Shown piece after piece: positions 1-64,000 of a DNA stretch of 64,000 nucleotides; within the stretch, counting starts at the first letter, position 1, and each line of letters begins with the position of its first letter. This DNA comes from Owenia fusiformis (Eukaryota; Annelida; Polychaeta; Sabellida; Oweniidae): NCBI GenBank assembly GCA_903813345.2, contig CAIIXF020000001.1, positions 25,471,915 through 25,535,914 of the forward strand, written 5' to 3'. The position numbers were made by a program, and so were the translations under genes. The notes beneath the pieces are model-generated. The model saw only the letters and a list, made by a program, of their open reading frames with translations, was not told the DNA's origin and did no database searches.

Positions 1-3000
1 GTAACATCAGTTGCGTCAGCCACTGTAGTTGTGTCAGCAACTGCTGTTGTAACATCAGCCGTTGTTGCATCAGCAACTGTTGTTGTAGCATCAGCTGCAG
101 TTGTGTCAGCCACTGTAGTTGTAGCATCAGCTGCTGTAGTATCTGCCGTAGCTGCGTCAGCCACTGTAGTTGTGTCAGCTACTGTTGTTGTAACATCAGC
201 CGTTGTTGCATCAGCAACTGTTGTTGTAGCATCAGCTGTAGTTGTGTCAGCCACTGTACTTGTAGCATCAGCTGCTGTAGTATCTGCCGTAGTTGCGTCA
301 GCCACTGTAGTTGTGTCAGCAACTGCTGTTGTAACATCAGCCGTTGTTGCATCAGCAACTGTTGTTGTAGCATCAGCTGCAGTTGTGTCAGCCACTGTAG
401 TTGTAGCATCAGCTGCTGTAGTATCTGCCGTAGTTGCGTCAGCCACTGTAGTTGTGTCAGCTACTGTTGTTGTAACATCAGCCGTTGTAACATCAGCAAC
501 TGTTGTTGTAGCATCAGCTGTAGTTGTGTCAGCCACTGTATTTGTAGCATCAGCTGCTGTAGTATCTGCCGTAGTTGCGTCAGCCACTGTAGTTGTGTCA
601 GCAACTGCTGTTGTAACATCAGCCGTTGTTGCATCAGCAACTGTTGTTGTAGCATCAGCTGCAGTTGTGTCAGCCACTTTAGTTGTAGCATCAGCTGCTG
701 TAGTATCTTCGGTAGTTGCATCAGCCACTGTAGTTGTGTCAGCTACTGTTGTTGTAACATCAGCCGTTGTTGCATCAGCAACTGTTGTTGTAGCATCAGC
801 TGCAGTTGGGTCAGCCACTGTAGTTGTAGCATCAGCCGTTGTAACATCAGCAACTGTTGTTGTAGCATCAGCCGTCGTTGCATCAGCAACTGTTGTTGTA
901 ACATCAGCTGCAGTTGTGTCAGCCACTGTAGTTGTAGCATCAGCTGCTGTAGTATCTGCCGTAGTTGTGTCAGCCACTGTAGTTGTGTCAGCTACTGTTG
1001 TTGTAACATCAGCCGTTGTTGCATCAGCAACTGTTGTTGTAGCATCAGCTGTAGTTGTGTCAGCCACTGTACTTGTAGCATCAGCTGCTGTAGTATCTGC
1101 CGTAGTTGCGTCAGCCACTGTAGTTGTGTCAGCAACTGCTGTTGTAACATCAGCCATTGTTGCATCAGCAACTGTTGTTGTAGCATCAGCTGCAGTTGTG
1201 TCAGCCACTGTAATTGTAGCATCAGCTGCTGTAGTATCTGCCGTAGTTGCGTCAGCCACTGTAGTTGTGTCAGCTACTGTTGTTGTAACATCAGCCGCTG
1301 TTGCATCAGCAACTGTTGTTGTAGCATCAGCTGCAGTTGTGTAAGCCACTGTAGTTGTAGCATCAGCTGCTGTAGTATCTGCCGTAGTTGCGTCAGCCAC
1401 TGTAGTTGTGTCAGCTACTGTTGTTGTAACATCAGCCGTTGTAACATCAGCAACTGTTGTTGTAGCATCAGCTGTAGTTGTGTCAGCCACTGTATTTGTA
1501 GCATCAGCTGCTGTAGTATCTGCCGTAGTTGCGTCAGCCACTGTAGTTGTGTCAGCAACTGCTGTTGTAACATCAGCCGTTGTTGCATCAGCAACTGTTG
1601 TTGTAGCATCAGCTGCAGTTGTGTCAGCCACTGTAGTTGTAGCATCAGCTGCTGTAGTATCTTCGGTAGTTGCGTCAGCCACTGTAGTTGTGTCAGCTAC
1701 TGTTGTTGTAACATCAGCCGTTGTTGCATCAGCAACTGTTGTTGTAGCATCAGCTGCAGTTGTGTCAGCCACTGTAGTTGTAGCATCAGCTGCTGTAGTA
1801 TCTGCCGTAGTTGCGTCAGCCACTGTAGTTGTGTCAGCAACTGCTGTTGTAACATCAGCCGTTGTTGCATCAGCAACTGTTGTTGTAGCATCAGCTGCAG
1901 TTGTGTCAGCCACTGTACTTGTAGCATCAGCTGCTGTAGTATCTGCCGTAGTTGCGTCAGCCACTGTAGTTGTGTCAGCTACTGTTGTTGTAACATCAGC
2001 CGTTGTTGCATCAGCAACTGTTGTTTTAGCATCAGCTGTAGTTGTGGCAGCCACTGTACTTGTAGCATCAGCTACTGTAGTATCTGCCGTAGTTGCGTCA
2101 GCCACTGTAGTTGTGTCAGCTACTGTTGTTGTAACATCAGCCGTTGTTGCATCAGCAACTGTTGTTGTAGCATCAGCTGTAGTTGTGTCAGCCACTGTAC
2201 TTGTAGCATCAGCTGCTGTAGTATCTGCCGTAGTTGCGTCAGCCACTGTAGTTGTGTCAGCAACTGCTGTTGTAACATCAGCCGTTGTTGCATCAGCAAC
2301 TGTTGTTGTAGCATCAGCTGCAGTTGTGTCAGCCACTGTAGTTGTAGCATCAGTTGCTGTAGTATCTGCCGTAGTTGCGTCAGCCACTGTAGTTGTGTCA
2401 GCTACTGTTGTTGTAACATCAGCCGTTGTAACATCAGCAACTGTTGTTGTAGCATCAGCTGTAGTTGTGTCAGCCACTGTATTTGTAGCATCAGATGCTG
2501 TAGTATCTGCCGTAGTTGCGTCAGCCACTGTAGTTGTGTCAGCAACTGCTGTTGTAACATCAGCCGTTGTTGCATCAGCAACTGTTGTTGTAGCATCAGC
2601 TGCAGTTGTGTCAGCCACTGTAGTTGTAGCATCAGCTGCTGTAGTATCTTCGGTAGTTGCGTCAGCCACTGTAGTTGTGTCAGCTACTGTTGTTGTAACA
2701 TCAGCCGTTGTTGCATCAGCAACTGTTGTTGTAGCATCAGCTGCAGTTGTGTCAGCCAATGTAGTTGTAGCATCAGCTGCTGTAGTATCTGCCGTAGTTG
2801 CGTCAGCCACTGTAGTTGTGTCAGCAACTGCTGTTGTGTCAGTAACTGCTGTTGTAACATCAGCCGTTGTTGCATCAGCAACTGTTGTTGTAGCATCAGC
2901 TGCAGTTGTGTCAGCCACTGTACTTGTAGCATCAGCTGCTGTAGTATCTGCCGTAGTTGCGTCAGCCACTGTAGTTGTGTCAGCTACTGCTGTTGTAACA

Positions 3001-6000
3001 TCAGTTGCGTCAGCCACTGTAGTTGTGTCAGCAACTGCTGTTGTAACATCAGCCGTTGTTGCATCAGCAACTGTTGTTTTAGCATCAGCTGTAGTTGTGT
3101 CAGCCACTGTACTTGTAGCATCAGCTGCTGTAGTATCTGCCGTAGTTGCGTCAGCCACTGTAGTTGTGTCAGTAACTGCTGTTGTAACATCAGCCGTTGT
3201 TGCATCAGCAACTGTTGTTGTAGCATCAGCTGCAGTTGTGTCAGCCACTGTAGTTGTAGCATCAGCTGCTGTAGTATCTGCCGTAGTTGCGTCAGCCACT
3301 GTAGTTGTGTCAGCAACTGCTGTTGTAACATCAGCCGTTGTTGCATCAGCAACTGTTGTTGTAGCATCAGCTGCAGTTGTATCAGCCACTGTAGTTGTAG
3401 CATCAGCTGCTGTAGTATCTGCCGTAGTTGCGTCAGCCACTGTAGTTGTGTCAGCTACTGTTGTTGTAACATCAGCCGTTGTTGCATCAGCAACTGTTGT
3501 TGTAGCATCAGCTGCAGTTGTGTCAGCCACTGAAGTTGTAGAATCAGCTGCTGTAGTATCTGCCGTAGTTGCGTCAGCCACTGTAGTTGTGTCAGCAACT
3601 GCTGTTGTAACATCAGCCGTTGTTGCATCAGCAACTGTTGTTGTAGCATCAGCTGCAGTAGTGTCAGCCACTGTAGTTGTAGCATCAGCTGCTGTAGTAT
3701 CTACCGTAGTTGCGTCAGCCACTGTAGTTGTGTCAGCAACTGCTGTTGTAACATCAGCCGTTGTTGCATCAGCAACTGTTGTAGCATCAGCTGCAGTTGT
3801 GTCAGCCACTGTAGTTGTAGCATCAGCTGCTGTAGTATCTGCCGTAGTTGCGTCAGCCACTGTAGTTGTGTCAGCAACTGCTGTTGTAACATCAGCCGTT
3901 GTTGCATCAGCAACTGTTGTTGTAGCATCAGCTGCAGTTGTGTCAGCCACTGTAGTTGTAGCATCAGCTGCTGTAGTATCTGCCGTAGTTGCGTCAGCCA
4001 CTGTAGTTGTGTCAGCTACTGTAGTTGTAACGTCAGCCGTTGTTGCACCTGCAACTGTTGTTGTAGCATCAGCTGTAGTTGTGTCAGCCACTGTACTTGT
4101 AGCACCAGCTGCTGTAGTATCTGCCGTAGTTGCGTCAGCCACTGTAGTTGTGTCAGCAACTGCTGTTGTAACATCAGCCGTTGTTGCATCAGCAACTGTT
4201 GTTGTAGCATCAGCTGCAGTTGTGTCAACCACTGTAGTTGTAGCATCAGCTGCTGTAGTATCTGCCATAGTTGGGTCAGCCACTGTAGTTGTGTCAGCTA
4301 CTGTTGTTGTATCATCAGTCGTTGTTGCATCAGCAACTGTTGTTGTAGCATCAGCTGCAGTTGTGTCAGCCACTGTAGTTGTAGCATCAGCTGCTGTAGT
4401 ATCTGCCGTAGTTGCGTCAGCCACTGTAGTTGTGTCAGCAACTGCTGTTGTAACATCAGCCGTTGTTGCATCAGCAACTGTTGTTGTAGCATCAGCTGCA
4501 GTTGTGTCAGCCACTGTAGTTGTAGCATCAGCTGCTGTAGTATCTGCCGTAGTTGCGTCAGACACTGTAGTTGTGTCAGCAACTGCTGTTGTAACATCAG
4601 CCGTTGTTGCATCAGCAACTGTTGTTGTAGCATCAGCTGCAGTTGTGTCAGCCACTGTAGTTGTAGCATCAGCTGCTGTAGTATCTGCCGTAGTTGCGTC
4701 AGCCACTGTAGTTGTGTCAGCTACTGTTGTTGTAACATCAGCCGCTGTTGCATCAGCAACTGTTGTTGTAGCATCAGCTGCAGTTGTGTTAGCCACTGTA
4801 GTTGTAGCATCAGCTGCTGTAGTATCTGCCGTAGTTGCGTCAGCCACTGTAGTTGTGTCAGCTACTGTTAGTGTAACATCAGCCGTTGTTGCATCAGCAA
4901 CTGTTGTTGTAGCATCAGCTGCAGCTGCAGTGGCGTCAGCCACTGTAGTTGTGTCAGCTACTGTTGTTGTAACATCAGCCGCTGTTGCATCAGCAACTGT
5001 TGTTGTAGCATCAGCTGCAGTTGTGTCAGCCACTGTAGTTGTAGCATCAGCTGCTGTAGTATCTGCCGTAGTTGCGTCAGCCACTGTAGTTGTGTCAGCT
5101 ACCGTTAGTGTAACATCAGCCGTTGTTGCATCACCAACTGTTGTTGTAGCATCAGCTGCAGTTGTGTCAGCCACTGTAGTTGTAACATCAGCCGTTGTTG
5201 CATCAGCAACTGTTGTTTTAGCATCAGCTGTAGTTGTGGCAGCCACTGTACTTGTAGCATCAGCTACTGTAGTATCTGCCGTAGTTGCGTCAGCTACTGT
5301 AGTTGTGTCAGTAACTGCTGTTGTAACATCAGCCGTTGTTGCATCAGCAACTGTTGTTGTAACATCAGCCGTTGTTGCATCAGCAACTGTTGTTGTAGCA
5401 TCAGCTGTAGTTGTGTCAGCCACTGTACTTGTAGCATCAGCTGCTGTAGTATCTGCCGTAGTTGCGTCAGCCACTGTAGTTGTGTCAGCTACTGTTAGTG
5501 TAACATCAGCCGTTGTTGCATCAGCAACTGTTGTTGTAGCATCAGCTGCAGTTGTGTAAGCCACTGTAGTTGTAGCATCAGCTGCTGTAGTATCTGCCGT
5601 AGTTGCGTCAGCCACTGTAGTTGTGTCAGCTACTGTTAGTGTAACATCAGCCGTTGTTGCATCAGCAACTGTTGTTGTAGCATCAGCTGCAGTTGTGTCA
5701 GCCACTGTAGTTGTAGCATCAGCTGCTGTAGTATCTGCCGTATTTGCGTCAGCCACTGTAGTTGTGTCAGCAACTGCTGTTGTAACATCAGCCGTTGTTG
5801 CATCAGCAACTGTTGTTGTAGCATCAGCTGCAGTTGTGTCAGCCACTGTAGTTGTAGCATCAGCTGCTGTAGTATCTGCCGTAGTTGCGTCAGCCACTGT
5901 AGTTGTGTCAGCTACTGTTGTTGTAACATCAGCCGCTGTTGCATCAGCAACTGTTGTTGTAGCATCAGCTGCAGTTGTGTCAGCCACTGTAGTTGTAGCA

Positions 6001-9000
6001 TCAGCTGCTGTAGTATCTGCCGTAGTTGCGTCAGCCACTGTAGTTGTGTCAGCTACCGTTAGTGTAACATCAGCCGTTGTTGCATCAGCAACTGTTGTTG
6101 TAGCATCAGCTGCAGTTGTGTCAGCCACTGTAGTTGTAACATCAACCGTTGTTGCATCAGCAACTGTTGCTTTAGCATCAGCTGTAGTTGTGGCAGCCAC
6201 TGTACTTGTAGCATCAGCTACTGTAGTATCTGCCGTAGTTGCGTCAGCCACTGTAGTTGTGTCAGTAACTGCTGTTGTAACATCAGCCGTTGTTGCATCA
6301 GCAACTGTTGTTGTAACATCAGCCGTTAGTGCATCAGCAACTGTTGTTGTAGCATCAGCTGTAGTTGTGTCAGCCACTGTACTTGTAGCATCAGCTGCTG
6401 TAGTATCTGCCGTAGTTGCGTCAGCCACTGTAGTTGTGTCAGCAACTGCTGTTGTAACATCAGCCGTTGTTGCATCAGCAACTGTTGTTGTAGCATCAGC
6501 TGCAGTTGTGTCAGCCACTGTAGTTGTAGCATCAGCTGCTGTAGTATCTGCCGTAGTTGCGTCAGCCACTGTAGTTGTGTCAGCAACTGCTGTTGTAACA
6601 TCAGCCGTTGTTGCATCAGCAACTGTTGTTGTAGCATCAGCTGCAGTTGTGTCAGCCACTGTAGTTGTAGCATCAGCTGCTGTAGTATCTGCCGTAGTTG
6701 CGTCAGCCACTGTAGTTGTGTCAGCAACTGCTGTTGTAACATCAGCCGTTGTTGCATCAGCAACTGTTGTTGTAGCATCAGCTGCAGTTGTGTCAGCCAC
6801 TGTAGTTGTAGCATCAGCTGCTGTAGTATCTGCCGTAGTTGCGTCAGCCACTGTAGTTGTGTCAGCTACTGTTGTTGTAACATCAGCCGTTGTTGCATCA
6901 GCAACTGTTGTTGTAGCATCAGCTGTAGTTGTGTCAGCCACTGTACTTGTAGCATCAGCTGCTGTAGTATCTGCCGTAATTGCGTCAGCCACTGTAGTTG
7001 TGTCAGCAACTGCTGTTGTAACATCAGCCGTTGTTGCATCAGCAACTGTTGTTGTAGCATCAGCTGCAGTTGTGTCAGCCACTGTAGTTGTAGCATCAGC
7101 TGCTGTAGTATCTGCCGTAGTTGCGTCAGCCACTGTAGTTGTGTCAGCTACTGTTGTTGTAACATCAGCCGTTGTAACATCAGCAACTGTTGTTGTAGCA
7201 TCAGCTGTAGTTGTGTCAGCCACTGTATTTGTAGCATCAGCTGCTGTAGTATCTGCCGTAGTTGCATCAGCCACTGTAGTTGTGTCAGCAACTGCTGTTG
7301 TAACATCAGCCGTTGTTGCATCAGCAAGTGTTGTTGTAGCATCAGCTGCAGTTGTGTCAGCCACTGTAGTTGTAGCATCAGCTGCTGTAGTATCTTCGGT
7401 AGTTGCGTCAGCCACTGTAGTTGTGTCAGCTACTGTTGTTGTAACATCAGCCGTTGTTGCATCAGCAACTGTTGTTGTAGCATCAGCTGCAGTTGTGTCA
7501 GCCACTGAAGTTGTAGAATCAGCTGCTGTAGTATCTGCCGTAGTTGCGTCAGCCACTGTAGTTGTGTCAGCAACTGCTGTTGTAACTTCAGCCGTTGTTG
7601 CATCAGCAACTGTTGTTGTAGCATCAGCTGCAGTTGTGTCAGCCACTGTAGTTGTAGCATCAGCTGCTGTAGTATCTGCCGTAGTTGCGTCAGCCACTGT
7701 AGTTGTGTCAGCAACTGCTGTTGTAACATCAGCCGTTGTTGCATCAGCAACTGTTGTAGCATCAGCTGCAGTTGTGTCAGCCACTGTAGTTGTAGCATCA
7801 GCTGCTGTAGTATCTGCCGTAGTTGCGTCAGCCACTGTAGTTGTGTCAGCAACTGCTGTTGTAACATCAGCCGTTGTTGCATCAGCAACTGTTGTTGTAG
7901 CATCAGCTGCAGTTGTGTCAGCCACTGTAGTTGTAGCATCAGCTGCTGTAGTATCTGCCGTAGTTGCGTCAGCCACTGTAGTTGTGTCAGCTACTGTTGT
8001 TGTAACATCAGCCGTTGTTGCATCAGCAACTGTTGTTGTAACATCAGCTGTAGTTGTGTCAGCCACTGTACTTGTAGCATCAGCTGCTGTAGTATCTGCC
8101 GTAGTTGCGTCAGCCACTGTAGTTGTGTCAGCAACTGCTGTTGTAACATCAGTCGTTGTTGCATCAGCATCTGTTGTTGTAGCATCAGCTGCAGTTGTGT
8201 CAGCCACTGTAGTTGTAGCATCAGCTGCTGTAGTATCTGCCGTAGTTGCGTCAGCCACTGTAGTTGTGTCAGCTACTGTTGTTGTAACATCAGCCGTTGT
8301 TGCATCAGCAACTGTTGTTGTAGCATCAGCTGCAGTTGTGTCAGCCACTGTAGTTGTAGCATCAGCTGCTGTAGTATCTGCCGTAGTTGCGTCAGCCACT
8401 GTAGTTGTGTCAGCAACTGCTGTTGTAACATCAGCCGTTGTTGCATCAGCAACTGTTGTTGTAGCATCAGCTGCAGTTGTGTCAGCCACTGTAGTTGTAG
8501 CATCAGCTGCTGTAGTATCTGCCGTAGTTGCGTCAGCCACTGTAGTTGTGTCAGCTACTGCTGTTGTAACATCAGTTGCGTCAGCCACTGTAGTTGTGTC
8601 AGCAACTGCTGTTGTAACATCAGCCGTTGTTGCATCAGCAACTGTTGTTTTAGCATCAGCTGTAGTTGTGTCAGCCACTGTACTTGTAGCATCAGCTGCT
8701 GTAGTATCTGCCGTAGTTGCGTCAGCCACTGTAGTTGTGTCAGCAACTGCTGTTGTAACATCAGCCGTTGTTGCATCAGCAACTGTTGTTGTAGCATCAG
8801 CTGCAGTTGTGTCAGCCACTGTAGTTGTAGCATCAGCTGCTGTAGTATCTGCCGTAGTTGCGTCAGCCACTGTAGTTGTGTCAGCAACTGCTGTTGTAAC
8901 ATCAGCCGTTGTTGCATCAGCAACTGTTGTTGTAGCATCAGCTGCAGTTGTGTCAGCCACTGTAGTTGTAGCATCAGCTGCTGTAGTATCTGCCGTAGTT

Positions 9001-12000
9001 GCGTCAGCCACTGTAGTTGTGTCAGCTACTGTTGTTGTAACATCAGCCGTTGTTGCATCAGCAACTGTTGTTTTAGCATCAGCTGTAGTTGTGTCAGCCA
9101 CTGTACTTGTAGCATCAGCTGCTGTAGTATCTGCCTTAGTTGCGTCAGCCACTGTAGTTGTGTCAGTAACTGCTGTTGTAACATCAGCCGTTGTTGCATC
9201 AGCAACTGTTGTTGTAACATCAGCCGTTGTTGCATCAGCAACTGTTGTTGTAGCATCAGCTGTAGTTGTGTCAGCCACTGTACTTGTAGCATCAGCTGCT
9301 GTAGTATCTGCCGTAGTTGCGTCAGCCACTGTAGTTGTGTCAGCAACTGCTGTTGTAACATCAGCCGTTGTTGCATCAGCAACTGTTGTTGTAGCATCAG
9401 CTGCAGTTGTGTCAGCCACTGTAGTTGTAGCATCAGCTGCTGTAGTATCTGCCGTAGTTGCGTCAGCCACTGTAGTTGTGTCAGCTACTGTTGTTGTAAC
9501 ATCAGCCGTTGTTGCATCAGCAACTGTTGTTGTAGCATCAGCTGTAGTTGTGTCAGCCACTGTACTTGTAGCATCAGCTGCTGTAGTATCTGCCATAGTT
9601 GCGTCAGCCACTGTAGTTGTGTCAGCAACTGCTGTTGTAACATCAGCCGTTGTTGCATCAGCAACTGTTGTTGTAGCATCAGCTGCAGTTGTGTCAGCCA
9701 CTGTAGTTGTAGCATCAGCTGCTGTAGTATCTGCCGTAGTTGCGTCAGCCACTGTAGTTGTGTCAGCTACTGTTGTTGTAACATCAGTCGTTGTTGCATC
9801 AGCAACTGTTGTTGTAGCATCAGCTGCAGTTGTGTCAGCCACTGTAGTTGTAGCATCAGCTGCTGTAGTATCTGCCGTAGTTGCGTCAGCCACTGTAGTT
9901 GTGTCAGCAACTGCTGTTGTAACATCAGCCGTTGTTGCATCAGCAACTGTTGTTGTAGCATCAGCTGCAGTTGTGTCAGCCACTGTAGTTGTAGCATCAG
10001 CTGCTGTAGTATCTGCCGTAGTTGCGTCAGACACTGTAGTTGTGTCAGCAACTGCTGTTGTAACATCAGCCGTTGTTGCATCAGCAACTGTTGTTGTAGC
10101 ATCAGCTGCAGTTGTGTCAGCCACTGTAGTTGTAGCATCAGCTGCTGTAGTATCTGCCGTAGTTGCGTCAGCCACTGTAGTTGTGTCAGCTACTGTTGTT
10201 GTAACATCAGCCGCTGTTGCATCAGCAACTGTTGTTGTAGCATCAGCTGCAGTTGTGTAAGCCACTGTAGTTGTAGCATCAGCTGCTGTAGTATCTGCCG
10301 TAGTTGCGTCAGCCACTGTAGTTGTGTCAGCTACTGTTAGTGTAACATCAGCCGTTGTTGCATCAGCAACTGTTGTTGTAGCATCAGCTGCAGTTGTGTC
10401 TGCCACTGTAGTTGTAGCATCAGCTGCTGTAGTATCTGCCGTAGTTGCGTCAGCCACTGTAGTTGTGTCAGCAACTGCTGTTGTAACATCAGCCGTTGTT
10501 GCATCAGCAACTGTTGTTGTAGCATCAGCTGCAGTTGTGTCAGCCACTATAGTTGTAGCATCAGCTGCTGTAGTATCTGCCGTAGTTGCGTCAGCCACTG
10601 TAGTTGTGTCAGCTACTGTTGTTGTAACATCAGCCGCTGTTGCATCAGCAACTGTTGTTGTAGCATCAGCTGCAGTTGTGTCAGCCACTGTAGTTGTAGC
10701 ATCAGCTGCTGTAGTATCTGCCGTAGTTGCGTCAGCCACTGTAGTTGTGTCAGCTACCGTTAGTGTAACATCAGCCGTTGTTGCATCAGCAACTGTTGTT
10801 GTAGCATCAGCTGCAGTTGTGTCAGCCACTGTAGTTGTAACATCAGCCGTTGTTGCATCAGCAACTGTTGTTTTAGCATCAGCTGTAGTTGTGGCAACCA
10901 CTGTACTTGTAGCATCAGCTACTGTAGTATATGCCGTAGTTGCGTCAGCCACTGTAGTTGTGTCAGTAACTGCTGTTGTAACATCAGCCGTTGTTGCATC
11001 AGCAACTGTTGTTGTAACATCAGCCGTTGTTGCATCAGCAACTGTTGTTGTAGCATCAGCTGTAGTTGTGTCAGCCACTGTACTTGTAGCATCAGCTGCT
11101 GTAGTATCCGCCGTAGTTGCGTCAGCCACTGTAGTTGTGTCAGCAACTGCTGTTGTAACATCAGCCGTTGTTGCATCAGCAACTGTTGTTGTAGCATCAG
11201 CTGCAGTTGTGTCAGCCACTGTAGTTGTAGCATCAGCTGCTGTAGTATCTGCCGTAGTTGCGTCAGCCACTGTAGTTGTGTCAGCAACTGCTGTTGTAAC
11301 ATCAGCCGTTGTTGCATCAGCAACTGTTGTTGTAGCATCAGCTGCAGTTGTGTCAGCCACTGTAGTTGTAGCATCAGCTGCTGTAGTATCTGCCGTAGTT
11401 GCGTCAGCCACTGTAGTTGTGTCAGCTACTGTTGTTGTAACATCAGCCGTTGTTGCATCAGCAACTGTTGTTGTAGCATCAGCTGCAGTTGTGTCAGCCA
11501 CTGAAGTTGTAGCATCAGCTGCTGTAGTATCTGCCGTAGTTGCGTCAGCCACTGTAGTTGTGTCAGCAACTGCTGTTGTAACATCAGCCGTTGTTGCATC
11601 AGCAACTGTTGTTGTAGCATCAGCTGCAGTTGTGTCAGCCACTGTAGTTGTAGCATCAGCTGCTGTAGTATCTGCCGTAGTTGCGTCAGCCACTGTAGTT
11701 GTGTCAGCAACTGCTGTTGTAACATCAGCCGTTGTTGCATCAGCAACTGTTGTAGCATCAGCTGCAGTTGTGTCAGCCACTGTAGTTGTAGCATCAGCTG
11801 CTGTAGTATCTGCCGTAGTTGCGTCAGCCACTGTAGTTGTGTCAGCAACTGCTGTTGTAACATCAGCCGTTGTTGCATCAGCAACTGTTGTTGTAGCATC
11901 AGCTGCAGTTGTGTCAGCCACTGTAGTTGTAGCATCAGCTGCTGTAGTATCTGCCGTAGTTGCGTCAGCCACTGTAGTTGTGTCAGCAACTGCTGTTGTA

Positions 12001-15000
12001 ACATCAGCCGTTGTTGCATCAGCAACTGTTGTTGTAGCATCAGCTGCAGTTGTGTCAGCCACTGTAGTTGTAGCATCAGCTGCTGTAGTATCTGCCGTAG
12101 TTGCGTCAGCCACTGTAGTTGTGTCAGCAACTGCTGTTGTAACATCAGCCGTTGTTGCATCAGCAACTGTTGTTGTAGCATCAGCTGCAGTTGTGTCAGC
12201 CACTGTAGTTGTGTCAGCTACTGTTGTTGTAACATCAGCCGTTGTTGCATCAGCAACTGTTGTTGTAGCATCAGCTGCAGTTGTGTCAGCCACTGTAGTT
12301 GTGTCAGCTACTGTTGTTGTAACATCAGCTGTTGTTGCATCAGCAACTGTTGTTGTAGCATCAGCTGCAGTTGTGTCAGCCACTGTAGTTGTAGCATCAG
12401 CTGCTGTAGTATCTGCCGTAGTTGCGTCAGCCACTGTAGTTGTGTCAGCTACTGTTGTTGTAACGCCAGCCGTTGTTGCACCTGCAACTGTTGTTGTAGC
12501 ATCAGCTGTAGTTGTGTCAGCCACTGTACTTGTAGCATCAGCTGCTGTAGTATCTGCCGTAGTTGCGTCAGCCACTGTAGTTGTGTCAGCAACTGCTGTT
12601 GTAACATCAGCCGTTGTTGCATCAGCAACTGTTGTTGTAACATCAGCCGTTGTTGCATCAGCAACTGTTGTTGTAGCATCAGCTGTAGTTGTGTCAGCCA
12701 CTGTACTTGTAGCATCAGCTGCTGTAGTATCTGCCGTAGTTGCGTCAGCCACTGTAGTTGTGTCAGCAACTGCTGTTGTAACATCAGCCGTTGTTGCATC
12801 AGCAACTGTTGTAGCATCAGCTGCAGTTGTGTCAGCCACTGTAGTTGTAGCATCAGCTGCTGTAGTATCTGCCGTAGTTGCGTCAGCCACTGTAGTTGTG
12901 TCAGCTACTGTTGTTGTAATATCAGCCGTTGTTGCATCAGCAACTGTTGTTGTAGCATCAGCTGTAGTTGTGTCAGCCACTGTACTTGTAGCATCAGCTG
13001 CTGTAGTATCTGCCATAGTTGCGTCAGCCACTGTAGTTGTGTCAGCAACTGCTGTTGTAACATCAGCCGTTGTTGCATCAGCAACTGTTGTTCTAGCATC
13101 AGCTGCAGTTGTGTCAGCCACTGTAGTTGTAGCTTCAGCTGCTGTAGTATCTGCCGTAGTTGCGTCAGCCACTGTAGTTGTGTCAGCTACTGTTGTTGTA
13201 ACATCAGTCGTTGTTGCATCAGCAACTGTTGTTGTAGCATCAGCTGCAGTTGTGTCAGCCACTGTAGTTGTAGCATCAGCTGCTGTAGTATCTGCCGTAG
13301 TTGCGTCAGCCACTGTAGTTGTGTCAGCAACTGCTGTTGTAACATCAGCCGTTGTTGCATGAGCAACTGTTGTTGTAGCATCAGCTGCAGTTGTGTCAGC
13401 CACTGTAGTTGTAGCATCAGCTGCTGTAGTATCTGCCGTAGTTGCGTCAGCCACTGTAGTTGTGTCAGCAACTGCTGTTGTAACATCAGCCGTTGTTGCA
13501 TCAGCAGCTGTTGTTGTAGCATCAGCTGTAGTTGTGTCAGCCACTGTAGTTGTAGCATCAGCTGCTGTAGTATCTGCCGTAGTTGCGTCAGCCACTGTAG
13601 TTGTGTCAGCTACTGTTGTTGTAACATCAGCCGTTGTTGCATCAGCAACTGTTGTTTTAGCATCAGCTGTAGTTGTGTCAGCCACTGTACTAGTAGCATC
13701 AGCTGCTGTAGTATCTGCCGTAGTTGCGTCAGCCACTGTAGTTGTGTCAGTAACTGCTGTTGTAACATCAGCCGTTGTTGCATCAGCAACTGTTGTTGTA
13801 ACATCAGCCGTTGTTGCATCAGCAACTGTTGTTGTAGCATCAGCTGTAGTTGTGTCAGCCACTGTACTTGTAGCATCAGCTGCTGTAGTATCTGCCGTAG
13901 TTGCGTCAGCCACTGTAGTTGTGTCAGCAACTGCTGTTGTAACATCAGCTGTTGTTGCATCAGCAACTGTTGTTGTAGCATCAGCTGCAGTTGTGTCAGC
14001 CACTGTAGTTGTAGCATCAGCTGCTGTAGTATCTGCCGTAGTTGCGTCAGCCACTGTAGTTGTGTCAGCAACTGCTGTTGTAACATCAGCCGTTGTTGCA
14101 TCAGCAACTGTTGTTGTAGCATCAGCTGCAGATGTGTCAGCCACTGTAGTTGTAGCATCAGCTGCTGTAGTATCTGCCGTAGTTGCGTCAGCCACTGTAG
14201 TTGTGTCAGCTACTGTTGTTGTAACATCAGCCGTTGTTGCATCAGCAACTGTTGTTGTAGCATCAGCTGCAGTTGTGTCAGCCACTGAAGTTGTAGCATC
14301 AGCTGCTGTAGTATCTGCCGTAGTTGCATCAGCCACTGTAGTTGTGTCAGCAACTGCTGTTGTAACATCAGCCGTTGTTGCATCAGCAACTGTTGTTGTA
14401 GCATCAGCTGCAGTTGTGTCAGCCACTGTAGTTGTAGCATCAGCTACTGTAGTATCTGCCGTAGTTGCGTCAGCCACTGTAGTTGTGTCAGCAACTGCTG
14501 TTGTAACATCAGTCGTTGTTGCATCAGCAACTGTTGTAGCATCAGCTGCAGTTGTGTCAGCCACTGTAGTTGTAGCATCAGCTGCTGTAGTATCTGCCGT
14601 AGTTGCGTCAGCCACTGTAGTTGTGTCAGCAACTGCTGTTGTAACATCAGCCGTTGTTGCATCAGCAACTGTTGTTGAAGCATCAGCTGCAGTTGTGTCA
14701 GCCACTGTAGTTGTAGCATCAGCTGCTGTAGTATCTGCCGTAGTTGCGTCAGCCACTGTAGTTGTGTCAGCTACTGTTGTTGTAACGTCAGCCGTTGTTG
14801 CACCTGCAACTGTTGTTGTAGCATCAGCTGTAGTTGTGTCAGCCACTGTACTTGTAGCATCAGCTGCTGTAGTATCTGCCGTAGTTGCGTCAGCCACTGT
14901 AGTTGTGTCAGCAACTGCTGTTGTAACATCAGCCGTTGATGCATCAGCAACTGTTGTTGTAGCATCAGCTGCAGTTGTGTCAGCCACTGTAGTTGTAGCA

Positions 15001-18000
15001 TCAGCTGCTGTAGTATCTGCCGTAGTTGGGTCAGCCACTGTAGTTGTGTCAGCTACTGTTGTTGTAACATCAGTCGTTGTTGCATCAGCAACTGTTGTTG
15101 TAGCATCAGCTGCAGTTGTGTCAGCCACTGTTGTTGTAGCATCAGCTGCTGTAGTATCTGCCGTAGTTGCGTCAGCCACTGTAGTTGTGTCAGCAACTGC
15201 TGTTGTAACATCAGCCGTTGTTGCATCAGCAACTGTTGTTGTAGCATCAGCTGCAGTTGTGTCAGCCACTGTAGTTGTAGCATCAGCTGCTGTAGTATCT
15301 GCCGTTGTTGCGTCAGCCACTGTAGTTGTGTCAGCAACTGCTGTTGTAACATCAGCCGTTGTTGCATCAGCAACTGTTGTTGTAGCATCAGCTGCAGTTG
15401 TGTCAGCCACTGTAGTTGTAGCATCAGCTGCTGTAGTATCTGCCGTAGTTGCGTCAGCCACTGTAGTTGTGTCAGCAACTGCTGTTGTAACATCAGCCGT
15501 TGTTGCATCAGCAACTGTTGTTGTAGCATCAGCTGCAGTTGTGTCAGCCACTGTAGTTGTAGCATCAGCTGCTGTAGTATCTGCCGTAGTTGCGTCAGCC
15601 ACTGTAGTTGTGTCAGCAACTGCTGTTGTAACATCAGCCGTTGTTGCATCAGCAACTGTTGTTGTAGCATCAGCTGCAGTTGTGTCAGCCAATGTAGTTG
15701 TAGCATCAGCTGCTGTAGTATCTGCCGTAGTTGCGTCAGCCACTGTAGATGTGTCAGCTACTGTTGTTGTAACATCAGCCGTTGTTGCATCAGCAACTGT
15801 TGTTGTAGCATCAGCTGCAGTTGCGTCAGTCACTGTAGTTGTGTCAGCAACTGCTGTTGTAACATCAGCCGTTGTTGCATCAGCAACTGTTGTTGTAGCA
15901 TCAGCTGCAATTGTGTCAGCCACTGTAGTTGTAGCATCAGCTGCTGTAGTATCTGCCGTAGTTGCGTCAGCCACTGTAGTTGTGTCAGCTACTGTTGTTG
16001 TAACATCAGCCGTTGTTGCATCAGCAACTGTTGTTGTAGCATCAGCTGCAGTTGTGTCAGCCACTGAAGTTGTAGCATCAGCTGCTGTAGTATCTGCCGT
16101 AGTTGCGTCAGTCACTGTAGTTGTGTCAGCAACTGCTGTTGTAACATCAGCCGTTGTTGCATCAGCAACTGTTGTTGTAACATCAGCTGCAGTTGTGTCA
16201 GCCACTGTAGTTGTAGCATCAGCTGCTGTAGTATCTGCCGTAGTTGCGTCAGCCACTGTAGTTGTGTCAGCAACTGCTGTTGTAACATCAGCCGTTGTTG
16301 CATCAGCAACTGTTGTTGTAGCATCAGCTGCAGTTGTGTCAGCCACTGTAGTTGTAGCATCAGCTGCTGTAGTATCTGCCGTAGTTGCGTCAGCCACTGT
16401 AGTTGTGTCAGCTACTGTTGTTGTAACGTCAGCCGTTGTTGCACCTGCAACTGTTGTTGTAGCATCAGCTGTAGTTGTGTCAGCCACTGTACTTGTAGCA
16501 TCAGCTGCTGTAGTATCTGCCGTAGTTGCGTCAGCCACTGTAGTTGTGTCAGCAACTGCTGTTGTAACATCAGCCGTTGTTGCATCAGCAACTGTTGTTG
16601 TAGCATCAGCTGCACTTGTGTCAGCCACTGTAGTTGTAGCATCAGCTGCTGTAGTATCTGCCGTAGTTGGGTCAGCCACTGTAGTTGTGTCAGCTACTGT
16701 TGTTGTAACATCAGTCGTTGTTGCATCAGCAACTGTTGTTGTAGCATCAGCTGCAGTTGTGTCAGCCACTGTAGTTGTAGCATCAGCTGCTGTAGTATCT
16801 GCCGTAGTTGCGTCAGCCACTGTAGTTGTGTCAGCAACTGCTGTTGTAACATCAGCCGTTGTTGCATCAGCAACTGTTGTTGTAGCATCAGCTGCAGTTG
16901 TGTCAGCCACTGTAGTTGTAGCATCAGCTGCTGTAGTATCTGCCGTAGTTGCGTCAGCCACTGTAGTTGTGTCAGCAACTGCTGTTGTAACATCAGCCGT
17001 TGTTGCATCAGCAACTGTTGTTGTAGCATCAGCTGCAGTTGTGTCAGCCACTGTAGTTGTAGCATCAGCTGCTGTAGTATCTGCCGTAGTTGCGTCAGCA
17101 ACTGTAGTTGTGTCAGCAACTGCTGTTGTAACATCAGCCGTTGTTGCATCAGCAACTGTTGTTGTAGCATCAGCTGCAGTTGTGTCAGCCACTGAAGTTG
17201 TAGCATCAGCTGCTGTAGTATCTGCCGTAGTTGCGTCAGCCACTGTAGTTGTGTCAGCAACTGCTGTTGTAACATCAGCCGTTGTTGCATCAGCAACTGT
17301 TGTTGTAGCATTAGCTGCAGTTGTGTCAGCCACTGTAGTTGTAGCATCAGCTGCTGTAGTATCTGCCGTAGTTGCGTCAGCCACTGTAGTTGTGTCAGCA
17401 ACTGCTGTTGTAACATCAGCCGTTGTTGCATCAGCAACTGTTGTAGCATCAGCTGCAGTTGTGTCAGCCACTGTAGTTGTAGCATCAGCTGCTGTAGTAT
17501 CTGCCGTAGTTGCGTCAGCCACTGTAGTTGTGTCAGCAACTGCTGTTGTAACATCAGCCGTTGTTGCATCAGCAACTGTTGTTGTAGCATTAGCTGCAGT
17601 TGTGTCAGCCACTGTAGTTGTAGCATCAGCTGCTGTAGTATCTGCCGTAGTTGCGTCAGCCACTGTAGTTGTGTCAGCTACTGTTGTTGTAACGTCAGCC
17701 GTTGTTGCACCTGCAACTGTTGTTGTAGCATCAGCTGTAGTTGTGTCAGCCACTGTACTTGTAGCATCAGCTGCTGTAGTATCTGCCGTAGTTGCGTCAG
17801 CCACTGTAGTTGTGTCAGCAACTGCTGTTGTAACATCAGCCGTTGTTGCATCAGCAACTGTTGTTGTAGCATCAGCTGCAGTTGTGTCAGCCACTGTAGT
17901 TGTAGCATCAGCTGCTGTAGTATCTGCCGTAGTTGCGTCAGCCACTGTAGTTTTGTCAGCAACTGTTGTTGTAACATCAGCCGTTGTTGCACCTGCAACT

Positions 18001-21000
18001 GTTGTTGTAGCATCAGCTGTAGTTGTGTCAGCCACTGTACTTGTAGCATCAGCTGCTGTAGTATCTGCCGTAGTTGCGTCAGCCACTGTAGTTGTGTCAG
18101 CAACTGCTGTTGTAACATCAGCCGTTGTTGCATCAGCAACTGTTGTTGTAGCATCAGCTGCAGTTGTGTCAGCCACTGTAGTTGTAGCATCAGCTGCTGT
18201 AGTATCTGCCGTAGTTGCGTCAGCCACTGTAGTTGTGTCAGCTACTGTTGTTGTAACATCAGCCGCTGTTGCATCAGCAACTGTTGTTGTAGCATCAGCT
18301 GCAGTTGTGTCAGCCACTGTAGTTGTAGCATCAGCTGCTGTAGTATCTGCCGTAGTTGCGTCAGCCACTGTAGTTGTGTCAGCTACTGTTGTTGTAACGT
18401 AAGCCGTTGTTGCACCTGCAACTGTTGTTGTAGCATCAGCTGTAGTTGTGTCAGCCACTGTACTTGTAGCATCAGCTGCTGTAGTATCTGCCGTAGTTGC
18501 GTCAGCCACTGTAGTTGTGTCAGCAACTGCTGTTGTAACATCAGCCGTTGTTGCATCAGCAACTGTTGTTGTAGCATCAGCTGCAGTTGTGTCAGCCACT
18601 GTAGTTGTAGCATCAGCTGCTGTAGTATCTGCCGTAGTTGCGTCAGCCACTGTAGTTGTGTCAGCTACTGTTGTTGTAACATCAGCCGCTGTTGCATCAG
18701 CAACTGTTGTTGTAGCATCAGCTGCAGTTGTGTCAGCCACTGTAGTTGTAGCATCAGCTGCTGTAGTATCTGCCGTAGTTGCGTCAGCCACTGTAGTTGT
18801 GTCAGCTACCGTTAGTGTAACATCAGCCGTTGTTGCATCAGCAACTGTTGTTGTAGCATCAGCTGCAGTTGTGTCAGCCACTGTAGTTGTAACATCAGCC
18901 GTTGTTGCATCAGCAACTGTTGTTTTAGCATCAGCTGTAGTTGTGGCAGCCACTGTACTTGTAGCATCAGCTACTGTAGTATCTGCCGTAGTTGCGTCAG
19001 CCACTGTAGTTGTGTCAGTAACTGCTGTTGTAACATCAGCCGTTGTTGCATCAGCAACTGTTGTTGTAACATCAGCCGTTGTTGCATCAGCAACTGTTGT
19101 TGTAGCATCAGCTGTAGTTGTGTCAGCCACTGTACTTGTAGCATCAGCTGCTGTAGTATCCGCCGTAGTTGCGTCAGCCACTGTAGTTGTGTCAGCAACT
19201 GCTGTTATAACATCAGCCGTTGTTGCATCAGCAACTGTTGTTGTAGCATCAGCTGCAGTTGTGTCAGCCACTGTAGTTGTAGCATCAGCTGCTGTTGTAT
19301 CTGCCGTAGTTGCGTCAGCCACTGTAGTTGTGTCAGCAACTGCTGTTGTAACATCAGCCGTTGTTGCATCAGCAACTGTTGTTGTAGCATCAGCTGCAGT
19401 TGTGTCAGCCACTGTAGTTGTAGCATCAGCTGCTGTAGTATCTGCCGTAGTTGCGTCAGCCACTGTAGTTGTGTCAGCAACTGCTGTTGTAATATCAGCC
19501 GTTGTTGCATCAGCAACTGTTGTTGTAGCATCAGCTGCAGTTGTGTCAGCCACTGTAGTTGTAGCATCAGCTGCTGTAGTATCTGCCGTAGTTGCATCAG
19601 CCACTGTAGTTGTGTCAGCTACTGTTGTTGTAATATCAGCCGTTGTTGCATCAGCAACTGTTGTTGTAGCATCAGCTGTAGTTGTGTCAGCCACTGTACT
19701 TGTAGCATCAGCTGCTGTAGTATCTGCCGTAGTTGCGTCAGCCACTGTAGTTGTGTCAGCAACTGCTGTTGTAACATCAGACGTTGTTGCATCAGCAACT
19801 GTTGTTGTAGCATCAGCTGCAGTTGTGTCAGCCACTGTAGTTGTAGCATCAGCTGCTGTAGTATCTGCCGTAGTTGCGTCAGCCACTGTAGTTGTGTCAG
19901 CTACTGTTGTTGTAACATCAACCGTTGTAACATCAGCAACTGTTGTTGTAGCATCAGCTGTAGTTGTGTCAGCCACTGTATTTGTAGCATCAGCTGCTGT
20001 AGTATCTGCCGTAGTTGCATCAGCCACTGTAGTTGTGTCAGCAACTGCTGTTGTAACATCAGCCGTTGTTGCATCAGCAACTGTTGTTGTAGCATCAGCT
20101 GCAGTTGTGTCAGCCACTGTAGTTGTAGCATCAGCTGCTGTAGTATCTTCGGTAGTTGCGTCAGCCACTGTAGTTGTGTCAGCTACTGTTGTTGTAACAT
20201 CAGCCGTTGTTGCATCAGCAACTGTTGTTGTAGCATCAGCTGCAGTTGTGTCAGCCACTGAAGTTGTAGCATCAGCTGCTGTAGTATCTGCCGTAGTTGC
20301 GTCAGCCACTGTAGTTGTGTCAGCAACTGCTGTTGTAACATCAGCCGTTGTTGCATCAGCAACTGTTGTTGTAGCATCAGCTGCAGTTGTGTCAGCCACT
20401 GTAGTTGTAGCATCAGCTGCTGTAGTATCTGCCGTAGTTGCGTCAGCCACTGTAGTTGTGTCAGCAACTGCTGTTGTAACATCAGCCGTTGTTGCATCAG
20501 CAACTGTTGTAGCATCAGCTGCAGTTGTGTCAGCCACTGTAGTTGTAGCATCAGCTGCTGTAGTATCTGCCGTAGTTGCGTCAGCCACTGTAGTTGTGTC
20601 AGCAACTGCTGTTGTAACATCAGCCGTTGTTGCATCAGCAACTGTTGTTGTAGCATCAGCTGCAGTTGTGTCAGCCACTGTAGTTGTAGCATCAGCTGCT
20701 GTAGTATCTGCAGTAGTTGCGTCAGCCACTGTAGTTGTGTCAGCTACTGTTGTTGTAACATCAGCCGTTGTTGCATCAGCAACTGTTGTTGTAGCATCAG
20801 CTGTAGTTGTGTCAGTCACTGTACTTGTAGCATCAGCTGCAGTTGTGTCAGCCACTGTAGTTGTAGCATCAGCTGCTGTAGTATCTGCCGTAGTTGCGTC
20901 AGCCACTGTAGTTGTGTCAGCTACTGTTGTTGTAACATCAGCCGTTGTTGCATCAGCAACTGTTGTTGTAGCATCAGCTGCAGTTGTGTCAGCCACTGTA

Positions 21001-24000
21001 GTTGTGTCAGCTACTGTTGTTGTAACATCAGCCGTTGTTGCATCAGCAACTGTTGTTGTAGCATCAGCTGCAGTTGTGTCAGCCACTGTAGTTGTAGCAT
21101 CAGCTGCTGTAGTATCTGCCGTAGTTGCGTCAGCCACTGTAGTTGTGTCAGCTACTGTTGTTGTAACGTCAGCCGTTGTTGCACCTGCAACTGTTGTTGT
21201 AGCATCAGCTGTAGTTGTGTCAGCCACTGTACTTGTAGCATCAGCTGCTGTAGTATCTGCCGTAGTTGCGTCAGCCACTGTAGTTGTGTCAGCAACTGCT
21301 GTTGTAACATCAGCCGTTGTTGCATCAGCAACTGTTGTTATAGCATCAGCTGCAGTTGTGTCAACCACTGTAGTTGTAGCATCAGCTGCTGTAGTATCTG
21401 CCGTAGTTGGGTCAGCCACTGTAGTTGTGTCAGCTACTGCTGTTGTAACATCAGCCGTTGTTGCATCAGCAACTGTTGTTGTAGCATCAGCTGCAGTTGT
21501 GTCAGCCACTGTAGTTGTAGCATCAGCTGCTGTAGTATCTGCCGTAGTTGCGTCAGCCACTGTAGTTGTGTCAGCAACTGCTGTTGTAACATCAGCCGTT
21601 GTTGCATCAGCAACTGTTGTTGTAGCATCAGCTGCAGTTGTGTCAGCCACTGTAGTTGTAGCATCAGCTGCTGTAGTATCTGCCGTAGTTGCGTCAGCCA
21701 CTGTAGTTGTGTCAGCTACTGTTGTTGTAACATCAGCCGTTGTTGCATCAGCAACTGTTGTTTTAGCATCAGCTGTAGTTGTGTCAGCCACTGTACTTGT
21801 AGCATCAGCTGCTGTAGTATCTGCCGTAGTTGCGTCAGCCACTGTAGTTGTGTCAGTAACTGCTGTTGTAACATCAGCCGTTGTTGCATCAGCAACTGTT
21901 GTTGTAACACCAGCCGTTGTTGCATCAGCAACTGTTGTTGTGGCATCAGCTGTAGTTGTGTCAGCCACTGTACTTGTAGCATCAGCTGCTGTAGTATCTG
22001 CCGTAGTTGCGTCAGCCACTGTAGTTGTGTCAGCAACTGCTGTTGTAACATCAGCCGTTGTTGCATCAGCAACTGTTGTTGTAGCATCAGCTGCAGTTGT
22101 GTCAACCACTGTAGTTGTAGCATCAGCTGCTGTAGTATCTGCCGTAGTTGGGTCAGCCACTGTAGTTGTGTCAGCTACTGCTGTTGTAACATCAGCCGTT
22201 GTTGCATCAGCAACTGTTGTTGTAGCATCAGCTGCAGTTGTGTCAGCCACTGTAGTTGTAGCATCAGCTGCTGTAGTATCTGCCGTAGTTGCGTCAGCCA
22301 CTGTAGTTGTGTCAGCAACTGCTGTTGTAACATCAGCCGTTGTTGCATCAGCAACTGTTGTTGTAGCATCAGCTGCAGTTGTGTCAGCCACTGTAGTTGT
22401 AGCATCAGCTGCTGTAGTATCTGCCGTAGTTGCGTCAGCCACTGTAGTTGTGCCAGCTACTGTTGTTGTAACATCAGCCGTTGTTGCATCAGCAACTGTT
22501 GTTTTAGCATCAGCTGTAGTTGTGTCAGCCACTGTATTTGTAGCATCAGCTGCTGTAGTATCTGCCGTAGTTGCGTCAGCCACTGTAGTTGTGTCAGTAA
22601 CTGCTGTTGTAACATCAGCCGTTGTTGCATCAGCAACTGTTGTTGTAACATCAGCCGTTGTTGCATCAGCAACTGTTGTGTAGCATCAGCTGTAGTTGTG
22701 TCAGCCACTGTACTTGTAGCATCAGCTGCTGTAGTATCTGCCGTAGTTGCGTCAGCCACTGTAGTTGTGTCAGCTACTGTTGTTGTAATATCAGCCGTTG
22801 TTGCATCAGCAACTGTTGTTGTAGCATCAGCTGCAGTTGTGTCAGCCACTGTAGTTGTAGCATCAGCTGCTGTAGTATCTGCCGTAGTTGCGTCAGCCAC
22901 TGTAGTTGTGTCAGCTACTGTTGTTGTAATATCAGCCGTTGTTGCATCAGCAACTGTTGTTGTAGCATCAGCTGCAGTTGTGTCAGCCACTGTAGTTGTA
23001 GCATTCAGCTGCTGTAGTATCTGCCGTAGTTGCGTCAGCCACTGTAGTTGTGTCAGCTAACTGCTTGTTGTAACATCAGCCGTTGTTGCATCAGCAACTG
23101 TTGTTGTAGCATCAGCTGCAGTTGTGTCAGCCACTGTAGTTGTAGCATCAGCTGCTGTAGTATCTGCCGTAGTTGCGTCAGCCACTGTAGTTGTGTCAGC
23201 TACTGCTGTTGTAACATCAGCCGTTGTTGCATCAGCAACTGTTGTTGTAGCATCAGCTGCAGTTGTGTCAGCCACTGAAGTTGTAGCATCAGCTGCTGTA
23301 GTATCTGCCGTAGTTGCGTCAGCCACTGTAGTTGTGTCAGCAACTGCTGTTGTAACATCAGCCGTTGTTGCATCAGCAACTGTTGTTGTAGCATTAGCTG
23401 CAGTTGTGTCAGCCACTGTAGTTGTAGCATCAGCTGCTGTAGTATCTGCCGTAGTTGCGTCAGCCACTGTAGTTGTGTCAGCAACTGCTGTTGTAACATC
23501 AGCCGTTGTTGCATCAGCAACTGTTGTAGCATCAGCTGCAGTTGTGTCAGCCACTGTAGTTGTAGCATCAGCTGCTGTAGTATCTGCCGTAGTTGCGTCA
23601 GCCACTGTAGTTGTGTCAGCAACTGCTGTTGTAACATCAGCCGTTGTTGCATCAGCAACTGTTGTTGTAGCATTAGCTGCAGTTGTGTCAGCCACTGTAG
23701 TTGTAGCATCAGCTGCTGTAGTATCTGCCGTAGTTGCGTCAGCCACTGTAGTTGTGTCAGCTACTGTTGTTGTAACGTCAGCCGTTGTTGCACCTGCAAC
23801 TGTTGTTGTAGCATCAGCTGTAGTTGTGTCAGCCACTGTACTTGTAGCATCAGCTGCTGTAGTATCTGCCGTAGTTGCGTCAGCCACTGTAGTTGTGTCA
23901 GCAACTGCTGTTGTAACATCAGCCGTTGTTGCATCAGCAACTGTTGTTGTAGCATCAGCTGCAGTTGTGTCAGCCACTGTAGTTGTAGCATCAGCTGCTG

Positions 24001-27000
24001 TAGTATCTGCCGTAGTTGCGTCAGCCACTGTAGTTTTGTCAGCAACTGTTGTTGTAACATCAGCCGTTGTTGCACCTGCAACTGTTGTTGTAGCATCAGC
24101 TGTAGTTGTGTCAGCCACTGTACTTGTAGCATCAGCTGCTGTAGTATCTGCCGTAGTTGCGTCAGCCACTGTAGTTGTGTCAGCAACTGCTGTTGTAACA
24201 TCAGCCGTTGTTGCATCAGCAACTGTTGTTGTAGCATCAGCTGCAGTTGTGTCAGCCACTGTAGTTGTAGCATCAGCTGCTGTAGTATCTGCCGTAGTTG
24301 CGTCAGCCACTGTAGTTGTGTCAGCTACTGTTGTTGTAACATCAGCCGCTGTTGCATCAGCAACTGTTGTTGTAGCATCAGCTGCAGTTGTGTCAGCCAC
24401 TGTAGTTGTAGCATCAGCTGCTGTAGTATCTGCCGTAGTTGCGTCAGCCACTGTAGTTGTGTCAGCTACTGTTGTTGTAACGTAAGCCGTTGTTGCACCT
24501 GCAACTGTTGTTGTAGCATCAGCTGTAGTTGTGTCAGCCACTGTACTTGTAGCATCAGCTGCTGTAGTATCTGCCGTAGTTGCGTCAGCCACTGTAGTTG
24601 TGTCAGCAACTGCTGTTGTAACATCAGCCGTTGTTGCATCAGCAACTGTTGTTGTAGCATCAGCTGCAGTTGTGTCAGCCACTGTAGTTGTAGCATCAGC
24701 TGCTGTAGTATCTGCCGTAGTTGCGTCAGCCACTGTAGTTGTGTCAGCTACTGTTGTTGTAACATCAGCCGCTGTTGCATCAGCAACTGTTGTTGTAGCA
24801 TCAGCTGCAGTTGTGTCAGCCACTGTAGTTGTAGCATCAGCTGCTGTAGTATCTGCCGTAGTTGCGTCAGCCACTGTAGTTGTGTCAGCTACCGTTAGTG
24901 TAACATCAGCCGTTGTTGCATCAGCAACTGTTGTTGTAGCATCAGCTGCAGTTGTGTCAGCCACTGTAGTTGTAACATCAGCCGTTGTTGCATCAGCAAC
25001 TGTTGTTTTAGCATCAGCTGTAGTTGTGGCAGCCACTGTACTTGTAGCATCAGCTACTGTAGTATCTGCCGTAGTTGCGTCAGCCACTGTAGTTGTGTCA
25101 GTAACTGCTGTTGTAACATCAGCCGTTGTTGCATCAGCAACTGTTGTTGTAACATCAGCCGTTGTTGCATCAGCAACTGTTGTTGTAGCATCAGCTGTAG
25201 TTGTGTCAGCCACTGTACTTGTAGCATCAGCTGCTGTAGTATCCGCCGTAGTTGCGTCAGCCACTGTAGTTGTGTCAGCAACTGCTGTTATAACATCAGC
25301 CGTTGTTGCATCAGCAACTGTTGTTGTAGCATCAGCTGCAGTTGTGTCAGCCACTGTAGTTGTAGCATCAGCTGCTGTTGTATCTGCCGTAGTTGCGTCA
25401 GCCACTGTAGTTGTGTCAGCAACTGCTGTTGTAACATCAGCCGTTGTTGCATCAGCAACTGTTGTTGTAGCATCAGCTGCAGTTGTGTCAGCCACTGTAG
25501 TTGTAGCATCAGCTGCTGTAGTATCTGCCGTAGTTGCGTCAGCCACTGTAGTTGTGTCAGCAACTGCTGTTGTAATATCAGCCGTTGTTGCATCAGCAAC
25601 TGTTGTTGTAGCATCAGCTGCAGTTGTGTCAGCCACTGTAGTTGTAGCATCAGCTGCTGTAGTATCTGCCGTAGTTGCATCAGCCACTGTAGTTGTGTCA
25701 GCTACTGTTGTTGTAATATCAGCCGTTGTTGCATCAGCAACTGTTGTTGTAGCATCAGCTGTAGTTGTGTCAGCCACTGTACTTGTAGCATCAGCTGCTG
25801 TAGTATCTGCCGTAGTTGCGTCAGCCACTGTAGTTGTGTCAGCAACTGCTGTTGTAACATCAGACGTTGTTGCATCAGCAACTGTTGTTGTAGCATCAGC
25901 TGCAGTTGTGTCAGCCACTGTAGTTGTAGCATCAGCTGCTGTAGTATCTGCCGTAGTTGCGTCAGCCACTGTAGTTGTGTCAGCTACTGTTGTTGTAACA
26001 TCAACCGTTGTAACATCAGCAACTGTTGTTGTAGCATCAGCTGTAGTTGTGTCAGCCACTGTATTTGTAGCATCAGCTGCTGTAGTATCTGCCGTAGTTG
26101 CATCAGCCACTGTAGTTGTGTCAGCAACTGCTGTTGTAACATCAGCCGTTGTTGCATCAGCAACTGTTGTTGTAGCATCAGCTGCAGTTGTGTCAGCCAC
26201 TGTAGTTGTAGCATCAGCTGCTGTAGTATCTTCGGTAGTTGCGTCAGCCACTGTAGTTGTGTCAGCTACTGTTGTTGTAACATCAGCCGTTGTTGCATCA
26301 GCAACTGTTGTTGTAGCATCAGCTGCAGTTGTGTCAGCCACTGAAGTTGTAGCATCAGCTGCTGTAGTATCTGCCGTAGTTGCGTCAGCCACTGTAGTTG
26401 TGTCAGCAACTGCTGTTGTAACATCAGCCGTTGTTGCATCAGCAACTGTTGTTGTAGCATCAGCTGCAGTTGTGTCAGCCACTGTAGTTGTAGCATCAGC
26501 TGCTGTAGTATCTGCCGTAGTTGCGTCAGCCACTGTAGTTGTGTCAGCAACTGCTGTTGTAACATCAGCCGTTGTTGCATCAGCAACTGTTGTAGCATCA
26601 GCTGCAGTTGTGTCAGCCACTGTAGTTGTAGCATCAGCTGCTGTAGTATCTGCCGTAGTTGCGTCAGCCACTGTAGTTGTGTCAGCAACTGCTGTTGTAA
26701 CATCAGCCGTTGTTGCATCAGCAACTGTTGTTGTAGCATCAGCTGCAGTTGTGTCAGCCACTGTAGTTGTAGCATCAGCTGCTGTAGTATCTGCAGTAGT
26801 TGCGTCAGCCACTGTAGTTGTGTCAGCTACTGTTGTTGTAACATCAGCCGTTGTTGCATCAGCAACTGTTGTTGTAGCATCAGCTGTAGTTGTGTCAGTC
26901 ACTGTACTTGTAGCATCAGCTGCAGTTGTGTCAGCCACTGTAGTTGTAGCATCAGCTGCTGTAGTATCTGCCGTAGTTGCGTCAGCCACTGTAGTTGTGT

Positions 27001-30000
27001 CAGCTACTGTTGTTGTAACATCAGCCGTTGTTGCATCAGCAACTGTTGTTGTAGCATCAGCTGCAGTTGTGTCAGCCACTGTAGTTGTGTCAGCTACTGT
27101 TGTTGTAACATCAGCCGTTGTTGCATCAGCAACTGTTGTTGTAGCATCAGCTGCAGTTGTGTCAGCCACTGTAGTTGTAGCATCAGCTGCTGTAGTATCT
27201 GCCGTAGTTGCGTCAGCCACTGTAGTTGTGTCAGCTACTGTTGTTGTAACGTCAGCCGTTGTTGCACCTGCAACTGTTGTTGTAGCATCAGCTGTAGTTG
27301 TGTCAGCCACTGTACTTGTAGCATCAGCTGCTGTAGTATCTGCCGTAGTTGCGTCAGCCACTGTAGTTGTGTCAGCAACTGCTGTTGTAACATCAGCCGT
27401 TGTTGCATCAGCAACTGTTGTTATAGCATCAGCTGCAGTTGTGTCAACCACTGTAGTTGTAGCATCAGCTGCTGTAGTATCTGCCGTAGTTGGGTCAGCC
27501 ACTGTAGTTGTGTCAGCTACTGCTGTTGTAACATCAGCCGTTGTTGCATCAGCAACTGTTGTTGTAGCATCAGCTGCAGTTGTGTCAGCCACTGTAGTTG
27601 TAGCATCAGCTGCTGTAGTATCTGCCGTAGTTGCGTCAGCCACTGTAGTTGTGTCAGCAACTGCTGTTGTAACATCAGCCGTTGTTGCATCAGCAACTGT
27701 TGTTGTAGCATCAGCTGCAGTTGTGTCAGCCACTGTAGTTGTAGCATCAGCTGCTGTAGTATCTGCCGTAGTTGCGTCAGCCACTGTAGTTGTGTCAGCT
27801 ACTGTTGTTGTAACATCAGCCGTTGTTGCATCAGCAACTGTTGTTTTAGCATCAGCTGTAGTTGTGTCAGCCACTGTACTTGTAGCATCAGCTGCTGTAG
27901 TATCTGCCGTAGTTGCGTCAGCCACTGTAGTTGTGTCAGTAACTGCTGTTGTAACATCAGCCGTTGTTGCATCAGCAACTGTTGTTGTAACACCAGCCGT
28001 TGTTGCATCAGCAACTGTTGTTGTGGCATCAGCTGTAGTTGTGTCAGCCACTGTACTTGTAGCATCAGCTGCTGTAGTATCTGCCGTAGTTGCGTCAGCC
28101 ACTGTAGTTGTGTCAGCAACTGCTGTTGTAACATCAGCCGTTGTTGCATCAGCAACTGTTGTTGTAGCATCAGCTGCAGTTGTGTCAACCACTGTAGTTG
28201 TAGCATCAGCTGCTGTAGTATCTGCCGTAGTTGGGTCAGCCACTGTAGTTGTGTCAGCTACTGCTGTTGTAACATCAGCCGTTGTTGCATCAGCAACTGT
28301 TGTTGTAGCATCAGCTGCAGTTGTGTCAGCCACTGTAGTTGTAGCATCAGCTGCTGTAGTATCTGCCGTAGTTGCGTCAGCCACTGTAGTTGTGTCAGCA
28401 ACTGCTGTTGTAACATCAGCCGTTGTTGCATCAGCAACTGTTGTTGTAGCATCAGCTGCAGTTGTGTCAGCCACTGTAGTTGTAGCATCAGCTGCTGTAG
28501 TATCTGCCGTAGTTGCGTCAGCCACTGTAGTTGTGCCAGCTACTGTTGTTGTAACATCAGCCGTTGTTGCATCAGCAACTGTTGTTTTAGCATCAGCTGT
28601 AGTTGTGTCAGCCACTGTATTTGTAGCATCAGCTGCTGTAGTATCTGCCGTAGTTGCGTCAGCCACTGTAGTTGTGTCAGTAACTGCTGTTGTAACATCA
28701 GCCGTTGTTGCATCAGCAACTGTTGTTGTAACATCAGCCGTTGTTGCATCAGCAACTGTTGTTGTAGCATCAGCTGTAGTTGTGTCAGCCACTGTACTTG
28801 TAGCATCAGCTGCTGTAGTATCTGCCGTAGTTGCGTCAGCCACTGTAGTTGTGTCAGCTACTGTTGTTGTAATATCAGCCGTTGTTGCATCAGCAACTGT
28901 TGTTGTAGCATCAGCTGCAGTTGTGTCAGCCACTGTAGTTGTAGCATCAGCTGCTGTAGTATCTGCCGTAGTTGCGTCAGCCACTGTAGTTGTGTCAGCT
29001 ACTGTTGTTGTAATATCAGCCGTTGTTGCATCAGCAACTGTTGTTGTAGCATCAGCTGCAGTTGTGTCAGCCACTGTAGTTGTAGCTTCAGCTGCTGTAG
29101 TATCTGCCGTAGTTGCGTCAGCCACTGCAGTTGTGTCAGCTACTGTTGTTGTAACATCAGTCGTTGTTGCATCAGCAACTGTTGTTGTAGCATCAGCTGC
29201 AGTTGTGTCAGCCACTGTAGTTGTAGCATCAGCTGCTGTAGTATCTGCCGTAGTTGCGTCAGCCACTGTAGTTGTGTCAGCTACTGTTGTTGTAATATCA
29301 GCCGTTGTTGCATCAGCAACTGTTGTTGTAGCATCAGCTGCAGTTGTGTCAGCCACTGTAGTTGTAGCTTCAGCTGCTGTAGTATCTGCCGTAGTTGCGT
29401 CAGCCACTGCAGTTGTGTCAGCTACTGTTGTTGTAACATCAGTCGTTGTTGCATCAGCAACTGTTGTTGTAGCATCAGCTGCAGTTGTGTCAGCCACTGT
29501 AGTTGTAGCATCAGCTGCTGTAGTATCTGCCGTAGTTGCGTCAGCCACTGTAGTTGTGTCAGCAACTGCTGTTGTAACATCAGCCGTTGTTGCATGAGCA
29601 ACTGTTGTTGTAGCATCAGCTGCAGTTGTGTCAGCCACTGTAGTTGTAGCATCAGCTGCTGTAGTATCTGCCGTAGTTGCGTCAGCCACTGTAGTTGTGT
29701 CAGCAACTGCTGTTGTAACATCAGCCGTTGTTGCATCAGCAGCTGTTGTTGTAGCATCAGCTGCAGTTGTGTCAGCCACTGTAGTTGTAGCATCAGCTGC
29801 TGTAGTATCTGCCGTAGTTGCGTCAGCCACTGTAGTTGTGTCAGCTACTGTTGTTGTAACATCAGCCGTTGTTGCATCAGCAACTGTTGTTTTAGCATCA
29901 GCTGTAGTTGTGTCAGCCACTGTACTTGTAGCATCAGCTGCTGTAGTATCTGCCGTAGTTGCGTCAGCCACTGTAGTTGTGTCAGTAACTGCTGTTGTAA

Positions 30001-33000
30001 CATCAGCCGTTGTTGCATCAGCAACTGTTGTTGTAGCATCAGCTGTAGTTGTGTCAGCCACTGCTGTTGTAACATCAGCTGCATCAGCTGCTGTAGTATC
30101 TGCCGTAGTTGCGTCAGCCACTGTAGTTGTGTCAGTAACTGCTGTTGTAACATCAGCCGTTGTTGCATCAGCAACTGTTGTTGTAACATCAGCCGTTGTT
30201 GCATCAGCAACTGTTGTTGTAGCATCAGCTGTAGTTGTGTCAGCCACTGTACTTGTAGCATCAGCTGCTGTAGTATCTGCCGTAGTTGCGTCAGCCACTG
30301 TAGTTGTGTCAGCAACTGCTGTTGTAACATCAGCCGTTGTTGCATCAGCAACTGTTGTTGTAGCATCAGCTGCAGTTGTGTCAGCCACTGTAGTTGTAGC
30401 ATCAGCTGCTGTAGTATCTGCCGTAGTTGCGTCAGCCACTGTAGTTGTGTCAGCTACTGTTGTTGTAATATCAGCCGTTGTTGCATCAGCAACTGTTGTT
30501 GTAGCATCAGCTGCAGTTGTGTCAGCCACTGTAGTTGTAGCATCAGCTGCTGTAGTATCTGCCGTAGTTGCGTCAGCCACTGTAGTTGTGTCAGCTACTG
30601 TTGTTGTAACGTCAGCCGTTGTTGCACCTGCAACTGTTGTTGTAGCATCAGCTGTAGTTGTGTCAGCCACTGTACTTGTAGCATCAGCTGCTGTAGTATC
30701 TGCCGTAGTTGCGTCAGCCACTGTAGTTGTGTCAGCAACTGCTGTTGTAACATCAGCCGTTGTTGCATCAGCAACTGTTGTTGTAGCATCAGCTGCAGTT
30801 GTGTCAGCCACTGTAGTTGTAGCATCAGCTGCTGTAGTATCTGCCGTAGTTGGGTCAGCCACTGTAGTTGTGTCAGCTACTGTTGTTGTAACATCAGTCG
30901 TTGTTGCATCAGCAACTGTTGTTGTAGCATCAGCTGCAGTTGTGTCAGCCACTGTAGTTGTAGCATCAGCTGCTGTAGTATCTGCCGTAGTTGCGTCAGC
31001 CACTGTAGTTGTGTCAGCAACTGCTGTTGTAACATCAGCCGTTGTTGCATCAGCAACTGTTGTTGTAGCATCAGCTGCAGTTGTGTCAGCCACTGTAGTT
31101 GTAGCATCAGCTGCTGTAGTATCTGCCGTTGTTGCGTCAGCCACTGTAGTTGTGTCAGCAACTGCTGTTGTAACATCAGCCGTTGTTGCATCAGCAACTG
31201 TTGTTGTAGCATCAGCTGCAGTTGTGTCAGCCACTGTAGTTGTAGCATCAGCTGCTGTAGTATCTGCCGTAGTTGCGTCAGCCACTGTAGTTGTGTCAGC
31301 AACTGCTGTTGTAACATCAGCCGTTGTTGCATCAGCAACTGTTGTTGTAGCATCAGCTGCATTTGTGTCAGCCACTGTAGTTGTAGCATCAGCTGCTGTA
31401 GTATCTGCCGTAGTTGCGTCAGCCACTGTAGTTGTGTCAGCAACTGCTGTTGTAACATCAGCCGTTGTTGCATCAGCAACTGTTGTTGTAGCATCAGCTG
31501 CAGTTGTGTCAGCCACTGTAGTTGTAGCATCAGCTGCTGTAGTATCTGCCGTAGTTGCGTCAGCCACTGTAGTTGTGTCAGCTACTGTTGTTGTAACATC
31601 AGCCGTTGTTGCATCAGCAACTGTTGTTGTAGCATCAGCTGCAGTTGTGTCAGCCACTGTAGTTGTAGCATCAGCTGCTGTAGTATCTGCCGTAGTTGCG
31701 TCAGCCACTGTAGATGTGTCAGCTACTGTTGTTGTGTCAGCCGTTGTTGCATCAGCAACTGTTGTTGAAGCATCAGCTGCAGTTGCGTCAGTCACTGTAG
31801 TTGTGTCAGCAACTGCTGTTGTAACATCAGCCGTTGTTGCATCAGCAACTGTTGTTGTAGCATCAGCTGCAATTGTGTCAGCCACTGTAGTTGTAGCATC
31901 AGCTGCTGTAGTATCTGCCGTAGTTGCGTCAGTCACTGTAGTTGTGTCAGCAACTGCTGTTGTAACATCAGCCGTTGTTGCATCAGCAACTGTTGTTGTA
32001 ACATCAGCTGCAGTTGTGTCAGCCACTGTAGTTGTAGCATCAGCTGCTGTAGTATCTGCCGTAGTTGCGTCAGCCACTGTAGTTGTGTCAGCAACTGCTG
32101 TTGTAACATCAGCCGTTGTTGCATCAGCAACTGTTGTAGCATCAGCTGCAGTTGTGTCAGCCACTGTAGTTGTAGCATCAGCTGCTGTAGTATCTGCCGT
32201 TGTTGCGTCAGCCACTGTAGTTGTGTCAGCAACTGCTGTTGTAACATCAGCCGTTGTTGCATCAGCAACTGTTGTTGTAGCATCAGCTGCAGTTGTGTCA
32301 GCCACTGTAGTTGTAGCATCAGCTGCTGTAGTATCTGCCGTAGTTGCGTCAGCCACTGTAGTTGTGTCAGCTACTGTTGTTGTAACGTCAGCCGTTGTTG
32401 CACCTGCAACTGTTGTTGTAGCATCAGCTGTAGTTGTGTCAGCCACTGTACTTGTAGCATCAGCTGCTGTAGTATCTGCTGTAGTTGCGTCAGCCACTGT
32501 AGTTGTGTCAGCAACTGCTGTTGTAACATCAGCCGTTGTTGCATCAGCAACTGTTGTTGTAGCATCAGCTGCAGTTGTGTCAGCCACTGTAGTTGTAGCA
32601 TCAGCTGCTGTAGTATCTGCCGTAGTTGGGTCAGCCACTGTAGTTGTGTCAGCTACTGTTGTTGTAACATCAGTCGTTGTTGCATCAGCAACTGTTGTTG
32701 TAGCATCAGCTGCAGTTGTGTCAGCCACTGTAGTTGTAGCATCAGCTGCTGTAGTATCTGCCGTAGTTGCGTCAGCCACTGTAGTTGTGTCAGCAACTGC
32801 TGTTGTAACATCAGCCGTTGTTGCATCAGCAACTGTTGTTGTAGCATCAGCTGCAGTTGTGTCAGCCACTGTAGTTGTAGCATCAGCTGCTGTAGTATCT
32901 GCCGTAGTTGCGTCAGCCACTGTAGTTGTGTCAGCAACTGCTGTTGTAACATCAGCCGTTGTTGCATCAGCAACTGTTGTTGTAGCATCAGCTGCAGTTG

Positions 33001-36000
33001 TGTCAGCCACTGTAGTTGTAGCATCAGCTGCTGTAGTATCTGCCGTAGTTGCGTCAGCCACTGTAGTTGTGTCAGCAACTGCTGTTGTAACATCAGCCGT
33101 TGTTGCATCAGCAACTGTTATTGTAGCATCAGCTGCAGTTGTGTCAGCCACTGTAGTTGTAGCATCAGCTGCTGTAGTATCTGCCGTAGTTGCGTCAGCC
33201 ACTGTAGTTGTGTCAGCAACTGCTGTTGTAACATCAGCCGTTGTTGCATCAGCAACTGTTGTTGTAGCATCAGCTGCAGTTGTGTCAGCCACTGTAGTTG
33301 TAGCATCAGCTGCTGTAGTATCTGCCGTAGTTGCGTCAGCCACTGTAGTTGTGTCAGCTATTGTTGTTGTAACATCAGCCGTTGTTGCATCAGCAACTGT
33401 TGTTGTAGCATCAGCTGCAGTTGTGTCAGCCACTGAAGTTGTAGCATCAGCTGCTGTAGTATCTGCCGTAGTTGCGTCAGCCACTGTAGTTGTGTCAGCA
33501 ACTGCTGTTGTAACATCAGCCGTTGTTGCATCAGCAACTGTTGTTGTAGCATCAGCTGCAGTTGTGTCAGCCACTGTAGTTGTAGCATCAGCTGCTGTAG
33601 TATCTGCCGTAGTTGCGCCAGCCACTGTAGTTGTGTCAGCAACTGCTGTTGTAACATCAGCCGTTGTTGCATCAGCAACTGTTGTAGCATCAGCTGCAGT
33701 TGTGTCAGCCACTGTAGTTGTAGCATCAGCTGCTGTAGTATCTGCCGTAGTTGCGTCAGCCACTGTAGTTGTGTCAGCAACTGCTGTTGTAACATCAGCC
33801 GTTGTTGCATCAGCAACTGTTGTTGTAGCATCAGCTGCAGTTGTGTCAGCCACTGTAGTTGTAGCATCAGCTGCTGTAGTATCTGCCGTAGTTGCGTCAG
33901 CCACTGTAGTTGTGTCAGCAACTGCTGTTGTAACATCAGCCGTTGTTGCATCAGCAACTGTTGTTGTAGCATCAGCTGCAGTTGTGTCAGCCACTGTAGT
34001 TGTAGCATCAGCTGCTGTAGTATCTGCCGTAGTTGCGTCAGCCACTGTAGTTGTGTCAGCAACTGCTGTTGTAACATCAGCCGTTGTTGCATCAGCAACT
34101 GTTGTTGTAGCATCAGCTGCAGTTGTGTCAGCCACTGTAGTTGTAGCATCAGCTGCTGTAGTATCTGCCGTAGTTGCGTCAGCCACTGTAGTTGTGTCAG
34201 CTACTGTTGTTGTAACATCAGCCGTTGTTGCATCAGCAACTGTTGTTTTAGCATCAGCTGTAGTTGTGTCAGCCACTGTACTTGTAGCATCAGCTGCTGT
34301 AGTATCTGCCGTAGTTGCGTCAGCCACTGTAGTTGTGTCAGTAACTGCTGTTGTAACATCAGCCGTTGTTGCATCAGCAACTGTTGTTGTAGCATCAGCT
34401 GTTGTTGTGTCAGCCACTGCTGTTGTAACATCAGCTGCATCAGCTGCTGTAGTATCTGCCGTAGTTGCGTCAGCCACTGTAGTTGTGTCAGTAACTGCTG
34501 TTGTAACATCAGCCGTTGTTGCATCAGCAACTGTTGTTGTAACATCAGCCGTTGTTGCATCAGCAACTGTTGTTGTAGCATTAGCTGTAGTTGTGTCAGC
34601 CACTGTACTTGTAGCATCAGCTGCTGTAGTATCTGCCGTAGTTGCGTCAGCCACTGTAGTTGTGTCAGCAACTGCTGTTGTAACATCAGCCGTTGTTGCA
34701 TCAGCAACTGTTGTTGTAGCATCAGCTGCAGTTGTGTCAGCCACTGTAGTTGTAGCATCAGCTGCTGTAGTATCTGCCGTAGTTGCGTCAGCCACTGTAG
34801 TTGTGTCAGCTACTGTTGTTGTAACGTCAGCCGTTGTTGCACCTGCAACTGTTGTTGTAGCATCAGCTGTAGTTGTGTCAGCCACTGTACTTGTAGCATC
34901 AGCTGCTGTAGTATCTGCCGTAGTTGCGTCAGCCACTGTAGTTGTGTCAGCAACTGCTGTTGTAACATCAGCCGTTGTTGAATCAGCAACTGTTGTTGTA
35001 GCATCAGCTGCAGTTGTGTCAGCCACTGTAGTTGTAGCATCAGCTGCTGTAGTATCTGCCGTAGTTGGGTCAGCCACTGTAGTTGTGTCAGCTACTGTTG
35101 TTGTAACATCAGTCGTTGTTGCATCAGCAACTGTTGTTGTAGCATCAGCTGCAGTTGTGTCAGCCACTGTAGTTGTAGCATCAGCTGCTGTAGTATCTGC
35201 CGTAGTTGCGTCAGCCACTGTAGTTGTGTCAGCAACTGCTGTTGTAACATCAGCCGTTGTTGCATCAGCAACTGTTGTTGTAGCATCAGCTGCAGTTGTG
35301 TCAGCCACTGTAGTTGTAGCATCAGCTGCTGTAGTATCTGCCGTAGTTGCGTCAGCCACTGTAGTTGTGTCAGCTACTGTTGTTGTAACGTCAGCCGTTG
35401 TTGCACCTGCAACTGTTGTTGTAGCATCAGCTGTAGTTGTGTCAGCCACTGTACTTGTAGCATCAGCTGCTGTAGTATCTGCCGTAGTTGCGTCAGCCAC
35501 TGTAGTTGTGTCAGCAACTGCTGTTGTAACATCAGCCGTTGTTGCATCAGCAACTGTTGTTGTAGCATCAGCTGCAGTTGTGTCAGCCACTGTAGTTGTA
35601 GCATCAGCTGCTGTAGTATCTGCCGTAGTTGGGTCAGCCACTGTAGTTGTGTCAGCTACTGTTGTTGTAACATCAGTCGTTGTTGCATCAGCAACTGTTG
35701 TTGTAGCATCAGCTGCAGTTGTGTCAGCCACTGTAGTTGTAGCATCAGCTGCTGTAGTATCTGCCGTAGTTGCGTCAGCCACTGTAGTTGTGTCAGCAAC
35801 TGCTGTTGTAACATCAGCCGTTGTTGCATCAGCAACTGTTGTTGTAGCATCAGCTGCAGTTGTGTCAGCCACTGTAGTTGTAGCATCAGCTGCTGTATTA
35901 TCTGCCGTTGTTGCGTCAGCCACTGTAGTTGTGTCAGCAACTGCTGTTGTAACATCAGCCGTTGTTGCATCAGCAACTGTTGTTGTAGCATCAGCTGCAG

Positions 36001-39000
36001 TTGTGTCAGCCACTGTAGTTGTAGCATCAGCTGCTGTAGTATCTGCCGTAGTTGCGTCAGCCACTGTAGTTGTGTCAGCAACTGCTGTTGTAACATCAGC
36101 CGTTGTTGCATCAGCAACTGTTGTTGTAGCATCAGCTGCATTTGTGTCAGCCACTGTAGTTGTAGCATCAGCTGCTGTAGTATCTGCCGTAGTTGCGTCA
36201 GCCACTGTAGTTGTGTCAGCAACTGCTGTTGTAACATCAGCCGTTGTTGCATCAGCAACTGTTGTTGTAGCATCAGCTGCAGTTGTGTCAGCCACTGTAG
36301 TTGTAGCATCAGCTGCTGTAGTATCTGCCGTAGTTGCGTCAGCCACTGTAGTTGTGTCAGCTACTGTTGTTGTAACATCAGCCGTTGTTGCATCAGCAAC
36401 TGTTGTTGTAGCATCAGCTGCAGTTGTGTCAGCCACTGTAGTTGTAGCATCAGCTGCTGTAGTATCTGCCGTAGTTGCGTCAGCCACTGTAGATGTGTCA
36501 GCTACTGTTGTTGTAACATCAGCCGTTGTTGCATCAGCAACTGTTGTTGAAGCATCAGCTGCAGTTGCGTCAGTCACTGTAGTTGTGTCAGCAACTGCTG
36601 TTGTAACATCAGCCGTTGTTGCATCAGCAACTGTTGTTGTAGCATCAGCTGCAATTGTGTCAGCCACTGTAGTTGTAGCATCAGCTGCTGTAGTATCTGC
36701 CGTAGTTGCGTCAGTCACTGTAGTTGTGTCAGCAACTGCTGTTGTAACATCAGCCGTTGTTGCATCAGCAACTGTTGTTGTAACATCAGCTGCAGTTGTG
36801 TCAGCCACTGTAGTTGTAGCATCAGCTGCTGTAGTATCTGCCGTAGTTGCGTCAGCCACTGTAGTTGTGTCAGCAACTGCTGTTGTAACATCAGCCGTTG
36901 TTGCATCAGCAACTGTTGTAGCATCAGCTGCAGTTGTGTCAGCCACTGTAGTTGTAGCATCAGCTGCTGTAGTATCTGCCGTTGTTGCGTCAGCCACTGT
37001 AGTTGTGTCAGCAACTGCTGTTGTAACATCAGCCGTTGTTGCATCAGCAACTGTTGTTGTAGCATCAGCTGCAGTTGTGTCAGCCACTGTAGTTGTAGCA
37101 TCAGCTGCTGTAGTATCTGCCGTAGTTGCGTCAGCCACTGTAGTTGTGTCAGCTACTGTTGTTGTAACGTCAGCCGTTGTTGCACCTGCAACTGTTGTTG
37201 TAGCATCAGCTGTAGTTGTGTCAGCCACTGTACTTGTAGCATCAGCTGCTGTAGTATCTGCTGTAGTTGCGTCAGCCACTGTAGTTGTGTCAGCAACTGC
37301 TGTTGTAACATCAGCCGTTGTTGCATCAGCAACTGTTGTTGTAGCATCAGCTGCAGTTGTGTCAGCCACTGTAGTTGTAGCATCAGCTGCTGTAGTATCT
37401 GCCGTAGTTGGGTCAGCCACTGTAGTTGTGTCAGCTACTGTTGTTGTAACATCAGTCGTTGTTGCATCAGCAACTGTTGTTGTAGCATCAGCTGCAGTTG
37501 TGTCAGCCACTGTAGTTGTAGCATCAGCTGCTGTAGTATCTGCCGTAGTTGCGTCAGCCACTGTAGTTGTGTCAGCAACTGCTGTTGTAACATCAGCCGT
37601 TGTTGCATCAGCAACTGCTGTTGTAGCATCAGCTGCAGTTGTGTCAGCCACTGTAGTTGTAGCATCAGCTGCTGTAGTATCTGCCGTAGTTGCGTCAGCC
37701 ACTGTAGTTGTGTCAGCAACTGCTGTTGTAACATCAGCCGTTGTTGCATCAGCAACTGTTGTTGTAGCATCAGCTGCAGTTGTGTCAGCCACTGTAGTTG
37801 TAGCATCAGCTGCTGTAGTATCTGCCGTAGTTGCGTCAGCCACTGTAGTTGTGTCAGCAACTGCTGTTGTAACATCAGCCGTTGTTGCATCAGCAACTGT
37901 TGTTGTAGCATCAGCTGCAGTTGTGTCAGCCACTGTAGTTGTAGCATCAGCTGCTGTAGTATCTGCCGTAGTTGCGTCAGCCACTGTAGTTGTGTCAGCA
38001 ACTGCTGTTGTAACATCAGCCGTTGTTGCATCAGCAACTGTTGTTGTAGCATCAGCTGCAGTTGTGTCAGCCACTGTAGTTGTAGCATCAGCTGCTGTAG
38101 TATCTGCCGTAGTTGCGTCAGCCACTGTAGTTGTGTCAGCTATTGTTGTTGTAACATCAGCCGTTGTTGCATCAGCAACTGTTGTTGTAGCATCAGCTGC
38201 AGTTGTGTCAGCCACTGAAGTTGTAGCATCAGCTGCTGTAGTATCTGCCGTAGTTGCGTCAGCCACTGTAGTTGTGTCAGCAACTGCTGTTGTAACATCA
38301 GCCGTTGTTGCATCAGCAACTGTTGTTGTAGCATCAGCTGCAGTTGTGTCAGCCACTGTAGTTGTAGCATCAGCTGCTGTAGTATCTGCCGTAGTTGCGC
38401 CAGCCACTGTAGTTGTGTCAGCAACTGCTGTTGTAACATCAGCCGTTGTTGCATCAGCAACTGTTGTAGCATCAGCTGCAGTTGTGTCAGCCACTGTAGT
38501 TGTAGCATCAGCTGCTGTAGTATCTGCCGTAGTTGCGTCAGCCACTGTAGTTGTGTCAGCAACTGCTGTTGTAACATCAGCCGTTGTTGCATCAGCAACT
38601 GTTGTTGTAGCATCAGCTGCAGTTGTGTCAGCAACTGTAGTTGTAGCATCAGCTGCTGTAGTATCTGCCGTAGTTGCGTCAGCCACTGTAGTTGTGTCAG
38701 CAACTGCTGTTGTAACATCAGCCGTTGTTGCATCAGCAACTGTTGTTGTAGCATCAGCTGCAGTTGTGTCAGCCACTGTAGTTGTAGCATCAGCTGCTGT
38801 AGTATCTGCCGTAGTTGCGTCAGCCACTGTAGTTGTGTCAGCAACTGCTGTTGTAACATCAGCCGTTGTTGCATCAGCAACTGTTGTTGTAGCATCAGCT
38901 GCAGTTGTGTCAGCCACTGTAGTTGTAGCATCAGCTGCTGTAGTATCTGCCGTAGTTGCGTCAGCCACTGTAGTTGTGTCAGCAACTGCTGTTGTAACAT

Positions 39001-42000
39001 CAGCCGTTGTTGCATCAGCAACTGTTGTTGTAGCATCAGCTGCAGTTGTGTCAGCCACTGTAGTTGTAGCATCAGCTGCTGTAGTATCTGCCGTAGTTGC
39101 GTCAGCCACTGTAGTTGTGTCAGCTATTGTTGTTGTAACATCAGCCGTTGTTGCATCAGCAACTGTTGTTGTAGCATCAGCTGCAGTTGTGTCAGCCACT
39201 GAAGTTGTAGCATCAGCTGCTGTAGTATCTGCCGTAGTTGCGTCAGCCACTGTAGTTGTGTCAGCAACTGCTGTTGTAACATCAGCCGTTGTTGCATCAG
39301 CAACTGTTGTTGTAGCATCAGCTGCAGTTGTGTCAGCCACTGTAGTTGTAGCATCAGCTGCTGTAGTATCTGCCGTAGTTGCGCCAGCCACTGTAGTTGT
39401 GTCAGCAACTGCTGTTGTAACATCAGCCGTTGTTGCATCAGCAACTGTTGTAGCATCAGCTGCAGTTGTGTCAGCCACTGTAGTTGTAGCATCAGCTGCT
39501 GTAGTATCTGCCGTAGTTGCGTCAGCCACTGTAGTTGTGTCAGCAACTGCTGTTGTAACATCAGCCGTTGTTGCATCAGCAACTGTTGTTGTAGCATCAG
39601 CTGCAGTTGTGTCAGCCACTGTAGTTGTAGCATCAGCTGCTGTAGTATCTGCCGTAGTTGCGTCAGCCACTGTAGTTGTGTCAGCTACTGTTGTTGTAAC
39701 GTCAGCCGTTGTTGCACCTGCAACTGTTGTTGTAGCATCAGCTGTAGTTGTGTCAGCCACTGTACTTGTAGCATCAGCTGCTGTAGTATCTGCCGTAGTT
39801 GCGTCAGCCACTGTAGTTGTGTCAGCAACTGCTGTTGTAACATCAGCCGTTGTTGCATCAGCAACTGTTGTTGTAGCATCAGCTGCAGTTGTGTCAGCCA
39901 CTGTAGTTGTAGCATCAGCTGCTGTAGTATCTGCCGTAGTTGCGTCAGCCACTGTAGTTGTGTCAGCTACTGTTGTTGTAACATCAGCCGTTGTTGCATC
40001 AGCAACTGTTGTTGTAGCATCAGCTGCAGTTGAGTCAGCCACTGTAGTTGTAGCATCAGCTGCTGTAGTATCTGCCGTAGTTGCGTAAGCCACTGTAGTT
40101 GTGTCAGCTACTGTTGTTGTAACATCAGCCGTTGTTGCATCAGCAACTGTTGTTGTAGCATCAGCTGCAGTTGCGTCAGCCACTGTAGTTGTGTCAGCAA
40201 CTGCTGTTGTAACATCAGCCGTTGTTGCATCAGCAACTGTTGTTGTAGCATCAGCTGCAATTGTGTCAGCTACTGTTGTTGTAACATCAGCCGTTGTTGC
40301 ATCAGCAACTGTTGTTGTAGCATCAGCTGCAGTTGTGTCAGCCACTGAAGTTGTAGCATCAGCTGCTGTAGTATCTGCCGTAGTTGCGTCAGCCACTGTA
40401 GTTGTGTCAGCAACTGCTGTTGTAACATCAGCCGTTGTTGCATCAGCAACTGTTGTTGTAACATCAGCTGCAGTTGTGTCAGCCACTGTAGTTGTAGCAT
40501 CAGCTGCTGTAGTATCTGCCGTAGTTGCGTCAGCCACTGTAGTTGTGTCAGCAACTGCTGTTGTAACATCAGCCGTTGTTGCATCAGCAACTGTTGTAGC
40601 ATCAGCTGCAGTTGTGTCAGCCACTGTAGTTGTAGCATCAGCTGCTGTAGTATCTGCCGTAGTTGCGTCAGCCACTGTAGTTGTGTCAGCAACTGCTGTT
40701 GTAACATCAGCCGTTGTTGCATCAGCAACTGTTGTTGTAGCATCAGCTGCAGTTGTGTCAGCCACTGTAGTTGTAGCATCAGCTGCTGTAGTATCTGCCG
40801 TAGTTGCGTCAGTCACTGTAGTTGTGTCAGCTACTGTTGTTGTAACGTCAGCCGTTGTTGCATCAGCAACTGTTGTTGTAGCATCAGCTGCAGTTGCGTC
40901 AGCCACTGTAGTTGTGTCAGCAACTGCTGTTGTAACATCAGCCGTTGTTGCATCAGCAACTGTTGTTGTAGCATCAGCTGCAATTGTGTCAGCTACTGTT
41001 GTTGTAACATCAGCCGTTGTTGCATCAGCAACTGTTGTTGTAGCATCAGCTGCAGTTGTGTCAGCCACTGAAGTTGTAGCATCAGCTGCTGTAGTATCTG
41101 CCGTAGTTGCGTCAGCCACTGTAGTTGTGTCAGCAACTGCTGTTGTAACATCAGCCGTTGTTGCATCAGCAACTGTTGTTGTAACATCAGCTGCAGTTGT
41201 GTCAGCCACTGTAGTTGTAGCATCAGCTGCTGTAGTATCTGCCGTAGTTGCGTCAGCCACTGTAGTTGTGTCAGCAACTGCTGTTGTAACATCAGCCGTT
41301 GTTGCATCAGCAACTGTTGTAGCATCAGCTGCAGTTGTGTCAGCCACTGTAGTTGTAGCATCAGCTGCTGTAGTATCTGCCGTAGTTGCGTCAGCCACTG
41401 TAGTTGTGTCAGCAACTGCTGTTGTAACATCAGCCGTTGTTGCATCAGCAACTGTTGTTGTAGCATCAGCTGCAGTTGTGTCAGCCACTGTAGTTGTAGC
41501 ATCAGCTGCTGTAGTATCTGCCGTAGTTGCGTCAGTCACTGTAGTTGTGTCAGCTACTGTTGTTGTAACGTCAGCCGTTGTTGCACCTGCAACTGTTGTT
41601 GTAGCATCAGCTGTAGTTGTGTCAGCCACTGTACTTGTAGCATCAGCTGCTGTAGTATCTGCCGTAGTTGCGTCAGCCACTGTAGTTGTGTCAGCAACTG
41701 CTGTTGTAACATCAGCCGTTGTTGCATCAGCAACTGTTGTTGTAGCATCAGCTGCAGTTGTGTCAGCCACTGTAGTTGTAGCATCAGCTGCTGTAGTATC
41801 TGCCGTAGTTGGGTCAGCCACTGTAGTTGTGTCAGCTACTGTTGTTGTAACATCAGTCGTTGTTGCATCAGCAACTGTTGTTGTAGCATCAGCTGCAGTT
41901 GTGTCAGCCACTGTAGTTGTAGCATCAGCTGCTGTAGTATCTGCCGTAGTTGCGTCAGCCACTGTAGTTGTGTCAGCAACTGCTGTTGTAACATCAGCCG

Positions 42001-45000
42001 TTGTTGCATCAGCAACTGTTGTTGTAGCATCAGCTGCAGTTGTGTCAGCCACTGTAGTTGTAGCATCAGCTGCTGTAGTATCTGCCGTAGTTGCGTCAGC
42101 CACTGTAGTTGTGTCAGCAACTGCTGTTGTAACATCAGCCGTTGTTGCATCAGCAACTGTTGTTGTAGCATCAGCTGCAGTTGTGTCAGCCACTGTAGTT
42201 GTAGCATCAGCTGCTGTAGTATCTGCCGTAGTTGCGTCAGCCACTGTAGTTGTGTCAGCAACTGCTGTTGTAACATCAGCCGTTGTTGCATCAGCAACTG
42301 TTGTTGTACCATCAGCTGCAGTTGTGTCAGCCACTGTAGTTGTAGCATCAGCTGCTGTAGTATCTGCCGTAGTTGCGTCAGCCACTGTAGTTGTGTCAGC
42401 AACTGCTGTTGTAACATCAGCCGTTGTTGCATCAGCAACTGTTGTTGTAGCATCAGCTGCAGTTGTGTCAGCCACTGTAGTTGTAGCATCAGCTGCTGTA
42501 GTATCTGCCGTAGTTGCGTCAGCCACTGTAGTTGTGTCAGCTATTGTTGTTGTAACATCAGCCGTTGTTGCATCAGCAACTGTTGTTGTAGCATCAGCTG
42601 CAGTTGTGTCAGCCACTGAAGTTGTAGCATCAGCTGCTGTAGTATCTGCCGTAGTTGCGTCAGCCACTGTAGTTGTGTCAGCAACTGCTGTTGTAACATC
42701 AGCCGTTGTTGCATCAGAAACTGTTGTTGTAGCATCAGCTGCAGTTGTGTCAGCCACTGTAGTTGTAGCATCAGCTGCTGTAGTATCTGCCGTAGTTGCG
42801 TCAGCCACTGTAGTTGTGTCAGCAACTGCTGTTGTAACATCAGCCGTTGTTGCATCAGCAACTGTTGTAGCATCAGCTGCAGTTGTGTCAGCCACTGTAG
42901 TTGTAGCATCAGCTGCTGTAGTATCTGCCGTAGTTGCGTCAGCCACTGTAGTTGTGTCAGCAACTGCTGTTGTAACATCAGCCGTTGTTGCATCAGCAAC
43001 TGTTGTTGTAGCATCAGCTGCAGTTGTGTCAGCCACTGTAGTTGTAGCATCAGCTGCTGTAGTATCTGCCGTAGTTGCGTCAGCCACTGTAGTTGTGTCA
43101 GCTACTGTTGTTGTAACGTCAGCCGTTGTTGCACCTGCAACTGTTGTTGTAGCATCAGCTGTAGTTGTGTCAGCCACTGTACTTGTAGCATCAGCTGCTG
43201 TAGTATCTGCCGTAGTTGCTTCAGCCACTGTAGTTGTGTCAGCAACTGCTGTTGTAACATCAGCCGTTGTTGCATCAGCAACTGTTGTTGTAGCATCAGC
43301 TGCAGTTGTGTCAGCCACTGTAGTTGTAGCATCAGCTGCTGTAGTATCTGCCGTAGTTGGGTCAGCCACTGTAGTTGTGTCAGCTACTGTTGTTGTAACA
43401 TCAGTCGTTGTAGCATCAGCAACTGTTGTTGTAGCATCAGCTGCAGTTGTGTCAGCCACTGTAGTTGTAGCATCAGCTGCTGTAGTATCTGCCGTAGTTG
43501 CGTCAGCCACTGTAGTTGTGTCAGCAACTGCTGTTGTAACATCAGCCGTTGTTGCATCAGCAACTGTTGTTGTAGCATCAGCTGCAGTTGTGTCAGCCAC
43601 TGTAGTTGTAGCATCAGTTGCTGTAGTATCTGCCGTAGTTGCGTCAGCCACTGTAGTTGTGTCAGCAACTGCTGTTGTAACATCAGCCGTTGTTGCATCA
43701 GCAACTGTTGTTGTAGCATCAGCTGCAGTTGTGTCAGCCACTGTAGTTGTAGCATCAGCTGCTGTAGTATCTTCGGTAGTTGCGTCAGCCACTGTAGTTG
43801 TGTCAACTACTGTTGTTGTAACATCAGCCGTTGTTGCATCAGCAACTGTTGTTGTAGCATCAGCTGCAGTTGTGTCAGCCACTGAAGTTGTAGCATCAGC
43901 TGCTGTAGTATCTGCCGTAGTTGCGTCAGCCACTGTAGTTGTGTCAGCAACTTCTGTTGTAACATCAGCCGTTGTTGCATCAGCAACTGTTGTTGTAGCA
44001 TCAGCTGCAGTTGTGTCAGCCACTGTAGTTGTAGCATCAGCTGCTGTAGTATCTGCCGTAGTTGCGTCAGCCACTGTAGTTGTGTCAGCAACTGCTGTTG
44101 TAACATCAGCCGTTGTTGCATCAGTAACTGTTGTAGCATCAGCTGCAGTTGTGTCAGCCACTGTAGTTGTAGCATCAGCTGCTGTAGTATCTGCCGTAGT
44201 TGCGTCAGCCACTGTAGTTGTGTCAGCAACTGCTGTTGTAACATCAGCCGTTGTTGCATCAGCAACTGTTGTTGTAGCATCAGCTGCAGTTGTGTCAGCC
44301 ACTGTAGTTGTAGCATCAGCTGCTGTAGTATCTGCCGTAGTTGCGTCAGCCACTGTAGTTGTGTCAGCAACTGCTGTTGTAACATCAGCCGTTGTTGCAT
44401 CAGTAACTGTTGTAGCATCAGCTGCAGTTGTGTCAGCCACTGTAGTTGTAGCATCAGCTGCTGTAGTATCTGCCGTAGTTGCGTCAGCCACTGTAGTTGT
44501 GTCAGCAACTGCTGTTGTAACATCAGCCGTTGTTGCATCAGCAACTGTTGTTGTAGCATCAGCTGCAGTTGTGTCAGCCACTGTAGTTGTAGCATCAGCT
44601 GCTGTAGTATCTGCCGTAGTTGCGTCAGCCACTGTAGTTGTGTCAGCTACTGTTGTTGTAACATCAGCCATTGTTGCATCAGCAACTGTTGTTGTAGCAT
44701 CAGCTGTAGTTGTGTCAGCCACTGTAGTTGTAGCATAAGCTGCTGTAGTATCTGCCGTAGTTGCGTCAGCCACTGTAGTTGTGTCAGCAACTGCTGTTGT
44801 AACATCAGCCGTTGTTGCATCAGCAACTGTTGTTGTAGCATCAGTTGCAGTTGTGTCAGCCACTGTAGTTGTAGCATCAGCTGCTGTAGTATCTGCCGTA
44901 GTTGCGTCAGCCACTGTAGTTGTGTCAGCAACTGCTGTTGTAACATCAGCCGTTGTTGCATCAGCAACTGTTGTTGTAGCATCAGCTGCAGTTGTGTCAG

Positions 45001-48000
45001 CCACTGTACTTGTAGCATCAGCTGCTGTAGTATCTGCTGTAGTTGCGTCAGCCACTGTAGTTGTGTCAGCAACTGCTGTTGTAACATCACCCGTCGTTGC
45101 ATCAGCAACTGTTGTTGTAGCATCAGCTGCAGTTGTGTCAGCCACTGTAGTTGTAGCATCAGCTGCTGTAGTATCTGCCGTAGTTGCGTCAGCCACTGTA
45201 GTTGTGTCAGCTACTGTTGTTGTAACGTCAGCCGTTGTTGCATCAGCAACTGTTGTTGTAGCATCAGCTGTAGTTGTGTCAGCCACTGTAGTTGTAGCAT
45301 CAGCTGCTGTAGTATCTGCCGTAGTTGCGTCAGCCACTGTAGTTGTGTCAGCAACTGCTGTTGTAACATCAGCCGTTGTTGCATCAGCAACTGTTGTTGT
45401 AGCATCAGCTGCAGTTGTGTCAGCCACTGTAGTTGTAGCATCAGCTGCTGTAGTATCTGCCGTAGTTGCGTCAGCCACTGTAGTTGTGTCAGCTACTGTT
45501 GTTGTAACATCAGTCGTTGTTGCATCAGCAACTGTTGTTGTAGCATCAGCTGCAGTTGTGTCAGCCACTGTAGTTGTAGCATCAGCTGCTGTAGTATCTG
45601 CCGTAGTTGCGTCAGGCACTGTAGTTGTGTCAGCAACTGCTGTTGTAACATCAGCCGTTGTTGCATCAGCAACTGTTGTTGTAGCATCAGCTGCAGTTGT
45701 GTCAGCCACTGTAGTTGTAGCATCAGCTGATGTAGTATCTGCCGTAGTTGCGTCAGCCACTGTAGTTGTGTCAGCAACTGCTGTTGTAACATCAGCCGTG
45801 GTTGCATCAGCAACTGTTGTTGTAGCATCAGCTGCAGTTGTGTCAGCCACTGTAGTTGTAGCATCAGCTGCTGTAGTATCTGCCGTAGTTGCGTCAGCCA
45901 CTGTAGTTGTGTCAGCTACTGTTGTTGTAACATCAGCCGTTGTTGCATCAGCAACTGTTGTTTTAGCATCAGCTGTAGTTGTGTCAGCCACTGTACTTGT
46001 AGCATCAGCTGCTGTAGTATCTGCCGTAGTTGCGTCAGCCACTGTAGTTGTGTCAGCAACTGCTGTTGTAACATCAGCCGTTGTTGCATCAGCAACTGTT
46101 GTTGTAGCATCAGCTGTAGTTGTGTCAGCCACTGTAGTTGTAGCATCAGCTGCTGTAGTATCTGCCGTAGTTGCGTCAGCCACTGTAGTTGTGTCAGCAA
46201 CTGCTGTTGTAACATCAGCCGTTGTTGCATCAGCAACTGTTGTTGTAGCATCAGCTGCAGTTGTGTCAGCCACTGTAGTTGTAGCATCAGCTGCTGTAGT
46301 ATCTGCCGTAGTTGCGTCAGCCACTGTAGTTGTGTCAGCAACTGCTGTTGTAACATCAGCCGTTGTTGCATCAGCAACTGTTGTTGTAGCATCAGCTGCA
46401 GTTGTGTCAGCCACTGTAGTTGTAGCATCAGCTGCTGTATTATCTGCCGTAGTTGCGTCAGCCACTGTAGTTGTGTCAGCAACTGCTGTTGTAACATCAG
46501 CCGTTGTTGCATCAGCAACTGTTGTTGTAGCATCAGCTGCAGTTGTGTCAGCCACTGTAGTTGTAGCATCAGCTGCTGTAGTATCTGCCGTAGTTGCGTC
46601 AGCCACTGTAGTTGTGTCAGCTACTGTTGTTGTAACATCAGCCGTTGTTGCATCAGCAACTGTTGTTGTAGCATCAGCTGTAGTTGTGTAAGCCACTGTA
46701 CTTGTAGCATCAGCTGCTGTAGTATCTGCCATAGTTGCGTCAGCCACTGTAGTTGTGTCAGCAAATGCTGTTGTAACATCAGCCGTTGTTGCATCAGCAA
46801 CTGTTGTTGTAGCATCAGCTGCAGTTGTGTCAGCCACTGTAGTTGTAGCATCAGCTGCTGTAGTATCTGCCGTAGTTGCGTCAGCCACTGTAGTTGTGTC
46901 AGCTACTGTTGTTGTAACATCAGCCGTTGTAACATCAGCAACTGTTGTTGTAGCATCAGCTGTAGTTGTGTCAGCCACTGTATTTGTAGCATCAGCTGCT
47001 GTAGTATCTGCCGTAGTTGCGTCAGCCACTGTAGTTGTGTCAGCAACTGCTGTTGTAACATCAGCCGTTGTTGCATCAGCAACTGTTGTTGTAGCATCAG
47101 CTGTAGTTGTGTCAGCCACTGTAGTTGTAGCATCAGCTGCTGTAGTATCTGCCGTAGTTGCGTCAGCCACTGTAGTTGTGTCAGCAACTGCTGTTGTAAC
47201 ATCAGCCGTTGTTGCATCAGCAACTGTTGTTGTAGCATCAGCTGCAGTTGTGTCAGCCACTGTAGTTGTAGCATCAGCTGCTGTAGTATCTGCCGTAGTT
47301 GCGTCAGCCACTGTAGTTGTGTCAGCAACTGCTGTTGTAACATCAGCCGTTGTTGCATCAGCAACTGTTGTTGTAGCATCAGCTGCAGTTGTGTCAGCCA
47401 CTGTAGTTGTAGCATCAGCTGCTGTATTATCTGCCGTAGTTGCGTCAGCCACTGTAGTTGTGTCAGCAACTGCTGTTGTAACATCAGCCGTTGTTGCATC
47501 AGCAACTGTTGTTGTAGCATCAGCTGCAGTTGTGTCAGCCACTGTAGTTGTAGCATCAGCTGCTGTAGTATCTGCCGTAGTTGCGTCAGCCACTGTAGTT
47601 GTGTCAGCTACTGTTGTTGTAACATCAGCCGTTGTTGCATCAGCAACTGTTGTTGTAGCATCAGCTGTAGTTGTGTAAGCCACTGTACTTGTAGCATCAG
47701 CTGCTGTAGTATCTGCCATAGTTGCGTCAGCCACTGTAGTTGTGTCAGCAAATGCTGTTGTAACATCAGCCGTTGTTGCATCAGCAACTGTTGTTGTAGC
47801 ATCAGCTGCAGTTGTGTCAGCCACTGTAGTTGTAGCATCAGCTGCTGTAGTATCTGCCGTAGTTGCGTCAGCCACTGTAGTTGTGTCAGCTACTGTTGTT
47901 GTAACATCAGCCGTTGTAACATCAGCAACTGTTGTTGTAGCATCAGCTGTAGTTGTGTCAGCCACTGTATTTGTAGCATCAGCTGCTGTAGTATCTGCCG

Positions 48001-51000
48001 TAGTTGCGTCAGCCACTGTAGTTGTGTCAGCAACTGCTGTTGTAACATCAGCCGTTGTTGCATCAGCAACTGTTGTTGTAGCATCAGCTGCAGTTGTGTC
48101 AGCCACTGTAGTTGTAGCATCAGCTGCTGTAGTATCTTCGGTAGTTGCGTCAGCCACTGTAGTTGTGTCAACTACTGTTGTTGTAACATCAGCCGTTGTT
48201 GCATCAGCAACTGTTGTTGTAGCATCAGCTGCAGTTGTGTCAGCCACTGAAGTTGTAGCATCAGCTGCTGTAGTATCTGCCGTAGTTGCGTCAGCCACTG
48301 TAGTTGTGTCAGCAACTGCTGTTGTAACATCAGCCGTTGTTGCATCAGCAACTGTTGTTGTAGCATCAGCTGCAGTTGTGTCAGCCACTGTAGTTGTAGC
48401 ATCAGCTGCTGTAGTATCTGCCGTAGTTGCGTCAGCCACTGTAGTTGTGTCAGCAACTGCTGTTGTAACATCAGCCGTTGTTGCATCAGTAACTGTTGTA
48501 GCATCAGCTGCAGTTGTGTCAGCCACTGTAGTTGTAGCATCAGCTGCTGTAGTATCTGCCGTAGTTGCGTCAGCCACTGTAGTTGTGTCAGCAACTGCTG
48601 TTGTAACATCAGCCGTTGTTGCATCAGCAACTGTTGTTGTAGCATCAGCTGCAGTTGTGTCAGCCACTGTAGTTGTAGCATCAGCTGCTGTAGTATCTGC
48701 CGTAGTTGCGTCAGCCACTGTAGTTGTGTCAGCTACTGTTGTTGTAACATCAGCCGTTGTTGCATCAGCAACTGTTGTTGTAGCATCAGCTGTAGTAGTG
48801 TCAGCCACTGTAGTTGTAGCATCAGCTGCTGTAGTATCTGCCGTAGTTGCGTCAGCCACTGTAGTTGTGTCAGCAACTGCTGTTGTAACATCAGCCGTTG
48901 TTGCATCAGCAACTGTTGTTGTAGCATCAGTTGCAGTTGTGTCAGCCACTGTAGTTGTAGCATCAGCTGCTGTAGTATCTGCCGTAGTTGCGTCAGCCAC
49001 TGTAGTTGTGTCAGCAACTGCTGTTGTAACATCAGCCGTTGTTGCATCAGCAACTGTTGTTGTAGCATCAGCTGCAGTTGTGTCAGCCACTGTACTTGTA
49101 GCATCAGCTGCTGTAGTATCTGCTGTAGTTGCGTCAGCCACTGTAGTTGTGTCAGCAACTGCTGTTGTAACATCACCCGTCGTTGCATCAGCAACTGTTG
49201 TTGTAGCATCAGCTGCAGTTGTGTCAGCCACTGTAGTTGTAGCATCAGCTGCTGTAGTATCTGCCGTAGTTGCGTCAGCCACTGTAGTTGTGTCAGCTAC
49301 TGTTGTTGTAACGTCAGCCGTTGTTGCATCAGCAACTGTTGTTGTAGCATCAGCTGTAGTTGTGTCAGCCACTGTACTTGTAGCATCAGCTGCTGTAGTA
49401 TCTGCCGTAGTTGCGTCAGGCACTGTAGTTGTGTCAGCAACTGCTGTTGTAACATCAGCCGTTGTTGCATCAGCAACTGTTGTTGTAGCATCAGCTGCAG
49501 TTGTGTCAGCCACTGTAGTTGTAGCATCAGCTGATGTAGTATCTGCCGTAGTTGCGTCAGCCACTGTAGTTGTGTCAGCAACTGCTGTTGTAACATCAGC
49601 CGTGGTTGCATCAGCAACTGTTGTTGTAGCATCAGCTGCAGTTGTGTCAGCCACTGTAGTTGTAGCATCAGCTGCTGTAGTATCTGCCGTAGTTGCGTCA
49701 GCCACTGTAGTTGTGTCAGCTACTGTTGTTGTAACATCAGCCGTTGTTGCATCAGCAACTGTTGTTGTAGCATCAGCTGTAGTTGTGTCAGCCACTGTAC
49801 TTGTAGCATCAGCTGCTGTAGTATCTGCCGTAGTTGCGTCAGCCACTGTAGTTGTGTCAGTAACTGCTGTTGTAACATCAGCCGTTGTTGCATCAGCAAC
49901 TGTTGTTGTAGCATCAGCCGTTGTTGCATCAGCAACTGTTGTTGTAGCATCAGCTGTAGTTGTGTCAGCCACTGTACTTGTAGCATCAGCTGCTGTAGTA
50001 TCTGCCGTAGTTGCGTCAGCCACTGTAGTTGTGTCAGCAACTGCTGTTGTAACATCAGCCGTTGTTGCATCAGCAACTGTTGTTGTAGCATCAGCTGCAG
50101 TTGTGTCAGCCACTGTAGTTGTAGCATCAGCTGCTGTAGTATCTGCCGTAGTTGCGTCAGCCACTGTAGTTGTGTCAGCAACTGCTGTTGTAACATCAGC
50201 CGTTGTTGCATCAGCAACTGTTGTTGTAGCATCAGCTGCAGTTGTGTCAGCCACTGTAGTTGTAGCATCAGCTGCTGTAGTATCTGCCGTAGTTGCGTCA
50301 GCCACTGAAGTTGTGTCAGCTACTGTTGTTGTAACATCAGCCGTTGTTGCATCAGCAACTGTTGTTGTAGCATCAGCTGTAGTTGTGTCAGCCACTGTAC
50401 TTGTAGCATCAGCTGCTGTAGTATCTGCCGTAGTTGCGTCAGCCACTGTAGTTGTGTCAGCAACTGCTGTTGTAACATCAGCCGTTGTTGCATCAGCAAC
50501 TGTTGTTGTAGCATCAGCTGCAGTTGTGTCAGCCACTGTAGTTGTAGCATCAGCTGCTGTAGTATCTGCCGTAGTTGCGTCAGCCACTGTAGTTGTGTCA
50601 GCTACTGTTGTTGTAACATCAGCCGTTGTTGCATCAGCAACTGTTGTTGTAGCATCAGCTGCAGTTGTGCCAGCCACTCTAGTTGTAGCATCAGCTGCTG
50701 TAGTATCTGCCGTAGTTGCGTCAGCCACTGTAGTTGTGTCAGCAACTGCTGTTGTAACATCAGCCGTTGTTGCATCAGCAACTGTTGTTGTAGCATCAGC
50801 TGCAGTTGTGTCAGCCACTGTAGTTGTAGCATCAGCTGCTGTAGTATCTGCCGTAGTTGCGTCAGCCACTGTAGTTGTATCAGCAACTGCTGTTGTAACA
50901 TCAGCCGTCGTTGCATCAGCAACTGTTGTTGTAGCATCAGCTGCAGTTGTGTCAGCCACTGTAGTTGTAGCATCAGCTGCTGTAGTATCTGCCGTAGTTG

Positions 51001-51404
51001 CGTCAGCCACTGTAGTTGTGTAAGCTACTGTTGTTGTAACATCAGCCGTTGTTGCATCAGCAACTGTTGTTGTAGCATCAGCTGCAGTTGTGTCAGCCAC
51101 TGTAGTTGTAGCATCAGCTGCTGTAGTATCTGCCGTTGTTGCGTCAGCCACTGTAGTTGTGTCAGCAACTGCTGTTGTAACATCAGCCGTTGTTGCATCA
51201 GCAACTGTTGTTGTAGCATCAGCTGCAGTTGTGTCAGCCACTGTAGTTGTAGCATCAGCTGCTGTAGTATCTGCCATAGTTGCGTCAGCCACTGTAGTTG
51301 TGTCAGCTACTGTTGTTGTAACATCAGCCGTTGTTGCATCAGCAACTGTTGTTGTAGCATCAGCTGTAGTTGTGTCAGCCACTGTAGTTGTAGCATCAGC
51401 CATT
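1..51404 (-). CDS. Giant T/A/D/V repeat-coding exon (about 364 units of 47 residues), open at window start
   Basis: Seen: one minus-strand frame reads without a stop from 51,404 to 23,066 and again from 22,678 to 1, about 17,000 codons. Each 47-codon unit is eight blocks of five to seven residues such as ATTAD, TTTVAD, VTTAVAD and TTAAD, giving about 19 Thr, 15 Ala, 8 Asp and 5 Val. It has no aromatic residue and no Cys. Rare variants bring in Ser, Glu, Gly, Lys, Asn, Tyr, His, Pro or Ile. Length variants are multiples of three except in one indel cluster at 22,676-23,066. Inferred: a secreted, strongly acidic, probably disordered or O-glycosylated mucin-like or matrix protein. The dense Thr offers O-glycosylation sites and the Asp could bind cations, but no catalytic or binding domain is visible. 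No named family recognised. The C-terminus lies outside the window. Confidence 0.75.
17115..23004. repeat. Copy 1 of a near-identical 5.9-kb segment of the array
   Basis: Matches 23,198-29,087 at a constant offset of 6,083 bases. Private variants are shared in the same order, for example GCATTAGCTG at 17,308 and 23,391, ACGTAAGCC at 18,398 and 24,481, and the GTCAGTCACTGTACTT block near 20,810 and 26,895. The only difference I noticed inside is the missing T at 22,679. Boundaries are approximate because the flanks are repeats too. Confidence 0.8.
22676..23066 (-). other. Cluster of four single-base indels breaking the giant frame
   Basis: Compared with neighbouring units, plus-strand sequence lacks one T near 22,679 (GTTGTGTAGC instead of GTTGTTGTAGC) and has extra bases at about 23,004 (GCATTCAG), 23,059 (GCTAACTG) and 23,065 (GCTTGTTG). 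The three insertions together restore frame; the deletion leaves a net shift. Read literally, the protein stops at 23,057 and the remaining 22.7 kb would be cut off. No other frame-breaking indel exists in the array, and the cluster lies at the joint of a near-identical 5.9-kb duplication. I therefore favour an assembly or consensus error over a real lesion. Confidence 0.7.
23198..29087. repeat. Copy 2 of the near-identical 5.9-kb segment
   Basis: Second member of the pair starting at about 17,115. About 190 bp of array sequence with three extra bases separates the copies. It is either a very recent tandem duplication of about 42 units or a false duplication made during assembly. Confidence 0.8.
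30500..33900. repeat. Copy 1 of a roughly 3.4-kb higher-order block
   Basis: Aligns with 35.3-38.7 kb at an offset of 4,779, changing to 4,782 after a 3-bp deletion near 31,735 (GTTGTTGTGTCAGCC in copy 1). Shared private variants include GATGTGTCAGC (31,713 and 36,492), GAAGCATCAGC (31,767 and 36,549) and GTCAGCTATTGTTG (33,357 and 38,139). Limits are approximate. Confidence 0.65.
35280..38700. repeat. Copy 2 of the roughly 3.4-kb higher-order block
   Basis: Partner of the block at 30.5-33.9 kb. Related but older versions of parts of this block also occur near 13.1-16.6 kb: the variant GCATGAGCAAC is shared by 13,358 and 29,593, and a quintet of like units is shared by 15.05, 30.88 and 35.66 kb. 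Confidence 0.6.
40087..41532. repeat. 723-bp tandem duplication (two copies)
   Basis: Copies at about 40,087-40,809 and 40,810-41,532. Both carry GCAATTGTGTCAGCTACTG (about 40,257 and 40,980), a 138-bp short unit, and GTTGCGTCAGTCACTG at the end (about 40,803 and 41,526). The period is five units plus 18 bp, still a multiple of three. Confidence 0.75.
44640..49640. repeat. Dispersed pair of multi-unit blocks sharing rare variants
   Basis: Sequence around 44.65-45.20 kb recurs at 48.73-49.29 kb (offset 4,086), shown by CATCACCCGTCG at 45,085 and 49,171. Sequence around 45.6-45.8 kb recurs at 49.4-49.6 kb (offset 3,804), shown by GCGTCAGGCACTG (45,609 and 49,413) and CAGCTGATGTAG. The offset difference of 282 bp equals one dimer lost or gained between them. 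Confidence 0.65.
46100..48080. repeat. 987-bp (seven-unit) tandem duplication
   Basis: Two adjacent copies at an offset of exactly 987 bp share rare variants: GTGTAAGCC (46,687 and 47,674), GTCAGCAAATGCTG (46,758 and 47,745) and GTAACATCAGCAAC with TATTTGTAG (about 46,930-46,985 and 47,917-47,972). Outer limits are approximate. Confidence 0.75.
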
Positions 51405-51524
51405 CTAAATAGGTAGGTGAATAAAAATAAATATAATTGCACCCTTGTCTTTAATACACAAGTATGAGTTAGATGAAAGTACGTAATCATAAAAATATAT
51501 GACCGTAGTCCGATATTTAATGAC
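51405..51524 (-). other. 120-bp non-repeat segment, probable small intron 2
   Basis: The segment interrupts the repeats and is unlike them in composition. Its 3' end on the minus strand (pyrimidine/AT-rich, ...CACCTACCTATTTAG) is a good acceptor, followed by AATGGCTGATGC. A GT at 51,523-51,524 gives a matching phase (2) but is a poor donor. The length is a multiple of three and the segment is open, so if retained it inserts about 40 residues with hydrophobic patches such as VQLYLFLFTYLF. An alternative reading is a recent insertion, or that the ATG at 51,403 is a second translation start. Confidence 0.45.
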
Positions 51525-52335
51525 AAAGTAGTATCTGCCGTAGTTGCGTCAGCCACTGAAGTTATGTAAGCAACTGTTGTTCTAACATTAGCCGTTTTTG
51601 CATCAGCAGCTGTTGTTGTAGCATTATCTGTAGTTGTATCAGCCAGTATAGTTGAAGCATAAGCTGCTGTTGTATCTGCCGTAGTTGCGTCAGTCACTGT
51701 AGTTGTGTCAGCTACTGTTGAAATAGCATCAGTTGTGTTTATGTCAGTCACTGTAGTCGTGTCAGCCATTATACTTGTAGCATCAGCTCCTGTAGTATTT
51801 GCCGTCGTTGCGTCAGCCTCTGTAGTTGTGACAGCCACTGTACTTGTGGCATAAGCTCCTGTAGAATAAGCCGTAGTTGAGTCAGCCACTGTAGTTATGT
51901 AAGCAACTGTTGTAGCATTAGCCGCTGTTGTATCAGCAAATGCTTTGGTTGCATCAGCTGTAGTTGTTTCAACCACTGTAGTTGTAACACACAATGCTGT
52001 AGTATCTGCCGCCGTTGCCTCATCCACTGTCGTTGTGTCAGCCACTGTAGTTGCTGCCTCAGCTGCTGCTGTATCTGCCGTAGTATCTTGAGCCACTGTA
52101 GCTGTGTCAGCTGCTGTTGTTGTAACATCAGCTGTTGTAACATCAACAAAATGTGCAGTAGCATCAGATGTAATTGTATCAGCCACTGTAGTTGTAGTGT
52201 CAGCCGCTGTATCTGCCGTAGTTGAGTAAGCCACTGTAGTTGTGTCAGCAACCGTTGTTGTAGCATCAGCTGTAGTTTTGTTGTCCACAGCTTCTCTTCG
52301 AAATCTTTTGTAAAACTTATGAGGAGCATACTTTT
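51525..52335 (-). CDS. Exon 2: furin-like site and diverged N-terminal T/A/D/V repeats
   Basis: Seen: about 269 codons in the same frame as the main array. It opens with a basic stretch ending KRFRR then EAVDNK, matching the R-X-(K/R)-R rule for furin-type convertases, then passes into about five and a half decayed copies of the 47-residue unit. These keep the TT..AD rhythm but carry many private substitutions (Ser, Tyr, Ile, Glu, Asn, Lys, His, one Cys). Sequons occur (NKT right after the RFRR site; NTT, NAT further on). Inferred: cleavage after RFRR would release the acidic repeat region from the basic N-terminal part. The divergence fits the edge of an array that escapes unequal-crossover homogenisation. 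A GTG at 52,288 in this frame is not a credible start. The 3' boundary is uncertain because the proposed donor (TT|GTCATT) is weak. Confidence 0.6.
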
Positions 52336-52356
52336 CTGAAATTATAAGAGAAGTGG
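52336..52356 (-). other. Splice acceptor before the repeat-coding exon
   Basis: Minus strand shows a pyrimidine-rich stretch (CCACTTCTCTTATAATTTCAG) ending in CAG at 52,336-52,338. Exon 2 begins at 52,335 with two bases that complete a codon started in exon 1. An in-frame TAA lies just upstream, so the repeat frame cannot simply extend further without splicing. Confidence 0.6.
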
Positions 52357-52849
52357 TTTGACAATATTAATATCAAAGTGTGAGTCCTTTTGAATGTTTT
52401 TAGTCACTGGTCAACAGACAGATTGTGTTCCCTTTTTATACAATATATTGTACCTTGTGTAGAGAATATAATATACTAGTTTATTGAATTTGAGCTATGT
52501 GATGGATAGAACATTTTATTTTGAATTGGTAAAAATTACCTACTTGTTACATTATGTTATGATATTGTTATATTTTACCTGATATAAATACACAATATAA
52601 ACCTGATTAAAAAAAGTTGGGAAGTTAATCATTTGTCTTGGCAAATGCATTTTTATTAGGTACTCGACCGGTCACAAAACCCAAATTCAAATGGAATACT
52701 AATGTATCTTTACTCCTTTTGTTAGATTACGGGTTACTTAGATGAGAACGGGATAAAAACAGGATAATCGTCTATGTATTATGGTGTGAATGCCGTAATC
52801 CAATACTTTACACATATGGCCTTCGTGACCAACTATAAAACGCTTATCG

Positions 52850-52862
52850 CCCCCCCCCCCCC
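52850..52862 (+). repeat. Poly-C tract (13 C)
   Basis: Homopolymer inside intron 1. The rest of 52,357-53,190 is AT-rich sequence in which I see no gene or clear element. Confidence 0.9.
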
Positions 52863-53195
52863 ATTGTGTTATACAATTGTACACTAGAATGTACCTATCC
52901 AAATTATGGAGGTTCGATCAATCTACATGGAAACATAGAGAGTCGGGTTACTTTTCGAGATATTAGCGTCCATTTATTGCAAATCGCATTTGCTTCCATT
53001 TGCTCTAAAGCTCTGAGATGCCCACTATTTTTGACGTACACATGTACATCACTATTTTCAAAATAAAAAATGAGATTTGAAATCCTCCTTTTTATTTTAA
53101 AATCAAATAATCGCATACCAGGTACCCCTGCGTTATTTGGAAAAATGATATGTTTTTAAATGTACTAAATGGGGGACATCCCTTTTGGCGGATGA

Positions 53196-53309
53196 GTTGA
53201 CCAACGGAATTTTGAGATAAATTAGGTTGAAGACAACAACCTTCTCAATCCTGGGTTGGCCAACGAAATTTTGAGATAAATTAGCCTGAAGACAACAACC
53301 CCTTCAATC
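53196..53309 (+). repeat. Two imperfect 55-bp direct repeats
   Basis: Copies at 53,196-53,250 and 53,255-53,309, both beginning GTTG(A/G)CCAACG and ending TTCAATC or CTCAATC; about 90% alike by eye. Confidence 0.85.
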
Positions 53310-53484
53310 ACCCTAATTTTGAAAACAAATGAAAGTAAGCTAGTCAGCTACAAATAGTCTCCTATAAACACTCATATTGGAACTGTTTTCTCATAGATCA
53401 GTACTTATCCTTTAAAATTGATTCCAATTCCATTTACCGAAGACAAAATGGCCCTGTGCTGGGTTACTGGAAGAATGAAACATG

Positions 53485-53764
53485 TTTTATTTGCGCAAAA
53501 AACGAAGAGGGAAAGTGCTTTATTTGCGCAAAAACGGTGTATCACCGTTATAGTCTTGGTAGACTTAGTACTACCAAACTTAGTATCCCTTCTCCGAGCA
53601 ATGTTCATAACCGGTGTGACAGGAGCAGCAGTCCGCTTAGGGAATACGTCCATAGGACCATGATTCTTAGGAACGAGGAAGTCAATATTGAGCAAGTTAT
53701 GGCTGTTTGAAATTCAAATAAAACCGTTAACCCGTACCGGTCCAGCTTTTGACCCGTACCGGTC
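53485..53764 (+). repeat. Short direct repeats in unassigned sequence
   Basis: TTTATTTGCGCAAAAA occurs twice about 32 bp apart (near 53,487 and 53,519), and ACCCGTACCGGTC occurs at 53,730-53,742 and 53,752-53,764. Short open frames on both strands between 53,405 and 53,710 have no recognisable product. 53,765-54,120 shows nothing. Confidence 0.6.
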
Positions 53765-54140
53765 AATTTTCGTTAGCTGCGTATACCAAGGGTGATAAAG
53801 GGCCGTATTTTTTACAAAATATTTTCAATAATTGGTTTAAGAGAAAACATTGTTGAACTCAGTTCACCATATCTATACCAATCATTTGACAGATTGATAT
53901 GTGAACATATAGCATAGGACGGTAGGACCCCCACCAAATTTTGTTTACAGTGAACCCCCTGGTAAATCAACGGAAGATGCTGGTCCGGCCAGGGCCAGTT
54001 ACCCCTTAAAGTGGGCTCTTTCAGTCAATTTTGTAGTATGTTACTTTGTTTTACGAGCAATTTGGAGAAACAGTTGAAAAGGGAGAGGGCGTGGAAGTAG
54101 GGCCCCTGCATAAACTTCTACCAGTTCAACATCCTTTTCA

Positions 54141-54712
54141 ATGATTTCTGGGCAGTTTCAACTCTTTGAATCAATTGCGTCAATCAAAAATGAATTCTGA
54201 CTTTCAAGATTTTCTTTTTTGTTTGTATTTCTGGGCACTTTTAAATCTTAAACAATAAATGAAACTAAGACAAAACAGAAACTTTTTTATTTGTGTTTTT
54301 GGCGAGGGGTGCCTAATATAATCCATGGAGAAAATTTTACATTTTAAGCTAATTGGTGATTTCTAGGCAGTTTCAAAGTGTATGTGTCAATTTATAAAGA
54401 AGGTTGAAAATGTGTTTTTAATTTTTTTCCAAATTTCCAAAAATGGGAAAAATTGTGTTTTTTGGAGGGGGATGTCAGACGGGGAGCAAGGGGTGTTCAA
54501 TTGTTTTTTTTGGGTGAGAAAGATTGCTCCATGCCTCAAGAAAATTTTACAATTTTAAAATGCTTGGTGATTTCCAGGCAAAATCAAAGTGTATGAGTTA
54601 ATTAAAAAATCGAAAAGAACTTTTGGGGGGATGCCAGACTGGAAAATAAGGTGAGGGAAAAAATTTTCACAACTTTTTTTTTGAGGGGGGGGGGGTGCCA
54701 GACAGGCCGGTG
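54141..54712 (+). repeat. Degenerate tandem repeat, about three copies of about 212 bp
   Basis: The core GTGATTTC(T/C)AGGCA followed by TCAAAGTGTATG and GTTAATT-like sequence recurs near 54,141, 54,355 and 54,566. Each copy is followed by a T-rich stretch and a G-rich GATG(T/C)CAGAC or GTGCCAGAC word. Copies are strongly diverged, so this is an old array. Confidence 0.6.
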
Positions 54713-54740
54713 TGACAGTTTCACATGTCTATGCTAAATT

Positions 54741-54845
54741 ATGTCTGATGGACTTATTTTTCTAGGAGTGCAGGTCCGTCGGACACTAAGTCCTAGGAAT
54801 AAGTCCAGAGACTTGCATACCTAGGAAAATAAGTCGGTCTGACAT
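54741..54845. repeat. Short foldback element
   Basis: Arms of about 36 bp at 54,741-54,776 and 54,810-54,845 are inverted copies (core GACTTATTTTTCTAGG versus CCTAGGAAAATAAGTC). The loop holds a third related word, TCCTAGGAATAAGTCC. The whole region could fold into a hairpin. 54,846-55,484 shows nothing else. Confidence 0.65.
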
Positions 54846-55484
54846 ATTCCCCTTATAGACGAGTAGCAGCCGGCAATATTTGAAGAGATTAAACCTCCGA
54901 AAGGTTACTGGCTAATCTTGGTACCGTTGAAAAGCTTGACTTCTGCACTAACATGCTTGATGACTAAAAACATGCAGAACAGGTGGAAAAGTTCTTTAAA
55001 ATGCTGGTTTCCATGGTAACTGCAAAATTGTCACTATTAACGCCCATGAATATACTTTTGAACATATCTAGATAACGCTTTGACCGTATATTTTGATAAA
55101 AGTATCACTGTAAAGATAATATGACACAGTTTTTGAAAAAAATTATTTTTAGATTATTGGACTCATTGTGATGTCATAGAACTAGAAACGGCTGATTTTT
55201 CGGTGATTTTGACAGAATTTAGACATGTATCATATGCTTCTGTAAGCTACAATACTTAAAGTAAACTATTTTTTTGTTAACACAACACATAGTATTAGTA
55301 TATCAAACAAACAATATCACTATAATTGTGATGTCATAATACAAAGAGATAGAGGCCTTATTCAAATAATCTAATATTGAGATTTTTGACAAATCAAGAT
55401 ATATTTGAGGCATTTATACATTTTATACATTTTCAATGATAATTTAAAAATAATTCATTAGTACTTGTACGTAATGAACTTATA

Positions 55485-55859
55485 TAACACCCCAGTCACA
55501 TTTCCTACGGTGACCTTGCGGTCTATCATTTCTGTGGCCAGTAACATTTCTACGCTCGCCGTGGAATTTCTGCGCTCTCATACTTTTGCAGTCACATTTC
55601 CCACGGCAGCCGCACGGTGAATTTTAAATTTCTGTTGATAAATAATACTTTTTTCATTTTATTTACATCGGGACAATTTATAAATGTTGTTCATAGTGCT
55701 AGGATGTTTCAAATGAAAAGTGATCGTGAAACATTAACAAATAATGATTCAATCTTGTTGAGCCAGTTGATTTCTACGGGGACCTCAGAAATGAACAAAT
55801 ATTATAACTCCGAGTTATAATTTCTACGGCGACCCTGCGGCAATGTGACTGGGGTGTTA
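55485..55859. mobile_element. MITE-like element with 18-bp terminal inverted repeats
   Basis: TAACACCCCAGTCACATT at 55,485-55,502 is perfectly inverted at 55,842-55,859. Subterminal words (TACGGTGACCTTGCGG; TACGGCGACCCTGCGG) recur in the 375-bp body. It has no transposase, so it is non-autonomous if mobile. A short open frame inside (about 55,617-55,820) looks incidental. 55,860-56,232 shows nothing. Confidence 0.75.
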
Positions 55860-56232
55860 ATATTCGATTTGTGCTTTAGAAAAAATTAAAAAATAAAATA
55901 AATTAAAAAAGTTCAATGGGACAACGTACATTCGAGTTGACAACGTACACTTATGACTTTTTGGATTTAAGCCAAAACGTCGGTAATACTTATTAAATCT
56001 TCAATGGTGTCGTTTAAAGAAAGATATTCTCATAAAAATATTCGACACTCTTGGATGACAGGGGAGGAAATGATCAAAGTAAATGTGTAATAAAACAACA
56101 TTTTCCGACCAACCAATTTTATGGGTAGATTGACCATGAAAACAAATCGACCACAGATCGAAAATCTTTTAACATTATTAGAAAGTTAGAAGTCTTCCTA
56201 CACGAATACACACGAAATCAAACATGAAATCC

Positions 56233-57077
56233 TTAAAGGCCCCATGTAAAGTTTAAACCACTTTGGCTTATATTGTAGTCTTACCCAATGTTATCAAAGT
56301 GTGATATGTGAAACTTTTTTTTTTAATTTCAAAAAGTGGTTTTTGATAGACTTTTTGTTCCAAAATTTGTGAATTTATTAAAAACCAACTTTTAGAGGTC
56401 ACTCATATCTTCTAATTAGCCACAATTCATACCAATGCATAATGTACATCCTCCCTCCCATGTTTTTTGCCGAAAAAATTAAGAAAATCGGTTGACAAAC
56501 AAGCGAGAAATGAACTTATCAGTGCATGAAAATGGTTCTGAGAAAAATGCATTTCAAAATTTTAGTTCTCATAGAAACCAATGGTACAATGATATCTAAA
56601 ACATAATTTATTCTCCCTTTTAACCTGGTTAGACAATCAACATTGTTTTTTATGAAAGTCTAGCATATTTAGAAAAGATTGACATCGAAAAAAAAATTCA
56701 ATTTTTTTTCAAAAAGTTTTTGTTACCTTAGTGACATGACTAATGTTTCAAAATATTTTTGATAAGCTAAAACATTGAAGTGGCCCATTAAATATGACAC
56801 TTTATTATTGAAATAGTGTGTCTTTTGTTCAATCTTTGCATTGGTGTTACAAATATAATCTTTTTTGAAATGCATTAAGAAATATTTGATGATTAAGAAA
56901 TTTCAACTTTTTTTTGAAAAATGGCGGGAAATTTGAATATTTGAGAAATAAAATGCTCACAACTTTTTTTTCCAAAAAAAATTTTTGTTCAAAAATCTCA
57001 AAAATCACTTTTTAAGTCCTGACAAATAGTAAATGAATGATAAAAAAATATTTTCAAACTTTAGACGGGGACTTTAA
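56233..57077. mobile_element. Non-autonomous DNA element flanked by TTAA, about 845 bp
   Basis: Ends TTAAAGGCCCCATGTAAAG (from 56,233) and CTTTAGACGGGGACTTTAA (to 57,077) are inverted copies with four mismatches over 22 bp. Both outer edges are TTAA, the target-site duplication typical of piggyBac-type elements. The interior is AT-rich with many homopolymers and no transposase frame. 57,078-58,830 holds only a small imperfect duplication (TTACGACTGATCTCTTGTAT at 57,247 and a near copy at 57,280) and nothing else I can name. Confidence 0.6.
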
Positions 57078-58839
57078 TATATTCCTCAGATATTTTTTTA
57101 AAACCTACATCATTAATTTTGTCTTTACTTTAAATCGGTGACGCCGTACATCTAAAGTTAATAGTGACACCGTAAAAAGTGTACGACGGTACATTTTGTC
57201 ACGGTACGTTGTCGATGGTTAGACGTGAATATATTGATAATTAGAATTACGACTGATCTCTTGTATATATCTATATCTCTTACGACTTATCTCTTGTATG
57301 TTTTGCAAACATGTTGGTGATACCCTACAGTTACTCAGTAAAACATTTCACAGAAACTGCTTTTTTATTGCTGAGAATATTTTTGTGAAAAAACGGTTGA
57401 CTTTTTTTGAAACACTTGTAATAATTAAGACAATACATACATAAATTAAATCGATCGGTCTCCACACGATTTAGGAACTATTTTTTAGTAGGGGTCCACG
57501 AAACATACAATATGAGATCGTTCATTCATTCCTTCCTACGTTTTTTGGGTGTAGTCATTTTTATCACGCAGATGAATAAATACAACTTGAAGCAATTAAT
57601 AAAACATTCACACATTACATATTGAGTAAACAAAGTAAAACACAATAGCGTGGGTCATGACTTACACAAATTACAAAGTCTATACTTTAAAATCCTTACA
57701 ATGCATGACAAGTTTTGAAAGCGAACTGCAAATATTGATTTTGGCAAGTTTTATCGGTACATGAGAAAACGAGCTTTTCTGCATTTTATAGAATAAAACC
57801 ATTTCTTTTCTAGTCGCCCAATTTTGTAAATATGAATTTTTACGATGGTTTAATAACTTTAACAAATCAAACATCGATTTGAAATGGAATACACGTGGAA
57901 ATGTGAACTCTTATAAAATCTTACGGATTTAGAGTTTCTGTGGAATTTCTACATTTTCTTGAAATTGTTTTCTTATTCTCCAATAGAAACAATTAATGTC
58001 GTGGTCACGTTTGATCTTGTCTGAAATCAGTTTGTTGTACTCGGACTCACAAAATAACTTTCAACGCATGATTTATCAACCGATCATAACGTTTTCTCTC
58101 GTACCCTCACCTATTGGCGCGGGGATTTTATAATACGTACGTACTCACACTGGAACACCCTGACAAAAAGGGTATGGTCAGATACCGTTGTCCCAATGAC
58201 GGCCACATGTCCGTTTAGTGCGTTTACGATTCGATTTTCATGAACTTTCTGTTAAATAGAGCACCTAGATTAAATTGCTTTGGTACAACAATCACTCAAA
58301 GTGTCTTTATACTCATCATATAGCTAATAATGTTCCACCATCAAAATAAAGCCTTTAATTTAACGGATCGAAATAATATATTGGCCAACGGAGACAGTGG
58401 TAAATGTGGGTCAAATGAGTGGTAAAATCAGGATGACAACGGCATCAAGAAGGACAACGGTAATGTAACGCTAGAAGCATCGGATCTCGATGGTATGACT
58501 TTGAAACAATTAAATACATTTATGAATTCCCAAAATAATAGTTATTCCATTGAACAAAGTTCGGGGGATATAAAGTACGGCTCCGTCGGTACGTCCGTTC
58601 TTATGACGTTATGACGTTCCACCAACGCTATGTCGCAAGCCTGAGGAACCTGCTTTTTTATAGAATGTGGATTTTTAACTTACTAATCAAAACTTATGGG
58701 TATTAATATCGGTATACCTATCATTGATATTACCACATATGTCTTTAATATTAATATGGGTTAAAACCTATCATCAAATACTGGATATGACAAATAAATA
58801 AAGTCAAATTATAATCTACCTACATTTTTCATGTGTTAT

Positions 58840-59128
58840 TTTACGTTTTTTACCATAACTCCAAACGTAGTGGAACAATGTAGTTGAAACTTTATTGATT
58901 TTCGAACAGAGCAAAAGTGTCACTTGGCTACAGCATTTTTTACGAAAGATGGCGGCCATTTTGAATTGGGCGGTCATAAGGCATAAGCCTATAAAATTTG
59001 AATCAAATCCGTCAATGGGTATTTGAGTTATTGCCCGGACAGACGGACAAACGGACGGACGGACAGACGGACGGACAAACAGCTTTCCTATATCCCTCTC
59101 GAACTTCGTTCGGTGGGATAATAATAGC
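58840..59128. mobile_element. Dispersed SINE- or LINE-tail-like repeat with ACGG/ACAG tetranucleotide run
   Basis: A segment with AAGATGGCGGCCATTTTGAA, then a CCGTCAATGGGTATTTGAG word, a run of GGAC/AGAC tetranucleotides at 59,036-59,080, and a tail ending TTCGTTCGGTGGGATAATAA. From memory this style of repeat is common in bivalve and gastropod genomes. Limits are approximate and the class is not certain. Confidence 0.5.
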
Positions 59129-59455
59129 CTTATTACTTTCACTGAAGGCATCAATTCTTCCGAACTGAAATTTTGGAAAGAACGGATTTTGGATATAAAG
59201 AACATTGAAACAAATCAATAGACCTGGCATACAGACGAGCTTTTTCAGACTAAAGCTGATTGACAGAATCACAGCTGGCACAAACACTATCAAGGTCTCA
59301 TTGTGCAGCTTTGATATTGGATTTTAGACATGCATTTTGGAATTGTAATTACTCACATAATTTAGTTTAAATAATTTTCCGATATTATAGCAATAAAAAT
59401 ATATAAAAATTATTATAAGAATAAATTCCTGTTGAAATACAATGTTAACGTTTTA

Positions 59456-59658
59456 TTACTTTAGGCTAGAACATTTGAAATCGCCGATATAATGAAGACA
59501 TTTATAAAGATTTTGATCATCGTTTAACATGGCAATGTATCTTTGCTTACTAGCTTCGAACTCAAACTTTGCTTTTCGTTGCAATTTAGGATCAGCCCTA
59601 TAACGGATATTGATCTCAGTAGAATGAGATATTTTCATATAGTTACAGGTATGAATCT
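59456..59658 (-). CDS. Possible alternative terminal exon inside intron 1
   Basis: Seen: minus-strand frame of 66 codons after a CAG at 59,659-59,661, ending TAA at 59,458, where TAATAAAA supplies an overlapping AATAAA signal. The protein is coding-like (KISHSTEINIRYRADPKLQR, then a Lys/Glu/Asp-rich end) but matches nothing I know. The two-base overhang (AG) fits the phase of the exon-1 donor. Inferred: splicing exon 1 to this exon would give a short secreted protein of about 195 residues without the acidic repeats. Against it: the acceptor lacks a pyrimidine tract, a phase match has a one-in-three chance, and an AT-rich intron yields random frames. Confidence 0.2.
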
Positions 59659-60504
59659 CTGACAGTATCCATATCACATGTATCACGCGCTCTGACTTTT
59701 AAGGCATACTTAAAAACAATATATAGAAACGTAGCATAATTTCGTGGAGTGCATAGGAAAAACATTAAGAATTCGACATCTTTATTCAATAATCACAGGT
59801 TAGAAAACACTACGAAACGTTCATCGACTAACAACAAAAAATACACCTACCTGTTTTTCGAACAAAAATACTCTAGGTGTATCTACCCCCGATTATCGTT
59901 GAATAAAACCGCAATTCCCTGATTCCAAATAAAATATAGCGAATTTATATAATTGTCCCAAAAGCATTTTTCCCTAGATTGAACATGTTGCCTCGTAAAT
60001 GGACCTTCTCGGGGAACAATAGTGTTTGATTTCAATCATTTAATGTTTAACATATATTTTTATTACCCTGATTTTTTAAATGATGATGCTGTCCCACGAA
60101 ATGATAGCTCCTGGCAGGTTTAGAGAACGATACAAAAACATTCAAAGGGGGAGAATAGAAGGCTTTGAATAAATAAAACGATGGCCATGAATTAACTTTT
60201 TATAACACAAATTATTTTGACATCGCTACAGTTGGTTGATTGATGATCATTTCAGTAACAAATTTAGCAGTCAATGCAATATGGCCTGAAATGCCTTCAA
60301 ACAAAGTCATTAAGACTTATTTTTATATATGTCTACATGTAGTTCGCCGCGTGGTCAAACAAACCAGGCGCCTGTATTTTATGGGTGTCATATCTTTTCC
60401 CATCTGGTAATCCCCTGGATCTTCCTATGATTTTCTTTTCTTGAAAAGAGAGGTTCATCTCATACAACTTCGAGGCACTGGAACTCTGGGTACTAGGTTT
60501 TAGA

Positions 60505-60665
60505 TGATTATGTCATCATTTATTGCGCAGCTCTATACATCCATAAGTATAATATTCTTACGTATAGACGGCGATTTATAAGAATATCACACATGGACAT
60601 AAAGCACACTGGTCTTTGACGCCCTCAAAATAGCACGTAATGCCCAATAAATGATGGCGTAATCA
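60505..60665. mobile_element. Small inverted-repeat element, 161 bp
   Basis: TGATTATGTCATCATTTATT (from 60,505) and its inverse (60,641-60,665) match over 25 bp with three mismatches. No coding content. The flanks 59,700-60,504 and 60,666-61,230 show no feature I can name. Confidence 0.6.
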
Positions 60666-61229
60666 AACGCTTCATAAGTTATACGTTATACGGTAATGAT
60701 CATGCTATAAGTGAGTTGCGAAATCTCTCTAATCATACAAAAATGGGCTATAGTCCAATGAGTTGAATCCTAAATAAGTTAGTAAGTTTGTTTGTTGTTT
60801 TTTCGGCTAGTAAGTAAGTTTTAATTATGTTCCATAATATTGCAGTTTATACAATTTAAATATTAAACCATGAATAATTTGTGACGTGAGTTAAAATACT
60901 TTATGGGAACCTTTATATTTCACAATGACAAAGTACATTTATAGAGAACAAATTAAAGTAGTAGCGTTCAAGATAATGCAAAAACATTATTTTATTTCTT
61001 TAGAACTGCTTTAAATGTGTTTAGACCGACACTGTTCTCGATATAGGAAGTTTAATGTTTATTATGTTTAGTATAGAGAGGTTAACTACTAAGTTCCCTT
61101 CTATGGGCGAATATAATGCATTTTATTTGCATTTATTTGACTAATTTAAAATTTGAATTAATTTATAGTTAAAATTATCACTCAGTTAGATCATTTTACT
61201 AATACTATTATAATTAATGAATTATAATT

Positions 61230-61680
61230 CATGCCCGTAGCCAGCTTTTGTTAAGGGGGAAGAGCTCAAACACCCCCATCCCCACCCCCATCCATACATA
61301 AAACTCCCCTCGTAATGTAAAGAGTATGCTTAACCAAACACTGGGGGTGATCCTGAAAACCCAGAGGTAAGGGGGCCCAAAAAATTCCGTAACAGTAATG
61401 CCATTTTGCTATCTAACTTGCCCGTTCTATATGGATAGGAGCAGATTTGGGCCCAAAAGTTAAAAAGGAAATCCTTCAAGAAGGCAAAAGAGGTAGGTCC
61501 ACATTTTTAGGGACATCAGTGTGAGGGGCCCCGTTTTGACTACACACTCATAAATATCTTCGTAATGGCTCTCAACTTCCTTTAATCTCTTGTTTAACCT
61601 CTGTGATGCTTTTAGAGTTGTATGTGTACACATTGTCTCTGAAATAGCCCCAAATACAAAATTCCGGGGGTTCATATTAG
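61230..61680. other. Unassigned segment with transposon-like words
   Basis: Begins with ATGCCCGTAGCCAGC and C-rich/G-rich stretches, like degraded retroelement ends in many invertebrates. A 71-codon minus frame (61,460-61,675) contains the charged run TLKASQRLNKRLKEVESHYE and could be a relic of a mobile-element or host coding segment. No family recognised. Confidence 0.3.
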
Positions 61681-61707
61681 TTGATGTTGGTATGATTTGG
61701 CAATTAT

Positions 61708-61731
61708 ATGTTTATGTTTATGTTTATGTAT
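61708..61731 (+). repeat. ATGTTT microsatellite
   Basis: About four copies of a TTATGT hexamer. 61,732-62,111 shows nothing else. Confidence 0.8.
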
Positions 61732-62111
61732 CTTTATTTCCTTCGTATTAAGAAGAGCATATAACACAGTAATACAGTAATACTTGATGACATAGTTATC
61801 TGATTGATTTACTTGGGTTACCCCTTTTGGCTCACCCTGTACATGTACGGTGTAGAATATGCTCAATGTTGACACCGTTAATTGTTTCTGCGAAGGCAGA
61901 GCTTGATAGAGAGAGAGACACACAGGTATACATGGTGGACCAGAAAAACCTAATGCCCAAGTTAAAGATGAATATCATATGTTATATGTTAAATCATGCC
62001 ATGTATTATAATATATCATTTTAAAGAAAAATTATTTCCTAACAACATGACACCATTTGATTAAAGACCCGTTGTTTTCTTGTCGAGTAACAGGCTAAAA
62101 TTGACCTCAGG

Positions 62112-62392
62112 GGTGTCATGAGCGACCAAAAAATTATTCACTTCAGATTTCAAAATTGCGGAAATACAGGGAAATTTGAACTTTGGCACTTTGAAAAGAG
62201 GCGCATTTATACAGGTTAAGTGCAAAATTCACCACCAATACATACATTTTGAATCTTTCAGTTGTGTCAATTGTGTATTACTCTTTAATACATTTGTAAT
62301 GACTCAGTCAAGCATAACGAGTACAGCTGTGACTGCAATATGAAGTGAAATTGAGGAATTTTCATTTTTGATTTTTTGTCACTCATGACACC
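62112..62392. mobile_element. MITE-like element with about 23-bp inverted ends
   Basis: GGTGTCATGAGCGACCAAAA at the left is inverted at the right as GATTTTTTGTCACTCATGAC followed by ACC. The body is 281 bp with no coding capacity. 62,393-62,810 contains an 82-codon open frame from a non-ATG start without recognisable product. Confidence 0.6.
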
Positions 62393-62816
62393 AATCAAGG
62401 AAACAAAAATTTCTCTGTCAAATGCTGTCATATTTTAAGGAAATGATTTATTTTTAAAATGATACATAATGAATTGCATTGTTTAAGATAAATTATATGA
62501 ATTATTTATCTTTAAACTTGGGTATTGGTTTTTTGGCCCACCTTGTATATAATATTTACCCTGAGTCTAGTTCTAAACTACGAAGACTAAAACGAAGGTC
62601 CCTTTTAAGAAGCGGAGTCGAACGAATGCAAAAGGAAATAATATTGGAAGGCATAATAAAGAAGATTTCTTTGACACTGTATATGTCAATAGTTATCATG
62701 AAGACCAATAGCAATGTTCAAAATTGATTTTGCGTTTTGCGATTGCACGAATAAAGCTACTTGCCCGCATGGAAAATTCAGGCTTAAAATGAGATGTTTA
62801 ACCCTAATGTGTACAT

Positions 62817-62834
62817 GGGGGTCAGATGACCCCC
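62817..62834. repeat. G5/C5 palindrome GGGGGTCA-GA-TGACCCCC
   Basis: An 8-bp perfect inverted repeat with a 2-base spacer. It can form a hairpin and also reads as two inverted RGGTCA half-sites. Confidence 0.7.
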
Positions 62835-63145
62835 CTCCGGTTTTGATCCTATTTCTGGATCTAGGAAAGGTATTTACCCAAGGTTTTTAGTCCTAAAAAG
62901 GTAGATACTATATACATCTATCACATGCTGTACCCTTTTCTGGCGCGGCTAAAAAGCATTGTTGTTTTTGACTGAAAAAAGTTAAAAAAAAATACGCGAA
63001 AAAGCTCACCCCTGCGTTACTTTGACCTAGTTTTGACCCCATTTGACCTACTTTTTGAGATTTAGATACACCCCCTCGAGATTTTTGACTACTACTACAA
63101 TTATGGTACCTTACCTTTGACTGTACCTCTTCAACTTTTGAAACG

Positions 63146-63160
63146 CCCCCCCCCCCCCCC
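63146..63160 (+). repeat. Poly-C tract (15 C)
   Basis: Homopolymer in intron 1. 63,161-63,422 between it and the exon-1 donor shows no other feature. Confidence 0.9.
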
Positions 63161-63422
63161 GTCCATTAGTGTTATGAGAAATACGTTGTACACAGGGTAA
63201 AATAGGCAATTGTGCAATCAAATTGTCCATTCTGTAATCTTCATTGGACAAACAAAATATGTGGATCTACCAACCTTAATAAGGTATCACAAAAGTTAAT
63301 AAGCTATCTCATTCTGGTCAGATTAATTTCCAGATATTTCAAGACTAATTTTGGTTTGATTGAAATACTTCAATCTACATGCCTCTATATTCTGTCAGGG
63401 AAACGTTTCTAAAGTTACGGGG

Positions 63423-63429
63423 ACTTACC
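63423..63429 (-). other. Splice donor of intron 1
   Basis: On the minus strand the exon ends ATG and the intron begins GTAAGT, a full match to the metazoan donor consensus from +1 to +6. The last exonic base is 63,429, leaving phase 1. Confidence 0.65.
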
Positions 63430-63813
63430 ATTTGAACGTAAAACGCCATCTGTTGCTGATGAATAAATTCCAATTGACTTCTTTCCTAATTTCGGTTTCC
63501 TCAACCCAATTGGAGCTGACTTGACTAGATTTATATTTTTGGAGTAGCGGCCTTTCGGTAGAAGCTGATATTCCGAATTATGCCATCGTTTATATATCTT
63601 GGTTTTCTCATGTTGAAAATGTGACGACTTGTTCAATGAATTATGATTTGTATAATCCAGTATTATGTCGGTCCATGGTTTTTGATTAAAGTTAACATAT
63701 CTTTGATTGTCAGTTTGTGTAAATTGTGATCGTTGCACTCTGCTTTGGCTTAAAAAACCAATCAGCCAAAATATTATAGATAATTTAGAAAACATTGACA
63801 AATTCAAATACAT
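63429..63813 (-). CDS. Candidate first coding exon of giant secreted repeat protein: signal peptide plus basic region
   Basis: Seen: reading minus from the ATG at 63,813-63,811 (A at -3; in-frame TAA upstream) gives 128 codons plus one base, ending at a consensus donor (exon ...AATG, intron GTAAGT). Residues 1-24 form a signal peptide: lysine at 10, hydrophobic core about 11-21 (LSIIFWLIGFL), then SQS. A second Met at residue 7 is an alternative start. The remainder (about 25-128) has no cysteine, is rich in Asn, Ser, Gln, Lys and Arg, and carries dibasic sites (KR 75-76, GKK 110-112) and an NKS sequon at 61-63. Without splicing the frame stops five codons later. Inferred: its one-base overhang joins the two-base overhang of the acceptor at 52,335 to make a Glu codon, linking it to the repeat frame. 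I recognise no family. It could instead belong to another gene; transcript data would decide. Confidence 0.55.
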
Positions 63814-63884
63814 TTTAAGCACATCTATTAATTCTTAGGATTCTACCGCATTCTGTTAAATATTGTTTAAAAATACCGATACAT

Positions 63885-63894
63885 ATTTTTTATA
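63885..63894 (-). promoter_or_regulatory. Possible TATA box for the giant gene
   Basis: Minus strand reads TATAAAAAAT here, about 70 bases upstream of the candidate ATG, which would fit a leader of roughly 45 bases. A second TATA-like word (CTATTTATA) lies near 63,920-63,928. The flank is AT-rich, so chance matches are likely; an upstream untranslated exon beyond the window is also possible. Confidence 0.25.
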
Positions 63895-64000
63895 GATGTT
63901 TATTAGAAAACTATTAATGTATAAATAGGCGTCACTTCCTAATGTTTTCTATACAGATGTGCGTTCTACATTATCGATGGGGGTATTCTTTTTCATACAA

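Follow-up and report, generated by a model that had tools for sequence, protein, structure and literature searches.

A predicted three-gene family of giant, acidic, mucin-like transmembrane proteins in the annelid Owenia fusiformis

Human transmembrane mucins have a layout in which a transmembrane helix is followed by a cytoplasmic tail, and secreted gel-forming mucins have a large repeat domain, pass through the secretory route and carry Cys-rich ends of the VWD and cystine-knot types. Acidic shell-matrix proteins of the Aspein/Asprich type are Asp-rich and of low complexity, and antifreeze glycoproteins are built of Ala-Ala-Thr repeats. Giant repeat exons in mucins are an already known kind: alleles of human MUC12 encode up to 23,080 predicted residues and lie in the largest human exon (PMC13345508).

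The locus described here occupies the minus strand of a 64,000-nucleotide stretch of the Owenia fusiformis genome (the window, C1:25471915-25535914). We read its repeat array as the main exon of a gene, gene 1, which belongs to a family of three and is predicted to encode a giant, polyanionic surface protein with type I transmembrane topology and mucin-like character, a reading to which we assign a probability of roughly 0.7. A tandem array with a unit of 141 bp, or 47 codons, fills the first 52 kb of the window on this strand. A first-pass annotation had described an array of Thr, Ala, Asp and Val in 47-residue units with Asp at about one position in six, and both points are borne out by two clean, stop-free blocks: in one of 9,440 codons and another of 7,552 codons the four residues make up 98.5% and 98.2%, respectively, and Asp makes up 16.7% of each. 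The gene 1 unit comprises eight words (ATTTVAD, TTAAD, ATTTVAD, ATTAD, VTTAVAD, TTTVAD, ATTAD and TTAAD; 47 codons in total), each of 5-7 codons and each with Asp last.

The homogenised part of this array, in which exact repeats reach 1,107 bp, covers positions 1..51403 (all features of gene 1 are on the minus strand and, unless otherwise stated, in window coordinates). The first ~250 codons of the repeat (51530..52290) are diverged, departing from the array consensus at 97 nucleotides across 51535-52290, and keep the frame. Between these parts, a non-repeat stretch of 126 bp (51404..51529) interrupts the array; it is stop-free in frame and could be either a small intron or a coding insert. 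An intron here would, by eye, have a good acceptor (TTTAG) and a poor donor; as random sequence, it would have a chance of ~0.017 of being both a multiple of three in length and stop-free, and it matched nothing but itself within the examined C1 and C6 stretches. The extent originally given to the array, 1..52335, is sound at its right end, which is a predicted splice acceptor, whereas the left end is only the edge of the window, the array running for another ~15 kb in the assembly, and the 126-bp stretch breaks its continuity. Coding on the plus strand was rejected, its open frame holding 38 stops across 1-52335.

Beyond the right end of the array, a candidate exon 1 (63429..63813; 128 codons and one base) encodes a signal-peptide-like start and a basic prosegment, and ends at the donor AATG/GTAAGT in phase 1. 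The putative signal peptide takes up approximately the first ~24 residues (63742..63813), and its hydrophobic core, LSIIFWLIGFLS, near the first Met, has a Kyte-Doolittle 12-mer mean of 2.3. Predicted intron 1 (52336..63428; 11,093 bp) has GT...AG ends in phase 1/1, a layout that recurs in gene 2, and its acceptor, after TTTCAG at 52335, forms the exact right end of the array exon in a phase matching that of exon 1. Beginning at 52335, the array frame reads EKYAPHKFYKRFRREAVDNKTTADA and includes, between the basic prosegment and the acidic repeats, an RFRR motif (52295..52306, coordinates counted by hand from 52335), which we take to be a furin-like cleavage motif and which is retained in gene 2. 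The prosegment has 25 Lys and Arg versus 7 Asp and Glu and a computed pI of 10.4, and the repeat domain has a computed pI of 4.05. The real flank holds exactly one long exon with a phase-1 donor and a hydrophobic core; of 600 dinucleotide-shuffled flanks, 4 contained any phase-1-donor exon 100 or more codons long and 0 contained one with a comparable hydrophobic core, the search rule (>=100 codons, GT[AG]AG phase-1 donor, hydrophobic core) having been set after the exon was seen.

Exon 2 (67,987 nt) contains the array, the transmembrane helix, the cytoplasmic tail and the stop, covering 1..52335 inside the window and continuing to window coordinate -15651, where the stop of gene 1 lies (C1:25456263). 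The tail region, C1:25456263-25456718, is, like exon 1, unique sequence to which reads can be mapped. After a run of diverged repeats, the array frame enters GITDEFAGVVITSTVAAGGGIFIFASLCCGVCIFFIRKRRKHENEE..., a transmembrane helix that carries a basic stop-transfer and precedes ~100 tail residues: the single predicted helix, GGGIFIFASLCCGVCIFFI (window hydropathy 2.32 in gene 1), is followed by RKRRK and the tail, and the sequence of both helix and tail is kept in genes 2 and 3. The earlier view of the product as simply secreted agrees with the signal-peptide-like first exon, but is not supported by the far end of the frame, a predicted transmembrane helix and cytoplasmic tail that all three genes conserve. 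Counted with ~400 nt omitted at a break in the frame and with the 126-bp stretch read through, the ectodomain has 22,385 residues, among them 9,066 Thr (40.5%), 3,727 Asp (16.6%), 3,757 Asp and Glu together, 52 Lys and Arg, 182 Ser, 30 Pro and 3 Cys, and its mass would be 2.1 MDa before sugars.

Set beside vertebrate transmembrane mucins such as MUC4, MUC12 and MUC16, gene 1 is alike in its signal-like start, its Thr-rich tandem repeat within one giant exon, its predicted transmembrane helix and tail, and its size, for which the similarly long human MUC12 provides a precedent. In contrast to vertebrate transmembrane mucins, it is almost without Ser or Pro, has Asp at one position in six and has a basic prosegment ending in RFRR; scans of its pieces yielded neither an SEA nor an EGF domain, and searches revealed no sequence similarity. 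Because of its near-absence of Ser and Pro (182 and 30 of 22,385 residues in a repeat that thereby departs from typical mucin PTS domains), its regular Asp, its prosegment and the lack of SEA or EGF matches, we do not place gene 1 in any vertebrate mucin family. With secreted gel-forming mucins it shares a large repeat domain and the secretory route, but its ectodomain has only the 3 Cys, neither end yields a VWD-type or cystine-knot match in the pieces scanned, and it has a predicted membrane anchor. It is Asp-rich and of low complexity like proteins of the Aspein/Asprich type, but its Asp, at 16.6%, stands singly among Thr and Ala, and the protein is predicted to be membrane anchored; the mineral-binding or adhesive role that the first-pass annotation also suggested gained no support from this analysis. 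Thr and Ala dominate in antifreeze glycoproteins as they do here; however, the gene 1 words are 5-7 residues long and Asp-ended, unlike an Ala-Ala-Thr repeat.

The frame of gene 1 is broken once. A stop-to-stop frame of 9,769 codons (52366-23057) gives way to a second frame that begins at ~22,685, leaves the window and stays open for 12,778 codons, ending in the transmembrane helix, tail and stop; both halves of the broken frame thus run into conserved gene ends. At the break (22670..23080), Ala-Asp motif spacings of 23, 52 and 20 bases, none a multiple of three, are taken as the trace of four single-base indels, three of them insertions and one a deletion, called by eye against neighbouring units and all within 0.4 kb (22.67-23.08 kb). 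The array is therefore not the one frame it was first taken to be. Irregular spacings number 3 of 3,172 in gene 1 (in the 0.4-kb patch) and 3 of 2,467 in gene 2 (in a 2.8-kb patch); both patches are interior, and each change is readable as a longer or shorter single-base run. The total coding length of gene 1, 68,372 nt, is 2 above a multiple of three, as expected from the net of the four indels, which are probably errors in the assembly consensus. If so, the protein has by arithmetic 22,789 residues, and the initial figure of more than 17,000 was an underestimate; if the indels are real, the product ends after ~9,887 residues, without an anchor.

A tandem neighbour on the same strand, gene 2 (C1:25601086-25541152), lies directly upstream of gene 1. 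It has a homologous exon 1, matching donor and acceptor phases, KRFRR, a 50-kb array, and a transmembrane helix and tail nearly identical to those of gene 1, with a predicted product of ~17,230 residues. Its unit is likewise of 47 codons, 4 of them different from the gene 1 unit. Its larger clean block includes 245 units that are exactly 47 codons long (two double-length spans were dropped), and 234 of these equal the consensus. The units are 99.97% identical to consensus, a uniformity that makes their number uncertain and may be due to recent homogenisation or to an assembly effect. Three one-base insertions within 2.8 kb sum to +3 and leave the gene 2 frame neutral.

Gene 3, a diverged copy, lies on scaffold C6, where 29154470-29154075 is its exon 1 (49% identity) and 29111077-29111499 its tail (71% identity). 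Between the two, the part read (up to C6:29135000, ~19 kb short of exon 1) contains over 23 kb of repeat, and the open frame, tail included, spans 6,505 codons. The unit has 12 residues, ATTTDATTTVTD, with words again 5-7 residues long and ending in Asp, and the commonest residues among 6,299 codons are Thr (3,230), Asp (1,023), Ala (878) and Val (678). Further upstream the frame is broken by two identical stretches that carry in-frame stops and that, by eye, are read as short GT-AG introns in a frame-keeping phase. When the assembly was searched (498.3 Mb, 525 contigs), the exon 1 query found at least 3 places among 5 candidates scored, and the tail query at least 5 places among 5 candidates, namely three full tails and two short fragments just after gene 1. 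The three exon 1 places and three full tails pair into three genes, a lower bound because such searches score the best candidates only.

Exon 1 of genes 1 and 2 and the tails of all three genes show purifying selection, as judged from their sequence divergence. Between genes 1 and 2, dN/dS is 0.38 for exon 1 and the junction (Fisher p 2e-4), 0.108 for the transmembrane helix and tail (p 3e-6), and 0.294 for the last 155 codons, which add the faster stretch before the helix (p 4e-4); for gene 3 against gene 1 and against gene 2, the helix and tail give 0.162 each, at a dS of ~1.0. Variation in the gene 1 array looks neutral at the amino-acid level: in its window part, 28 distinct one-step variants are synonymous against 27.3 expected by mutation class (5 multi-step variants dropped), and in the diverged start 18 against 21.3 (9 multi-step codons dropped). 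In the gene 3 repeat, one-step departures comprise 723 synonymous (478 expected) and 624 non-synonymous changes, a purely descriptive count, the copies being related and multi-step codons omitted. Divergence among the eight words of the gene 1 unit sits at third positions, in 7 of 9 minimal changes (p 0.008). The open plus-strand frame, in our own reading, shares those third positions, but contains the 38 stops mentioned above.

No ACN, GCN, GAY or GTN codon can turn into a stop by a single substitution, and a repeat with a period of 3n copies its own frame, so a stop-free frame alone is weak evidence of coding. The absence of stops in the diverged start was dropped as an argument, the probability of no stop being 0.52 under simulated neutrality. 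The evidence that bears weight is the preservation of the frame, the gene ends and the paralogues. The window part of the array and its diverged start hold 122 distinct variants and the 97 differences, respectively, yet no frame-changing indel occurs outside the single patch, although 8 to 25 would be expected at assumed rates of 0.05-0.15 indels for every substitution, with three quarters of the indels not 3n. The existence of the array is confirmed, and its in-phase junctions with exon 1, RFRR, the transmembrane helix and the tail, together with the paralogues, make protein-coding the best reading; the exon layout with its matching phases, the frame except at the break, the helix and tail, the paralogues and the selection at both ends are all read directly from the sequence. 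The original proposal of a giant, low-complexity, acidic coding protein of mucin-like composition is supported as a prediction.

It is extremely improbable that the array is instead a non-coding satellite, open merely through its 3n unit and codons that cannot reach a stop in one step. Such a satellite would suit the neutral-looking variation and the high homogeneity (exact repeats of up to 1,107 bp, and the 99.97% identity of gene 2 units to consensus), but the array is in phase with an exon 1, RFRR, helix and tail that are conserved in the paralogues; the C6 array is differently built, yet its frame and commonest residues are unchanged; and the unit words differ with a third-position bias (7/9, p 0.008). 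Constraint on frame and gene ends, which a satellite would lack, is present. We also hold it to be very unlikely that the gene was recently disabled, such that the indels of genes 1 and 2 are real, both C1 copies are pseudogenes and the C6 gene alone is functional. The four single-base indels of gene 1 and three of gene 2 are what that account would call for, and a giant mucin whose frame is broken has a human precedent in MUC19: an indel is reported to disrupt its frame, and none of the long-read haplotypes in that report has a complete MUC19 frame (PMC13345508). However, the indels are confined to two short patches and are readable as run-length changes, those of gene 2 sum to +3, and the ends of both C1 genes are intact and under purifying selection.

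The remaining alternative accepts a giant coding protein and differs in its fate: the ectodomain would be cut near the membrane and act as a free polymer in mucus, tube, cuticle or matrix, with the anchor needed for transport alone. The signal-like exon, the RFRR motif and an ectodomain composition that fits a free polyanion are all compatible with shedding or secretion, which we nevertheless consider unlikely, as no part measured is more constrained than the transmembrane helix and tail (dN/dS 0.11-0.16), suggesting that the anchored form matters, and Pfam detected neither SEA nor another cleavage domain in the 162 C-terminal residues.

A search of protein databases returned no homologue of exon 1 or of the tail, a structure search with both gave no match of weight, and no Pfam domain exceeded the cut-off in the pieces scanned, SEA included; the 162 C-terminal residues had no SEA or EGF match and a single unrelated match below cut-off, and no VWD-type or cystine-knot match appeared at either end. 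A likeness of exon 1 to CDC50 (E 0.012-0.018) consisted of weak local pieces and was taken as chance, and matches to Peptidase_M91 and RTE1, far under the Pfam cut-off, were discarded. The sole repeat match at E<=0.001 among the 8,000 candidates sharing most words, P0001 (404 residues, E 1.9e-4), was an ADATA-type run within unlike sequence and was also judged to be chance. A degenerate DNA pattern of the repeat had no match in genome_contigs or viral_contigs, and titles and abstract beginnings in the open-licence literature yielded no match to the gene 1 protein. AlphaFold, given 188 repeat residues as a single sequence, produced no usable model (mean pLDDT 42), which is consistent with disorder, without proving it.

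We infer that gene 1 is transcribed and spliced and that its product is cleaved and glycosylated, and likewise where the protein sits and what it does; by composition, anchoring and layout it probably works like a tethered mucin. The signal peptide would target the protein to the ER. Travelling with the acidic repeat (pI 4.05), the strongly basic prosegment (pI 10.4) could neutralise the repeat on the way; its position ahead of the furin-like site suggests a detachable counter-charge. A furin-type protease may then cleave at RFRR, leaving a rod of ~22,500 Thr-rich, Asp-spaced residues, probably O-glycosylated and disordered, held by one helix. Anchored in this way, the rod would extend as a hydrated glycocalyx or brush of great length and negative charge, and the tail, conserved on the cytoplasmic side, might connect it to sorting or the cytoskeleton. 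Only tentatively do we propose that the family represents a class of giant tethered mucins that arose independently, with acidic Thr-Ala-Asp-Val words in place of Pro/Thr/Ser repeats; in its three genes, turnover of the unit would be complete (47 versus 12 residues) while frame, composition and tail persist, and the detachable basic prosegment would supply a built-in counter-charge while a polyanion with thousands of charges is packed.

If this reading is true, the protein would count among the largest predicted in animals and its exon among their largest coding exons, and evolution would have reached a giant, tethered, mucin-like surface coat by an independent path. The locus is also a warning, in that comparable arrays could easily be dismissed as satellite DNA. 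Because their ends are conserved while the repeat unit is not, the three genes form a natural experiment that could show directly which features of a low-complexity domain are required (length, charge, Thr density or word grammar) when its exact sequence is free.

Gene 2, the tandem paralogue on contig CAIIXF020000001.1 (C1), carries an array at C1:25557154-25592314 in which 234 of the 245 exact-length 141-bp units match the consensus exactly across 35 kb, a uniformity that reflects either extreme homogenisation or an assembler artefact. Within the repeat of gene 3, the diverged paralogue on C6, two short intron-like stretches (at about 29130592 and 29132206, 1,614 bp apart) are identical, and a cassette comprising repeat plus intron thus seems to have been duplicated there. 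The 3' end of gene 1, the predicted giant mucin-like repeat protein gene on the minus strand, is followed directly after its stop by two incomplete copies of the final ~35 codons of the tail, the C-terminal part beyond the TM helix (C1:25455951-25456055 and C1:25456108-25456209): this is a small tandem duplication of the end of the gene.

Inside the predicted intron 1 of gene 1, a short minus-strand open frame (window 59456-59698) gives a DUF7042 match (E 0.026) whose score of 14.9 falls below the cut-off, 27, and is possibly a gene fragment. A ~130-bp element at window 53668-53798 has copies on many scaffolds (all counts being lower bounds), mostly at 92-99% identity and often as inverted pairs spaced within about 0.8 kb; it resembles the termini of a small DNA transposon.

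To the left of the window on C1, two long plus-strand open frames at C1:25446076-25449766 (window -25838 to -22148) resemble, as judged by eye, a non-LTR element's endonuclease and reverse transcriptase. Farther out, at C1:25425007-25425603 (window -46907 to -46311), a minus-strand open frame contains a Sushi domain that scores above the cut-off (PF00084, E 9e-7), and a further secreted or surface gene may therefore lie close by.
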